A stretch of 49,820 nucleotides of DNA from Oscillospiraceae bacterium. Its GTDB lineage: Bacteria; Bacillota; Clostridia; Oscillospirales; Oscillospiraceae. This document shows, piece by piece, positions 1 through 49,820 of the stretch. Both the position numbers and the translations under genes were made by a program. The notes beneath the pieces were generated by a model, which was given only the letters and a program-made list of their open reading frames with translations, did no database searches and was not told the DNA's origin. The first letter of the stretch is position 1, and each line of letters begins with the position of its first letter. The stretch covers positions 1 to 49,820 of the forward strand of contig JAFZQE010000083.1 of the NCBI GenBank assembly GCA_017552325.1, in the 5' to 3' direction.

Positions 1-796
1 ACGCAAGCTTCGTGATCGTCCCGTCGGCGTTGAGAATGCCGACGCTGCAAACCTTGTCGGAGTTCACCGTAAAGGTCACTTCGCCCTCGTACAGAGCCTC
101 GTCGTCCAGCCCGACGTTCGCCTTGCCCTTGGTGTAGTCCGCCACGTAGATGTGGTAGCCGTCAGGTCCGAACTTCGGCAGCACGACGTCCCTGATCTGC
201 GTCGTGAAGAGCTCGCCCATGAAGACCGCCGTGTAGCGTCCCAGGCCGTTCTCCGTCTCCGTCGGCTCCTGGATCACCTCGTAGATCGCCGTGACCTCTT
301 CCGTGACCTCGTGCGCCGGATCGTTGAGGCAGACCGCCGCGGCAATGACCGTGTAGCTCCCGTCCTCCTCCAGGATCCAGCTGTACTCGGGCGCGCCGTA
401 ACGGTGTCCGGTCGCCGTGATCGTCTGCTGTTTGACGTCCGTATAGGTGACGCCGTCGAGCGTGACCGACGCGGTGCAGATCCGCAGGCCATCCGTCTCG
501 CAGCCGGCCGGGGTCACTTTCTCGCTGATCTCTGCCGTGAGCGTCACGGTATGGCTCTCGTCGCTGCGGCAGACAAAGCTTGCCGTCGCCGCGGTAAAGC
601 CGTCCCAGGTCCATGTGGGATCGCCCCAGTCGTGGCCCGTCGCCGGAAGAGTGACCGTCTTCGTCTGTGCTTCGAAGGCCGGGTTCGTGAAGCTCGCCGT
701 GTAGATCCTCGTGCCCTCGGTCTCGCAGGCCGCGGCCGGATCGTCCGTATAGCTCGTGCTCGCCGTCTCGGTCTCGACGTGCGTGCCTGGTATCAT
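1..796 (-). CDS. Repeat-containing surface protein, 5'-truncated, partial at window edge
   Basis: An open frame of about 265 codons runs from an ATG at 796 off the left edge. It is probably exported cell-surface protein sequence. It holds about two and a half copies of a roughly 80-residue unit with the pattern TGH-(D/R)-(W/Y)-G-x-P-x-(W/Y)-x-W, then a Cys-containing strand, an acidic HT/HE segment and an ACETEG/GCETDG turn. Such repeats are common in Firmicutes adhesin-like proteins. The oddity is the start: the first repeat begins in its middle, there is no credible signal peptide, no ribosome binding site stands before the ATG, and the DNA changes abruptly from GC-rich coding to AT-rich at about 797-900. 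A TTG at 832 would add a short hydrophobic leader (MKYLVIFTCVSK), but an in-frame stop lies just upstream. I read it as a gene that has lost its 5' part. Function beyond surface repeat is unknown. Confidence 0.6.
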   Translation of the reverse strand, partial: MIPGTHVETETASTSYTDDPAAACETEGTRIYTASFTNPAFEAQTKTVTLPATGHDWGDPTWTWDGFTAATASFVCRSDESHTVTLTAEISEKVTPAGCETDGLRICTASVTLDGVTYTDVKQQTITATGHRYGAPEYSWILEEDGSYTVIAAAVCLNDPAHEVTEEVTAIYEVIQEPTETENGLGRYTAVFMGELFTTQIRDVVLPKFGPDGYHIYVADYTKGKANVGLDDEALYEGEVTFTVNSDKVCSVGILNADGTITKLA

Positions 797-955
797 TTTG
801 GAAACGCAAGTAAAAATTACTAAATATTTCAAAAATAAAGAAAAAGATGGTATCGTTTACATAATTTTGTAATCGATTTCCTCGCCAACGACTATATTAC
901 GCACGAGTCTTTGCCGAAAAAAAGCGGTCTCTGTCGGCCGCGAAGCATAAAAAAT
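797..955. other. AT-rich gap after broken surface gene
   Basis: Low-GC, non-coding stretch between the truncated surface protein and the Fe-S operon terminators. Both strands contain stops and no gene-like frame. It contrasts with the GC-rich surroundings and may mark a recombination boundary. Confidence 0.4.
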
Positions 956-1027
956 CGCCGGAGAGGGCGTTTCCGGCGGTGACAGGACAAAAAAACCCGA
1001 AGGATGGTTTCATCCTTCGGGGTTTTT
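947..1027 (-). terminator. Tandem intrinsic terminators of the isc operon
   Basis: Two hairpins follow the iscU stop on the minus strand. The first (991-1006 pairing with 1011-1027, GTTT loop) has a CCCGAAGGATG core flanked by A and T runs, so it can work both ways. The second has CGCCGGA (956-962) pairing with TCCGGCG (972-978), followed on the minus strand by a T-rich run at 947-954. Confidence 0.85.
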
Positions 1028-1038
1028 ACTGACTTCGG

Positions 1039-1482
1039 TCAGCCCTCGATCACGTGGCCGTGCTCGTCTTCCTCCGGGAAGCGGAAGTCCTCGGGGTTGT
1101 AGGCGACGCCCCTGCGGTCGTAATAGTCCTTCACCGCCGCGCGCACGGCCTGCTCGGCCAGCACGGAGCAGTGGATCTTGTGCACGGGCAGGCCGTCGAG
1201 CGCCTCGACCACCGCCTTGTTCGACAGCTTGAGCGCCTCCTCGATCGGCTTGCCGATGATCAGGTCGGTCGCCATCGAGCTCGTAGCGATCGCGCTGCCG
1301 CAGCCGAAGGTGTTGAACTTGCAGTCGGTGATCACACCCTCGTCGTCTACCTTGATATACATCCGCATAATATCGCCGCACTTGGCGTTGCCGACTTCGC
1401 CGATGCCGTCCGCGTCGTCGAGCTTGCCCATGTTGTGGGGATTGCGGAAGTGTTCCATCACCTTTTCACTGTAGAGAGCCAT
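1039..1482 (-). CDS. iscU: Fe-S cluster scaffold protein IscU/NifU-like
   Basis: 147-residue cytoplasmic scaffold on which Fe-S clusters are built from sulfur delivered by the cysteine desulfurase encoded just upstream. The three conserved cluster-ligand cysteines are present: C35 (NAKCGD, with D37), C61 (FGCGSA) and C105 (HCSVLAEQA). The start MALYSEKVMEHFRNPHN is the family start, and an AGGAGG-type site precedes it. The length slightly exceeds the usual 125-130 because of an acidic tail (PEEDEHGHVIEG). It is the last gene of iscR-iscS-iscU, separated from iscS by a 175-bp hairpin-rich gap. Identification is secure. Whether to call it IscU or NifU-type is convention. Confidence 0.95.
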   Translation of the reverse strand: MALYSEKVMEHFRNPHNMGKLDDADGIGEVGNAKCGDIMRMYIKVDDEGVITDCKFNTFGCGSAIATSSMATDLIIGKPIEEALKLSNKAVVEALDGLPVHKIHCSVLAEQAVRAAVKDYYDRRGVAYNPEDFRFPEEDEHGHVIEG

Positions 1483-1657
1483 CGTTTTATCCTCCTAATC
1501 GTATTCAAATCGTTTTTGAGGCAGCTTTGCCGCCTCAAAAACACTCTGAGGCGAGCTCTGCGAGCCCTCGCGCCGACCAAGCACAGCTTGTCTCCCGTAA
1601 GCCGTGTGCGATGAGCGCGAGTTCCTCACATGCGAAAAACAATTTTCGCAAGTAACT
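1483..1657. repeat. Hairpin-rich iscS-iscU intercistronic gap
   Basis: The 175-bp gap carries a perfect 11-bp stem (1512-1522 with 1532-1542, arms GTTTTTGAGGC/GCCTCAAAAAC) and a second perfect 8-bp stem with a 4-nt loop (1631-1638 with 1643-1650, TGCGAAAA/TTTTCGCA). Neither is a typical terminator for the minus strand, since iscU follows in the same direction. They could tune or process the iscS-iscU transcript. Confidence 0.6.
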
Positions 1658-2845
1658 TTAAAACAGATGCGGGCGCTGGCCCTTCTGCAGCTCGTCCCAG
1701 ACCGGGGACATGTTGCGCAGATAGGCGACGACCTGCGGGACGACCTCGATGATGTGGTCGATCTGTTCCATCGTGTTGTACTCGCCGATCGACAGGCGCA
1801 GCGAGCCGTGCGCCACCTCGTGGGGCAGGCCGATCGCCAGCAGCACATGGCTGGGGTCGAGCGAGCCGGAGGTGCAGGCGCTGCCGGAAGAGGCGCAGAT
1901 GCCCCGATCGTCCAGCATCAGCAGCAGGCTCTCGCCCTCGATGCCCTCGAAGCACATGTTCACCGTGCCGGGGACGTGGTGCTCGAGGCTGCCGTTGATC
2001 TTGCTGTGCGGGATCTTGGAGAGCTCGGCAAAGAGCTTGTCGCGCATCGGGATGATCTTCGCGGTGTTCTCCTCCATGTGCGCGACGCTCTCCTTCAGCG
2101 CCGCGGCCATCGCGACGATGCCCGCCACGTTCTCGGTGCCGGCGCGCTTGCCGCGCTCCTGGGCGCCGCCGTCGATGATGTTGCTGACAAGGATGCCCTT
2201 GCGGACATAGAGCGCCCCGACGCCCTTCGGCGCGTGGAACTTGTGGCCGGAGATCGACAGCATGTCGATGTTCATCGCCTTCACGTCGATCGGCATGTGG
2301 CCGGCGGCCTGCACCGCGTCGGTGTGGAAGGGGATCTTCTTCTCGCGGCAGAGCGCGCCGATCTCGGTGATGGGCTGGACGGTGCCGATCTCGTTGTTGG
2401 CGAACATCACCGTCACCAGCGCGGTGTCCGGCCGGATCGCCGCCGCCACGTCCTCAACGCGGACGACGCCGTCCTCGTGCACGTCCAGCAGCGTGACCTC
2501 GAAGCCGTCCTTTTCCAGGCGCTTGAGGGTGTGCAGCACGGCGTGGTGCTCGAACTTCGTGGAGATCAGGTGCTTCTTCCCCTTCTTCGCGCCGTTGCGC
2601 GCGGCGGAGACGATGGCCTGGTTGTCCGCCTCGCTGCCGCCGGAGGTGAAGATGATCTCCTTCGGGTCGGCGTTCAGGCAGGCGGCGACGTCCGCCCTCG
2701 CCTGCTCGAGCCCTTCCTTCGCCTTCTGCCCGAAGGCGTATAGGCTGGAGGGATTGCCGTAATCCTCCGTCAGATAGGGCAGCATGGCCTCAAGCGCCGT
2801 TCTGCTGACGCTGGTGGTCGCCGCGTTATCCGCATAGACAAACAT
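1658..2845 (-). CDS. iscS: Cysteine desulfurase
   Basis: 395-residue PLP enzyme converting L-cysteine to alanine and an enzyme-bound persulfide for Fe-S assembly. Visible family marks are the N-terminal DNAATTSVS, the PLP-ring contact in EHHAV (H100), the PLP lysine in [10 protein letters not shown] (K202), the RAGTEN loop (235-239) and the catalytic cysteine in SSGSACTSG (C324). The short SSGSACTSG loop is the IscS/NifS (group I) form. It sits between iscR and iscU and is read from a consensus promoter at the end of iscR. The ATG at 2845 follows a GAAAGGAAG ribosome site. No anomalies were seen. Confidence 0.96.
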
Positions 2846-2864
2846 AAAATACTTCCTTTCTTCT

Positions 2865-2913
2865 ATTCCTATCTTTTCACTGGGAATTATATCACATCCG
2901 GAGATTTTGTCAA
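2865..2913 (-). promoter_or_regulatory. Sigma-A promoter and candidate IscR operator before iscS
   Basis: On the minus strand a perfect -35 TTGACA (2908-2913) is 16 bp from a perfect -10 TATAAT (2886-2891). The iscR stop codon TGA lies inside the -35 box. Just downstream of the -10 an inverted repeat ATTCC-N13-GGAAT (2865-2887) covers the expected transcription start, a good position for repression by IscR. A related ATTCC-N12-GGTAT lies before iscR. The promoter is read directly. The operator role is inference. Confidence 0.75.
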
Positions 2914-3335
2914 GTGGCTGTTTTCCACTTCTCGCCCGTCAGCAGATCCTGCAGGCTGACGCTGTCGAGATAGGCGTTGGTGATCTCGTCCAGCTCCTTC
3001 CACATCGGGATCGTGATGCAGGCGGCGGCCTTGTCGCACTGGATCTCCCCGTCCCGGATGCAGGCCACCGGCGCGAGATTGTCCTCCTGGCAGCGCAGGA
3101 TCTCCCCCACGCTGTAGGCCGCCGGGCTGCGGCTGAGGCGGTAGCCGCCCTCCTTGCCGCGGCTGCTCTCCAGCAGCTCCGCCTTTTTGAGGCCGGAGAC
3201 GATCATCTCCAGGTATTTCATCGAAATGTTCTGCCGCTCGGCCACGGTCTTGAGGGACACGAAGCCCTCCTCCTGGTGCCGGGCCAGGTCGATCATCACG
3301 CGCAGCGCATAGCGCCCCTTGGTCGTGATATTCAC
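2910..3335 (-). CDS. iscR: Rrf2-family Fe-S cluster regulator IscR
   Basis: 141-residue winged-helix regulator that senses Fe-S status and controls the following desulfurase and scaffold genes. The protein begins [18 protein letters not shown], the classic Rrf2 start, and holds three cluster-ligand cysteines C92, C100 and C106 (spacing C-x7-C-x5-C, close to E. coli IscR). The GTG at 3335 is chosen because AGGAGG lies seven bases before it. An in-frame GTG at 3344 would sit on top of that ribosome site. First gene of the operon. Its own promoter overlaps a motif related to the iscS operator, suggesting autoregulation. Confidence 0.93.
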
Positions 3336-3366
3336 TCTTCCCACCTCCTTTTTTCGTCCGCCGCTT

Positions 3367-3415
3367 AATATACCACAAAGTTTATAGGAATTAAAGCCCC
3401 TTTTTATTTTTCTTT
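3367..3415 (-). promoter_or_regulatory. Probable iscR promoter
   Basis: A minus-strand -10 TATATT (3367-3372) with a weak -35 TTTAAT (3390-3395) at 17 bp. ATTCC-N12-GGTAT spans the gap and resembles the inverted repeat at the iscS promoter, consistent with IscR autocontrol. Confidence 0.45.
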
Positions 3416-3459
3416 CCGGCTATCACATTCTCCCTATGGATGTCAAAGGCAAAAGCTAT

Positions 3460-3488
3460 TTGCGCATCCAAAACGCGCATGATATGAT
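3460..3488 (+). promoter_or_regulatory. Probable citC-citXG promoter
   Basis: TTGCGC (3460-3465), 17-bp spacer, TATGAT (3483-3488), about 40 bp before the citC start. A direct repeat GCGCAT occurs twice, 12 bp apart, in the spacer region and could be an operator. Confidence 0.5.
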
Positions 3489-3526
3489 TTACATATAGAA
3501 GATCCTTACAGCGCGGAGGCGAAGAC

Positions 3527-4567
3527 ATGGGTGTTTCTCTTTCCGAAATAACAACCTCGGACGCCGCTTCTTTCCGTCAGATGGAGCAGCTGCTCCGGCG
3601 GGCGGGGCTCCGTCTCGACAAAAATCTGGACTATAGCTGCGGTCTGTTTGACGAGAGCGGACGCCTGCTGGCGACCGGGAGCTGCTTTGGCTGCACGCTG
3701 CGTTGTCTTGCGGTCGATCCGGAGCGCCGGGGCGAGGGCCTGTTGAACCTTCTGGTTACCCATTTGGTCGAGCGTCTGGTCGAGCGCGGCGTCAGTCGGG
3801 TCTATTTATGCACGAAAGCTGCCAACAGCCCTTTTTTCCGCGAACTCGGCTTTTATGAAATCGTCCGCAGCAGCGACGGCCTCTGCTTTATGGAAAACCG
3901 CCGCGGCGCCTTTTCCGGGTATCTGCAGCGCCTGTCCCTGAACCGAAGCGACGGACGCAGCGCCGCCGTGGTCATGCACGCCAACCCCTTCACGCTCGGG
4001 CATCGCTATCTGCTGGAGCGGGCCGCGGCGGAAAACGACAGGGTGTTTCTCTTTCTGCTCAGCGAGGAATCCGGGCCGATCCCCTTTTCTGTGCGCAGGC
4101 AGCTCGTCCGCCGGGATATTGCTGATCTGGATAAGGTCGTCTGTCTCGACTCCGGCCCTTATATGATCAGCTCCTCCACCTTCCCGAGCTACTTTCTCCC
4201 GGACGAAGACGACACTATTCTCGCGCATGCCGGTATTGACCTTCAGGTCTTTCTGCGCGTTGCCGAAGCGCTCGGGATCCGTTCACGCTATGTCGGCGAG
4301 GAGAAAAGCAGCCACGTCACCGCAGTTTATAACCGCATGATGCATCAGCTTCTGCCGCCTCGCGGCGTGGAAGTCCACGAGATCCCCCGTCTGACGAGGG
4401 ACGGCGTCGTCGTCAGCGCCAGCAGCGTGCGTCAGGCGATCCACGACGGCGACGCGGACACGCTTCGTCTGATGCTCTCCGAAGCTTCCCTCCGCTATTG
4501 GGAAAGCGCGGAGGCCGCCCCTGTCGTTGAAGCGATCCGGCGTATGGCTTCACCGCGCCATCATTGA
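3527..4567 (+). CDS. citC: [Citrate (pro-3S)-lyase] ligase CitC
   Basis: 346-residue cytoplasmic enzyme that uses ATP and acetate to acetylate the thiol of the CitD prosthetic group and so switches on citrate lyase. The N-terminal ~130 residues form a GNAT-like domain (RRGEGLLNLLVTHLVERL, FFRELGFYE). The C-terminal nucleotidylyltransferase domain shows the HIGH-like HANPFTLGH (151-159) and the second motif SASSVR (297-302). Length and layout match CitC. The ATG at 3527 follows GCGGAGG. It is followed 12 bp later by citXG, and both face the operon holding citDEF. This tells us the divergent lyase nearby is a genuine acyl-carrier-type lyase needing activation. Confidence 0.93.
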   Translation: MGVSLSEITTSDAASFRQMEQLLRRAGLRLDKNLDYSCGLFDESGRLLATGSCFGCTLRCLAVDPERRGEGLLNLLVTHLVERLVERGVSRVYLCTKAANSPFFRELGFYEIVRSSDGLCFMENRRGAFSGYLQRLSLNRSDGRSAAVVMHANPFTLGHRYLLERAAAENDRVFLFLLSEESGPIPFSVRRQLVRRDIADLDKVVCLDSGPYMISSSTFPSYFLPDEDDTILAHAGIDLQVFLRVAEALGIRSRYVGEEKSSHVTAVYNRMMHQLLPPRGVEVHEIPRLTRDGVVVSASSVRQAIHDGDADTLRLMLSEASLRYWESAEAAPVVEAIRRMASPRHH

Positions 4568-4579
4568 GGAGATATCATC

Positions 4580-5917
4580 ATGGACGTGTCCTTGCGGCAG
4601 GTGCTTGAAGCGCGCGACGCCCGAGCCGCGCGCCAGCAGGCCCTTTTATCGGAATACGGCCGCCCTCTGCTCTCCTTCTGCATGAACATCCCCGGGCCCG
4701 TCAAAGACAGTCCTCTGATCCGGCGCGCTTTCCGCTCGGGGCTAGCCGCCATGAAAACGCGGCGCCTCCCGCTTTTTGCCTGTGACGAGCGCCATGCGGT
4801 CACCGGCCCGGAGTTTTTGTGCGCCGCGGATATGGACGCGGAGGCGCTGAAGGAGATCTGCCTCGCGCTGGAAGACGAAGCGCCCGTCGGACGGCTGTTC
4901 GATATGGACGTCATCGACCGGAACGGCAGAAAGCTATCCCGAAGCGATGAGCGCCCCTGTCTGATCTGCGGAGCGCCGGGGCGCGCCTGCGCCTCAAGGC
5001 GGCTGCACCCTGCGGAAGAACTGCAGGCGGCGGCGCGGAGGCTGATGGAAGGCCATTTTCTTCGCCACGACAGAGACGCAATCGAGGCGCTCGCCACGCA
5101 GGCGCTGACCGATGAAGTGGAGACTACGCCGAAGCCTGGGCTCGTGGACCTCCGGAACAACGGATCCCACCAGGACATGGACCGGGACAGTTTTTATGCC
5201 AGTATCCGCAGCCTTCGGCCCTTTTGGGGCCGCTGTTTTTCCGTCGGCGTTTCCACGGCCGGTCTGTCGCCCGGAGAAAGCTTTCGCCTGCTGCGTCAGG
5301 AGGGTCTTGTCGCCGAGCGGACCATGCTGGCTGCCACCGGCGGCGTCAACACCCATAAGGGCGCCATTTTTCTTTTGGGCGCCGTCTGCGGCGCGATCGG
5401 AAGGCTCTGGTCGGCCGGTGCGCCCTGCCGCGATGCACAAAGGATCGCAGCGGAATGCTCAGCCATGAGCCGCGCTGCCGTCGAAGCAGATTTCGCCGCC
5501 ATACGCAAAGTAGGCCAGGGCCGAAGCAGTGGAGAACGCCTTTATCTGGAGTTCGGTCTTCGCGGGGCGCGCGGTGAACTGGCGGACGGGCTCCCCTCTG
5601 TGCTGGACTGTGCCCTTCCGATCCTCTCCGCTCTGCTGAGCGCCGGGGAAAGCCGCAGCGATGCCGGCGTCGCCGCGCTTCTGCATCTGATCGCACGGGG
5701 CGGCGACACCAACATGGTCCGCAGAGGCGGGCCGGAAAACGCCCGTCTCGCCGCGGAGGAGGCCGCCGCCCTGCTCGCGGGGCGGGCCATGCCGGAGCTC
5801 TCCGCCGTCGAGGCGCTGGATCTCTCCTATATCCAGCGAAACCTGTCGCCCGGCGGCTCCGCCGATCTGCTCTCTCTCTGCTTTTTCCTGCACGACTGGG
5901 AGCAGACCGAGCCCTGA
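4580..5917 (+). CDS. citXG: CitX-CitG fusion: holo-ACP synthase / triphosphoribosyl-dephospho-CoA synthase
   Basis: 445-residue fusion that makes and attaches the citrate lyase cofactor. Residues 1-165 are CitX: GRLFDMDVI (104-112) and a Cys-rich RPCLICGAPGRAC segment (125-137). This domain transfers phosphoribosyl-dephospho-CoA to Ser14 of CitD. Residues ~165-445 are CitG: TPKPGLVDLRNNGSH (183-197), GGVNTHKG (254-261) and GGDTN (374-378). This domain condenses ATP with dephospho-CoA. The fusion is known in some bacteria. Starts with a GGAGATATCATC ribosome site, 12 bp after citC. A strong terminator follows. Its partner CitD is encoded on the other strand at 8930-9235. Confidence 0.93.
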   Translation: MDVSLRQVLEARDARAARQQALLSEYGRPLLSFCMNIPGPVKDSPLIRRAFRSGLAAMKTRRLPLFACDERHAVTGPEFLCAADMDAEALKEICLALEDEAPVGRLFDMDVIDRNGRKLSRSDERPCLICGAPGRACASRRLHPAEELQAAARRLMEGHFLRHDRDAIEALATQALTDEVETTPKPGLVDLRNNGSHQDMDRDSFYASIRSLRPFWGRCFSVGVSTAGLSPGESFRLLRQEGLVAERTMLAATGGVNTHKGAIFLLGAVCGAIGRLWSAGAPCRDAQRIAAECSAMSRAAVEADFAAIRKVGQGRSSGERLYLEFGLRGARGELADGLPSVLDCALPILSALLSAGESRSDAGVAALLHLIARGGDTNMVRRGGPENARLAAEEAAALLAGRAMPELSAVEALDLSYIQRNLSPGGSADLLSLCFFLHDWEQTEP

Positions 5918-5942
5918 CCACAGCCCGAGCCTCTTCCGTTCC

Positions 5943-5976
5943 GATCCCGAACGGCATGCCGTGCGGGATCTTTTTT
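5943..5976 (+). terminator. Terminator after citXG
   Basis: GATCCCG (5943-5949) pairs with CGGGATC (5964-5970) around the palindrome ACGGCATGCCGT, followed by six T (5971-5976). Clear intrinsic terminator on the plus strand. Confidence 0.9.
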
Positions 5977-5980
5977 GCGC

Positions 5981-6017
5981 GAAAAAGGAGAGCAGCCCGA
6001 GGCCGGAACTGCTCTCC
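5981..6017 (-). terminator. Terminator of the 14-gene catabolic operon
   Basis: Minus strand stem GGAGAGCAG (5987-5995) with CTGCTCTCC (6009-6017), followed on that strand by TTTTT (5982-5986). It ends transcription after the PyrD-like gene and lies back-to-back with the citXG terminator. Confidence 0.85.
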
Positions 6018-6043
6018 CAAAAAGAGGAGGGGAAATGTTATCG

Positions 6044-6964
6044 TTATTGACGGTGCGCGAGGCCGACGATCTCACGCGCCGCAGCGTAGCCTTTTTCCGC
6101 CAGGTAGCTCTCGATCCCCGCAATGATCTCCGGCATGACGTTCGGATTTGAAAAATTGCGGGACCCGACCTGAACGGCGCTGGCGCCGGCAAGCATATAC
6201 TCCACCGCATCCTGCCAGGAGCAGATGCCGCCGCAGGCGATAATGGGGATCTTCACCTGCTGAAACGCGCTCCAGACGAGGAACAGGTTGGCGGCCTTGA
6301 CCGCGGGGCCGGACAGCCCGCCGAAGCTGCTGCCCAGCACGGGTTTCTGACGGTCTATGTCGATCTTCATCGCGCGGAAGGTATTCGACAGCGTCAGCGC
6401 GTCCGCGCCCGCCTCTTCGGCGGCCCTGGCAAAGGGGACGATGTCCGGCACGCTCGGGTTGAGCTTGGCGATCAGCGGCAGGCGCGTGGCTTTCCGGCTT
6501 TCGCCCACGGTATAGCGCAGCGTCGCCAGATCCGAAGAGAAGGGCAGGCCGCTGTCGATATTGGGGCAGGCCAGATTCATCTCCACCGCGCTGATGCACG
6601 GGTCGTTGTCCAGCAGCTCGAGGCACTCGGCGTAGTGGCCCGGTCTGCTGCCGGAAATGCTCAGCACGACCGGTACGTTCAGCGCGGCAAAGCGCCCGAT
6701 CTCGCGCTCCATAAAGGCTTCCATCCCGACGGAGGGGATGCCGACGGCGTTGATCATGCCGCCGTACACTTCGACGACACGCGGCGGCGGATTGCCCGGC
6801 CGCGGATGGCGATGGACGCTCTTAATCATGATCGCGCCCAGGCTCTCCATCGGGAAGAGACCGGCGTTGTTTTCAAAATAATCGTAAGTGCCGGCGGCAG
6901 GCATTACAGGGTTTTTCATGAACAGCGTGCCGATCCGGACCGACAGATCTCTTTCTGCGCTCAT
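6044..6964 (-). CDS. Dihydroorotate dehydrogenase B-like FMN oxidoreductase (catabolic paralogue)
   Basis: 306-residue TIM-barrel flavoprotein of the class 1B dihydroorotate dehydrogenase/dihydropyrimidine dehydrogenase fold. Landmarks: NPVMPAAGTYDY near the start, the active-site loop NLACPN with C133 as the class 1B base, KLNPSV (FMN/substrate lysine), TLSNT, GGLSGPAVK and the FMN-phosphate loop ACGGI...AGASAVQVGS. The chosen ATG (6964) overlaps the stop of the upstream PyrK-like gene as ATGA and has AAAGGA before it. No other pyrimidine-synthesis gene is nearby and the gene ends a carbon-catabolic operon, so I infer a degradative role, reducing or oxidising a ring C=C next to a carboxylate-bearing carbon. 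Orotate/dihydroorotate remains a possible substrate. Confidence 0.85.
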   Translation of the reverse strand: MSAERDLSVRIGTLFMKNPVMPAAGTYDYFENNAGLFPMESLGAIMIKSVHRHPRPGNPPPRVVEVYGGMINAVGIPSVGMEAFMEREIGRFAALNVPVVLSISGSRPGHYAECLELLDNDPCISAVEMNLACPNIDSGLPFSSDLATLRYTVGESRKATRLPLIAKLNPSVPDIVPFARAAEEAGADALTLSNTFRAMKIDIDRQKPVLGSSFGGLSGPAVKAANLFLVWSAFQQVKIPIIACGGICSWQDAVEYMLAGASAVQVGSRNFSNPNVMPEIIAGIESYLAEKGYAAAREIVGLAHRQ

Positions 6965-7728
6965 TCGACGATCCTTTCCAGCGGCAGAACAGGTCCCTCG
7001 CTGCAGACGCGGATATAGGACGAAACTCCGTCTTCGGAAACGGTCCGGCACACACAGCCCTTGCAGGCGCCGACGCCGCAGGCCATCCGCGCCTCGAGGG
7101 ACAGGTAGGCGGCGAAGCCGTACTGCTTCTGAAGCAGCCTGATATCCTTCGCCAGACGCATCGAGCCGCAGGAATACACGGCGTCAAAGTTCATGCGCAG
7201 GCAGTCTGCCGCGAGCTCCTGCGTGACCTTCTTCGTCGGATCGGAAGAAAAGACCGCCTTCGCGCCCAGCGACCCGTAAAAGTCCCAGTCCGGCAGCAGC
7301 GCCTCGCTTCTCGCCGAGAGATAGGCGCGGATCTCGCAGCCGCGCGCGGCATAGGCCTCCGCCAACGGCCGCAGCGGCGCCGCGCCGACGCCGCGCCCGA
7401 CAAGCGCTACGCATCCGGCGTGCTCCAGAACGGGAAAGCCGTTCCCAAGCGGGCCGTGGACCTGGATGTAATCTCCCGGCCTGCAGCGCGCCAGACGTTC
7501 CGTCCCGGCGCCTTTGACACGGATCACGAACCCGATTCTGCCCTTCTCTGGGTCGATCTGATTCAGACTGATCGGCCTGGGCAGATAGGGCTCCATTTCC
7601 TGCCAGGATCTCAGCATGGCAAACTGTCCCGGCTTTGCCTGCGCGGCAAACTCCGGTGCGTCGATCAGCAGCCGGACCAGGCCCTCGCCCAGCCTTTCAT
7701 TCTCGATCACCCTGCAGGAAGCGAACAT
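6961..7728 (-). CDS. PyrK-like FAD/[2Fe-2S] electron transfer subunit
   Basis: 255-residue ferredoxin-reductase-type subunit that passes electrons between NAD(H) and the FMN protein encoded next. It has an FAD domain (RPISLNQID, GPLGNGFPV), an NAD-binding part (VALVGRGVGAAPLRPLAEAY; canonical family has GGGxGxAP) and a C-terminal [2Fe-2S] cluster with CGVGACKGCVC and a fourth Cys ten or so residues later (RVCSEGPV). This is the exact PyrK arrangement. Translationally coupled to the PyrD-like gene by ATGA. Together they make an NAD-linked reductase, attractive in a fermenter as a ring reductase or as an electron sink. The GRG in place of GGG in the NAD loop is a small deviation. Confidence 0.85.
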   Translation of the reverse strand: MFASCRVIENERLGEGLVRLLIDAPEFAAQAKPGQFAMLRSWQEMEPYLPRPISLNQIDPEKGRIGFVIRVKGAGTERLARCRPGDYIQVHGPLGNGFPVLEHAGCVALVGRGVGAAPLRPLAEAYAARGCEIRAYLSARSEALLPDWDFYGSLGAKAVFSSDPTKKVTQELAADCLRMNFDAVYSCGSMRLAKDIRLLQKQYGFAAYLSLEARMACGVGACKGCVCRTVSEDGVSSYIRVCSEGPVLPLERIVE

Positions 7729-7743
7729 GACTTGGTTCCTTTC

Positions 7744-8013
7744 TTATGTCTTCTTTTTCTTGCGCCGCTCGTTTTTCAGCCGGTACAGCTCCTTGACCGT
7801 TTCCGGCAGTCCCTTTTTCAGGCTGATGATGCTGCAGTACAGCGCATAGCCGAAGAAAAGCAGCGCCAGGACGTAGATCTCCCGGAAGCGATATCCCTCC
7901 ACGTGGAGCAGACCGGCCGCGATCTTCCATCCGAACCAGACGACGAGCGCCGCGGAGGCGATCAGAAGCAGGACGCTGACAGGTTTGAGGTATTTGTGTT
8001 CATACGGTTTCAC
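7744..8013 (-). CDS. Small two-TM membrane protein in the catabolic operon
   Basis: 89 residues with a GTG start at 8013 preceded by GGAGAAAGCGC. Two hydrophobic segments (about residues 11-30 and 45-63) and a very basic tail (KNERRKKKKT) predict a helical hairpin with a cytoplasmic C-terminus. I do not recognise the family. It lies between citE and the PyrK-like gene with gaps of about 15-25 bp, so it is certainly co-transcribed. A role in anchoring the electron transfer pair or assisting a carrier is possible, but unproven. Confidence 0.7.
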   Translation of the reverse strand: MKPYEHKYLKPVSVLLLIASAALVVWFGWKIAAGLLHVEGYRFREIYVLALLFFGYALYCSIISLKKGLPETVKELYRLKNERRKKKKT

Positions 8014-8037
8014 GCGCTTTCTCCGTTTCCGCGCCCA

Positions 8038-8940
8038 TCAGAGCGCTCCGTCGTAGACGCCCGCCGCCCTGGCCATCGCCAGGGTCTTCCGGGCGCCGTC
8101 GTAGAAGGCGATGTCGATCATCTTGCCGTCGACCGTAAAGACGCCGATGCCCTGCGCCCGCTTCGTCTCGATCTCGCGGACCACTTTTTCGGCAAAGACG
8201 ATCTCTTTGGCGGTCGGCGTATAGATCTCATGCACCGGCGCGATCTGGCGGGGATTGATCAGCGACTTGCCGTCAAAGCCCATGATTTTGTCCATCTCGA
8301 CCTCTGCGCGGAAGCCGTCCATGTCGTCCAGATCGGTGTAGACCGTGTCGAAGCACTGGACGCCGGCCGCACGCGCCGTGATGACCATGAGCTGTCTCGC
8401 CCCGGCCAGCTCGATCCCGGTCTTGGAGATCTTCGTCTGCAGATCCTTCGTATAGTCGCCGCCGCTGAGGGCCACGCCGAACAGCCGCTCAGAGGATTCG
8501 CAGATCTCCAGCACGTTCAGCACGCCCCGCGCGGACTCGATCGCCGCCATCAGCAGCGTGCTGCCGATCTCGCGGCCGAACTCACGCTCGGCCTTTTCGA
8601 CCTCGCGCTCGACCGCGATCACATCGCCCGCGCTCTCGGTCTTGGCGATGCGGATCGAATCGCAGCCTCCGGCCACGCACACGCGGATATCCTCGCGCCA
8701 GTACGGGGTGTCGAGCCCGTTGATGCGAACGACGCGCTCCACGCCGCGATAGTCGATCTCGCGCAGCGCGTGGAACAGCGAATAGCGGGCGGCATCCTTC
8801 TGGTTCTCCGCGACCGCGTCCTCGAGATCCAGCATGATGGAATCGGGACGGTATACATAGGGGTCCTTGATGAGACTCGGTTTCTGCGCGTTCAGAAACA
8901 GCATCGAGCGTCTCAGTCTTTTTTTGTTGTCATTTTTCAT
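8038..8940 (-). CDS. citE: Citrate lyase beta subunit-like CitE (HpcH/HpaI fold)
   Basis: 300-residue lyase subunit that cleaves the acyl-ACP ester of a 3-hydroxy-3-carboxy acid, in classic citrate lyase citryl-ACP to acetyl-ACP and oxaloacetate. Conserved pieces: DSIMLDLEDAV, RINGLDTP, IRIAKTES, the metal-ligand region AAIESARG, GGDYTKD, and GFDGKSLINPRQI. Two normally conserved stretches differ: LFLNAQKP replaces the usual LFVPGNNP, and SGGDYT replaces G-A-E-D-Y. These could signal a substrate other than citrate, such as citramalate or a substituted malate. The ATG at 8940 overlaps citD by 11 bp with GGGAG before it. Secure as CitE family. Exact substrate open. Confidence 0.88.
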   Translation of the reverse strand: MKNDNKKRLRRSMLFLNAQKPSLIKDPYVYRPDSIMLDLEDAVAENQKDAARYSLFHALREIDYRGVERVVRINGLDTPYWREDIRVCVAGGCDSIRIAKTESAGDVIAVEREVEKAEREFGREIGSTLLMAAIESARGVLNVLEICESSERLFGVALSGGDYTKDLQTKISKTGIELAGARQLMVITARAAGVQCFDTVYTDLDDMDGFRAEVEMDKIMGFDGKSLINPRQIAPVHEIYTPTAKEIVFAEKVVREIETKRAQGIGVFTVDGKMIDIAFYDGARKTLAMARAAGVYDGAL

Positions 8941-9235
8941 CGGCCAGCTTCTCCCAGGGGATCTGATCGGTCTGTCCCGCCGACCGGTAAACCGCCGCTT
9001 CCACGCGCGCCCGGATCGTGCAGTCCAGAGCTCCCATATCCTTCACCGTTACTTTTGCGTCCGTCACGTCCAGGCGGCAAAGCGTATCGAGAATGACCGC
9101 CCTGATCTGTCTGCCGAACTGATGGATCACCTTGCTGTCCAGCTCCAGCTCCACGCCGCCGTTCCCCGGCTCGACAATGACCTGCGCATCGCAGGATTCC
9201 AGCGTGCCGGCTGCCGCGGGTTTCTCAATGATCAT
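8930..9235 (-). CDS. citD: Citrate lyase acyl carrier protein CitD
   Basis: 101-residue acyl carrier (gamma) subunit of the citrate lyase complex. AGTLESCD places Ser14 exactly where the phosphoribosyl-dephospho-CoA group is attached in known CitD. The C-terminal signature MGALDCTIRARVEAA is also present. It would be loaded by the CitXG fusion and acetylated by CitC, both encoded on the opposite strand at 3.5-5.9 kb. Start at 9235 has GGGAGGAAACGGCG before it. Overlaps citE. It confirms an acyl-carrier-dependent lyase. Confidence 0.93.
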   Translation of the reverse strand: MIIEKPAAAGTLESCDAQVIVEPGNGGVELELDSKVIHQFGRQIRAVILDTLCRLDVTDAKVTVKDMGALDCTIRARVEAAVYRSAGQTDQIPWEKLADEK

Positions 9236-9250
9236 CGCCGTTTCCTCCCG

Positions 9251-10366
9251 TTACAAGATATAAATATTGCCGTCCATGATCCTTCTGGCGGTCCGGACGA
9301 TCCCGGCCTTTTCCACGTTGCCGTCCTTCATGACCATTTTCACTTCCGTGACGCCGCTGGCATGGCCCAGGCGGACGCTGCCCTGCTTCCGGAGCGGAGC
9401 GGCCAGCTCTTCGGCCAGCGTTCCCTCCATGCAGGCGGCCGCAGCCGTTGCGATCGCATAGGTCATCGGATATGCCTTGTGCATGACGCCGAGCGATATC
9501 ATCCGGCAGCAGAGATCCGTCTCTTCCGCTTTCACCTGTCGGCCGTCCATGCTGACGTAGTCCTGCGGACGGGACAGGATGCCAATCTTCGGCGAGGCGG
9601 CAAAGGCCTCGCGCGCGTCCTCCCAGCGCTCCACCAGGCCGGCTTTCTGCGCCGCCATGCAGCGGATCCGCTCCAGGAGCTCCATCTTTTCCGCGTTTGC
9701 GTTCAGCTCGCCGAGCTCCGTGCCCTTCAGGCCAAGATCCCCGGCCCGGACGAAAACGGCCAGATTCGACACGTCGATGACCGTCACTTCGTATCTCCCG
9801 AAATCCGGGATATCGAAAAACTCTCTGCGCCTGCCGGTCGGAAAGACCCGGCCGGTGGCCGCGCCGCCCGGCTCGCGGAAAAACAGGTCGATCTCCGCGC
9901 CGGTCCCGGGAACGCCGTCGATGGACGTATCACCGTAGACCGCCGCCCGCCCGTTCTCCACGCGGACCAGCTCCTCGATGATCTTCTTCGTGTTTTCGTT
10001 ATACACCCTGACCGTTGTGATCGGCTCCGCCGCGCTGACCAGTCCCTCATCGATGGCGAATGGGCCGACGGCGGAGGAGATGTTGCCGCAGTTGAGGTTG
10101 TCCGAGACGTCGGCCCGGTCGACACCGACTTGGACGAAGTAATAGTCGACGTCGGCGCCCGGCCGCTCTGAAGGCGAGATGACGGCGATCTTGCTCGTGG
10201 AGGACACCGTGCCGCCCATGCCGTCGATCTGCTTGACGTCAGGGGTACCCATGGTTTTCAGAAAGATCTCCCGCCAGGCGCTTCTGTCCTCCGGAAGATC
10301 CTTCCGGTGAAAGATGACCGCCTTGCTCGTTCCGCCGCGCATGTAAACGCACGGGATCTTCTTCAT
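9251..10366 (-). CDS. PrpF-family isomerase (aconitate / 4-oxalomesaconate / methylitaconate type)
   Basis: 371-residue isomerase of the DAP-epimerase fold. Motifs MRGGTSKAVIFH (residues 9-20), QIDGMGGTVSSTSKIAVI and NCGNISSAVGPFAIDEG are the PrpF/Mii/GalD signatures. Members move protons next to a conjugated C=C in tricarboxylates: 2-methylaconitate cis/trans (PrpF), methylitaconate to dimethylmaleate (Mii of Eubacterium barkeri nicotinate fermentation), oxalomesaconate tautomers. Placed between citF and citD, and in the same operon as an aconitase-family hydratase, it most likely supplies the isomer that the hydratase needs, for example trans- to cis-aconitate. Its position inside citF-citD is unusual for citrate lyase operons. 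Confidence 0.87.
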   Translation of the reverse strand: MKKIPCVYMRGGTSKAVIFHRKDLPEDRSAWREIFLKTMGTPDVKQIDGMGGTVSSTSKIAVISPSERPGADVDYYFVQVGVDRADVSDNLNCGNISSAVGPFAIDEGLVSAAEPITTVRVYNENTKKIIEELVRVENGRAAVYGDTSIDGVPGTGAEIDLFFREPGGAATGRVFPTGRRREFFDIPDFGRYEVTVIDVSNLAVFVRAGDLGLKGTELGELNANAEKMELLERIRCMAAQKAGLVERWEDAREAFAASPKIGILSRPQDYVSMDGRQVKAEETDLCCRMISLGVMHKAYPMTYAIATAAAACMEGTLAEELAAPLRKQGSVRLGHASGVTEVKMVMKDGNVEKAGIVRTARRIMDGNIYIL

Positions 10367-10378
10367 GCCGCCGCCCCC

Positions 10379-11926
10379 CTATTCTTTGATCTTCCGGATC
10401 ACGTCCAGGATCGTGCCGTCGCGGTATTCGACCAGCGCGACAACCTCGTCCTCGAAGGGAATGGGATCCGGCCTGCCGGTAATGCCGTAGGCGATGTCGC
10501 GCAGCTCTTCGATCGTCATGATCGGCAGCCTGGAGTATTTATACGCCTCCAGCAGATCTGCGCGGCGGGGATTGATCGCGATGCCGTAATCCGTCACGAC
10601 GACGTCCACCGTCTCGCCCGGCGTCGTCACCGTGAGCACGCGGTCGCAGACCGTCGGGATGCGTCCGCGGATCAGCGGCGCGACGATGATGCTGCAGCGG
10701 GCTCCCGCGGCCGTATCGGGGTGGCCGCCGGGCGCGCCGCGTACGATGCCGTCCGACCCGGTGATCACATTGACGTTGAAATCGACGTCCACCTCCAGCG
10801 CGCCGAGAATGACGAAGTCGAGGCGGTTGACGTAGGCGCCCTTGTTCATCGGGTTGGCGTATTCGGAGGTAGAGATCTCCACATGGTTCGGATTCCTCTT
10901 GATATGTTCGATCGCGAAGGAATCAAAGACCTGCGCGTCCACGATCTTTTTGACCAGCCCGTCGTCCATCATGTCGCACATGGCCTTCATGATGCCGCCG
11001 ATCGCAAAGCCGATGCTGACGCCGCTCTCCTCCATCGGCCGGCGCAGCAACTTGGTCACGGCCAGCGCCGCGCCGCCGCCGCCCGTCTGGAAGGAGAAGC
11101 CGTCCCTGAAATACGGAGATTCCGTGATGATCCTGGCGCAGTAGTCCGCCATCATCAGCTCGCGCACGTCCTTGGTCTCGCGAATGACGTTGCTGACAAT
11201 CTTTTTCGGGTCGCCGATCTCGTCCACGACGCAGACATAGTCGACGTCCGTCATCGAAATACTGGCGGGAACATTTGGGAAAAGCACCAGGCAGTCCGTC
11301 AGGACGACCACCTTGTCGGCATAGCGGGCGTCCGCCATCGAATAGGACAGCACGCCGCAGTCGCTTTTTCCGCCGACGGGACGAGCGTTGCCGTATTCGT
11401 CGCAGGTTGGTGCGCCCACGAACGCGATGTCCAGATGGATGTCGCCCTCCTCAATCGCGCGCACCCGCCCTCCGTGGGAGCGGATCACCGCCGGCCGCTT
11501 CAGCTTCCCATACGAGATGGCCTCGCCGATCCGGCCGCGCACGCCCGAGGACTGGATGCTGCTGACCACGCCCTGCTCGATCAGCTCGTCGATGTAATCG
11601 TGCGCCGTTCCCATGGAGCTGGCGCAGATCGTTATATCCCGGACCCCCATGGCCGCGACCTCTTTCATGACCAGGTTGATCACATAGTCTCCGTCGCGGA
11701 AATGGTGATGGAAGCCGAAGTACATGCCGTCGTGCACGCCGCATTTTTCCAGCACGCTGCGAATACTGTCCACCACCTTGCTGTGCCCGTCGAGCCTCGC
11801 GGAGCGAACGGTCGGGGCAGCCTTCCGATAGGAGCTTTCGCAGCGGAAAGAGGGGCCCCGGTAGACTTCCTTTCCTGTTTTCCGCAGCCATTCGTCGGGG
11901 ATTTCTCTGCCAAGACTGTTTCTCAC
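10379..11926 (-). CDS. citF: Citrate lyase alpha subunit CitF (acyl-ACP transferase)
   Basis: 515-residue CoA-transferase-fold subunit that exchanges acetate on CitD for the incoming hydroxy acid. Strong family blocks: FHHHFRDGDYVINLVM, RSHGGRVRAIE, FVGAPTCDEYGNA, GGGGAALAVTKLL, GHPDTAAGARCSIIVAPLIRGRIP (read as adjacent short blocks) and DYGIAINPRR. The GTG at 11926 is preferred because AGGAG lies eight bases before it and overlaps the stop of the hydratase gene. An upstream ATG at 11971 would overlap that gene by 34 bp. One usual GASGGH is GAPGGH here. Operon partners: PrpF, CitD, CitE. Confidence 0.92.
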   Translation of the reverse strand: MRNSLGREIPDEWLRKTGKEVYRGPSFRCESSYRKAAPTVRSARLDGHSKVVDSIRSVLEKCGVHDGMYFGFHHHFRDGDYVINLVMKEVAAMGVRDITICASSMGTAHDYIDELIEQGVVSSIQSSGVRGRIGEAISYGKLKRPAVIRSHGGRVRAIEEGDIHLDIAFVGAPTCDEYGNARPVGGKSDCGVLSYSMADARYADKVVVLTDCLVLFPNVPASISMTDVDYVCVVDEIGDPKKIVSNVIRETKDVRELMMADYCARIITESPYFRDGFSFQTGGGGAALAVTKLLRRPMEESGVSIGFAIGGIMKAMCDMMDDGLVKKIVDAQVFDSFAIEHIKRNPNHVEISTSEYANPMNKGAYVNRLDFVILGALEVDVDFNVNVITGSDGIVRGAPGGHPDTAAGARCSIIVAPLIRGRIPTVCDRVLTVTTPGETVDVVVTDYGIAINPRRADLLEAYKYSRLPIMTIEELRDIAYGITGRPDPIPFEDEVVALVEYRDGTILDVIRKIKE

Positions 11927-11937
11927 AAACACCACTC

Positions 11938-14226
11938 CTATTCGCTCAATCTGTTGTAGTTGATCAGGCATCCCTTGGCGATTATCTCTCGCTCACGCTC
12001 CGTCAGCGTGTCCAGAGACAGCTCGATCTCCGTGAGACCGCCGTCGGAGAGGACGCAGGCCTTCACTTTTTCGGCCCCGGCAAGCAGCTGGCTGCGGATT
12101 TTCGGGATCCACAGGAAGGAGCCGACTTCAAACACCAGCTCTCCCTGATAGGTAAAGGGCAGCAGGCCCCAGTTGATCAGGTTGGAGCGATAACGCTTGG
12201 TCGCGTACTTCCGGCAGATATTGGCCCAGCCGCCGAGCACCTTCTGATTGGAGGCCGCATACTCGCGCGCGGAGCCGTCCCCGGGCGAATTGGCATACAG
12301 AAAGCTTCCGACGCAGGTATTTTCCGCGCTGCAGTCATAGCCGTTCCCGCGCAGCAGTCCCGCCGCTTTTTTCAGTTCCTCGTCCCGGAGGAAGGGATCT
12401 CCCCCGGCCGTGATCTCCTCCTGCCATGCGCGGATCGCTTTGCAGCGCCCCACATATTCCGGCACCTTGGCCGACAGGGTGTACTCGGCGATCTTCGAGA
12501 AGTTGGAGCGATACGACGAGCTCTCTCCGTTGGGGATCAGCTCGTCCGTCGTCGTCACCGGATCGGTGATCAGCGCCGCGCATTTGACCAGGAGATTCTC
12601 GTTGAGCGAGGGGATCTTCGGGATATCGCCGATACCCGGACCCTTGACGAGCCGGGTCGAGGGTTCGGCATGACCGAAGCAGTCCAGCAGGCGCTTGTCA
12701 TAGATGGAGCCGTTAAAGTGATACTTGTAGCTCCGCAGGTCGAGATCCAGCTCGGTCGCCGGAGTCAGAATGCCGCCGTTGATGCTCGTGGCGGCGATGC
12801 TCATCGCGTCCATCAGCGCCGCGGTCGCCATCTGCCCCTTGCCGGGCCGCGAGCCCTCGCGGTTGGAGTAGTTGCGCGTCGTATGCCGGATCGAGAAGCC
12901 TCCGTTGAAGGGCACGTCGCCGGCGCCGAAGCAGGGGCCGCAGAAGGCGCTGCGCAGAACGGCGCCGCTCTCCAGCAGGTCGGCGGCGATGCCGTGACGC
13001 ATCAGTTCATAATTGACCGGCTGGCTGGCCGGATAAATGTTCAGTGTATATCCCTGATTGCCGATGGACCTCCCGCGAAGGATATCCGCGGCATGGGCTA
13101 TGTTCTCAAACAGGCCGCCCGCGCAGCCGGCGATCACGCCCTGATCGGCGCGCACCTTGCCGTTGACGATCTTGGAGCGGAGATCGACCCTGATGCCGAA
13201 CTCCTTCATCTGCTCTGTGCAGGCGAACTCGGCGGCGTGCAGGATGTCGTCCGCGTTTTCGTTCAGCTCGCGGATGCTGTACGCGTTGCTCGGGTGGAAG
13301 GGCAGCGCAATCATCGGCTCAATCTCTCCGAGATCAAGCTCGATCAGGCTGTCGTAATAGGCAAGCCCGCCCGGATGCAGCTCCCGGAAGGCTTCCGGCC
13401 GTCCGTGAAGCGTCAGGTAGTCTCTGACTTTGTCGTCGGTCTCCCAGATGCTGAACATGGCCGAGGACTCCGTGGTCATCACGTCGATGCCGTTGCGGAA
13501 ATCCACGCTCAGCGAAGCGATGCCCGGGCCGCAGAATTCCAGCGTCTTGTTTTTGACAAAGCCGTTCTTGAAGACCTTGCCGATCAGATAGATGGAAACG
13601 TCCTGCGGGCCCACGCCCGGTTTGGGCGCGCCGATCAGATAAACGAGCACCGTCTCCGGCCGGGTGATATCGTAGCTTTTGCTCAGCAGCTGCTTGGCGA
13701 TCTCGCCGCCGCCCTCGCCGGTCGCCATCGTGCCCAGCGCGCCGTAGCGCGTGTGGCTGTCGGCGCCGAGGATCATACTCCCGCCGCCGGCAAAGCGCTC
13801 GCGCATGAACTGGTGCATGACCGCCTGGTGCGTCGGAAGAAAAATACCGCCGTACTTTCTGGCCGCGCCCATGGCGAACAGATGGTCGTCCTCGTTGCTT
13901 GTTCCGTCGTTATAGCAGAGCGCGTTGTGGCAGCTCGAGAGCACGAAGGGGATGGGAAATTCTTTGACGTTGCAGGCAATCGCCGTCTGCAGCACGCCGA
14001 TATAGGTCATATCCTGCGCGACGAGCGCATCGAACTTCAGGCTGAGCCGGTCCATGCTCTCCGAGTGATTGTGCGCCTGAAGGATGCGGAAGGAAATGGT
14101 CTCCCGATATGCGTTTTCGATTTCGGCTTCGGAAAAAGGCGATAGTTCAGCGGGTCTTTCCGCTTCTTGGGCTTCCACGATCCGGCGGCCGCCGATCAGG
14201 TACACGCCACTGTCTCTCATTTTCAT
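11938..14226 (-). CDS. Aconitase-superfamily hydratase (YbhJ-like)
   Basis: 762-residue single-chain hydratase resembling the uncharacterised YbhJ branch of the aconitase superfamily. Substrate motif ADSHTRYGALGT (155-166). The three [4Fe-4S] ligands are C368 (GCAGG) and C429/C432 (CGPCFG). The swivel domain lies at the C-terminus with GDGSAREYAA (650-659) and RSNLINWGLLP. The catalytic serine position (first S after G) is kept, while the neighbouring S and H of aconitase's SSREH are A and Y. Expected chemistry is reversible hydration of an unsaturated tri- or dicarboxylate, such as aconitate to citrate. Start ATG at 14226 (an ATG two codons on is equally possible). Immediately upstream of citF. 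Confidence 0.83.
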   Translation of the reverse strand: MKMRDSGVYLIGGRRIVEAQEAERPAELSPFSEAEIENAYRETISFRILQAHNHSESMDRLSLKFDALVAQDMTYIGVLQTAIACNVKEFPIPFVLSSCHNALCYNDGTSNEDDHLFAMGAARKYGGIFLPTHQAVMHQFMRERFAGGGSMILGADSHTRYGALGTMATGEGGGEIAKQLLSKSYDITRPETVLVYLIGAPKPGVGPQDVSIYLIGKVFKNGFVKNKTLEFCGPGIASLSVDFRNGIDVMTTESSAMFSIWETDDKVRDYLTLHGRPEAFRELHPGGLAYYDSLIELDLGEIEPMIALPFHPSNAYSIRELNENADDILHAAEFACTEQMKEFGIRVDLRSKIVNGKVRADQGVIAGCAGGLFENIAHAADILRGRSIGNQGYTLNIYPASQPVNYELMRHGIAADLLESGAVLRSAFCGPCFGAGDVPFNGGFSIRHTTRNYSNREGSRPGKGQMATAALMDAMSIAATSINGGILTPATELDLDLRSYKYHFNGSIYDKRLLDCFGHAEPSTRLVKGPGIGDIPKIPSLNENLLVKCAALITDPVTTTDELIPNGESSSYRSNFSKIAEYTLSAKVPEYVGRCKAIRAWQEEITAGGDPFLRDEELKKAAGLLRGNGYDCSAENTCVGSFLYANSPGDGSAREYAASNQKVLGGWANICRKYATKRYRSNLINWGLLPFTYQGELVFEVGSFLWIPKIRSQLLAGAEKVKACVLSDGGLTEIELSLDTLTEREREIIAKGCLINYNRLSE

Positions 14227-14275
14227 TTTCTTGGTTTATCCTCATCTTCTTCTCTTGTTCTCATGAATGAGCGAC

Positions 14276-14310
14276 GCTTTTGTGCGCAGAGCTTCTCTGC
14301 GCACAAAAGC
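14276..14310 (-). repeat. Perfect intercistronic hairpin
   Basis: A 16-bp perfect stem with a 3-nt loop (14276-14291 with 14295-14310, arms GCTTTTGTGCGCAGAG and its complement) lies between the amidase and hydratase genes. No T run follows on the minus strand, so it is more likely an RNA-processing or stability element within the operon than a full terminator. Confidence 0.75.
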
Positions 14311-14328
14311 GCTTGTTTTCGGTGCCTC

Positions 14329-15027
14329 TTACAGCGCCTTCATCTGTTCCAGAACCTCGGCCGTCGGGATCACGTCCGCGCACTTGCAGTTCATATCGAA
14401 CAGGTTGAGCTTATGGGTAATGTCGATCCGGTCATAGACTGCGTCCTCGGGCACGATCACGCGGAAGCCATAGGAGAAGGCGTCCACCGCCGTGGCGCGG
14501 ACACAGCCGCTCGTCGTGCAGCCGGTGACGATCACCGTGTCGCAGCCCAGTGTGATCAGCTGCGTCGCCAGATGCGTGCCGAAGAAGCCGCTGGGATAGC
14601 GCTTGGCGACGAAGATGTCCCCTTCCTGCGGTTTGACCTCGTCCACCACCTCAACGCCGCGGCTGCCGACGCGGTGGATGCTGCCGCTGGCAAGCCCCGG
14701 GACCTTGTCGGCCCAGCGGCCGGCGTCCTGCTTGTCGCGCCGCTCGATCATCACGTAGATGACCGGGAAGCCCTTTTCGCGCGCCAGATCCGTCAGCGCC
14801 TTGATATGCGGGATACATTTCCAGGCCCGTTCTCCGCAGCTTGTGCCGTAGCCGGAATGCAGCATGGATTCCATGATCGGCACGTTGTCGCCGACCGTCC
14901 GGTACTGCACGTCGATCAGCAGCACCGCCGGTCTTTTGCCCATGCCGACGCTGTGTCCGATAAAACCGGCCTGCTCATAAACCTTGATGTCCTCTTCCGA
15001 AATGATGTCGTCCCATACATGTGCCAT
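14329..15027 (-). CDS. Isochorismatase-fold amidohydrolase (N-carbamoylsarcosine / maleamate amidase type)
   Basis: 232-residue cysteine hydrolase. The catalytic triad is visible: D39 (LLIDVQ), K142 (AKRYPSGFFGT) and C175 in GCTTSGCVRATAVDA. That last block is characteristic of N-carbamoylsarcosine amidases and maleamate amidases, which release ammonia (with or without CO2) from a small carbamoyl or half-amide acid. ATG at 15027 is chosen because GGAGG stands eight bases upstream. Its immediate upstream neighbour is a cyclic amidohydrolase, so ring opening followed by amide hydrolysis is the natural reading: the product of one is the substrate of the other. Confidence 0.83.
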   Translation of the reverse strand: MAHVWDDIISEEDIKVYEQAGFIGHSVGMGKRPAVLLIDVQYRTVGDNVPIMESMLHSGYGTSCGERAWKCIPHIKALTDLAREKGFPVIYVMIERRDKQDAGRWADKVPGLASGSIHRVGSRGVEVVDEVKPQEGDIFVAKRYPSGFFGTHLATQLITLGCDTVIVTGCTTSGCVRATAVDAFSYGFRVIVPEDAVYDRIDITHKLNLFDMNCKCADVIPTAEVLEQMKAL

Positions 15028-15059
15028 GATCATAACCTCCTGCCAGTTTATCGAAGCAT

Positions 15060-16427
15060 TTATTCACCGAAGGACGCGGGGATGTATTCGCCGTAGTCCT
15101 CGATCCTCTTCAGTTCTCCGTTGAGCATGACGGTCTTGCCGCGCAACACCGTCCGTACCGGCGTAGCGTGCACCTTCATGCCCTCATAGACACAGAGATC
15201 TGCCAGCGAGCCGTTGTTTTTGGCCGTCAGCACCGATTCGCGGTTCATGTCGACCAGCGCGAAGTCGGCATCACTGCCGACGCGGATCGCTCCTTTCTTC
15301 GGATAGGCACCGAAGATTCTGGCGGGATTCTCCGAAATCAGCTCGACGATCTTCGTCAGAGGGATGTTCTTCCGGAAATAGCCATACTCCAGGACAAGCT
15401 GCAGCACGTTGCCGGTTCCGATGAAGCCGGGCAGACCGAGCCAGATGGAGCCGCGCTTCTGCTCATAGCCGCGCACGCAGTGGTCCGAGCCGATGGTCTG
15501 GATCTCACCGCTGCACACGCCCTCCCACAGCGCCTCGCAGTCTTCGCGGCTGCGGATGGGCGGGTTCACCTTCGCGTTGATGCCGGCCTCGCAGTCGGTG
15601 TCGAGGATCAGATAATGCGGGCAGGTCTCCACCAGGATCTCGATGCCGAGATCCATGCCGCGCAGCATACGGATCATCTTAAGGCCGGCCTTGGAGCTCA
15701 GGTGGACGATATAGATCTTGGGGCATCCGGCCTTGGCCGCGAGGAACACCGCGCGGAAGATGGACTCGGCCTCGGCCCAGCTCGGACGGGCCTCGTCCCA
15801 TGCGGCGAGGTCGTCTCTCCCCTGCTCCTTCAGCGCCGGGGACAGGGAGAAATAGATCTCCATGTTCTCGCAGTGGACGCAGGGGATCGCGCCGGCTTCG
15901 CCCAGCGTTTTGAAATAATTGTACAGGAGGCCGTCGTCCACCGCCTCCAGCTTCAGGCGGACGCTTTCGGCGCCGCGGCAGGTCATGAAGTACTTATAGG
16001 AAGCCACGCCCTTTTCGCTGACCAGCGCCGGGATCTCCTTGAGCTGTTTCTGATCGGCGATGCTGTAATGGAACAGATAGTCCACCATGCAGTTGGCGTC
16101 GCCGAGCGTTCTGTTGCCGGGATGCTGTTCCAGATAAGAGCCTCTCTGGAGCATATAGATCATCATGGTCGTCGTCCCGCCGAGGGCGGCGTTTTGGCTC
16201 TCATGATAAAATTCTTCTTTGGGCATGTTGGCAAAGCCAACGTGGGTATGCGGATCGACGACGCCGGGGAACACATGCAGACCGGAAGCGTCGATGACCT
16301 CGGCGCCCTCCAGCTCCTGCTCGCTGATCTCCGCAATCTTGCCGCCGTTGACGCCGATGCAGGCTTTTTCGATGACACGGTCCGGGCACACGACGGTGCC
16401 GTTTTTGATAACAAGTTCAAATGCCAT
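15060..16427 (-). CDS. Dihydropyrimidinase/hydantoinase/imidase-type cyclic amidohydrolase
   Basis: 455-residue binuclear metal amidohydrolase that opens a cyclic amide, ureide or imide. All metal ligands are seen: H60-x-H62 (DPHTHVGF), the carboxylated lysine K145 (VASYKYFM), H185 (VHCEN), H242 (IVHLSS) and D315 (GSDHC). The overall order is that of dihydropyrimidinases, hydantoinases and allantoinases, and the former two are known to open cyclic imides. ATG at 16427 has AGGAG nine bases upstream. The longer frame start at 16463 lacks this. The paired isochorismatase-fold amidase is encoded 32 bp downstream. True substrate unknown. Confidence 0.87.
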   Translation of the reverse strand: MAFELVIKNGTVVCPDRVIEKACIGVNGGKIAEISEQELEGAEVIDASGLHVFPGVVDPHTHVGFANMPKEEFYHESQNAALGGTTTMMIYMLQRGSYLEQHPGNRTLGDANCMVDYLFHYSIADQKQLKEIPALVSEKGVASYKYFMTCRGAESVRLKLEAVDDGLLYNYFKTLGEAGAIPCVHCENMEIYFSLSPALKEQGRDDLAAWDEARPSWAEAESIFRAVFLAAKAGCPKIYIVHLSSKAGLKMIRMLRGMDLGIEILVETCPHYLILDTDCEAGINAKVNPPIRSREDCEALWEGVCSGEIQTIGSDHCVRGYEQKRGSIWLGLPGFIGTGNVLQLVLEYGYFRKNIPLTKIVELISENPARIFGAYPKKGAIRVGSDADFALVDMNRESVLTAKNNGSLADLCVYEGMKVHATPVRTVLRGKTVMLNGELKRIEDYGEYIPASFGE

Positions 16428-16460
16428 TGTTTTTTCTCCTTTGTGCCATACGTGCTCTAC

Positions 16461-16491
16461 CACGTCGGTTGGAAAGGACCCAACCGACGTG
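16461..16491. repeat. Perfect intercistronic hairpin
   Basis: 12-bp perfect stem CACGTCGGTTGG (16461-16472) with CCAACCGACGTG (16480-16491), 7-nt loop, between the GntP carrier and the amidohydrolase. No T run on the coding strand. Probably a processing point separating carrier and enzyme messages. Confidence 0.7.
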
Positions 16492-16534
16492 ATAGACAGG
16501 TTTTTTGTTTACCGCCGCGCGGTCAGGGATACAC

Positions 16535-17965
16535 TCAGGCCAGGATGCCCGTGTAGTAGGCGATCAGCAGCAGGCCGAAGCAGACGAAGCCGGTGAAGAC
16601 ATTGACGAAGGTCATGTACTTGTAGCCCTGCTTGACGTCCAGGTTGGTGAACTGGGTCAGCACCCAGAAGCCGGAAGAGTTGGCGTGGTTGAAGGTCAGC
16701 GTGCCGGCGCCGATCGTCAGCGCGAGGACCAGCGGGGACAGGCCGAGGACGTCCATCATGCCGCCGAAGATGCCGACGGAGGTCATGGCGGCGGTCGTCA
16801 TGGAGCCGGTCGCGGCAAAGATGATGGCCGTGGCGACGAAGACGACGATGATGGGCGGGATGCCGGCGCCGGCGATCCACTCGCCGAGCTGGCCGATGGC
16901 GGGAGCAGTGTTCAGGATCTTGCCGAAGGCGCCGCCCATGGCGGTGACCATCAGGGGGATCATTGCGACGTCGCAGGTACGGGTGAGCCAGTTGTCGGTG
17001 ATGCAGCGGAAGAACTTCATCTCGCCGCCGTCATAATTCTTGGTGTTGCGGATGGCATTCTTGATCGTGGTCTCCTTGCGGCCGAGGGCAACAAGGATCG
17101 CGCAGACAGCGCCGCAGCAGAGGGAGAAGGTGCGGTCGCCGAACAGCTTGGTGACATTCAGCACCGGCGAATCGGCAGGCAGCGCGGCGTTGCAGATGGA
17201 GGAGACGGTCAGCAGGATGACCGGGACAAGGATCGGGGAGAGCGCCGCAAAGAAGTTGGGCAGGTTCTCGCCTTCGATCAGCAGCTCCTCGGGGCTGGCG
17301 TCGGCGGGAGCTTCTTCAATGCCGACCACGAAGTCCGGACGGGGCTCGATGAATTCCTTGGAGACCCACTTGTTCAGGACGAAGTAAGCGATGAAGAACG
17401 CGATGAAAGACAGGATCAGGCCCCAGCCGATCACGCCGCCGAGGCTGGCGCCGAGGGCGAGGGTAACGGCCAGAATGCCGGGCGTGGGAGGCACGATGCC
17501 GTGGGTCAGGAACTGACCGGTCACCAGCCAGGCAGCCATCGTGGACATCGAGGTCTTGGTGCGCTTGGCCAGAACGTTTGCGATCGGCGCGCAAAGGATC
17601 ATCGTGACGTCGCCGAACACGGGGATGGACATGATGTACGCGGTCAGAGCCACGGAGAGCTCCATCCGCTTGCCGCGGAACAGCTTGATAAAGCCGTTTG
17701 CGATGGCAATCACCGCGCCGGTGTCCTGCATGCCCATGGCAATGATACATCCAGCCAGGATGGGGATGCCTATGCTCGTGAGCGTGCCGCCAAAGCCGGC
17801 GCAGATCGTGCTCAGCGTGTTGTACAGGCCCTGATTGGTCGTGATACCAACCAGAATAGCGGTCAGGAACAAGCCCAGAACGGGGTGCATCTTGAACTTG
17901 ACCAGCAGGAGAACCAGCACAACGACAGCCAGCACCAGGATGATGAGTAAGCTAAGCGGTGTCAT
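16535..17965 (-). CDS. GntP-family carboxylate:H+ symporter
   Basis: 476-residue polytopic inner-membrane carrier of the gluconate permease (GntP) family, about 12 hydrophobic segments. Family blocks: HPVLGLFLTAILVG, GGTLTSIGIPILAGCIIAMGMQDTGA, PVFGDVTMILCAPIA, THGIVPPTPGILAVT and NHANSSGFWV near the end. GntP proteins import hydroxy- or sugar acids with protons, including gluconate, glycerate and, in some members, citrate-like acids. The ATG at 17965 follows AAAAGGAGAGGA. Its place in the operon makes it the probable entry route for the anionic substrate. Confidence 0.9.
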   Translation of the reverse strand: MTPLSLLIILVLAVVVLVLLLVKFKMHPVLGLFLTAILVGITTNQGLYNTLSTICAGFGGTLTSIGIPILAGCIIAMGMQDTGAVIAIANGFIKLFRGKRMELSVALTAYIMSIPVFGDVTMILCAPIANVLAKRTKTSMSTMAAWLVTGQFLTHGIVPPTPGILAVTLALGASLGGVIGWGLILSFIAFFIAYFVLNKWVSKEFIEPRPDFVVGIEEAPADASPEELLIEGENLPNFFAALSPILVPVILLTVSSICNAALPADSPVLNVTKLFGDRTFSLCCGAVCAILVALGRKETTIKNAIRNTKNYDGGEMKFFRCITDNWLTRTCDVAMIPLMVTAMGGAFGKILNTAPAIGQLGEWIAGAGIPPIIVVFVATAIIFAATGSMTTAAMTSVGIFGGMMDVLGLSPLVLALTIGAGTLTFNHANSSGFWVLTQFTNLDVKQGYKYMTFVNVFTGFVCFGLLLIAYYTGILA

Positions 17966-18027
17966 TTTTTCTATCCTCTCCTTTTGAAAAAAATATCATT
18001 GAATGGGTTTTCCCATTTCAATACGAC

Positions 18028-19302
18028 CTAAAGATGAAACGGAACGATATCTCCGTTTTCATCAAAGGGGATGTCCTCCGGCTCCGACAGGACCCGGATG
18101 TCCTTCCTCTGCCGGATTTCGGGCAGATAGGCGGTCGAAACGTACATCTCCTCCAGCAGCCCGGTGTTGATGATTCGGATCAGTTTGATCTCCTCCGTCT
18201 CGTACATTCCGATCGTTTCAAGAGCCGCTTCGATCGCTTTTCTGTCGTTTTCCATCACAGCGGGCTTTTTGCAGAACTCCGGCATTGAGGCCGCCAGACC
18301 GTTGACGATCACGCTGTCCCAGTTCGTGTTCTGCTCATACTTCCTGGAGATGAAATCGCACAGCCCCGGCATGCCCGGCGAGCCTGAGGAATGTTTCGTC
18401 AGCCCCAGCGCCACGATGCGCTTGATCTTCGGCGAGGCCGGCTCCGGGGAGATCAGCGGCTTGAGGATCCGGCCGACCACCTTGGTATCCATGCCGGTGC
18501 CGGAGACGTCCTTGCCCACCTCGTCGATCACCAGCACGTCCGCCTTCTCGAAGGGGAGATGCAGCGTAATCGCGTTGTATTCGGCCAGCAGCCGCGATTC
18601 TCCTTCCAGCAGGGCGTCGAAGGTCGACGTATCCAGCACGTCCAGATCGGCGATCTGGTTGCGGCAGTTTTCCACGACGCCGACGCCGAAAAGAACCTTG
18701 CCCGTCTCGACGATGCGGGAGGACACGTCGGAGAGCACGCGCGGGAAGCCCCAGCGCATGATCGCCTTGTGATAATAGGTCGCGCCGCGGAACTTGCCGA
18801 GGCCGATGGTTAGGATCTTAATGATCCCGCTCTCGAACGAATTAATGAAGTCCGTGTGCGTTTTGATACGGTTGCAGACCACGATGTGATCCGCCTCCAC
18901 GGCCAGCTTGTCCACCATGACGGACAGCCCCAGATCCCGGCTTTTCCCGATCTCCACTACGTCGATCTGCGAACGGATCGGCGCGCCGACGACATCCTCC
19001 GTCAGGCCGTAGTTCCGCAGGAACTGAGCCTGTCCCTCCGCCGTGGAAGCCCCGTGGCTGCCCATGGCCGGAATCAGAAATGGCTTGAGTCCCAGCGCCT
19101 TCAGCTCGGACACGACCGCCTTTACAACGCGCGGATAGTCCGGAATGCCGCGGCTCGTGCAGCCGACGGCCACCGTTTCGCCCGGCCTGACCTTGCCCGT
19201 TATGCCGAGCTCTTCGATTCGCCGATGGATTGTCTCTTCTACATCCGTCTTGACCGGAAGCTGAAAATCCTGCTGGATCCGGACGACTTTCGGAATGTTC
19301 AT
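18028..19302 (-). CDS. LarA/DUF2088-family protein (nickel-pincer racemase-like)
   Basis: 424-residue protein of the LarA/DUF2088 family, whose studied members are racemases or epimerases of 2-hydroxy acids using a nickel-pincer nucleotide. Visible: PVKTDVEETIHRRIEEL near the start, GSHGASTAEGQ, an NRIKTHTDF block and GIIKILTIGLGKFRGA...YYHKA, which hold candidate His/Lys ligand positions. No LarB, LarC or LarE is in the window, so cofactor supply would have to come from elsewhere. ATG at 19302 overlaps the MBL gene stop (ATGA). A role in inverting a hydroxy acid such as malate or citramalate fits the operon. Not provable here. Confidence 0.78.
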   Translation of the reverse strand: MNIPKVVRIQQDFQLPVKTDVEETIHRRIEELGITGKVRPGETVAVGCTSRGIPDYPRVVKAVVSELKALGLKPFLIPAMGSHGASTAEGQAQFLRNYGLTEDVVGAPIRSQIDVVEIGKSRDLGLSVMVDKLAVEADHIVVCNRIKTHTDFINSFESGIIKILTIGLGKFRGATYYHKAIMRWGFPRVLSDVSSRIVETGKVLFGVGVVENCRNQIADLDVLDTSTFDALLEGESRLLAEYNAITLHLPFEKADVLVIDEVGKDVSGTGMDTKVVGRILKPLISPEPASPKIKRIVALGLTKHSSGSPGMPGLCDFISRKYEQNTNWDSVIVNGLAASMPEFCKKPAVMENDRKAIEAALETIGMYETEEIKLIRIINTGLLEEMYVSTAYLPEIRQRKDIRVLSEPEDIPFDENGDIVPFHL

Positions 19303-20180
19303 TTTCTGTCGCCCCACGTGCCGCCCATTGCGAGCAGCTGGTCATAGATCCTGCTGACGCTGTTGCGCTGGAAGCCGTCCACCATTTCGTCGGGATAGCC
19401 GGTGTAGCGCTCGGTGTCGCAGTGGATAAGGTCCGGGAAGCGCAGCTCATCCTGGATCTTTTCCTTGCTGTCGCCCCGGTTCATGCGCGCGTTGATCTCG
19501 TTGACGTAGTCGAGGTACATCTGACGGTACTTCCTCGCGCCGTCCTTGTCGGTCACGTCGCCGTGGCCAGGGACGATGGTGTCCACGTCCAGTTCGTTGA
19601 GGATGAAGTCGATCGTATCGAACACGTCGGGCAGGCAGCACTCCTGGGAGGAGGGCAGGCCGCACTCGCAGACGTTGTCGCCGGAGAAGAGCACCTTTTC
19701 CTTCGGCAGATAGGCCATCAGGTTGTTGGGCGTATGGCCCTTCTTGTGGATGAGCTGGATCTCCGTGTCGCCCAGGAAGAGGGTCATGCGGTCCGTGACG
19801 GTGATGTCCGGGATGCGGTACTCGTAGTCGCCGTGGATCAGCGGCACACCCGTCGGATCGAAGTGCCCCAGCACATAGTCCATAAAGGGGCTGGTCGGGT
19901 GCCGGTCGAGCAGCGTGTCTCTCGTGCCCACGGTGGCGATCATCTCACCGCCGAAGAAATAGGCGCTGAGCGTATGGTCGATATGATGGTCGGAGATGAT
20001 CAGATATTTCGTCGGGCCGAGGGATTCGACGAACCGACGCCAGTTCATCGCGTCGGAGGCCTTGTGCGGCGAGTCAAACAGCACAACGCCCGCCGAGGTG
20101 ACGATGGCGGAATCGTTGGAACCCAGATTCTCGGTGATCGTGTAAATGTTGTCTCTGACCCGGATGATGTTCTGCGCCAT
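19299..20180 (-). CDS. Metallo-beta-lactamase-fold hydrolase with altered first metal ligand
   Basis: 293-residue MBL-fold hydrolase, probably cytoplasmic (no signal peptide). Residues 64-69 read DHHIDH, so the usual HxHxDH motif has Asp in place of its first His, while H66, D68 and H69 remain. Further ligands are in KKGHTPNN, FSGDN and VPGHGD. The substrate cannot be told: MBL enzymes open lactones, thioesters and phosphodiesters. In this operon a lactone or ester hydrolase for a ring-derived intermediate is plausible. Good AAAGGAGAG site before the ATG at 20180. Second gene of the LysR-controlled operon. Confidence 0.8.
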   Translation of the reverse strand: MAQNIIRVRDNIYTITENLGSNDSAIVTSAGVVLFDSPHKASDAMNWRRFVESLGPTKYLIISDHHIDHTLSAYFFGGEMIATVGTRDTLLDRHPTSPFMDYVLGHFDPTGVPLIHGDYEYRIPDITVTDRMTLFLGDTEIQLIHKKGHTPNNLMAYLPKEKVLFSGDNVCECGLPSSQECCLPDVFDTIDFILNELDVDTIVPGHGDVTDKDGARKYRQMYLDYVNEINARMNRGDSKEKIQDELRFPDLIHCDTERYTGYPDEMVDGFQRNSVSRIYDQLLAMGGTWGDRK

Positions 20181-20204
20181 GTTGCGTTCTCTCCTTTCCC
20201 GTTC

Positions 20205-20567
20205 TCAGAAGATGCGGCCGATAAAGCCGATCAGATTCTGTACGCGCCTCGGAGAGAAGATCTCGATAAACTCGCAGTCGCAGCCGTCGGACTCCAGCCA
20301 GTGGGCCATGCCCTTCGGGATGACGACGATGTCGCCCACCTTGGCGATTGTGTCGTCCTGGCCGTCCATGTGGATGTTGATCCTGCCCTTCTGGATCAGC
20401 ATCACCTGTTCTTCCTCCACATGAACATGGTTGGGGATCCGCATCGGGTGCTTGACCGAGATATAGTTGATGCCCATATTTTCGCCCACGACCGAACGTC
20501 TGAAATTGTTCGGCTGCACCTCGACCACCGGAAACTCTTCCCAGTTTCTCACATACAGATTTGCCAT
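20205..20567 (-). CDS. Small single-domain cupin
   Basis: 120-residue cupin with metal-binding motif 1 around HVHVEEEQV (H47, H49, E53) and motif 2 IPKGMAHW (H89). The ATG at 20567 is fixed by AGGAGG-type sequence immediately upstream. The longer frame to 20696 would run through the promoter. Such small cupins are isomerases, sensors or accessory proteins. In an anaerobe a dioxygenase role is unlikely. It is the first gene of the operon, so it could be a pathway isomerase/decarboxylase or a binding protein. No firm function. Confidence 0.8.
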   Translation of the reverse strand: MANLYVRNWEEFPVVEVQPNNFRRSVVGENMGINYISVKHPMRIPNHVHVEEEQVMLIQKGRINIHMDGQDDTIAKVGDIVVIPKGMAHWLESDGCDCEFIEIFSPRRVQNLIGFIGRIF

Positions 20568-20660
20568 AGTGATCCTCCTTTTTGATCGTTGTTGTTTTGA
20601 GACGCGCAGCAGCTCTCCGCACTTCCGTCCGCATCTCTTGCCGCTTTCTCCAAAAAAGCA

Positions 20661-20714
20661 TTGACTTTCTTCGAAATTATTGTATAATTGACTCAAATTA
20701 TAGTCAAATACTAT
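20661..20714. promoter_or_regulatory. Overlapping divergent promoters with LysR operator
   Basis: Plus strand: TTGACT (20661-20666), 16 bp, TATAAT (20683-20688), toward the LysR gene. Minus strand: TTGACT (complement of 20702-20707), 17 bp, TACAAT (complement of 20679-20684), toward the 14-gene operon. A perfect dyad ATAGT-N5-ACTAT (20700-20714), containing the LysR T-N11-A pattern, covers the minus -35 box. The two -10 boxes overlap, so firing one promoter must interfere with the other. This is the classic LysR autoregulated layout. Confidence 0.82.
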
Positions 20715-20759
20715 TTATCTTATGATTTCAATAACTTTTTCCTATTTAAAGGAGCGCTT

Positions 20760-21686
20760 ATGACTGAGAACGAACTGCTCTATATCAAGGCCGTCACCGA
20801 ACACAAAAGCATCACCCGCGCCGCGGCCTCCCTGTTTATTTCCCAGCCCTCGCTGAGCCAGGCCCTTCAGCGTATCGAAGCCGGGATCGGCACTCCGCTC
20901 TTCACCCGGACCGGCAGCGGCCTGCTCCCGACCTACGCCGGCAAAATCTATTATGAAGCCGCGCTGAAGATCCTAAAGATCCACTCGGACGTGGTCAGGG
21001 AGATCGGAGAATACTCGCAGGGTAACTCCGGCCTGCTGCACATCGGCATTTCCCCGCAGTTCGGGCAGTATGTCCTGCCCTTTATTCTGCCCCACTTCTC
21101 CCCGCTTTTTCCCAATGTTGACATCAACATCACCGAAGCGGCCTCTCATATCCTGATCGAAAAGCTCTTTTCCGGCACCTGCGACTTTGCGGTGCTCAAC
21201 TGCTCCGACGACGACTTCCAGCCTCAGTTTGAGTATGATCTTGTGATCTCCAAACCCTTTGTCATCATCGCCAACCGGGCAGACCCGATCTGCGAGCTGG
21301 CGACCATCAATCCCGCCTATCCCTTCCCCGTGCTCGATCCCTCCCACCTGCAGGACAAGCGTCTTATCATGATCCACGCCGGGCACCGTGTGCGCAAGAT
21401 GGCGGACACGATCCTGGCTCAGGCCGGCGTTCTGCAGCCGAACATCCCCTTCAGCGTGGAAACGATGCAGACCGCCTTTACTCTGGTCAGCAACGGTCTC
21501 GGCGTCTCCTTCTCACCGACCCAGTTCGCCGTGTCCATGGCGCCGCCGAACGTCCGCTTCTTTTCCATTCCCGAAAAATACAAGACCAAATGGTCCACCT
21601 GTGTCACGATCGTAAAGGACGGGCACCTCTCTCCCCCTGCGCACGGCTTTATACGCATCGTCAAAGACTATTTTCAGAACAAATAA
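20760..21686 (+). CDS. LysR-family regulator of the catabolic operon
   Basis: 308-residue LysR-type regulator: N-terminal winged helix (ELLYIKAVTEHKSITRAAASLFISQPSLSQALQ as successive short elements), linker, and a periplasmic-binding-like effector domain (RVRKMADTIL, ETMQTAFTLVSNGLGVSFSP). ATG at 20760 has AAAGGAG before it. An upstream in-frame ATG (20688) lies inside the promoter -10 box. Divergent from the 14-gene operon with a shared operator, and followed 50 bp later by the M20 hydrolase, so it probably controls both directions. The effector is likely a pathway acid. Confidence 0.92.
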   Translation: MTENELLYIKAVTEHKSITRAAASLFISQPSLSQALQRIEAGIGTPLFTRTGSGLLPTYAGKIYYEAALKILKIHSDVVREIGEYSQGNSGLLHIGISPQFGQYVLPFILPHFSPLFPNVDINITEAASHILIEKLFSGTCDFAVLNCSDDDFQPQFEYDLVISKPFVIIANRADPICELATINPAYPFPVLDPSHLQDKRLIMIHAGHRVRKMADTILAQAGVLQPNIPFSVETMQTAFTLVSNGLGVSFSPTQFAVSMAPPNVRFFSIPEKYKTKWSTCVTIVKDGHLSPPAHGFIRIVKDYFQNK

Positions 21687-21737
21687 GCCCCGGGAAAACA
21701 TTTCCCGCGCCGCCGTCAACAGAAAGGAAGACGCACG

Positions 21738-23069
21738 ATGAATCCGCACGAATACACGCAGGTCAATGACAGAACCTTTCTGTTCAGCGGGCATGAGCTG
21801 CCGGAGGATGAGCGCGAGCTGATCCGGCTCCGGCGCGATTTTCACCGCCATCCCGAGTCCGCGTGGACGGAGTACCGGACGACAGCCGTCATTCTTCGCG
21901 AGCTGAGAGCCGCGGGCATCCCCGTCCTCTACGGGCCGAGCCTGCACGAGCCCTCGTGCATGTACGGGCTCCCCCGTCCAGAAGCGGCCGAGGAGGCCTT
22001 CCGGCGCGCGGCCGGGGAGCTGGGCGGCGACGGGGAGATCCTTCCGATGCGCGGCGGCTTTACGGGCTGCATGGCGATCATCGAGGGCGGCCTGCCCGGG
22101 CCGGTGAAGATCCTTCGCGTCGATATCGACTGCAACGAGGTGGCCGAAAGCCGCTCGGCGGAGCACCGCCCCTTCCGTGAAGGCTTTTCCTCGGTACACG
22201 AGGGGCTGACCCATGCCTGCGGGCACGACGGCCATGCGGCGATCGGCGTCGTGACCGCGAAAATGATCGCCCGCCACCGTGACCGTCTGCCCGGCACGGT
22301 GAAGATCCTGTTCCAGCCCGGCGAAGAAGGGCTGCGCGGTGCCGCCAGTATGGCGGCTGCGGGCGTGGCGGATGACGTTTCCTTTCTCTTCGGAGGGCAT
22401 CTCGGGCTGACGCTCACGAAGCCCGGCGCCGTCGCTGCTTCCGCCGTCGCGATCCTGTCCAGTACCAAGCTCGATCTCCGCTTTGAGGGGAAGGCGGCCC
22501 ACGCGGGCATGTATCCCCAGCTCGGGCGCAACGCGCTCGGCGCCGCGGCGGCGGCGGTCACCAACATGCTGGCCATCGCCCGGCACGGAGACGGCGCCAG
22601 TCGCATCAACATCGGTACGCTGCACGCGGGCAGCGGGCGGAACGTGATCCCTTCCTCTGCGGAAATGCGTCTGGAGACGCGCGGTGAAACCGCGGAGATC
22701 AACCGCTACATGCTGGGCGAAGTCCGCCGCATTGCCCGGGCCGCCGCAGACATGTACGGCTGCAGCCTGACCGAGACCATCATGGGCAGCGCCGATTCCG
22801 CCGAAAGCTCTCCCGCTCTTGTTGAGCATGAAATGGCGCTCCTGCGGCAGATGAAGGAAGTCGGTGAGGTCATCCGTGAGCAGAAGTTCGGTGCGGGCGA
22901 GGATGTGACCACACTGATGCAGGTCGTACAGGACCGCGGCGGTCAGGCCGCGGAGCTGATGTTCGGCACGCCGCTGGCCGCCCCGCACCACAACGGCAGC
23001 TTTGACTTCGACGAAGCCGTTCTGCTCCTTGCCGCCAAAGTTTTCGCCGAAATCATGTTCAGCCTCTGA
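21738..23069 (+). CDS. M20-family amidohydrolase (AbgB/N-acyl amino acid hydrolase type)
   Basis: 443-residue M20D metallohydrolase. RRDFHRHPESAWTEYRT near the N-terminus, THACGHDGHAAIG (metal ligands), QPGEEGLRGA (catalytic Glu and ligand) and the dimerisation domain FEGKAAHAGMYPQLGRNA are typical. Members cleave N-acyl, N-carbamoyl or aminobenzoyl-glutamate amide bonds. It follows the LysR gene and shares an operon with an allantoinase-like cyclic amidohydrolase, suggesting ring opening followed by N-acyl or ureido hydrolysis. GAAAGGAAG precedes the ATG. No signal peptide, so cytoplasmic. Confidence 0.85.
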   Translation: MNPHEYTQVNDRTFLFSGHELPEDERELIRLRRDFHRHPESAWTEYRTTAVILRELRAAGIPVLYGPSLHEPSCMYGLPRPEAAEEAFRRAAGELGGDGEILPMRGGFTGCMAIIEGGLPGPVKILRVDIDCNEVAESRSAEHRPFREGFSSVHEGLTHACGHDGHAAIGVVTAKMIARHRDRLPGTVKILFQPGEEGLRGAASMAAAGVADDVSFLFGGHLGLTLTKPGAVAASAVAILSSTKLDLRFEGKAAHAGMYPQLGRNALGAAAAAVTNMLAIARHGDGASRINIGTLHAGSGRNVIPSSAEMRLETRGETAEINRYMLGEVRRIARAAADMYGCSLTETIMGSADSAESSPALVEHEMALLRQMKEVGEVIREQKFGAGEDVTTLMQVVQDRGGQAAELMFGTPLAAPHHNGSFDFDEAVLLLAAKVFAEIMFSL

Positions 23070-23087
23070 AGCCCGGCTTCAGAGGCT
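23061..23087 (+). repeat. Hairpin over the M20 stop codon
   Basis: Perfect 11-bp stem AGCCTCTGAAG (23061-23071) with its complement (23077-23087), 5-nt loop. The stop codon TGA of the M20 gene lies inside the left arm. No T run follows. Likely an intercistronic mRNA element. Confidence 0.65.
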
Positions 23088-23121
23088 GATGCCATATCAT
23101 CCACGGAAAGGAGACTGCACA

Positions 23122-24513
23122 ATGTGGGATCATATCGTTAAAAACGGCGTCCTGACCGACAGCCGGAGCAGTGTTCGCGCAGATCTGTACATCAGGGACG
23201 GCGTCATCGCCGCCATCAGCGCCGAAGCGCTTCCCGGCGAAGCCGCCGAGATCACCGACGCTGCCGGGAAGCTGGTTCTGCCCGGTTTTATCGACAGCCA
23301 TGTCCACAGCCGGGACGGCCGGAACGGCTTTTTTTACAAGGAGGATTTCGCGCACAGCAGCGCCGCGGGCGCGGCCGGCGGCGTGACGACCATCCTTGAA
23401 ATGCCCAATTCCAACCCCGCCGTCTACTGCGCGGATAATTTGCTTGATCTGGCCGGGGTACTCTCGCCGAAGGCCTTCACGGACTATGGCATCTGGGGAC
23501 TCTGTCTCGGCCCGGTAAACAACGGGGAACTGACCGCTCTGCGCGACGCCGGCGCCGTCGCCCTCAAGTTTTTCTGGGGTTACGCGGTCGATCTGAACAG
23601 CTACCAGCTCATTTATAATTATCGGGACGGCATGGAGAACGTCCTGCCCCCGCTGGACGACGGGCAGGTCTATCAGCTCTTCCGCGAGGCGGCCAAAACA
23701 GGCCTGCCCGTGGCCATCCATGCGGAAAACTTTGCCCTGATCCGCGCGCTCACCGAGGAGATCGGCCGCAGCGGAGACGACAGCTACGCCGCCCTGCTCG
23801 CCTCGCGTCCAGCTGTGTCCGAGCTGACGGTCATTCAGACGGCCATCGCCTTCTCCCGTGCGCTCGGGACGCGGCTCCACATTTTGCACCTGGCCGCCGG
23901 AGACGGCGTCGAACTGATCCGGCGCGCCAAACAGGAAGGCCTCCCGGTCACGGCGGAGACCTGCCCGCATTACCTGGCCCTGACCGACAAAGACGCAGAG
24001 CGCTGCGGCTCGTCCATGAAGGGCTATCCTCCGGTCCGCACGCAGCGGGATCAGGACCTGCTCTGGGAAGGGGTGCGCGACGGCACGATCTCCCTTGTCT
24101 GCTCCGATCACGCGCCGCACAGCCCGGAGGAGAAGCTGCGCGGTTTCCGGGAAGCGCCGGCAGGGACCGCCTCCATCGAAACGACGTCCATGGTCATGCT
24201 CAACGCCGTCCACGAGGGGAAGCTCGACATCCACCGCCTGGTGTCCCTGCTCAGCGAGGAGCCCGCGCGCCTCTTCGGCCTCCACCCCCGCAAAGGCTCC
24301 CTTCAGATCGGCAGCGACGCCGACCTGGTCGTCGTCGATCCGGATCTCTCCTACACCTTTCACCAGGAGGATCTGCACTCGCGCACCAAGCTCTCTCCCT
24401 ACGACGGCCGCCGCTTCTGCGGAAAGGTCGTCAAGACGATCCTCCGCGGCCGTACGGTCGCGGAAAACGGCCGCATCGTCGGCGCGCCGCGCGGCGTCTG
24501 GATCCGTCCGTGA
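23122..24513 (+). CDS. Allantoinase/hydantoinase-like cyclic amidohydrolase
   Basis: 463-residue amidohydrolase of the allantoinase/dihydroorotase/hydantoinase group. Metal-binding pieces: GFIDSHVHSRD (HxH), the carboxylysine segment VALKFFWGY, HAENF, LHILHLAAG and CSDHAPHSPEEK. The SDHAPHSPEEK block is the allantoinase/dihydroorotase form and differs from the GSDHC block of the paralogue at 15.1 kb, so the two enzymes should act on different rings. ATG at 23122 follows GGAAAGGAG. The frame extends upstream to 23002, but that part overlaps the M20 gene. Co-transcribed with the M20 hydrolase. Confidence 0.87.
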   Translation: MWDHIVKNGVLTDSRSSVRADLYIRDGVIAAISAEALPGEAAEITDAAGKLVLPGFIDSHVHSRDGRNGFFYKEDFAHSSAAGAAGGVTTILEMPNSNPAVYCADNLLDLAGVLSPKAFTDYGIWGLCLGPVNNGELTALRDAGAVALKFFWGYAVDLNSYQLIYNYRDGMENVLPPLDDGQVYQLFREAAKTGLPVAIHAENFALIRALTEEIGRSGDDSYAALLASRPAVSELTVIQTAIAFSRALGTRLHILHLAAGDGVELIRRAKQEGLPVTAETCPHYLALTDKDAERCGSSMKGYPPVRTQRDQDLLWEGVRDGTISLVCSDHAPHSPEEKLRGFREAPAGTASIETTSMVMLNAVHEGKLDIHRLVSLLSEEPARLFGLHPRKGSLQIGSDADLVVVDPDLSYTFHQEDLHSRTKLSPYDGRRFCGKVVKTILRGRTVAENGRIVGAPRGVWIRP

Positions 24514-24579
24514 AAGGAAAAAAAGAAAGCGGCGGTCTTCAGACCTCTGCTTTCCTTTCCTGCCGCCGCCGGATCCTTT

Positions 24580-25521
24580 CTAAAATACGCCCAGATTCTT
24601 GAGGAGGAAGATCCAGCCGAACATGGTAACGACGCAGAACAGGCTGGTGGTGATGACAATCTCCCCCGCCAGCTCGCCGTCGCCGCCCATCTGCTGGGCC
24701 ATGGTGAAGGAATTGGCCGCCGTCGGCGCTGCAAACACCGCGAACAGGCTGACCATCTCGATGCCGCGAAAGCCGAGCGCCATCGCCGGCAGCAGCGCGG
24801 CCGCCGGCACGACGAGCAGACGGACCGCACAGACCGCCGCATGGTAGACCGCGTTGCTTTTCAGGCGGTCGAAGCGGAAGAAGGCGCCGAGCGTAAACAG
24901 CATCAGCGGGCTCGCCACTCCCGCCACGCTGTTGACGGCGGACACGCAGGCCGCGGGCAGGCGGATCTTCAGAAGCAGCACCAGCAGGCCCAGGGCCGAG
25001 CCGATGATCAGCGGATTTTTGATCACTTCCAGCAGCATCCGGCCGGGACGGATTTTGTCCTCGCTGTACGCTTCCAGGCAGATGACCGCCAGGACGTTGA
25101 AGATCGGCACGATCACGGCCATTGTCACCGCGACGGCCGAGACGTCGCCGCCGCCGGTCAGCGATTCGGCGATCGGAACGCCGATGATCGCCAGATTGGA
25201 CCGGAACATGCCCTGGATCAGGACGCTTTTCTTGTCTCTGTTTTTCACGGAGGCATGTACGGCCAGCCAAATCAGCACATAGGAGATCAGCACCCCTGTG
25301 ATCGCATACAGCAGCAAAGCCGGACGGACTGCCGTTTTCAGATCCGACGCGTAGATGTTTTTGAACAGCATGACCGGCATGAACACGCGAAAAGCCACGC
25401 GGTTGAACTTGAAGATATCCTGCTCCTGAATGATGCCGACGCGCTTGGCCAGATAGCCGGCCGCCATAATGAAGAAAACCGGCAGCACCGCGTTCAGGCT
25501 GACGAGGAAATGCTCTCTCAT
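24580..25521 (-). CDS. AEC-family transporter (auxin efflux carrier fold)
   Basis: 313-residue, about 10-TM carrier of the AEC/MdcF family, members of which move malate, malonate or other carboxylates. Blocks: FFIMAAGYLAKRVGII, FRVFMPVMLFKNI, FRSNLAIIGVPIAESL, KNPLIIGSALGLL and FAAPTAANSFTMAQQMGGDGELAGEIV. It follows the flavodoxin-like gene in a minus-strand pair divergent from the second LysR gene. A dicarboxylate product exporter would suit the acid-producing pathway nearby, but the link is only by proximity. Confidence 0.88.
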   Translation of the reverse strand: MREHFLVSLNAVLPVFFIMAAGYLAKRVGIIQEQDIFKFNRVAFRVFMPVMLFKNIYASDLKTAVRPALLLYAITGVLISYVLIWLAVHASVKNRDKKSVLIQGMFRSNLAIIGVPIAESLTGGGDVSAVAVTMAVIVPIFNVLAVICLEAYSEDKIRPGRMLLEVIKNPLIIGSALGLLVLLLKIRLPAACVSAVNSVAGVASPLMLFTLGAFFRFDRLKSNAVYHAAVCAVRLLVVPAAALLPAMALGFRGIEMVSLFAVFAAPTAANSFTMAQQMGGDGELAGEIVITTSLFCVVTMFGWIFLLKNLGVF

Positions 25522-25538
25522 GGGTGTATCGACCTCCT

Positions 25539-26186
25539 TCAGCGGTCGGAAAGGCAGTCCGCCGCAAGCTCTCTGCCGAAGGCCCGCGCGCGCAGGCAGT
25601 CCCGCTCGAAGAACTCCTCCCGATGACGCATCTTGGCCGCCGCGTCAAAGCGCTCGCTGGCATAGACGGAATAGTCGTCGAACTGGCAGGTATCCACGAT
25701 GTTGAGCAGCTTCGTCGGGCCGACCAGACGCTCGAAGTCCAGGCGATCCGTCTCCGCGGGATAGCGGTTGATTGCCGGATCGTCCACATTCATCGTATAC
25801 AGCAGCCCGGTCCGCAGATCCTTCTGATAGCCCTTATGGCCGTCGCGGGCATAGATCTGGGAGGGGTAGAACAGCCGTTCGTAAAAGCAGCGCACCATGC
25901 CCGGAACCGTGCGAAAATAGATCGGGGCCGCGACGATCAGCAGGTCGGCCGCCAGCGCTTTGTCCAGCACCGGCTTCAAGTCGTCCGGCCAGGCGCAGCG
26001 CGCAAAGCTCGTTCCGCCCAGGCGTTTGCAGGCGAAGCAGCTCCGGCAGCCGGTATAATGCAGATCATAGAGATCGATCTTTTCGGTCTCTGCGCCAAGC
26101 TCCTCCGCGCCAAGCAGCGCCTCCTGCAGCATCCGGTCGCTGTTCCAGTTCTTTCGCGGGCTTCCGTTGAGTCCCAGTACGAACAT
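25539..26186 (-). CDS. Flavodoxin-fold NAD(P)H-dependent oxidoreductase
   Basis: 215-residue flavoprotein of the NADPH-dependent FMN reductase group: LGLNGSPRKNWNSDRML (FMN-phosphate loop), a CRSCFACKRLGG Cys segment after the first strands, and AAPIYFRTVPGMVRCFYERLF (FMN-binding loop). The CxxCxxC segment is common in iron-sulfur flavoproteins, but here only CRSCFAC remains, so cluster binding is uncertain. First gene of a two-gene operon with the AEC carrier, read from a promoter shared divergently with a LysR gene. Confidence 0.85.
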   Translation of the reverse strand: MFVLGLNGSPRKNWNSDRMLQEALLGAEELGAETEKIDLYDLHYTGCRSCFACKRLGGTSFARCAWPDDLKPVLDKALAADLLIVAAPIYFRTVPGMVRCFYERLFYPSQIYARDGHKGYQKDLRTGLLYTMNVDDPAINRYPAETDRLDFERLVGPTKLLNIVDTCQFDDYSVYASERFDAAAKMRHREEFFERDCLRARAFGRELAADCLSDR

Positions 26187-26219
26187 CGTGATCTCCCCTT
26201 TTTGCAGTTTTACAGTATC

Positions 26220-26282
26220 ATTTTACAATCGCCTTATCGAAAAGTAAACGGGAGCGGTCATTCCATTCGTGTTCGGCCGCTC
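26220..26282. promoter_or_regulatory. Promoter and LysR operator between oxidoreductase and LysR gene
   Basis: Minus strand TTTACT (complement of 26243-26248), 17 bp, TAAAAT (complement of 26220-26225) drives the oxidoreductase-AEC pair. Just upstream an inverted repeat GAGCGG (26252-26257) / CCGCTC (26277-26282) is a candidate site for the divergent LysR protein. Confidence 0.6.
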
Positions 26283-26333
26283 ATAACCAAAGGGTATGGG
26301 AGGCCCGGCCGCTCGGACGGGAGGAGAAAAGAC

Positions 26334-27227
26334 ATGCGCGACTTTGACTGGCAGATCATCGTACAGCTTCATCGTGCGGGAAGCATAACAAAAGCCGCCG
26401 AGGGGCTGTTCATCTCTCAGCCGGCGCTGACCAGAAGGGTCCGCGCGATCGAAGCGGAGCTTGGTCTCCCGCTTCTGGTGCGGACGCGAAGAGGTTCGGC
26501 GTTCACCCCGGAAGGCGAGCGGATCGCCCGGGAGGCGGAGCGGATCGTCTCCGCCATTCGCGCCGTGCGCGAGGAGCGCGAAAAACTGCTGGCCGGCAGG
26601 CGCCCCGTTCTGACCGTCGGCGCTCCCTACTCTTTTTCCCGTTTTGTCCTGCCCGCGCTTCTGAGCCGCTTTTCCGCGGAGCATCCCGACGCGGACGTCC
26701 GTATTCTGACGCTGCCGAGCCAGGATCTGATCTCCTGTGTCGAAAATGGGCGAGCCGATCTCTGTTTTTCCCGTTTTCTGGCAGAGGACTCTCCGCTTGC
26801 CCGCCGGCCCTATTCCGAATGTACGCTCTGCGCCGTCTTCTGTCGCCCCGTTTCCGAGCACGATCTGACGGAGCTGCCCTTCATCGACTATCCGATGAAC
26901 CCCGGCACCGCCGCCGCGCTGGAGCGCTGGCGCCTTGAGCGGAAGTTGCTCCGCCCGCATCCCGTTTACCGGGTGAGCACCGAGGATCTCTGCCTTGCTC
27001 TGATCCGGGAGGGACTCGGCTACGGGATCCTGCCCGACGACTGCGTCAGGGGGCATGAGCCGGGGCTGTTTCCCCTTCCCCTGCAGCACGCCGACGGGAG
27101 CCTGCTCTGCCGGACAACCTGGATCTACAGCCGCATGCCCGGGGAGGGCGGTCCGCTGGCCGAAGCCTTTGTCCAAAACGCCGAAGCCTTTGCCCGGATG
27201 GAGAAAAAAGCCTCGAATGTCATATAA
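26334..27227 (+). CDS. LysR-family regulator (second)
   Basis: 297-residue LysR-type regulator with the N-terminal helix-turn-helix (IIVQLHRAGSITKAAEGLF, ISQPALTRRVRAIEAELG) and an effector domain ending FVQNAEAFARMEKKA. ATG at 26334 is chosen for its GGAGG site. The frame is open far upstream to 25524, but that part is antisense to the oxidoreductase. Divergent from the oxidoreductase/AEC pair, its likely target. About 297 residues is normal for the family. Ends at a strong bidirectional terminator. Confidence 0.9.
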   Translation: MRDFDWQIIVQLHRAGSITKAAEGLFISQPALTRRVRAIEAELGLPLLVRTRRGSAFTPEGERIAREAERIVSAIRAVREEREKLLAGRRPVLTVGAPYSFSRFVLPALLSRFSAEHPDADVRILTLPSQDLISCVENGRADLCFSRFLAEDSPLARRPYSECTLCAVFCRPVSEHDLTELPFIDYPMNPGTAAALERWRLERKLLRPHPVYRVSTEDLCLALIREGLGYGILPDDCVRGHEPGLFPLPLQHADGSLLCRTTWIYSRMPGEGGPLAEAFVQNAEAFARMEKKASNVI

Positions 27228-27230
27228 CGG

Positions 27231-27277
27231 AAAGACAGTGCCGGGAAAGCTTCCTTTCCCGGCACTGTCTTTTTCTA
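27231..27277. terminator. Bidirectional terminator, 19-bp perfect stem
   Basis: Arms 27231-27249 and 27254-27272 are perfectly complementary (AAAGACAGTGCCGGGAAAG), with a CTTC loop, followed by T run on the plus strand and an A-rich flank that gives T's on the minus strand. Serves the LysR gene and the convergent MacB-like gene. Confidence 0.92.
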
Positions 27278-28357
27278 TTCGCTTTTTCCATGCTTCTTTT
27301 CCCAACGGCGGCGGGCCGGGCGGCGGATGGCCTCCTCCACGCTCTCCCTGAAGCGCGGGAAGATCCGTTCGGAGAAGGCTTCCTTGCCCTTCGCGCCGAG
27401 CCGCCACAGCCAGACGATCAGCGAGATCAGCGGCAGGACGGACAGCAGGAGCGCCGTCAGCAGCAGGCGGGCGCAGCGGTTTTCCGTCACGCGCGCGGCG
27501 TTTTCCCAGTAGGGGTAGATCATGCCCATGCCCTGCATGGCCCGCTCGTCCATCTTCGGAAGCAGCTTCAGCAGCCGCCCGAGGGAATAGCGCCCCGTGT
27601 TCTGCAGGGTCTCGCCCCGGCCGATCGGGAAATATTCCTCCGCGACGCCGCGGGCGAAGCCGTCGACCGGCTCCGGCAGGATGTACTCGTAGGCGGTGAT
27701 GTTCTCGGTCCCGAGGAGCTCGGCGTAGGCGTCATAGCTCATATAGAGGCCCTGTCCGGCGGTGTAGGCCGCGAGGCTCGCGCTGTCGTCCTCGCGCTCG
27801 ACGACGCCGGCCACGATGAACCGGCGGTCGTTGATCTTCACCTCCATGCCCTGCAGATCGGTCCCGCCGAAGAGCAGCCAGGCAAGCTCCAGATCAAGCA
27901 GCACGCGGTCGTGCATCAGGTCGTCCTCGCGCAGATAGCTGCCGCCGAGCAGGCGCAGCGGATGGAAGCTGAAGAAATCGCCGCCGACGGCGATGACCGA
28001 GGCATCGCCGCTCGCCCTGTCGCTGGACACCGTCAGCTTGCCCACCGCGCTCCAGGCGTCGCGCCAGAGTCCGTCGGTCCCGTCCGCATCCAGCGCAGCC
28101 TTGCTCAGCTCGTCCATCATCTTGCCTCGGAAGGCGTAGATCTGGTTCTGGCTCAGCGCCTCGTCCACCGGCACGAAGCAGGAGACCTGGGCGAAGCGCG
28201 TCTCGCCCTCGCCCTGCCAGCGCTCGGCCGCCAGCTGCGCGGGCAGGCCGTGCCCGAGGCCGTAAACACGCCAGAGGCAGATGAGCGCGCCGAGCGTCAG
28301 CAGCAGGCAGAACAGCAGCCAGGCCGTCTTTTTATGTTCGTTCAGCAGCTTTTTCAT
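27275..28357 (-). CDS. MacB-core-like membrane protein, short permease without FtsX domain
   Basis: 360-residue protein with an N-terminal TM (about 12-30), a large extracytoplasmic domain resembling the MacB periplasmic core (GGDFFSFHPLRLLGGSYL, DRVLLDLELAWLLFGGTDLQGMEVKINDRRFIVAGVV) and only one clear C-terminal TM (about 300-320) before a basic cytoplasmic tail. True MacB/FtsX permeases have three C-terminal TMs, so this is a reduced form. It begins one base after the stop of the adaptor gene. No ABC ATPase gene accompanies it. It probably works with the HlyD-like adaptor in envelope export or sensing. Confidence 0.7.
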   Translation of the reverse strand: MKKLLNEHKKTAWLLFCLLLTLGALICLWRVYGLGHGLPAQLAAERWQGEGETRFAQVSCFVPVDEALSQNQIYAFRGKMMDELSKAALDADGTDGLWRDAWSAVGKLTVSSDRASGDASVIAVGGDFFSFHPLRLLGGSYLREDDLMHDRVLLDLELAWLLFGGTDLQGMEVKINDRRFIVAGVVEREDDSASLAAYTAGQGLYMSYDAYAELLGTENITAYEYILPEPVDGFARGVAEEYFPIGRGETLQNTGRYSLGRLLKLLPKMDERAMQGMGMIYPYWENAARVTENRCARLLLTALLLSVLPLISLIVWLWRLGAKGKEAFSERIFPRFRESVEEAIRRPARRRWEKKHGKSE

Positions 28358-28358
28358 A

Positions 28359-30029
28359 TCAGTCGGGCATGCGCACCATGTCGCCGGCCTTCACCGGCTT
28401 GTTGCTGGTGGTGACGACGAAGTCGCCGTAGCCCAGCTCGCCGGAGACCGCGGAGTTCACGTCGTCGCTGGCCAGCACCGTCACGTCCACGCGGCGGGCG
28501 TAGTAGCGGTTGCCGAGCGGGGAGTTCTTCGCCTCGACGCGCAGCACGAAGCTGCCGTTGCTGTCGCTGCGGATGGCGGAGTTGGGGACGATGAGCTCGT
28601 AGCTCTGGCTCTTCGATCCGACGGACAGGGTCAGCTCCATGCCGGGGCTGACGTCGCCGGTGACGTCGAAGGTCAGGATCCGGCTGTTCTGCGGGTTCTG
28701 CGGGTCGTTGCGGATCGAGGCGAGCGTCGCGAAGATCTCGCGGCCCCACCAGTAGTTGGAGACCGTTGCCTCGTCGCCCGTGCGCAGGCGGCGCGCCTGG
28801 TCGCTCGTGACGGTGAAGCTCAGCGTATAGCCCAGATCGGGGACCTGGATGCTGCAGAGGGTCTCCCCCTTGCCGGGCGTGTTCCCGGCGGTGAAGTTGA
28901 TGCTCTCGATGATGCCGGAGACATTGGCGACGACCTGGTCCTCCTCGCCGCCGCTGAGCTTTTCGATCGCTTCCTTCGCCTTCCCGATCTGGTAGTCCAG
29001 ATCCTGGAGCTCGATGTAGGTGCTCGCGGCGCTCTTGCCGTCGGCGATCTTGCGCTGGTTGAGCTCGTATTCCATGCGGAAGAGCTCGTCCTCGGCCTCC
29101 TGCCTGGCCGCCTGGGCGGCGGCATAGGCCTCGGCATAGGAGCCCGCCATGCCGGTCAGGCTTTCCAGCTCCTGATTGGCCAGCTCCAGATTCAGCTCGG
29201 CCTCGTCCAGCGCGGCCTGCGCGTCGAGGATTCCGGCGTCCGTCGCGGGGTCCAGCGCGGCCTGGGCCATCTGCGCCGCGCTCAGCGCGGCCTGGGCCTC
29301 CTCCAGCTTGCGCTCGTATTCGGTCTTTTCCTCGCCCTCCTCCGGCTCCTCGTCCTCGGCGGGCGGATTGTCCAGCAGCTCGTTGAGGCGCGCGAGCGCG
29401 TCGTCCACGCGCTGCTGGGCCTCGGTCTGCTTCTCGGTGAAGGCCGCCTGCGCCGCGGTCAGCGCCTCTCGGGCGGCAGCCACGCGCTTTTCCATGGTCT
29501 CGACCTTGGCATGGGCCTGCCGCAGCTCATATTCGGGGACGCCCGCGCCGCTCTCGAGCGCCAGGTAGGCCAGAGCCTCGGCCTCGCGGGCCTCCTCCAG
29601 CTTCTCCTGCTGCTTCTCGATCTCGCGTTCGTCCAGCGTGTAATCGGTGCCGGAGAGGCCGGCCGTCATGCGCTGCTTCGACAGCTCGAGCTGCCGCAGG
29701 TTCTCCTTGGCGGTCTCCAGCTCCTCGCTGTCGCCCTCGCCGAGGACGAAGAGCACGTCGCCCTGGCTGACCTGCTGGCCGACTTTGACCATGACGGAGC
29801 GGATCTCGCGGGTCTGCGTGGCCTTGACCTCATAGGCGCCGGTCGCCGTGACCGTGCCGCTGCCGCGCACGCGCGCCGTGATCGAGCCGCTCATGACGTT
29901 CTGCGTCGCGACCTCCGCAAGCGAGCGGTTCATAATCGTATTGGAGAAAAAGGTCAGGATCAGAAGAATGACCAGAAACACGATCACCGCGTTTTTGACC
30001 CAGGCTCTGTTCTTCACTTTCATTTCCAT
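28359..30029 (-). CDS. HlyD/RND-type membrane fusion adaptor with long coiled coil
   Basis: 556 residues: N-terminal TM (about 13-30), a lipoyl-like half (TGAYEVKATQTREIRSVMV, GQQVSQGDVLFVLGEG), a very long Ala/Glu/Gln-rich coiled coil (about 95-340), the second lipoyl half (VSGIIESINFTAGNTPGKGETL) and beta-barrel parts (EATVSNYWWGREIFATL, GDVSPGMELTLSVG, VPNSAIRSD). This is the membrane-fusion/adaptor architecture that in Firmicutes usually pairs with MacB-type ABC exporters. Upstream are two sugar-type permeases, downstream the MacB-core gene. The coiled coil is longer than in most Gram-positive members. Confidence 0.85.
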   Translation of the reverse strand: MEMKVKNRAWVKNAVIVFLVILLILTFFSNTIMNRSLAEVATQNVMSGSITARVRGSGTVTATGAYEVKATQTREIRSVMVKVGQQVSQGDVLFVLGEGDSEELETAKENLRQLELSKQRMTAGLSGTDYTLDEREIEKQQEKLEEAREAEALAYLALESGAGVPEYELRQAHAKVETMEKRVAAAREALTAAQAAFTEKQTEAQQRVDDALARLNELLDNPPAEDEEPEEGEEKTEYERKLEEAQAALSAAQMAQAALDPATDAGILDAQAALDEAELNLELANQELESLTGMAGSYAEAYAAAQAARQEAEDELFRMEYELNQRKIADGKSAASTYIELQDLDYQIGKAKEAIEKLSGGEEDQVVANVSGIIESINFTAGNTPGKGETLCSIQVPDLGYTLSFTVTSDQARRLRTGDEATVSNYWWGREIFATLASIRNDPQNPQNSRILTFDVTGDVSPGMELTLSVGSKSQSYELIVPNSAIRSDSNGSFVLRVEAKNSPLGNRYYARRVDVTVLASDDVNSAVSGELGYGDFVVTTSNKPVKAGDMVRMPD

Positions 30030-30074
30030 GACTGTCCTTCCTCTCTGCCCCTCCGGGCAAGGAAATGCGGGCTG

Positions 30075-30950
30075 TCAGCCCTTGACCGATCCCGAGGTCG
30101 CAATGCCCTCCACCAGGTAGGCTTCGCCGTAGAGGAAGAGGAGCAGCGAGGGGATCATATAGACCGTGGCCATCGCGAAGGCCAGGCCGATCTCTCCGGT
30201 GTTGATGCTGGAAAGGAAAACGCTCAGCGGCTGGGAATCGGCGTCCTTGAGCAGCACCAGCGGCTGCTCGACCATGTTCCAGTAGTCGATAAAGACCAGG
30301 ATCGCAATGGAGAAGATCGCCGAGCGGCACTGGGGCAGGCAGACCCGGGTGAAGATCTGCCACTCGCCCGCGCCGTCGACCTTCGCGGCCTCGATGAGCG
30401 AATAGGGGATGCGCCGCATGAACTTGGTCAGCAGAAAGACCGAGAAGGGCGCAAAGATGCCCGGCAGGACGATCGACCAGCGGGTGTTGATGATGCCGAG
30501 CCACTGGCTGACCAGGTAATTCGGCACCAGCGTGACCTGGTAGGGCATCAGCATCAGGATGACGTAAAAGAAGAAGATGCCGCTGCGGACCTTGCCGCGC
30601 CAGCGCGTGAAGCTGTAGGCCGCCACCGAGGCGATCGCCACCTGGAAGATCACGATCGGCAGCACCAGCAGGATGCTGTTCCAGTATTTGATCAGATAGT
30701 CCGGTGTTTTGATCAGGCCGGAGATGTACTGATCCAGCGTCACCTTGTCGGGGATGAACTTGAGATTGACGGTCTTGGACACATAGCCGCCCGTCGTGGT
30801 GGAAAAGATCATACCGTAGTTCGAGACGATCTCGCTCTCGGCCATGAAGGAATTGCTGATGGTCAGCACCGTCGGCAGCAGGAACATCACGGCGAAGACC
30901 GCACAGAGGAGAAACATCGTCGCCCGTCCGAAGTAATGCTTTTTCTTCAT
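30075..30950 (-). CDS. Carbohydrate ABC transporter permease (MalG type)
   Basis: 291-residue inner-membrane permease, six TMs, with the EAA loop SLIEAAKVDGAGEWQIFTRV that contacts the ATPase. ATG at 30950 overlaps the preceding permease stop as ATGA; the longer open frame to 31775 is only an antisense-free shadow of that gene. Odd points: a long extracellular insertion after TM1 (SEIVSNYGMIFSTTTGGYV and on) and no ATPase gene in the operon, so it would need a shared MsmX-type ATPase. Substrate-binding partner is the 818-residue lipoprotein. Confidence 0.88.
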   Translation of the reverse strand: MKKKHYFGRATMFLLCAVFAVMFLLPTVLTISNSFMAESEIVSNYGMIFSTTTGGYVSKTVNLKFIPDKVTLDQYISGLIKTPDYLIKYWNSILLVLPIVIFQVAIASVAAYSFTRWRGKVRSGIFFFYVILMLMPYQVTLVPNYLVSQWLGIINTRWSIVLPGIFAPFSVFLLTKFMRRIPYSLIEAAKVDGAGEWQIFTRVCLPQCRSAIFSIAILVFIDYWNMVEQPLVLLKDADSQPLSVFLSSINTGEIGLAFAMATVYMIPSLLLFLYGEAYLVEGIATSGSVKG

Positions 30951-31828
30951 CCCTCCACGTCCTTTCCGAACCAGTCCTCGGCCAGGAAGAGCAGGGCGAT
31001 GATGACAACCATCACCAGCGCCATGATCACGGCGGCGGCGGACAGCTTCTGATAGTCCATCGAGCCGAAGGTGTTGTTCATGAAGTGCTGCAGCGTGTAG
31101 AGCGGGTCGTAGGGATAGGCGCCGGCCAGCAGATACACCTCGCGGAAGACCTTGAAGGAGTTGATCAGCGAGAGGATCGTGACGAACAGCACCGTCGGCG
31201 AGAGGTAGCGCAGCTTGATGGCGAAGAACTTGTAGGCCTCGCTCGCGCCCTCCACGTCGGCCACCTCCAGCAGCTCCTTCGGGATGTTGGCAAGGCCCGC
31301 CATGAACAGGATCATGAAATAGCCGAGGTTCTTCCACAGAAACAGCAGCAGTACCACGATCTGCGCGTAGTCGGACTGCAGCCAGTCGATCTTGTTCCCG
31401 CCGAAAAGGAACAGCTCGTTGATCGTGCCGTTGTAGTTGAACAGCACCTGCCAGATCAGCACCACCGAGGCCACCGGGACCATCATCGGGCTGAGGAAGA
31501 AGGTGCGGAACTGGGACTTCAGGGGGATGCGGCTCTCCAGCATCAGCGCCAGCACCATCGCCAGGATCACCGCCAGCGGCACCGCCATCAGCGAGAAGGT
31601 GAGCGTGTTTTTCGCCGCCAGACGGAAGGCCGAGTTGTGGAAGAGCCTGACGAAGTTGTCGAACATCACGAACTTCTTCGATGCCGGGCCGTCGATCAGC
31701 GAGTAGTAGACCACCACGCCGAAGGGCAGGATGAAGAACACGCCGACGCCCAGCAGGCTCGGGCACAGGAAGCACAGGCTTTTCAGAAAGTCCTTCCGCT
31801 TATTCGATTTTCGGAGCGAATCCTTCAT
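30947..31828 (-). CDS. Carbohydrate ABC transporter permease (MalF type)
   Basis: 293-residue, six-TM permease with the EAA loop IPKELLEVADVEGASEAYKF. Starts MKDSLRKSNKRKDF, a basic cytoplasmic leader before TM1. It is the first permease of a pair and is translationally coupled to the second one (ATGA). It is separated from the solute-binding lipoprotein gene by a 342-bp hairpin island. Sugar versus other solute cannot be decided. Confidence 0.88.
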   Translation of the reverse strand: MKDSLRKSNKRKDFLKSLCFLCPSLLGVGVFFILPFGVVVYYSLIDGPASKKFVMFDNFVRLFHNSAFRLAAKNTLTFSLMAVPLAVILAMVLALMLESRIPLKSQFRTFFLSPMMVPVASVVLIWQVLFNYNGTINELFLFGGNKIDWLQSDYAQIVVLLLFLWKNLGYFMILFMAGLANIPKELLEVADVEGASEAYKFFAIKLRYLSPTVLFVTILSLINSFKVFREVYLLAGAYPYDPLYTLQHFMNNTFGSMDYQKLSAAAVIMALVMVVIIALLFLAEDWFGKDVEG

Positions 31829-32170
31829 ATGCCGAACCGTCCAAATGCTGAAATGTCCTTATCAAATGGATTATACACGATTCCGCGGCGCTCTGCAAGA
31901 TAAAAATTATGTTAACTTGCTGCGGCACAGAAACATGTGCCCACGAACAAGCTCGTGGGCACGCAGACTGTAAACAAACTATTGCGGCGATGCTCCGACA
32001 AGCAAGGGGGATCTGTGAAGGGGGACGGGGAGTCCCCCTTTACTTTCAATCTCGCAAAAATGGGAACTTTTTCAAAAGTTTCCATTTTTGCCGCACAAGC
32101 TGGCGACGCTTCGTCGACAGCTTGTGTGCCCACGAAGAGCTCGTGGGCACATTGCTGTATCTGAGCAGTC
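31829..32170. repeat. Hairpin island between lipoprotein and permease genes
   Basis: No gene. Five strong inverted repeats: GTGCCCACGA/TCGTGGGCAC at 31937-31962 and again at 32126-32150 with the same arms; AAGGGGGAC/GTCCCCCTT at 32018-32040; a 17-bp stem with one G-T wobble at 32055-32090 (2-nt loop); and CACAAGCTG/CAGCTTGTG with an inner GACG/CGTC at 32094-32126. The first and last hairpins frame the island like ends of a repeat element. It lies inside an operon, so it may limit read-through from the lipoprotein to the permeases, or be a mobile repeat. Confidence 0.75.
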
Positions 32171-34627
32171 TTATCTCTGCTCGTTGACGTAGATCCTGGC
32201 CTTGCTCTGGATCAGCTTCGCCACGTCCTCGGCGCTGCGCTGACCGGAGAAGAAGCCCTCGACCAGTTCCATGACGATATTGAAGATGGCCTCGTCCTGG
32301 ACATAGACCCGCTCGGTGTTCATGATGGCGTCTTCGACCTTGCCGATCTCCGCCTCGCTGTAGGAGTAGATGGGGACCCACTCGTTCTTCACGTCGTCCC
32401 AGTAGCCGCCCTTTTCCTCCATCATCTTCTCGCCGGTCTCGGGATCGAGCAGGATATTCCCGTTGGCATCGCGATAATAGGTCACGGTCATGGCGTCGGC
32501 CTTTTTCTTCTCATAGCTGTGGATGTTGCTGGGGATGTTGTATGCGTTGGCGTTCTGGTATTCCTCGGTCAGGAAGATCCGCACGAATTCCCAGGCCGCC
32601 TCCTTGTTCTGGCAGCTCTCGCAGATGGCGTAGCCGGAAGAGGGGTTGAGCAGACTGCCGACACCGGAGCTGGTCGGGAGGCCGATGTAGGTGAAGGCGT
32701 CGAGCCCGCCGTAGATATTTTCATAGTTGACCAGAGAGTCAAAGCCGCTGATGTAGTCGTAAATCAGAAGCTGCTTGCCCTCGCGGACGCGGTAGGAGTC
32801 GTTGTCCTCCTCGGACCACTCGTAGTGTTCCCAGTCGAACTCCGCCGGGAAGGTCTTGGCAAAGTTCAGCAGCTCGATGAACTCGGGGCAGTCGAAGTTG
32901 ACCTCGCCGGTGTTCCAGTTGACGAAGCGGTCCATCTCCAGCGACAGGCACAGCTGCAGGATGTCCGCGCGGGTCTCGGTCTGGCTGAAGACCGAGCAGC
33001 CCTCGGGCATCTCGCGCAGGGCCTCCATCAGCTCGGCATAGGTCCAGCCCGGCTCGCTGCCGACGATCCGGGAGGGGCCGACGGCGGTGATGATATAGAA
33101 GGAGTCGGTCGTGGAATAGAGCTTGCCCTCGTTCTCCAGCGCGTGCAGCACGGTCGGGAAGAAGTCCTCGCGGCTGAGCTCGGGGTCGGCGTCCAGGAAG
33201 GGATAGAGGTCTGCCAGCAGGCCCTTCGCCGCCAGCTGCTTGGCAGGCAGGCCGCCGAGATCAAGGATATCCGGGCAGTTGCCGGCCAGGATCTCGGTGC
33301 GCAGCTTGGTCAGGCCGGCCTCGTAATCGTCCTCGGTGTTATACTCGGAGTAGTCGCGCAGCTCGATGCGGACATCATCGTGGCTGCGGTTGAAGGCGAT
33401 GATCTGCTTGCGGGCGTACCAGTCGAGATACTGGCAGGCCAGCGTGATGCTCTCCTTCTGGGGGACGGAGTCGGCGGGGACCTTCTCCATCGTGATCAGG
33501 GAGTAGGTGACGTTTTCATAGTTATCGTCCCAGTCGTAGCTGACCGCGATGACCTTGCCGTCGTCGGTCACGGCGTAGTTATTGATCCAGGAGTTGTCGA
33601 CGTCGCAGTTGATCCAGTTGAAGAGCTTCTCCGCCTTGCCGGTCTCCAGATCGTAGCCGTAGAAGTTGACGCCGTTGTTGTAATAGAGGTCGTAATCACC
33701 GCCGCCGACGACCGCGTTGTACAGGTCTCCCTGCACGGCCCAGCTGTCGCCGAGCGTCAGCTTGTCGGGATCAACGACGGCGAGGCGGTATCCGCTGTCG
33801 CCGTAGTAGGCCACGGCCACACGGCCGTCGTTGAGGGTCAGAAGCTTTTCCGCCCAATCGATCCCGGGCACCTGGCCGATCATCTTGCCGGTCTCGCTGT
33901 CAAAGACGTACAGACCGTCCTCACCGGCCATCAGGACCCGGTGATCGTCGATCGCGGCCATGCCGTTGAAATAAACATAGTCCCTGCTCTTGAGCATCTC
34001 CTCGAGGTCCAGCTTGACGCAGGAGATCTCCTTGCCGTTCTCGTCCAGCTTGCGGAGATAATGGCTCTCGCGGTACTGATAATTCATGATCCACTCATCG
34101 GAGTACTTCTCCACGCCCTCTCCGGCGTCACTCCAGTACTCGTACACATTTTCCCAGATGAGGAATCCGCCGGGCATGGGCGCCATGCTGTTGGGGCTGG
34201 AGCTGATCTCGTGGCCTTCCTCCGCCTCGATTTCCATCTCCTTGTACTGGTCCAGCTTCTCGGAGCTGCCGTCGAAGCCGATCCGGTACAGGACGGTCGC
34301 ATAGACGTCGAGCTGGCCTTCGTACTCCAGTTTCTCGCCCTCGTAGAGTTCGCGCTGGCCGACGACCTCGTTGGTGAAGCAGTAGAAGCCGTCCTTCGTC
34401 GTCAGCGAGGAATAGAAAGAATTCATACTGCTGTCATCCAGCTCGCGGATCGAGGCTTTATACACATACTCGGGCGTCGGGCTCTCGTTCTTCTTCTCGC
34501 CGCTCGGGGTCTTCGAGCCTTCCTCGCTCCCCTTGTTTTCCTCCGCCGGGGTCTGCCCGCAGGCAGCCAGGCTGAGAACCATGGCAAGGGCGAGCAGCAG
34601 GCTCAGGATCTTTTTCACTGTAGTCAT
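32171..34627 (-). CDS. Solute-binding lipoprotein with extra N-terminal propeller-like domain
   Basis: 818 residues, roughly twice the size of usual binding proteins. Signal peptide with lipobox LAAC (Cys23), a Glu/Lys/Ser-rich linker to about 60, a 60-380 region built of short repeated strands (FDSETGKMIGQV, LTLNDGRVAVAYYG, NGVNFYGYDLETGKAEKL, VTDDGKVIAVSYD) typical of beta-propellers, and from about 390 a family-1 solute-binding domain (ITLACQYLDWYARKQIIAFNR, ILAGNCPDILDLG, GYAICESCQNKEAAWEFVRIFL). Divergent from a two-component system. The propeller may sense or bind a second ligand, linking transport to signalling. Function of the fusion is inference. Confidence 0.85.
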   Translation of the reverse strand: MTTVKKILSLLLALAMVLSLAACGQTPAEENKGSEEGSKTPSGEKKNESPTPEYVYKASIRELDDSSMNSFYSSLTTKDGFYCFTNEVVGQRELYEGEKLEYEGQLDVYATVLYRIGFDGSSEKLDQYKEMEIEAEEGHEISSSPNSMAPMPGGFLIWENVYEYWSDAGEGVEKYSDEWIMNYQYRESHYLRKLDENGKEISCVKLDLEEMLKSRDYVYFNGMAAIDDHRVLMAGEDGLYVFDSETGKMIGQVPGIDWAEKLLTLNDGRVAVAYYGDSGYRLAVVDPDKLTLGDSWAVQGDLYNAVVGGGDYDLYYNNGVNFYGYDLETGKAEKLFNWINCDVDNSWINNYAVTDDGKVIAVSYDWDDNYENVTYSLITMEKVPADSVPQKESITLACQYLDWYARKQIIAFNRSHDDVRIELRDYSEYNTEDDYEAGLTKLRTEILAGNCPDILDLGGLPAKQLAAKGLLADLYPFLDADPELSREDFFPTVLHALENEGKLYSTTDSFYIITAVGPSRIVGSEPGWTYAELMEALREMPEGCSVFSQTETRADILQLCLSLEMDRFVNWNTGEVNFDCPEFIELLNFAKTFPAEFDWEHYEWSEEDNDSYRVREGKQLLIYDYISGFDSLVNYENIYGGLDAFTYIGLPTSSGVGSLLNPSSGYAICESCQNKEAAWEFVRIFLTEEYQNANAYNIPSNIHSYEKKKADAMTVTYYRDANGNILLDPETGEKMMEEKGGYWDDVKNEWVPIYSYSEAEIGKVEDAIMNTERVYVQDEAIFNIVMELVEGFFSGQRSAEDVAKLIQSKARIYVNEQR

Positions 34628-34726
34628 TGTCTTCCTCCTCGGAAAAGGCTCCGCGCCGGACCGGCGCGGGCCGGATTTACACTTTTCCGATCCCGCGGCG
34701 CAGGGCCGGAGGGATCGTCCGTCGTG

Positions 34727-34835
34727 ATTCTAACACAAGAGGCGGAAAAAGTGTCTTAAGAACTCTTAAATCGTCTCTTAAGAACTATTAAACCGTGGGA
34801 TAACCGCTTGTGAAGCGAAAATTTTGTGGTACAAT
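34727..34835. promoter_or_regulatory. Divergent promoters with response-regulator direct repeats
   Basis: Two direct repeats TCTTAAGAACTNTTAAA start at 34754 and 34776, 22 bp apart (two helix turns), typical of OmpR/PhoB-type sites. They overlap the -35 zone of a minus promoter (TAGAAT, complement of 34727-34732; weak -35 GACACT, complement of 34750-34755), the position for activation of the lipoprotein operon. Plus strand TTGTGA (34808-34813), 16 bp, TACAAT (34830-34835) serves the two-component genes. Confidence 0.72.
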
Positions 34836-34853
34836 GACCATCGAGGTGATACT

Positions 34854-35543
34854 ATGTCCGCTCAATCGAAAATACTGATCGTCGACGACGATCCCGATAT
34901 CCGCAAGGTGCTCCGTCTGCTGCTGCAGAACCTGTACAGCGTACAGGAGGCTGCCGGCGGCGAGGAGGCCGTGCGTCTGATCCGGGAGGAGAAGGATACC
35001 GACCTGATCATCCTGGACGTGATGATGCCCGGCATGGACGGCTATGAGACCTGCGACGCGCTGCGCGCCTTTTCCAACGCGCCCGTCCTCTTCCTGACGG
35101 CCAAGTCCGCCGAGGCCGACCGCATCAGCGCCTACCGCAGCGGCGGCGACGACTTCCTGTCCAAGCCCTTCTCGCAGGACGAGCTGCTGGCGAAGGTCTC
35201 TTCCCTGCTGCGTCGCTATAAGGAATACCGCGGCAAGCCGGACGCGGCGCTGGCCATCGAGAACCTCGAGGTCGATTTCGCGGCGCACACCGTGGTCAGC
35301 AACGGCCAGCCGGTCGCGCTGACCGACACGGAGTTCTCCATCCTCGAATATCTGCTGCGCAGCCGCGGCACCACCGTCACCGCGCCGGAGCTCTACGAGG
35401 GCGTCTGGAAGGAAAAGTTCCTGCCCGGCTCCGGGAACACGGTCATGGTGCACGTGCTGAACCTGCGGCGCAAGATCGAGGAGAACCCCTCTTCGCCCAA
35501 GATCATCCGCACCGTCTGGGGAAAGGGCTACCAAATTGATTAA
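34854..35543 (+). CDS. OmpR/PhoB-family response regulator
   Basis: 229 residues: receiver domain with the acidic pocket IVDDDPD, phospho-acceptor Asp in LIILDVMMPG, FLTAKS and SKPF; then a winged-helix effector domain (LTDTEFSILEYLLRSRGTTV, NTVMVHVLNLRRKIEENP, IRTVWGKGYQI). ATG at 34854 has GAGGTGAT before it; the longer frame start at 34824 lies in the promoter. Overlaps the histidine kinase start, and most likely binds the 22-bp-spaced direct repeats just upstream to control itself and the divergent transport operon. Confidence 0.94.
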   Translation: MSAQSKILIVDDDPDIRKVLRLLLQNLYSVQEAAGGEEAVRLIREEKDTDLIILDVMMPGMDGYETCDALRAFSNAPVLFLTAKSAEADRISAYRSGGDDFLSKPFSQDELLAKVSSLLRRYKEYRGKPDAALAIENLEVDFAAHTVVSNGQPVALTDTEFSILEYLLRSRGTTVTAPELYEGVWKEKFLPGSGNTVMVHVLNLRRKIEENPSSPKIIRTVWGKGYQID

Positions 35544-36858
35544 GAAGCTGTTTCGGCGCATTTCCCGCTCGCTCAACGTCAAGATGCTGTTCTGGCAGCT
35601 CCTGGCGCTGACCGTGGCGGCTCTGGTGTTCCTGGGCGTCAGCAGCGCGGGCCGCTACGCCGTGGAGAACATCTACATGAGCGCCGAATCCGTGGCCTCG
35701 CGCAAGGCCTCGATCTATTCGCAGTTCAGCTCCTACGTGACGGCGAACCTGGTCTCCGGCAACGACACGGCGGCCATCGCCCGCTGGACGCGGCAGCACA
35801 GCTACGTGACGATCGTGATCTACACGGACGAGTCCGTTGCGGCGCGCGTCAGCGGCGGGCGCGTGGCGAATCCCGGCCCCTCCCCCGTGCCCGACAGCCA
35901 GTACGGCAAACTCTACCCGATGCGCTTTGCCGACGGCGTGTATCAGATCGCCATCGGCGACACCTCGGAGAACCGCGAGCTGGCCGTGAACACGGTGCTG
36001 GCCCTGATTTTGGCCAGCATCGCCTACGTCGCCATCCAGACGCACTACACCGGCCGCCTGACGCGGCGCATCGTCTCGCTGTCCCGCGAGGCCGCCGAGA
36101 TCAGCGCCGGGGATCTGGAGAGCCCGATCGCCGCGAAGGGCAGCGACGAGATCGCCGCGCTTGCCCGCGACGTGGACACGATGCGGCGTTCGGTCATCGA
36201 GCGAATGGGCAACGAGCGGCGGGCCTGGGAGGCAAACTCCGAGCTCATCACCGCCATCTCTCACGACATCCGCACCCCGATGACCAGCCTGATCGGCTAC
36301 CTCGGCCTTCTGAAGGAGCGCAATCTCCCCGAGGAGCAGCGCAGCCAGTTCACCGCCTCCGCCTATGACAAGGCGATGGAGCTCAAGTCGCTGACCGACG
36401 AGCTGTTCCGCTATTTCCTCGTCTTCGGCCGGGCCGATCTGGAGCTGAACATGGAGAAGCTCGACGCGCGGCTGCTGCTGGAGCAGCTGCTGGGCGAGGC
36501 CGAGTTCGACCTGCGCGACAGCGGCTTCGAGGTGCAGCGCATCGAGTTCGAGGGCGAGTGCAGCGTCAGCGCCGACCCGATGTATCTCAAGCGCGTGCTG
36601 GACAATCTGATCTCCAACATCAAAAAATACGCGGATCCGGCCAAGCCGGTCGTCATGCAGACCGAGCACCGGGACGGGACGCTGTACATCCGCTTCTCCA
36701 ACGCCGTCGCCCGCAGGATGGACCGGGTCGAAAGCACGAAGATCGGCCTGCGCACCTGCGAAAAGATCATGGCCCACATGAACGGCAGCTTCCGCGCCGG
36801 CGCCGAGGGCTCCGGCTTTACGGCCGAGCTGTCCCTGCCCGTGCAGGAGCTTATCTGA
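35536..36858 (+). CDS. Membrane sensor histidine kinase
   Basis: 440 residues starting at TTG 35536, overlapping the regulator gene by 8 bp with a GGGGAAAGGG site. TM1 at about 18-38, extracellular sensor loop (40-150), TM2 about 150-167, HAMP (170-222), DHp with H243 in ISHDIRTPMTS, and a catalytic domain with N-box NLISNIKKYAD. The ATP lid is short: no classic DxGxG box, going straight from FSNAVARRM to ESTKIGLRTCEKIM. Such short-lid kinases occur in Firmicutes. Cognate partner is the adjacent response regulator. Confidence 0.93.
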   Translation: MIKKLFRRISRSLNVKMLFWQLLALTVAALVFLGVSSAGRYAVENIYMSAESVASRKASIYSQFSSYVTANLVSGNDTAAIARWTRQHSYVTIVIYTDESVAARVSGGRVANPGPSPVPDSQYGKLYPMRFADGVYQIAIGDTSENRELAVNTVLALILASIAYVAIQTHYTGRLTRRIVSLSREAAEISAGDLESPIAAKGSDEIAALARDVDTMRRSVIERMGNERRAWEANSELITAISHDIRTPMTSLIGYLGLLKERNLPEEQRSQFTASAYDKAMELKSLTDELFRYFLVFGRADLELNMEKLDARLLLEQLLGEAEFDLRDSGFEVQRIEFEGECSVSADPMYLKRVLDNLISNIKKYADPAKPVVMQTEHRDGTLYIRFSNAVARRMDRVESTKIGLRTCEKIMAHMNGSFRAGAEGSGFTAELSLPVQELI

Positions 36859-36894
36859 AAATCCTCTTTTCCTCTTTTTCTCTCTTTTTTGCGC

Positions 36895-36941
36895 GAAGGC
36901 GCCTCGCCCTGCCTGGCAGGGTGAGGCGCCTTCTGTTTTTT
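36895..36941. terminator. Bidirectional terminator
   Basis: 19-bp arms 36895-36913 and 36915-36933 (GAAGGCGCCTC core; one C/T mismatch position), followed by a T-rich run at 36935-36941 on the plus strand and by T/A-rich sequence on the minus side. Convergent end for the kinase and the amidase genes. Confidence 0.85.
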
Positions 36942-36950
36942 CTATCTGTT

Positions 36951-37805
36951 TTATCCCGCGGCGTACCAGGCCGCGAGCCCCTCGGCAATGCCCGCGGCGA
37001 CCAGGGCCCGGTAGTCCGGGTCGGCCAGCAGGCGGTCCTCGTCCGGGTTCGACATGAAGCCCGTTTCCACGATCACGGTCGGCATCTGAGCGTGGTTGAT
37101 GCCGCTCATCGTGTCGGTCTCCCACAGGCTGCGAAGCCCCGGCTCGCAGCCGACGGCGTCGCCCAGCGCGGCGAGCACCCGCTCCGCGAGCGCGCGGCTG
37201 CGTTCATAGAGCTCCGGGTGGAAGGGATTCTGCGCCGTCAGGCAGATCGTCATAATGCCGCGCGCCGCCGGATCCTCGCCGGCGTTGGCGTGGATGCGGA
37301 CGAATACGTCCGCGCCGAGCTCGTTGGCGATCGCTGCGCGTTCCATGTTGGACAGCGACACGTCGTTCGTCTCGCGCGTCATCACCACGCGCCAGCCCCT
37401 GGCCTCCAGCTCTTCGCGCAGCAGCAGCGACAGGGCCAGATTCAGCTCGTATTCCGGGACGCCCGTGACGACGCCCTGCGTGCCGTCGGTGACGCAGGCC
37501 TTGGTCTCGGCCGAGCCGGGGCCGAGCGGCTCGGGCGCATAGTCGCCGTGCAGCTGGTGCCCGGGGTCGATGACGACGAGCGGCCCGGGCGTCGGCGTCG
37601 GTTCCGTCGTTGGCTCGGGAGTTGGCGCGGGCGTCGGCTCTGCGGTCGGCGCGGCGGTCCCTGGAGGCGGCGTCTCCGCGGCGGGAGGATTCTCCGGGGC
37701 GGAGCCCGTGAAAAAGAGGCGCAGCAGCACACAGAGCGCCAGCAGCGCGCAGCCGCCGACGATCGCCGCGATCGCGCCGGTGCGCCCTTTTCTTCTTCTT
37801 TTCAC
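36951..37805 (-). CDS. N-acetylmuramoyl-L-alanine amidase (Amidase_3) with membrane anchor
   Basis: 284-residue peptidoglycan hydrolase cutting the bond between muramic acid and L-alanine. Basic start, one TM (about 10-32), a Pro/Thr/Glu-rich linker (TPAPTPEPTTEPTPTP), then Amidase_3: zinc ligands in VIDPGHQ (His), PEYELNLAL (Glu) and RIHANA (His), catalytic Glu in VETGFMSNPDED. GTG at 37805 is chosen since GGGGGGAG lies five bases before it; the ATGs further upstream overlap the LRR gene or lack a site. Immediately downstream of the BspA-like gene on the same strand. Confidence 0.9.
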   Translation of the reverse strand: MKRRRKGRTGAIAAIVGGCALLALCVLLRLFFTGSAPENPPAAETPPPGTAAPTAEPTPAPTPEPTTEPTPTPGPLVVIDPGHQLHGDYAPEPLGPGSAETKACVTDGTQGVVTGVPEYELNLALSLLLREELEARGWRVVMTRETNDVSLSNMERAAIANELGADVFVRIHANAGEDPAARGIMTICLTAQNPFHPELYERSRALAERVLAALGDAVGCEPGLRSLWETDTMSGINHAQMPTVIVETGFMSNPDEDRLLADPDYRALVAAGIAEGLAAWYAAG

Positions 37806-37842
37806 GCCGCTCCCCCCTCTCATACATTCATAATCGCAGGTT

Positions 37843-39873
37843 TTACGGTTTTGCGACATTCAGCGCCGCAGCTTCCGAACAGACGCTGCCCACGGCGTTG
37901 GAGATTTTGCAGCGGTAGAGGTAGCCGTTCCGGTAGCTTTTCGCCTCGACCGTCAGCGCCGCGCCCGTGCCGTCCGTGCACTTCGTCCAGCTCGAGCCGC
38001 CGTCCTTGCTGAAGTACCACTGATAATCCAGATCCGTGCCGGAGGCCTTGATCGTGAAGCTCACAGTCTCGCCCGGCGCGGCCGTTCTGTCCTTCGGCTG
38101 GGTCCTGACCGTCGGCGGATCCAGCACCGTCAGCGCCGCCGCTTTCGAATACACGGTGCCCATCGCGTTCTTCACAGCGCAGCGGTACAGGTAACCGCTG
38201 CGGTAGCTTTTGGCCTCGACCGTCAGCGACGCGCCCGCGCCGTCCGTGCACTTCGCCCAGGTCGCCCCGCCGTCTTTGCTGAAGTACCAGCAGTAGCTCG
38301 CCGCGCCCTCGGCCCGCACCGTGAAGCCGACCGTGCTGCCGGTCGCCGCCGTCAGGCTTTTCGGCTGAGAAGTGATTTTCGGTTCGAGCACCGTCAGCGA
38401 CGCGTACCAGGACGTCGCTGAGCCGAGATAGTTTGTCAGCTTGCATCGGTACTGGTAGCCGCTGCGGTAGGCCTTGGCCTCGACATGCAGGGTGTCCGTC
38501 CGGGCGTCTTCGCCGCTGCAGGCGATCCATTCGCCGTCCGCGGTCTTGCGGTAGTACCACTGGAAGCTCACTTCGGCGTCGGCCGCGACGCGGTATTCGA
38601 CTGTCTCGCCGGGATATGCCGAGGCTTTCCGCGGCTGAAGCGTGACCGAGGGCTTTACACAGGCGATCCAGTCCAGATACTCCGAGCCCCAGTCGCCCGC
38701 CGACGCCTCCTCCCAGCCCGCCGCGGCCGCGGGATAGCAGACGGTCGCATGCGCCCCGTCCTCTCCCACCGAGCTGAAGACAAAGTCCCCGATCGTCGGC
38801 GCGGGCCCTTTGAAACAGATCTCCCGGAGATCGCCGCACGCCCAAAAGGCCCAGTCGCCCATGCTCTCCAGCGAGGCGGGGAAGGTGATGCTGCTCAGTC
38901 CCTCGCAGAGCTGGAAGGCGCCTTCGCCGATCTCCCTGAGCGAGGCTGGCAGCGTGACGGCGCTCAGGCAGGCCTCTTCAAAGCAGCTCACCGGGATGAC
39001 CGTGACCTTGCTTCCGACGGTGATATGGCCGAGCTTTTGGCAGTCGGCGAAGGCGTAGGGGCTGATCGCCGCGACCGTGGACGGCATCTTGTAATCCCCG
39101 CTCTTTCCGCAGGGATAGGCGATCAGCTCGCTTTTGTCCTTGTTGAAAAGCACGCCGTTCGAGGCGGCGTAGCGCTCGTTGGAGGAGGAGACCCTGATCG
39201 CGCTCAGCGAAACACAGTCCAGAAAGGCCCGCTGCCCGATCGACGTCACATTCGCCGGGATCGTCAGCTCCGTCAGCGAGCCGCAGCCGGCGAAGGCGGC
39301 CGCGCCGATGGTTTTCAGCTCTGTCGGCAGCTTCAGAGCGCTCAGCGAGCCGCAGTAGCCGAAGGCGTACCAGCCGATCTCCGTCACGCCCGCGGGGAGT
39401 TCGGCGCTTTTCATCGCACTGCAGCCGCAGAAGCAGTTGGCGGGGATCTCCGTGATCCCGCCCGGCAGCGTGATCTCCGTCAGCGAGGCGCAGCCGGCAA
39501 AGCAGCTGTCCCACAGCGCCGTCACCGTGGCGGGGATCGTCACAGTCGTCAGTGCGGGGCACTGCTCGAAGCCGCGGATCAGCGTCACGCCGCTCCCGAT
39601 CTGCACGCGGAGGATCCTGTCCCGGTAATCCGCCCAGGGGCAGCTGTCGGACCAGCCCATCTTGCCCGTGCCGGTGACGGTCATCGTGCCGTCCGAGTTC
39701 AGCGTCCACCAGACGTCATAGCGTTTCAGCACGCCGTAAGCATCGTAATACTCCGCGCCGCACATGCCGGATCCGAGTATGGCGTTTTCCTCCTCCGCCG
39801 CGGCCGCGGGGAGCAGCGACAGGCACAGCAGCAGGCACAGCGCCGCCGCCAGCAGGCAACGCATTTTTCTCAT
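37843..39873 (-). CDS. Secreted BspA-like leucine-rich repeat protein with three Ig-like domains
   Basis: 676 residues. Signal peptide (MRKMRCLLAAALCLLLC..., cleavage near AAAAEEE), then about eight LRR_5/BspA-type repeats (residues ~80-400, pattern ITEIPANCFCGCSAM, LTELTIPANVTSIGQRAF), then three ~85-residue Ig-like domains with the motif QP...G.TV.F.V.A...YQWYFSKDGG.W (one degenerate). Ends VAKP with no sorting signal or TM, so it is released or held by other interactions. BspA-type proteins are adhesins in gut and oral bacteria. ATG at 39873 has GGGAGG upstream. Near-identical Ig units 2 and 3 suggest recent duplication. Confidence 0.9.
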   Translation of the reverse strand: MRKMRCLLAAALCLLLCLSLLPAAAAEEENAILGSGMCGAEYYDAYGVLKRYDVWWTLNSDGTMTVTGTGKMGWSDSCPWADYRDRILRVQIGSGVTLIRGFEQCPALTTVTIPATVTALWDSCFAGCASLTEITLPGGITEIPANCFCGCSAMKSAELPAGVTEIGWYAFGYCGSLSALKLPTELKTIGAAAFAGCGSLTELTIPANVTSIGQRAFLDCVSLSAIRVSSSNERYAASNGVLFNKDKSELIAYPCGKSGDYKMPSTVAAISPYAFADCQKLGHITVGSKVTVIPVSCFEEACLSAVTLPASLREIGEGAFQLCEGLSSITFPASLESMGDWAFWACGDLREICFKGPAPTIGDFVFSSVGEDGAHATVCYPAAAAGWEEASAGDWGSEYLDWIACVKPSVTLQPRKASAYPGETVEYRVAADAEVSFQWYYRKTADGEWIACSGEDARTDTLHVEAKAYRSGYQYRCKLTNYLGSATSWYASLTVLEPKITSQPKSLTAATGSTVGFTVRAEGAASYCWYFSKDGGATWAKCTDGAGASLTVEAKSYRSGYLYRCAVKNAMGTVYSKAAALTVLDPPTVRTQPKDRTAAPGETVSFTIKASGTDLDYQWYFSKDGGSSWTKCTDGTGAALTVEAKSYRNGYLYRCKISNAVGSVCSEAAALNVAKP

Positions 39874-39913
39874 GCGCAGAGCGCCTCCCTTCCCCGTCCT
39901 GCGGGTGTTTTTC

Positions 39914-40519
39914 TCACAGCTCGCGCACATAGGCGCCGTCTTCCTCGCGGTAGCCCATCTTCTTCAGATAGGCCAGGTGCCCTTCCTCCGCGCCGGCATA
40001 GCGCAGCGCGCGCAGCTCCTCTTTCGGCAGATGCTCCAGCAGGAAGCTGCCCACCGAGCAGTCGCGGTAGGCGGGGGTGCTGTAGTCGAGCGCGACGTCC
40101 AGCACGCCGTCCTTCTCCTCGCCAAGCAGAAGGCCCGCGGGCTCCTCGCCGTGGCAGACCAGCCAGGCGCGGTCGAGCGTCGGGCTGTCCCAGCTCCGGC
40201 CGGGGAAGCAGGCGGCGATGTCCTCGCGGTGGCTGTCCAGGAAGAATCGCACATAGCCCTCGCCGGGCGAGAGCGTGACCATGCGGTATTCCGGCGCGGT
40301 CTTGCGCAGCTTCCAGAGGTAGTAGATGTTGATGAGCAGCAGGCAGATGTTCATGATCGCCGTCGGGTAGGAGCGGATGATCAGCGCGTAGACCGCGAAG
40401 ATCGCGCTGCCGACGGAGTTGACTATACGCAGCTTCACCACGGAGGCCATCAGGAAAGACACCAGCACCAGCGTAGAGCCCAGATAACCGACCGCTTCGA
40501 TGATTTGGGACGTCGTCAT
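39914..40519 (-). CDS. YgjV-family inner membrane protein with C-terminal extension
   Basis: 201 residues. Three to four TM helices in the first ~75 residues (VGYLGSTLVLVSFLMASVVKLRIVN, IFAVYALIIRSYPTAIMNICLLLINIYYLWKL as short blocks) match the YgjV family. The C-terminal ~120 residues are soluble (RMVTLSPGEGYVRFFLDSHREDI, LLLGEEKDGVLDVALDY, GSFLLEHLPKEELRAL) and look like a small acetyltransferase-like or regulatory fold; I cannot place it firmly. ATG at 40519 follows AAAGGATG. Function unknown. Confidence 0.75.
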   Translation of the reverse strand: MTTSQIIEAVGYLGSTLVLVSFLMASVVKLRIVNSVGSAIFAVYALIIRSYPTAIMNICLLLINIYYLWKLRKTAPEYRMVTLSPGEGYVRFFLDSHREDIAACFPGRSWDSPTLDRAWLVCHGEEPAGLLLGEEKDGVLDVALDYSTPAYRDCSVGSFLLEHLPKEELRALRYAGAEEGHLAYLKKMGYREEDGAYVREL

Positions 40520-40561
40520 GGAAATCATCCTTTCAAATATGGTATGCCGCCCGCGCGCGGA

Positions 40562-41233
40562 TCACCAGATCCCGGGCAGGAGGCGGTATCTGACCTTTTT
40601 CTTATACTCGGCATAGCCCGGCAGGCCCTCCTCCAGCACCTGCTCCTCGTTGCGGATGCGGCGGACGATGAGCGCCGGATAGAAGAGCAGGATAACAAAG
40701 GAGATTGGCGAGCCGAGGACCAGCGGCATCGCGAGGAAGAGCAGGATCGTCACCGCGTACATCGGGTGGCGGACGACGCCGTACAGCCCGGTGTCGATGA
40801 CCTTCTGATCCTCCTGCACCTCGACCGTGCGGGAGAGGTAAGCGTTCTCGCGCAGCACCTCCGCGTAGAGGGCGTAGGCGATCAGAAAGACCGCCGCGGC
40901 CGTCCAGGAGACCCAGGCCGGCAGCAGATACCAGCCGAAGCGGCGCGAGAGCCCCGCGACGAGGAAGGCCGCGAGGAACATGACGCCGCTCAGGGCGATC
41001 ACGGCCTTCTGCTCGCTCTGCTCCTCCTTGAGGTTCAGACGCTTTCGCAGCAGGTCGGGGCTTTTCGCCAGCATGACGAGCCCCGCGATGAACATCGGTA
41101 CGAACAGCACGCCCAACAGCAGCCAGCCCTGCCAGTAGTCCCAGGTGCCGGCGGGCAGGAAGATCAGCGCGCCGACCATCAGCAGCCCGCAGGCGAATTT
41201 CATGATCGCCTGCGCAAACAGAGAATCCTTCAT
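40562..41233 (-). CDS. Isoprenylcysteine carboxyl methyltransferase-like membrane protein (PEMT/ICMT)
   Basis: 223-residue protein with five or six TMs. The C-terminal part carries the ICMT/phospholipid methyltransferase signature: TGLYGVVRHPMYAVTILLFLAMPLVLGS followed by RIRNEEQVLEEGLPGYAEYKKKVRYRLLPGIW (blocks read separately). Bacterial members methylate small hydrophobic or lipid substrates using SAM. Start MKDSLFAQ at 41233 with GAGGAGGGC before it. Co-directional with the alpha/beta hydrolase, spacing 10 bp. Substrate unknown. Confidence 0.85.
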   Translation of the reverse strand: MKDSLFAQAIMKFACGLLMVGALIFLPAGTWDYWQGWLLLGVLFVPMFIAGLVMLAKSPDLLRKRLNLKEEQSEQKAVIALSGVMFLAAFLVAGLSRRFGWYLLPAWVSWTAAAVFLIAYALYAEVLRENAYLSRTVEVQEDQKVIDTGLYGVVRHPMYAVTILLFLAMPLVLGSPISFVILLFYPALIVRRIRNEEQVLEEGLPGYAEYKKKVRYRLLPGIW

Positions 41234-41243
41234 GACGCCCTCC

Positions 41244-42044
41244 TCAGCGGCAGAAGGCCGCGACGTATTCGAAAAAGTCCGGCGCTTCCTCATAAAGCCC
41301 GTGGCCGAGGCCCTCGTACATCTTGAGCTCCGCGCCCGGGATCCGCGCCGCGAGCTCCTCCGAGGCGGCTCCGGTGACGATCCGGTCGTCCGTGCCGCCG
41401 ACCACCAGGGTCGGACAGGCGATGCGCGACAGCTCCTCCCAGGCGTCGTGCGTCACGCAGGACGCCGCCTGGATCAGAAAGCGCTCAAAGCTCTTCGGCT
41501 TGCCGAGGTTGCCCAGCAGACGGTAGGTGAGGCGCGCCTGCCGGATGCGCTTTTCGGAATAGGAGCGCTCGGCCGTGTCGAGCATGATGCCGCGGTAATC
41601 CCCGCGCTCCGCCATGCCCGTCCAGCGGGCGATCACGTCCCGCACGGTGTCGTTCGGGCGGCCGAGGGTCACGGTCAGGACCAGCTTCTCCACCTTGTCC
41701 GGGTGGTCGATCGCCAGCCACTGGGCGATCATGCCGCCCTGCGAGACGCCCACGACGGCGGCCTTCGACAGGCCGAGCGCCTCCAGCGCGGCGTTCAGCT
41801 CCTCCGCCATCGCGCGCGTGTCCGTGCCCGGCTTCAGATCCCGACCGCGGCTGAAGGCGTAGACCGTGAAGTCTTTCGTCAGCGCCCGGTAGAGCAGCGC
41901 AAAGGGCAGCGCCAGGCCCTTCACGGTCTTCAGCCCGTCGCCCACGCCGGGAATCATGACGAGCGTTTTCTCCCCGCTGCCGAAGCGGATATAGTCCAGC
42001 CCGCCGGTCGGCAGGGTCAGACAGCCGTTATACGGTTTCAGCAT
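41244..42044 (-). CDS. Alpha/beta hydrolase
   Basis: 266-residue alpha/beta hydrolase without signal peptide. Nucleophile elbow VGVSQGG (Ser), oxyanion region VMIPGVGDG, acid in VVGGTDDRIV (Asp) and His in GLGHGLYEEAP. Substrate not evident. ATG at 42044 overlaps the stop of the upstream gene by 7 bp with AGGAGGAC before it, so the two are translationally coupled. Confidence 0.88.
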   Translation of the reverse strand: MLKPYNGCLTLPTGGLDYIRFGSGEKTLVMIPGVGDGLKTVKGLALPFALLYRALTKDFTVYAFSRGRDLKPGTDTRAMAEELNAALEALGLSKAAVVGVSQGGMIAQWLAIDHPDKVEKLVLTVTLGRPNDTVRDVIARWTGMAERGDYRGIMLDTAERSYSEKRIRQARLTYRLLGNLGKPKSFERFLIQAASCVTHDAWEELSRIACPTLVVGGTDDRIVTGAASEELAARIPGAELKMYEGLGHGLYEEAPDFFEYVAAFCR

Positions 42045-42649
42045 GACGCGTCCTCCTTCGCGCGGACTTCTGCCAGGCGGCGCTTCAGCAGCTCATAGCG
42101 GGCGCGCTTGTCCGCGTCGGCGAAATGATCCTCCCGGAACTGCTCCGGGCAGTCCCAGTAGTCCAGCTCCTCGTCGCCGAACTGCTCGCTCGCGAGGTCG
42201 AAGCTGTGGTCGCCGAGCTCGTTGAAGCAGTGGACGCCGCCCTCGGGCAGCGGCACGCCGAAAACCTTGCCGCCGAAAAGATCCTGCGTCAGAAAGGCCG
42301 TGATCGAGCACTGGCCCAGCGAGGGATTGTCCGGCGACCAGCCCGGCCGCAGGCGCGGCGCGCAGGTCTCGGCGCACCAGGCCTTTTTCAGGTCGCGGTA
42401 CAGCTGCCGGATCTCCTCCGGAGCGCGCTCCGCGCCCCAGAAGCCGCAGAGCAGGGCCGGGTCGATCTCCTCAATGGAGAGGATCTGGCTTTTAAAGATC
42501 TGATAGCAGCCGAGCCGGACGCTGTCCTCCTCGCGGCCGAACTCGTGCAGGCTGAACTCGGCGGAATACACGTCCGCCAGACCCTCGAAGGTCTCGCCGT
42601 CCGTCGTTATGAGCCGCACAGGCTTGTAGTCATAAGCAAAAAGCTCCAT
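42038..42649 (-). CDS. Uncharacterised protein with YunG-like C-terminal part
   Basis: 203 residues, cytoplasmic. The N-terminal ~60 residues (VRLITTDGETFEGLADVYSAEF) look like a small SH3/Sm-type barrel. The C-terminal ~120 residues (CAPRLRPGWSPDNPSLGQC, GGKVFGVPLPEGGVHCFNEL, FDLASEQF) resemble YunG-like proteins of unknown function, with Cys and His positions resembling a protease or deamidase fold. Coupled to the alpha/beta hydrolase. No function assigned. Confidence 0.7.
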   Translation of the reverse strand: MELFAYDYKPVRLITTDGETFEGLADVYSAEFSLHEFGREEDSVRLGCYQIFKSQILSIEEIDPALLCGFWGAERAPEEIRQLYRDLKKAWCAETCAPRLRPGWSPDNPSLGQCSITAFLTQDLFGGKVFGVPLPEGGVHCFNELGDHSFDLASEQFGDEELDYWDCPEQFREDHFADADKRARYELLKRRLAEVRAKEDASC

Positions 42650-42664
42650 GGATCGCGCCCCTTT

Positions 42665-43333
42665 TCAGATGATCCCCAGCGGGATCAGCACGGCGAGCAG
42701 CAGTGCGACCAGGGCCCATTCCGTGACGAGGAAGGCCGTCCGCTTCTTCGGCGCCATGTCCGGGACGTAGTTGGCGGCGAGGAAGAAGGGCACATAGGTC
42801 GTGATGAACACCGGCAGCACGCCCCACCACTTGTAGACCCAGATGAAGGAATGGTTGCTCGTGCCGGCGAGGAAGGACTCGAACAGCGCGAACAGCAGCG
42901 CCATCTCGAGCGCGCCGACAAGGCGGCAGTCGACGCCGCGGCGGCCGTTTTTGGCGAAATAGCGCCTGCTGCGGTCCTGCGGCAGCATCTTGAAGGAAAT
43001 GATGCCCGCGAGGGAGAACATCATCGACAGCTCCCAGCATACGCCGATGAGCAGGATGAAGGTGGTCGATTCGTTCGACACCGACCAGAGCGGATAGCCG
43101 AAGATATGCGCGATGACGGCGTTGGCGATCTCATACAGCCAGTGCACGCCGTAGAGCGCGAGCCCCGCGAAGACGACCTCGGTGTTCTTCTTGTGGATCT
43201 CCGTCCAGTACACATAAAATACGACGGCCAGGATGAAGATGAAGGTCCAGTTGAAGTTTTCGGTGCTTCTGACCTTGATCGCCTCCACCAGGCTTTTGGC
43301 CTCCTGCGAGCCGTCTCCCCAGAATACGAACAT
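42665..43333 (-). CDS. Uncharacterised six-TM membrane protein
   Basis: 222 residues with about six hydrophobic helices (FIFILAVVFYVYW, VVFAGLALYGVHWLYEIANAV, FILLIGVCWELSMMFSLAGI, ALEMALLFALFESFLAG, VLPVFITTYVPFFLAANYV, WALVALLLAVLIPLGII). Charged cytoplasmic loop RSRRYFAKNGRR. I do not recognise a family. First gene of the five-gene minus cluster 43333-39914, preceded by AAAGGAGG. No function proposed. Confidence 0.72.
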   Translation of the reverse strand: MFVFWGDGSQEAKSLVEAIKVRSTENFNWTFIFILAVVFYVYWTEIHKKNTEVVFAGLALYGVHWLYEIANAVIAHIFGYPLWSVSNESTTFILLIGVCWELSMMFSLAGIISFKMLPQDRSRRYFAKNGRRGVDCRLVGALEMALLFALFESFLAGTSNHSFIWVYKWWGVLPVFITTYVPFFLAANYVPDMAPKKRTAFLVTEWALVALLLAVLIPLGII

Positions 43334-43699
43334 GTGCCGAGCCTCCTTTTTTTATATTCGCTCCCCTGTGTCCCGCCGGAACGGCGGGCTTTTTCACGCC
43401 TTTGCCGGAAATGGCGCGAAAACGTTTTAAAGAGCTTCTTTCCGCCTTTAGACTAAACTATTTTTAGATATATTGCAATACTTATCTTCGAACAAGCCCT
43501 GTTTTTTGACAATTCAGCCGGATCGCGCCTGCGAAGCCTCGATCTTCTGTAAATGTTGTTAAAAAAGTGTAAACGAAAATTGTGCGGATTTCACAAATAT
43601 TCAAAAACGGCTTTAGAAAAGTCAAGAAATACTTGAAAATATACAAAAACTGCGGTATTTTTTAATCAACGAAAACGTTTAAGCTGGGAGCTGATAGCT
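43334..43699. promoter_or_regulatory. 366-bp regulatory gap with two LacI-type operators
   Basis: AT-rich non-coding region between the divergent membrane protein and LacI genes. A perfect palindrome AAAACGTTTT (43419-43428) and a second GAAAACGTTTAAG (43671-43683), about 250 bp apart, match LacI/CcpA-family operators with a central CG. The second lies directly before the LacI start. TTGACA at 43506-43511 is a possible -35 but I saw no good -10 at the right distance. Suggests a looped autorepression by the LacI protein. Confidence 0.65.
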
Positions 43700-44710
43700 G
43701 TGGTATCCATCAAAGACATCGCACAGAGCTGCGGCGTCTCTGTGGCCACTGTCAGCAAAGCGCTCAACGGGCACCAGGATATCGGCGAAGCGACCCGCGA
43801 GCGCATCCTCGCCGCGGCCAAGGAGATGGGCTACACCGCCAACTTCGCGGCGCGCGCCCTGAAGACGAACCGCACCTACAATCTCGGCATCCTCTTCGCC
43901 GACCTCCAGAACAGCGGCTTCATGCACGAGTACTTCGCCATGACGCTCAACAGCTTCCGCTTCGAGGCCGAGCGCTGCGGCTATGACATCACCTTCATCA
44001 GCAGCGACGTCGGGCACCAGCACGCGAGCTATCTGCAGCACGCGCTCTACCGGCAGCTCGAGGGCGTGGCGATCATCTGTGCGGACTTCCTGGACCCGAC
44101 GGTGCAGGAGCTGGTCTATTCCCAGGTCCCGGTCGTCACGCTCGACCACGCCTTCAACAACCGCATGGCCGTGCTGAGCGACAACAGGGACGGGATCGAG
44201 GCCCTGGTGCGCTACGTTTACGGCATGGGCCACCGGCGCATCGCCTATATCCACGGCAACCAGACCGCGGTGACCGAGAGCCGGCTGAACGGCTTTTACC
44301 GGGCCTGCGAGGCGCTGGGGATCGCGCTGCCGGAGAACTTCGTGCTCTCCTGCGAGTACCACGATCCGGTCAGCTGCCATGCAGCGACGCAGCGGCTCCT
44401 CGCTCTGCCGGAGCGGCCGAGCTGCATCCTCTTCTCCGACGATTACGCCGCGATCGGCGGGATCAACGCGATCCGCGAGGCGGGCCTGCGCATCCCGGAG
44501 GACATCTCGATCGCCGGCTACGACGGGATCCACCTGGCCAGGACGCTCAGCCCCGTGCTGACGACCTGGCAGCAGCCCGCGGAGGCGCTGGGGCGCACGG
44601 CGGCCGCCAAACTGATCGACCGGATCGAGCATCCGCGCACGGCGCTCCCCGAGCACGTTCTGATCCACGGGGCGCTCCTGGAAGGAGGCTCCGTCCGGCG
44701 GCTGGCATAG
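43700..44710 (+). CDS. LacI-family regulator of the glycosidase/ABC locus
   Basis: 336 residues: N-terminal HTH with hinge (IKDIAQSCGVSVATVSKALNG) and a sugar-binding domain (LGILFADLQNSGFMHEYF, GHRRIAYIHGNQTAVTESR, SDDYAAIGGINAIREAGLRIP, PVLTTWQQPAEALGRTAAAKLI). GTG start at 43700 with GGGAGCTGATAGCT upstream. Followed 19 bp later by the GH3 gene, then the ABC importer. Likely represses this locus through the AAAACGTTT operators until an oligosaccharide is present. Confidence 0.92.
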   Translation: MVSIKDIAQSCGVSVATVSKALNGHQDIGEATRERILAAAKEMGYTANFAARALKTNRTYNLGILFADLQNSGFMHEYFAMTLNSFRFEAERCGYDITFISSDVGHQHASYLQHALYRQLEGVAIICADFLDPTVQELVYSQVPVVTLDHAFNNRMAVLSDNRDGIEALVRYVYGMGHRRIAYIHGNQTAVTESRLNGFYRACEALGIALPENFVLSCEYHDPVSCHAATQRLLALPERPSCILFSDDYAAIGGINAIREAGLRIPEDISIAGYDGIHLARTLSPVLTTWQQPAEALGRTAAAKLIDRIEHPRTALPEHVLIHGALLEGGSVRRLA

Positions 44711-44729
44711 CAGAAAGGAAACGGGTACG

Positions 44730-46844
44730 ATGACGCGAGAGCAGGCAAGAAAACGCGCAGCCGATCTGGTCGGACGCATGACCGTCGAGGAAATGGCGTC
44801 CCAGCTCCGCTTCGACGCGCCTGCGATCGAACGCCTCGGGATCCCCGCCTGCAACTGGTGGAACGAGGCGCTGCACGGTCTGGCCCGCGGCGGTACGGCC
44901 ACAAGCTTTCCGCAGGCGATCGGCATGGCCGCCATGTTCGACGACGGGCTGCTCCGCGAGATCGCCGACGCGATCTCCACCGAGGCCCGCGCCAAATACA
45001 ACGCCCTCTCCGCCGAGGGAGACAGGGACATCTATCACGGGCTGACCTTCTGGTCGCCGAATATCAATATCTTCCGCGATCCCCGCTGGGGGCGCGGGCA
45101 CGAGACCTACGGGGAGGACCCCTGTCTGACCGCCCGGCTCGGCGCCGCCTTCGTGCGCGGGCTGCAGGGCGAGGGCGAAACGCTGAAAACGGCCGCCTGC
45201 GCCAAGCACTTCGCCGTCCACAGCGGCCCGGAGGCGCTGCGGCACAGCTTCAACGCCGTCGCCTCTCCGAAGGACCTGGAGGAGACCTATCTCCCCGCCT
45301 TCCGCGCGCTGGTGCAGGATGCCGGCGTCGAGGCCGTCATGGGCGCCTACAACCGCACCAACGGCGAGCCCTGCTGCGCCAGCAGCATGCTGATGAGCAA
45401 GCTGCGCGGCGAATGGGGCTTCGAGGGACACTTCGTCTCGGACTGCTGGGCGATCCGGGACTTCCACGAAAACCACAAGGTCACGGCCGCGCCGGTCGAA
45501 TCCGTGACCAAAGCGCTGAAGGCCGGCTGCGACCTCAACTGCGGCTGCACCTATCAGCATATCATGCACGCCTACGAGCTGGGCATGATCACGGAGGAGG
45601 ACATCAGCCGCTGCGCGGTCCGGCTCTTCACCACCCGCTTCCTGCTCGGCACGCTCGGCGGCGAGGGCAGCGAATACGATGCGATTCCCTACAGCGTGAT
45701 CGAGTGTCCGGAGCACCTGGCCCTCGCGCACCGCGCGGCGCTGCGCTCCTGCGTCCTGCTGAAGAACGACGGGCTCCTGCCCCTCGATCCCGAAAGCGAT
45801 GAGACGATCGGCGTGATTGGCCCGAACGCCAACAGCCGCTCGGCGCTGATCGGCAACTACCACGGGACGGCCTCCCGCTACGTGACCGTGCTGGAGGGCA
45901 TCCAGGATCTGAAAGCCGGCAAGGGCCGCGTCCTCTACTCCGAGGGCTGCGCCCTCTGCTTCGACCGGGTGGAGCCGCTTGCCCAGCCGGACGACCGGCT
46001 GGCGGAGGCGGTCGCCGTTGCGAAGAACAGCGACAAAGTGATCCTGGTCCTCGGCCTGGACGAGACCCTGGAGGGCGAGGAGGGCGACACCGGGAACAGC
46101 TACCACTCCGGCGACAAGGCCGACCTGCTCCTGCCGCCGTCCCAGCGGCGACTGCTCGAGCGCGTGCTGGCAGTCGGAAAGCCCACCGCCGTGGTGCTGA
46201 TGGTCGGCAGCGCGATCGACGTCTCCGTGGCGCAGGAACGCGCCTGCGCCATCCTGCTGAGCTGGTACCCCGGCGCGGGCGGCGGAAGGGCCGTGGCCGA
46301 GCTGCTCTTCGGCCGGGAATCCCCCTCCGGCAAGCTGCCCGTCACCTTCTACACCGACGGCGAGCTCGCCCGGATGCCGGATTTCACGGATTATTCGATG
46401 CGAAACCGCACCTACCGCTATTTCGGCGGCACGCCGCTCTACCCCTTCGGCTTCGGCCTGAGCTACGGGAGCTGCTCCCTGCTCTCGCTCGAGGCGGACC
46501 GGGAAAGCGCCTCCGTCCGTGTCCGCAACGAGAGCGGCCGCGAGCTGGAGGAGGTCGTCGAGCTCTACCTTCGCGATGAGGGCTCGCCCCTCGCCCCGCC
46601 CAATCCCGTCCTCTGCGGCTTCCGGCGGCTTTGCCTGAAGCCCGGCGAGGAAAAGGCGGTCTCCGTCCCGATCGACCCCGCCGCCTTCACGGTCGTCACC
46701 GAGGAAGGAAAGCGGATCCCCGGCAGCGGGCCCTGGCGGCTCTACGCAGGCTTCTGCGGGCCGGATCCGCGCAGCGAGGCGCTGAGCGGCAGGAAGGCGC
46801 TCTCGCTCCTCATCCCCGCCCCCGGGAGGGGCCCCGAACTCTGA
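44730..46844 (+). CDS. GH3 glycosidase (beta-xylosidase/beta-glucosidase)
   Basis: 704-residue cytoplasmic GH3 enzyme (no signal peptide). NWWNEALHGLAR (42-53) is the pattern of xylan 1,4-beta-xylosidases. RDPRWGRGHETYGEDP, AKHFAVHSGPE (K159, H160) and the nucleophile Asp238 in VSDCWAI are present. A second alpha/beta sandwich domain (VIGPNANSRSALIGNYHG) and a fibronectin-type C-terminus (about 600-704) complete the usual layout. Coupled with a sugar importer and LacI regulator, it would hydrolyse imported oligosaccharides. Xylose versus glucose specificity cannot be fixed. Confidence 0.9.
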   Translation: MTREQARKRAADLVGRMTVEEMASQLRFDAPAIERLGIPACNWWNEALHGLARGGTATSFPQAIGMAAMFDDGLLREIADAISTEARAKYNALSAEGDRDIYHGLTFWSPNINIFRDPRWGRGHETYGEDPCLTARLGAAFVRGLQGEGETLKTAACAKHFAVHSGPEALRHSFNAVASPKDLEETYLPAFRALVQDAGVEAVMGAYNRTNGEPCCASSMLMSKLRGEWGFEGHFVSDCWAIRDFHENHKVTAAPVESVTKALKAGCDLNCGCTYQHIMHAYELGMITEEDISRCAVRLFTTRFLLGTLGGEGSEYDAIPYSVIECPEHLALAHRAALRSCVLLKNDGLLPLDPESDETIGVIGPNANSRSALIGNYHGTASRYVTVLEGIQDLKAGKGRVLYSEGCALCFDRVEPLAQPDDRLAEAVAVAKNSDKVILVLGLDETLEGEEGDTGNSYHSGDKADLLLPPSQRRLLERVLAVGKPTAVVLMVGSAIDVSVAQERACAILLSWYPGAGGGRAVAELLFGRESPSGKLPVTFYTDGELARMPDFTDYSMRNRTYRYFGGTPLYPFGFGLSYGSCSLLSLEADRESASVRVRNESGRELEEVVELYLRDEGSPLAPPNPVLCGFRRLCLKPGEEKAVSVPIDPAAFTVVTEEGKRIPGSGPWRLYAGFCGPDPRSEALSGRKALSLLIPAPGRGPEL

Positions 46845-46956
46845 GAAGACTTTGGCCGCCGCGGCCTGCCGTCTACCTGGACAGTTGGCGGCACCGCGTC
46901 CAGCCCAAATCTTTATAGTACGAAAAAACCAAGAATGATGAAACAGGAGGATTACC
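46845..46956. other. Gap between GH3 and binding-protein genes
   Basis: 112 bp with the palindrome GGCCGCCGCGGCC and an AAACAGGAGG ribosome site for the next gene. No separate promoter is obvious. Confidence 0.4.
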
Positions 46957-48234
46957 ATGAAAAAGATTTTTGCTCTTATCCTTGCCCTCTGCATGGTCTT
47001 CGCGCTGGCTGCCTGCGGTGCCCAGGGCGGCTCCGCCAAGCCCGAAGAGAAGACCAACGAGGAGATCGTTCTGAAGCTGTGGTGCATCGCCACCGAGTCC
47101 GACGCCAACCGTCCCGCCTACCTGCAGGCCATCGCCGACTACGAGGCCGCTCACCCCGGCATCAAGATCGAGATGGAAGCCTTTGAGAACGAGTCCTACA
47201 AGACCAAGATCAAGGCTGCGATGATGGGCGGCGACACGGAAGACCTGCCCGACATCTTCTTCAGCTGGTCCGGCGCCTTCCTCGGCGAGTTCGTCAATGC
47301 CGGCAGAGCCCAGTGCCTCGATGAGAACTTCAAAGCCTATGCCGACAAGATCCCCGAGTCCATGCTGTCCACCACCACCTACGAAGGCAAGCACTACGGC
47401 GTGCCCACCACCTTCAACATCGTCGCCATGTACGCCAACATGGACATGCTGGCCGAGGTCGGTTGGGATCATGTCCCCCAGACCTATGAAGACCTGTGCG
47501 CCTGCTGCGACGCGCTCGTCGCCGCCGGCAAGATCCCCTTCGGCTGCGCCGGCATGGAGACCTGGTGCGTGACCGAGTACCTCGAGCCCATCATCATCAA
47601 GTCCATCGGCTACGAAGCCCTCGACAAGATCTTCGCCGGTGAGGCCACCTGGAACGATCCCGACATCGCCAAGTCCGTCGATACCCTGCAGGATATGATC
47701 AAGAAGGGCTACTTCGATCCCAACGGCGCCGCTCTCGGCAACGACGAGACCAAGGCCAACTTCCTGGCCGGCAAGACCGCTTTCTATCAGAACGGTTCCT
47801 GGAACACCGGTGAAGTCGCGGGCGCCAGCTTCAAGTCCGGCGTCGGCCTGTTCCCGCTGATGAACGCCAGCCGTTCCTCCTACAACCAGACCATCGGCGG
47901 TCCGTCCGACGTGCTGGCTGTCTGCTCCGCCTCCAAGAACGTTGACGCCGCCTCCAAGGCTGCCGTTGAGCTGGGCAAGGAGATCTGCCACTACAACTTC
48001 CTCAACGCCGTGGGCATGCCCGCCTGGGCCGTGGACTACGACACCAGCTCCCTGTCCCCCCTGATGGTCGAGATCGGCAAGCTCGTCAATTCCTGCGAGG
48101 GCCTGGTCCTCTTCGGCGACACCGCTATGGCCGCTGATCCCGCTCAGGTCTATCTCAGCTACGTTGATCAGGTCTACGGCTGCGCCATCGACGGCGAGGG
48201 CTTCGTGGCCGGTCTCACCAAGGACCTCGGCTGA
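46957..48234 (+). CDS. Sugar ABC transporter solute-binding lipoprotein
   Basis: 425-residue lipoprotein: signal peptide with LAAC lipobox (Cys20), then a family-1 binding fold (IVLKLWCIATESDANRPAYLQAI, AAMMGGDTEDLPDIFFSWSGAFLGEF, FLAGKTAFYQNGSWNTGEVAG). ATG at 46957 has AGGAGG nine bases before it. Downstream are two permeases. A 10-bp hairpin after the stop is typical for keeping binding-protein mRNA more abundant than permease mRNA. Binds an oligosaccharide, probably the substrate of the GH3 enzyme. Confidence 0.93.
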   Translation: MKKIFALILALCMVFALAACGAQGGSAKPEEKTNEEIVLKLWCIATESDANRPAYLQAIADYEAAHPGIKIEMEAFENESYKTKIKAAMMGGDTEDLPDIFFSWSGAFLGEFVNAGRAQCLDENFKAYADKIPESMLSTTTYEGKHYGVPTTFNIVAMYANMDMLAEVGWDHVPQTYEDLCACCDALVAAGKIPFGCAGMETWCVTEYLEPIIIKSIGYEALDKIFAGEATWNDPDIAKSVDTLQDMIKKGYFDPNGAALGNDETKANFLAGKTAFYQNGSWNTGEVAGASFKSGVGLFPLMNASRSSYNQTIGGPSDVLAVCSASKNVDAASKAAVELGKEICHYNFLNAVGMPAWAVDYDTSSLSPLMVEIGKLVNSCEGLVLFGDTAMAADPAQVYLSYVDQVYGCAIDGEGFVAGLTKDLG

Positions 48235-48277
48235 TCCTGAACCTCGAACCAAGCAACACCTGACGTAAGCAACAAAG

Positions 48278-48318
48278 ACGGCACCTCTCAACTGGCCCAG
48301 CGCTTTGGGAGGTGCCGT
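48278..48318 (+). repeat. Intercistronic hairpin between binding protein and permease
   Basis: ACGGCACCTC (48278-48287) pairs perfectly with GAGGTGCCGT (48309-48318), 21-nt loop that itself contains CTGG/CCAG. No T run. Expected to act as attenuator or 3' stabiliser giving more binding protein than permease. Confidence 0.7.
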
Positions 48319-48347
48319 TCCCCCCTGTCGTTTGGAGGACACCGGCC

Positions 48348-49226
48348 ATGCAACGGATGTACAGCAAAAAAGTTTATATCCTGTTATTTCTCCTTCCGGC
48401 ACTGATCCTTTTCTGCGGCGTTCTGATCGCGCCCATCGGCGCCTCGGCCTATTTCAGCCTGTTCGACTGGAACGGATTCGGGGCGAAGGTCTTTGTTGGT
48501 TTCAACAATTACAAGGAGCTCTTCACCAGCAACGCCATCGGTTTCATGAAGGCGCTACGCAACTCTCTGTTGCTGGCCGCTCTGTCGGTCTTTCTCCAGC
48601 TCCCGCTGGCCCTCGGCCTGGCGCTCACGCTGGGAAAGAAGATCAGGGGCGAAAGGCTCTTCCTTTCCATCTATTTCATGCCGGTTTTGATCTCCACCGT
48701 GGTCATAGGCCAGCTGTGGCTGAAGATCTACAATCCGGATTACGGTGTCTTAAACGTTTTTCTCCGCTCGATCGGTCTCGAAAAATGGGCCAAGATCTGG
48801 CTCGGGACGAAAGAGACCGCCCTCGGGGCGGTGTTCGTGCCGACGCTGTGGCAGTACGTGGGCTATCACATGCTCCTGCTGTATGCGGGCGTCAAGAGCG
48901 TTCCGCCGGAGCTGCGGGAGGCCGCCATGCTGGACGGCGCCACGGACGGACAGGTCAACCGGTATATCGTGCTGCCGTACATCAAGCCCATCATCCGTAT
49001 CAGCGTGATCTTTGCGGTGACCGGTTCGCTCAAATCCTTCGACCTCATCTACGTTTTGACCAACGGCGGGCCGCTGCACTCCACGGAGGTGCCCAGCACC
49101 CTGATGATCAACATGCTGTTCCTTCGCAACCGCTACGGCATGGGCAGTACGATCGCCGTGATGCTGATCGTGCTCTGCTTCGGCTTTGCGCTCCTCATCA
49201 GCGCCATCTTCAGAGAGGAGAAGTGA
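48348..49226 (+). CDS. Sugar ABC permease (MalF type)
   Basis: 292-residue six-TM permease with EAA loop LREAAMLDGATDGQVNRYIVLP. ATG at 48348 chosen for TTGGAGGAC upstream. Another in-frame start at 48312 overlaps the hairpin. Pairs with the next permease, five bases downstream of its stop, and with the lipoprotein before it. Confidence 0.92.
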   Translation: MQRMYSKKVYILLFLLPALILFCGVLIAPIGASAYFSLFDWNGFGAKVFVGFNNYKELFTSNAIGFMKALRNSLLLAALSVFLQLPLALGLALTLGKKIRGERLFLSIYFMPVLISTVVIGQLWLKIYNPDYGVLNVFLRSIGLEKWAKIWLGTKETALGAVFVPTLWQYVGYHMLLLYAGVKSVPPELREAAMLDGATDGQVNRYIVLPYIKPIIRISVIFAVTGSLKSFDLIYVLTNGGPLHSTEVPSTLMINMLFLRNRYGMGSTIAVMLIVLCFGFALLISAIFREEK

Positions 49227-49230
49227 GATC

Positions 49231-49820
49231 ATGAGAAACAACTCCAAGGCGCAGCGCGTCATCATCTATATCGGGCTGGTTTTCTGGATGCTGGTCAACC
49301 TCTTCCCGGTCTATTGGATGTTCACCTTCTCCCTCAAGAGCAACCCCGAGATCTTCGGCGAGAACGTCATCGGCCTTCCGAAGAACTGGCTGTGGTCCAA
49401 TTACACCAGCGCTCTTCATACGGGGAACATGGCCAGGTACTTCCTGAACAGCGCCATCGTGGCCGTCGCCACGATCCTCATCACCCTGGCCGTGGCGCTG
49501 ATGGCCACCTTCGCGCTCACCAGGCTGATCTGGAAGCAGCGCAAGAATCTGAACAAGTTTTTTATGCTGGGACTCACCATACCGATCCACGCCTCCATCG
49601 TGCCGGTATACGTGACGCTGTCCCGCCTCCACATGCTCAACACCTATTGGGCCCTCATCATCCCCTACTCCGCCTTCTCCCTGTCCATGGCCATCCTGGT
49701 GTGCACGGGATTCATGAATGAGATCCCCCGGGATCTGGACGAATCCGCGTGCATCGACGGCTGCAGCGTCTGGGGGATCTTCTTCAGGATCATCGTGCCC
49801 ATGATGAAGCCCGCCGTGGC
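49231..49820 (+). CDS. Sugar ABC permease (MalG type), partial at right edge
   Basis: First 196 codons of the second permease. Starts MRNNSKAQRVIIYIGLVFWM with GAGAGGAGAAG upstream; hydrophobic helices and the EAA loop IPRDLDESACIDGCSVWGIF are present, and the gene continues beyond 49820. Completes the import complex with the binding protein and MalF-type permease; the ATPase is not in the window. Confidence 0.9.
   Translation, partial: MRNNSKAQRVIIYIGLVFWMLVNLFPVYWMFTFSLKSNPEIFGENVIGLPKNWLWSNYTSALHTGNMARYFLNSAIVAVATILITLAVALMATFALTRLIWKQRKNLNKFFMLGLTIPIHASIVPVYVTLSRLHMLNTYWALIIPYSAFSLSMAILVCTGFMNEIPRDLDESACIDGCSVWGIFFRIIVPMMKPAV

Follow-up and report, generated by a model that had tools for sequence, protein, structure and literature searches.

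The anaerobic fermentation of nicotinate by Eubacterium barkeri combines ring hydrolysis by an amidohydrolase with a PrpF-family isomerase (Mii), an aconitase-family hydratase and a C–C lyase. The degradation of isonicotinate and citrazinate is known from older biochemistry, for which no paper was found in the open-licence literature searched. Tricarboxylates are the concern of the citrate fermentation cluster citCDEFXG and, in Escherichia coli, perhaps of ybhH-ybhI-ybhJ, in which ybhI encodes a putative tricarboxylate transporter and which is of unproven function according to an excerpt of PMC9068703.

The operon described here is a rare gene cluster of a gut bacterium, located in a window (i.e. 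the whole stretch of DNA analysed) of 49,820 nucleotides from an Oscillospiraceae bacterium. With the E. barkeri route it shares an amidohydrolase, a PrpF/Mii-type isomerase (by best solved match), an aconitase-family hydratase and a C–C lyase, but CitDEF replaces the dimethylmalate lyase, the hydrolase is of the dihydropyrimidinase type, an amidase is added and no MoCoBD_1 protein was found in the two incomplete genomes searched. Like ybhHIJ, it clusters a PrpF-family isomerase (37% identical to the E. coli protein) with a YbhJ-type hydratase (50%), whereas the E. coli cluster is without amidohydrolase, amidase and citrate lyase. Like citCDEFXG, it holds, together with the neighbouring citC and citXG, the full lyase and maturation set, but it has a GntP-type transporter and its lyase genes, with prpF interspersed among them, stand behind ring-opening genes. 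Its tricarboxylate end, as we infer it, resembles that of isonicotinate and citrazinate degradation, but no molybdenum hydroxylase was found in the same two incomplete genomes. No description of an operon with this gene set was found in the open-licence literature searched, in agreement with an earlier note on this DNA. In the reading preferred here, to which we give a probability of about 0.5, this is an accessory anaerobic operon that would convert an anionic cyclic imide or lactam to an aconitate-type acid, then to citrate and finally to acetate and oxaloacetate.

The 14 co-directional genes of the earlier note (6044..20567) are all present, on the minus strand, with adjacent genes overlapping by at most 34 bp or separated by at most about 107 bp, as calculated from coordinates. 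Its family assignments held as well, either above curated NCBIfam cut-offs (CitF, CitD, the PRK11413/YbhJ-type hydratase, the LarA-type isomerase of NPN group 22 and PyrD) or as superfamily matches with NCBIfam scores below cut-off (CitE, PrpF, PyrK, the cyclic amidohydrolase, the isochorismatase-fold protein, GntP and the metallo-β-lactamase-fold (MBL) protein); the cupin and the small membrane protein matched no NCBIfam family. Ten of the 14 genes, from MBL to CitE, are found in identical order and at 57–87% identity in a rabbit-gut Oscillospiraceae genome, and the gene order, since it recurs in a second genome, is beyond chance. The rabbit operon is spread over two contigs, the ends of which share 85 of 87 bases; its contig begins inside the MBL gene, so that the cupin gene is out of view. 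An Ldh2-type dehydrogenase, considered as the last gene of the rabbit operon, is a doubtful member, lying 215 bp off and behind a hairpin.

The proposed ring-opening enzyme is a cyclic amidohydrolase of the dihydropyrimidinase/hydantoinase superfamily (15060..16427; rabbit 73%), whose start we put at ATG 16427, with AAAGGAG in front of it, in preference to GTG 16463. It matches TIGR02033 at 297.6 bits (equivalog cut-off 393.25), dihydropyrimidinase/hydantoinase ranks first among both its profile and its PDB matches, and motif search and alignment locate HxH, K, H, H and D at 58, 143, 184, 241 and 313, which we take to be the binuclear metal ligands of dihydropyrimidinase/D-hydantoinase. The isochorismatase-fold amidase, for which half-amide hydrolysis is proposed (14329..15033; PF00857 4e-31; rabbit 87%), carries D41, K144 and C177, presumably the D-K-C catalytic triad of N-carbamoylsarcosine/maleamate amidohydrolases. 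Its best PDB match is N-carbamoylsarcosine amidohydrolase (4e-36), which ranks above 3ot4 (1e-26; NicF, as we assume), so that the enzyme may act on a carbamoyl substrate; in gene context it is nearest to plasmid clusters and nicotinate-like loci. The structural matches of both proteins would suit a cyclic ureide route, in which a hydantoinase and an N-carbamoyl hydrolase yield an amino or hydroxy acid and a separate citrate lyase module acts on imported tricarboxylates; the hairpin between the operon halves and two clostridial loci, where hydantoinase-type genes stand beside more distant amidases (32–34%), point the same way. Such a route is unlikely, as the operon encodes nothing that would remove the amino group of an amino acid, the amidases of the plasmid clusters are much closer relatives than the hydantoin-linked ones, and in other phyla hydrolase and amidase lie beside aconitase and lyase genes.

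Indeed, relatives of both the amidohydrolase (35–41%) and the amidase (43–51%) occur together in eight Pseudomonadota plasmid clusters (Shinella, Antarctobacter, Methylobacterium, Hydrogenophaga, Variovorax and Novosphingobium), about six of them independent, two Methylobacterium and two Variovorax loci being included. Most add a hydratase and/or C–C lyase: a methylisocitrate-lyase (PrpB)-family protein is present in six of the eight, AcnA or MmgE/PrpD (hydratases not orthologous to that of the operon) in six, and both in four, the stretch read being without AcnA or MmgE/PrpD in two and without the lyase in another count of two. These enzymes stand where the operon has YbhJ/PrpF and CitDEF, and the transporters are of the ABC or TctC type; CitDEF and PrpF were found in none of the plasmid clusters at the cut-offs used. 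In the amidase search, eight of the 12 listed rows were opened (H4, H6, H9 and H12 left out); five of these loci belong to hydrolase-amidase clusters and three do not (two nicotinate-like, one CoA-type), and the eighth cluster, that of Methylobacterium currus, came from this search. Ten of the 15 listed rows of the hydrolase search were opened, directly or via amidase loci (H14, H22, H24, H25 and H27, near-copies judging by name, were left out), with a close amidase in seven, a distant one (28–30%) in two and none in one. In the amidohydrolase tree, which left out L054 (no usable reading frame), the operon enzyme shares a clade with the hydrolases of isochorismatase-containing clusters, and those of the plasmid clusters lie in a single clade of 11 (98/99) that is separate from AllB, HyuA and two hydantoinases of the genus. 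AcnA with a PrpB-type lyase, like the hydratase with CitDEF, is compatible with an aconitate-type intermediate. It is conceivable, at somewhat less than even odds, that unsaturated tricarboxylates in the form of cyclic imides or lactams are degraded by a hitherto undescribed route shared across phyla, in which a conserved hydrolase-amidase front end is joined to interchangeable back ends: gut anaerobes would use citrate lyase, and Pseudomonadota of soil and sea would combine a methylisocitrate-type lyase with aconitase or MmgE/PrpD.

The remainder of the set begins with the aconitase-family hydratase of the PRK11413/YbhJ type (11938..14226; NF008503 1064.5 bits, cut-off 641; rabbit 70%). All three citrate lyase subunits are encoded in the operon: α, CitF (10379..11971; TIGR01584 692.6 versus 501.45; rabbit 79%); the acyl carrier protein, CitD (8930..9235; TIGR01608 105.2 versus 63.5; GTLES motif with S14); and β, CitE (8038..8940; rabbit 76–77%), whose best-matching family is citE despite a score under the cut-off (TIGR01588 354.1 versus 443.4). 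Just downstream, convergent to the operon on the plus strand and omitted from the earlier note, citC (citrate lyase ligase, 3527..4567; PF08218 2e-58; TIGR00124 253.4 versus 262.1) and a citX-citG fusion for prosthetic group synthesis (4580..5917; TIGR03124 130.9 versus 105.25; TIGR03125 246.7 versus 272.3) complete the citrate lyase set, CitX being above cut-off, CitC and CitG slightly below, and all above by Pfam. Between citF and citD lies a double-bond isomerase of the PrpF/Mii family (9251..10366; PF04303 7e-120, 400.8 bits versus 27), which stays under the equivalog cut-offs for PrpF (288 versus 440.55) and oxalomesaconate tautomerase (316.9 versus 440 bits). Its catalytic Lys/Cys pair, K59 and C93, aligns with K73/C107 of SoPrpF, for which an excerpt of PMC5690661 reports conversion of trans- to cis-aconitate.

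The best PDB match of the isomerase is 3-methylitaconate isomerase (3g7k, 6e-95) and not an aconitate enzyme, which would favour a C5 variant: a methyl or alkyl maleimide, of dietary origin from chlorophyll or heme breakdown, would give citraconate/mesaconate-type acids, PrpF would act as methylitaconate isomerase, the hydratase would form citramalate and CitDEF would be a citramalate lyase releasing acetate and pyruvate. Citramalate lyase does share its architecture with CitDEF, but CitDEF must release acetate, which excludes dialkylmaleates. CitF, moreover, is far over the citrate lyase cut-off, and YbhJ-type and PrpF genes adjoin citrate or tricarboxylate transporters, so that we regard this variant as quite unlikely, although pyrrolic chlorophyll breakdown products are reported from plants and herbivores in an excerpt of PMC7318184. 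Three clostridial loci, one with PrpF, an aconitase and CitCDEFX (L046), one with PrpF, the citrate:proton symporter CitMHS and a YbhJ-type gene (L047) and one with CitDEF, a YbhJ-type gene and an aconitase (L048), together with E. coli ybhHIJ, support the assignment of the hydratase-isomerase-citrate lyase tail as a probable tricarboxylate module.

In the preferred imide or lactam reading, (i) GntP would take up the anionic ring compound, (ii) the amidohydrolase would open the ring, (iii) the half-amide would lose ammonia through the amidase to give an aconitate-type unsaturated tricarboxylate, (iv) PrpF would move or isomerize its double bond, (v) the YbhJ-type hydratase would add water to form citrate, and (vi) CitDEF, matured by CitC and CitXG, would split citrate to acetate and oxaloacetate; the individual reactions, the substrate and the sequence in which PrpF and the hydratase act are what we infer. 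Counting against it, CitE, PrpF, amidohydrolase and amidase are all under equivalog cut-offs. The N-carbamoylsarcosine amidohydrolase match of the amidase, the three amidase loci outside hydrolase-amidase clusters, the plasmid clusters that show no hydratase or no lyase, their lack of CitDEF and PrpF at the cut-offs used, the 3-methylitaconate isomerase match of PrpF and the hairpin between the operon halves speak against it as well. From the linear route of the earlier note, the order of steps is retained on the strength of the plasmid clusters and tricarboxylate tails, but ring redox, isonicotinate and any specific substrate are not. Isonicotinate was rejected as a source, the molybdenum hydroxylase family (MoCoBD_1, PF02738) having no match in either genome, one 75% complete and both possibly incomplete. 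Citrazinate is a guess. Ring opening of a six-membered imide, citrazinate for example, leads to trans-aconitate and would account for PrpF; that of a five-membered imide leads to cis-aconitate, which would better fit the spacing of known maleamate/carbamoylsarcosine substrates. If the reading is correct, gut anaerobes would feed on cyclic imides or lactams, also as a nitrogen source, via citrate lyase; the pathway family would span at least two phyla, with a substrate findable by direct assay, and a role would be suggested for the uncharacterized E. coli YbhH/YbhJ pair.

The first genes encode a cupin protein (20205..20567; Pfam Cupin_2 8.6e-9), the MBL hydrolase (19299..20180; Pfam Lactamase_B 1.3e-9; NCBIfam below cut-offs; rabbit 63%), a LarA-type nickel-pincer isomerase of group 22 (18028..19317; NF052515 413 bits versus 400; rabbit 75%; start at GTG 19317 or ATG 19302) and the GntP-family permease (16535..17965; PF02447 2e-74; rabbit 81%), which likely imports an anionic substrate. 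The LarC cofactor gene family was found in neither of the two genomes searched, the flanks (about 1.5 kb) of 30 group-22 LarA loci held no other gene of the window, and excerpts of the LarA literature state no substrate for this group. LarA, MBL and cupin have no step in the proposed linear route and, with PyrK and PyrD also outside it, unlinked functions might share a transcript, namely ureide or amide nitrogen scavenging and citrate or aconitate fermentation; the YbhJ-type hydratase gene, moreover, mostly stands by itself, since in 28 of 29 loci other than that of the operon the flanks of about 1.5 kb are without a cit gene. This is improbable given that the MBL-to-CitE order is kept in two genomes and that the hydrolase-amidase-hydratase-lyase association recurs with non-homologous parts.

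The last three genes, a small membrane protein of no family (7744..8013), a PyrK-like electron transfer subunit (6961..7728; PF10418 6e-14; CGVGACKGC motif; score 160.2 versus 314) and a class 1B PyrD-like flavoprotein (6044..6964; NF005574 324.9 versus 269), are window-specific extensions, absent from the rabbit operon. Ring redox by PyrK/PyrD, claimed earlier, was rejected as a core step, since the otherwise co-linear rabbit operon is without them and the only PyrD found in that genome lies outside the operon (39% identity); the pair would be a later or strain-specific addition. They may still be of use in this strain, where PyrD is divergent (35–42% to PyrD of full-length relatives) and the sole one found in this incomplete genome.

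Upstream of the cupin gene, a promoter-like TTGACT-17-TACAAT (20679..20707, minus strand; 10 of 12 matches), with the inverted repeat TTGACT-N8-AGTCAA (20707–20688) within it, overlaps the promoter of a divergent LysR gene (20760..21686, plus strand; profile match, start read from sequence), the candidate operon regulator; the site is weak evidence because seven such sites were scored against a shuffle mean of 3.8 (s.d. 1.9). Downstream of PyrD, a terminator-type hairpin followed by TTTTT (5982..6017, minus strand) was read by eye, the terminator scanner count (11) not being in excess of the shuffle mean (11.5). Rfam and tRNA scans gave no matches, and base composition was rejected as evidence for transfer because the GC of the operon, 0.609, does not stand out from that of the window, 0.622. 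The one promoter and one transcript of the earlier note are putative, given an 18-bp intercistronic hairpin between the amidase and hydratase genes (14275..14311, minus strand), with no U-tract following it in the coding direction, which could allow separate expression of the two operon halves; the gap folds at −35.6 kcal/mol (z −4.9). In the rabbit operon, a weaker hairpin of unrelated sequence also lies between these two genes.

The 14 genes that the earlier note had listed between 6044 and 20567 of the window are all present on the minus strand, in one direction and tightly spaced, and their family calls stand, at differing strengths. The citrate lyase set is made complete by citC and citX-citG on the plus strand, convergent to the operon (3527-5917). 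Upstream, a LysR gene is divergent from the operon, and promoter-like sites that overlap there carry the inverted repeat TTGACT-N8-AGTCAA; a terminator-type hairpin lies 3' of PyrD. The LysR gene is adjoined by genes for an M20 amidohydrolase and then a second cyclic amidohydrolase (21738-24513, plus strand), which may belong to the operon's regulon; the latter scores 356.1 bits with the allantoinase AllB profile, against a cut-off of 357.85.

Most of this arrangement recurs in a rabbit-gut Oscillospiraceae assembly, which holds the single locus, apart from the window's own genome, retrieved when 84,980 species genomes were scanned for the cyclic amidohydrolase proposed to open the ring; more distant copies would escape because the query consisted of six exact peptide patterns out of one protein. 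One rabbit contig keeps the window order through the MBL hydrolase (partial; 63% identity), LarA (75%), GntP (81%), the amidohydrolase (73%), the isochorismatase-fold amidase (87%), the aconitase-family hydratase (70%), CitF (79%) and the first half of PrpF (73%), and a second contig opens inside PrpF, whose second half (57%) is followed by CitD (58%) and CitE (76%). The contig ends have 85 of 87 bases in common; about 44 unrelated bases then end the first contig, so that the two probably, rather than evidently, join into one operon. Among 59 relatives (36 of the same genus), matches at E 1e-60 or better include no hydrolase closer than 36%, and the operon is thus accessory. The rabbit genome also has another citrate lyase cluster (locus L061, 1-2948), next to which lies a LysR gene in divergent orientation; the CitF, CitE and CitD of this cluster are 58, 67 and 66% identical to the window proteins.

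The PyrK/PyrD pair, previously taken as the ring redox part of the pathway, does not belong to the shared core: both it and the small membrane protein are missing after rabbit CitE, which is followed on its 3' side by a hairpin and then by a lactate/malate/ureidoglycolate-type dehydrogenase gene. The sole PyrD detected in the rabbit genome is located elsewhere and is 39% identical to that of the operon, which is in turn the sole PyrD detected in the window genome and shares just 35-42% identity with the full-length PyrD matches of relatives, in which PyrK adjoins PyrD.

A strong hairpin separates the amidase gene from the hydratase gene in the window (14275-14311; z -4.9), and another is found at the matching intercistronic place of the rabbit operon (locus L056, about 5278-5305; z -1.8, 11 of 200 shuffles being as stable). 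The two are unrelated in sequence and equal in position, and both lack a clear coding-strand U-tract; their presence at this gap in both operons suggests that expression levels may differ between the two halves.

Parts of the second half are found together elsewhere. In E. coli, ybhH, ybhI (a putative tricarboxylate transporter) and ybhJ are grouped, and the window PrpF and hydratase are 37 and 50% identical to the ybhH and ybhJ products, respectively. The YbhJ-type hydratase is common, occurring in 74 of 291 Clostridia genomes, own included (E below 1e-70, hand count), with no cit gene beside it, within flanks of about 1.5 kb, at 28 of the 29 non-own loci inspected. PrpF relatives (E 1e-40) are found in six of the 291, own included, and all seven non-own places (L041-L047) were opened: L046 holds CitC, CitD, CitE, CitF and CitX with an aconitase; L047 a CitMHS citrate:proton symporter with a YbhJ-type hydratase; L043-L045 an aconitase-family large subunit, the small subunit being recognized by eye, as is the nicotinate-type look of L043, which is without a family call; L041 and L042 hold neither. 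Another clostridial locus, L048, combines CitDEF with an aconitase and a hydratase of the YbhJ type.

The first half, in turn, has counterparts in Pseudomonadota. By tblastn of the amidase and hydrolase against 72,556 plasmids, eight clusters were found with relatives of both (43-51 and 35-41% identity, respectively), their contents being tabulated at E 1e-15 and from annotations. Methylobacterium nodulans and M. currus carry a lyase, two MmgE/PrpD and an FAD protein (superfamily-level NCBIfam match only); Variovorax PBL-E5 and SRS16 two MmgE/PrpD, an FAD protein and a CobW-type GTPase, with no lyase seen; Shinella two AcnA, an MmgE/PrpD and a lyase; Antarctobacter AcnA and a lyase; Hydrogenophaga a CobW-type protein and PrpB; and Novosphingobium a lyase and a CobW-type protein. 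A lyase is thus present in six of the eight, AcnA or MmgE/PrpD in six, and a lyase plus either in four. In NCBIfam, the Shinella hydratase scores above the cut-offs for AcnA, as does the Hydrogenophaga lyase for PrpB; three further lyases are PrpB-like, below the NCBIfam cut-off. Another kind of plasmid cluster, seen in Aminobacter MSH1 and Shinella (L137, L142), contains a sister amidohydrolase together with RidA, a distant isochorismatase and DpsA-like, 4-oxalocrotonate-tautomerase-like and CobW-type genes. In Variovorax (L128, L129), amidase relatives (46-47%) adjoin molybdenum hydroxylase-type genes and an FAD monooxygenase, nicotinate-like by annotation.

In the hydrolase tree (18 rows), the nine cluster hydrolases group in one clade (98/99) with two from the dpsA-type clusters, which encode a distant member of the isochorismatase family. 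Outside this clade fall E. coli AllB and HyuA, the second amidohydrolase of the window, a hydrolase from Rhizobium and two hydantoinases from the genus. Several terminal branches are long, and the nine cluster hydrolases do not make up a clade of their own. In the amidase tree (17 rows), the position of the two operon copies is not firm and the nicotinate-like amidases are nested among the cluster amidases.

An aconitate-type intermediate fits the back ends of both the operon and the Pseudomonadota clusters. In the former, an aconitate-type acid would be hydrated to citrate and then cleaved by CitDEF; in the latter, an aconitase and a lyase of the isocitrate/methylisocitrate type would act on it. 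For SoPrpF, isomerisation of trans- to cis-aconitate has been reported, with K73 and C107 required (PMC5690661). The window PrpF has K59 and C93 at these positions, and its closest solved structure is 3-methylitaconate isomerase, that of the amidase being N-carbamoylsarcosine amidohydrolase. No description of this gene combination was found in the open-licence literature searched.

LarA, the MBL hydrolase and the cupin are accounted for by no single substrate. The nickel cofactor of LarA enzymes needs LarC, and the LarC family (PF01969) was found in neither of the two whole genomes, window and rabbit, though a LarA-type isomerase sits in both operons. NPN isomerase group 22 is found in 86 of 398 phylum genomes, the window copy being narrowly above the cut-off.
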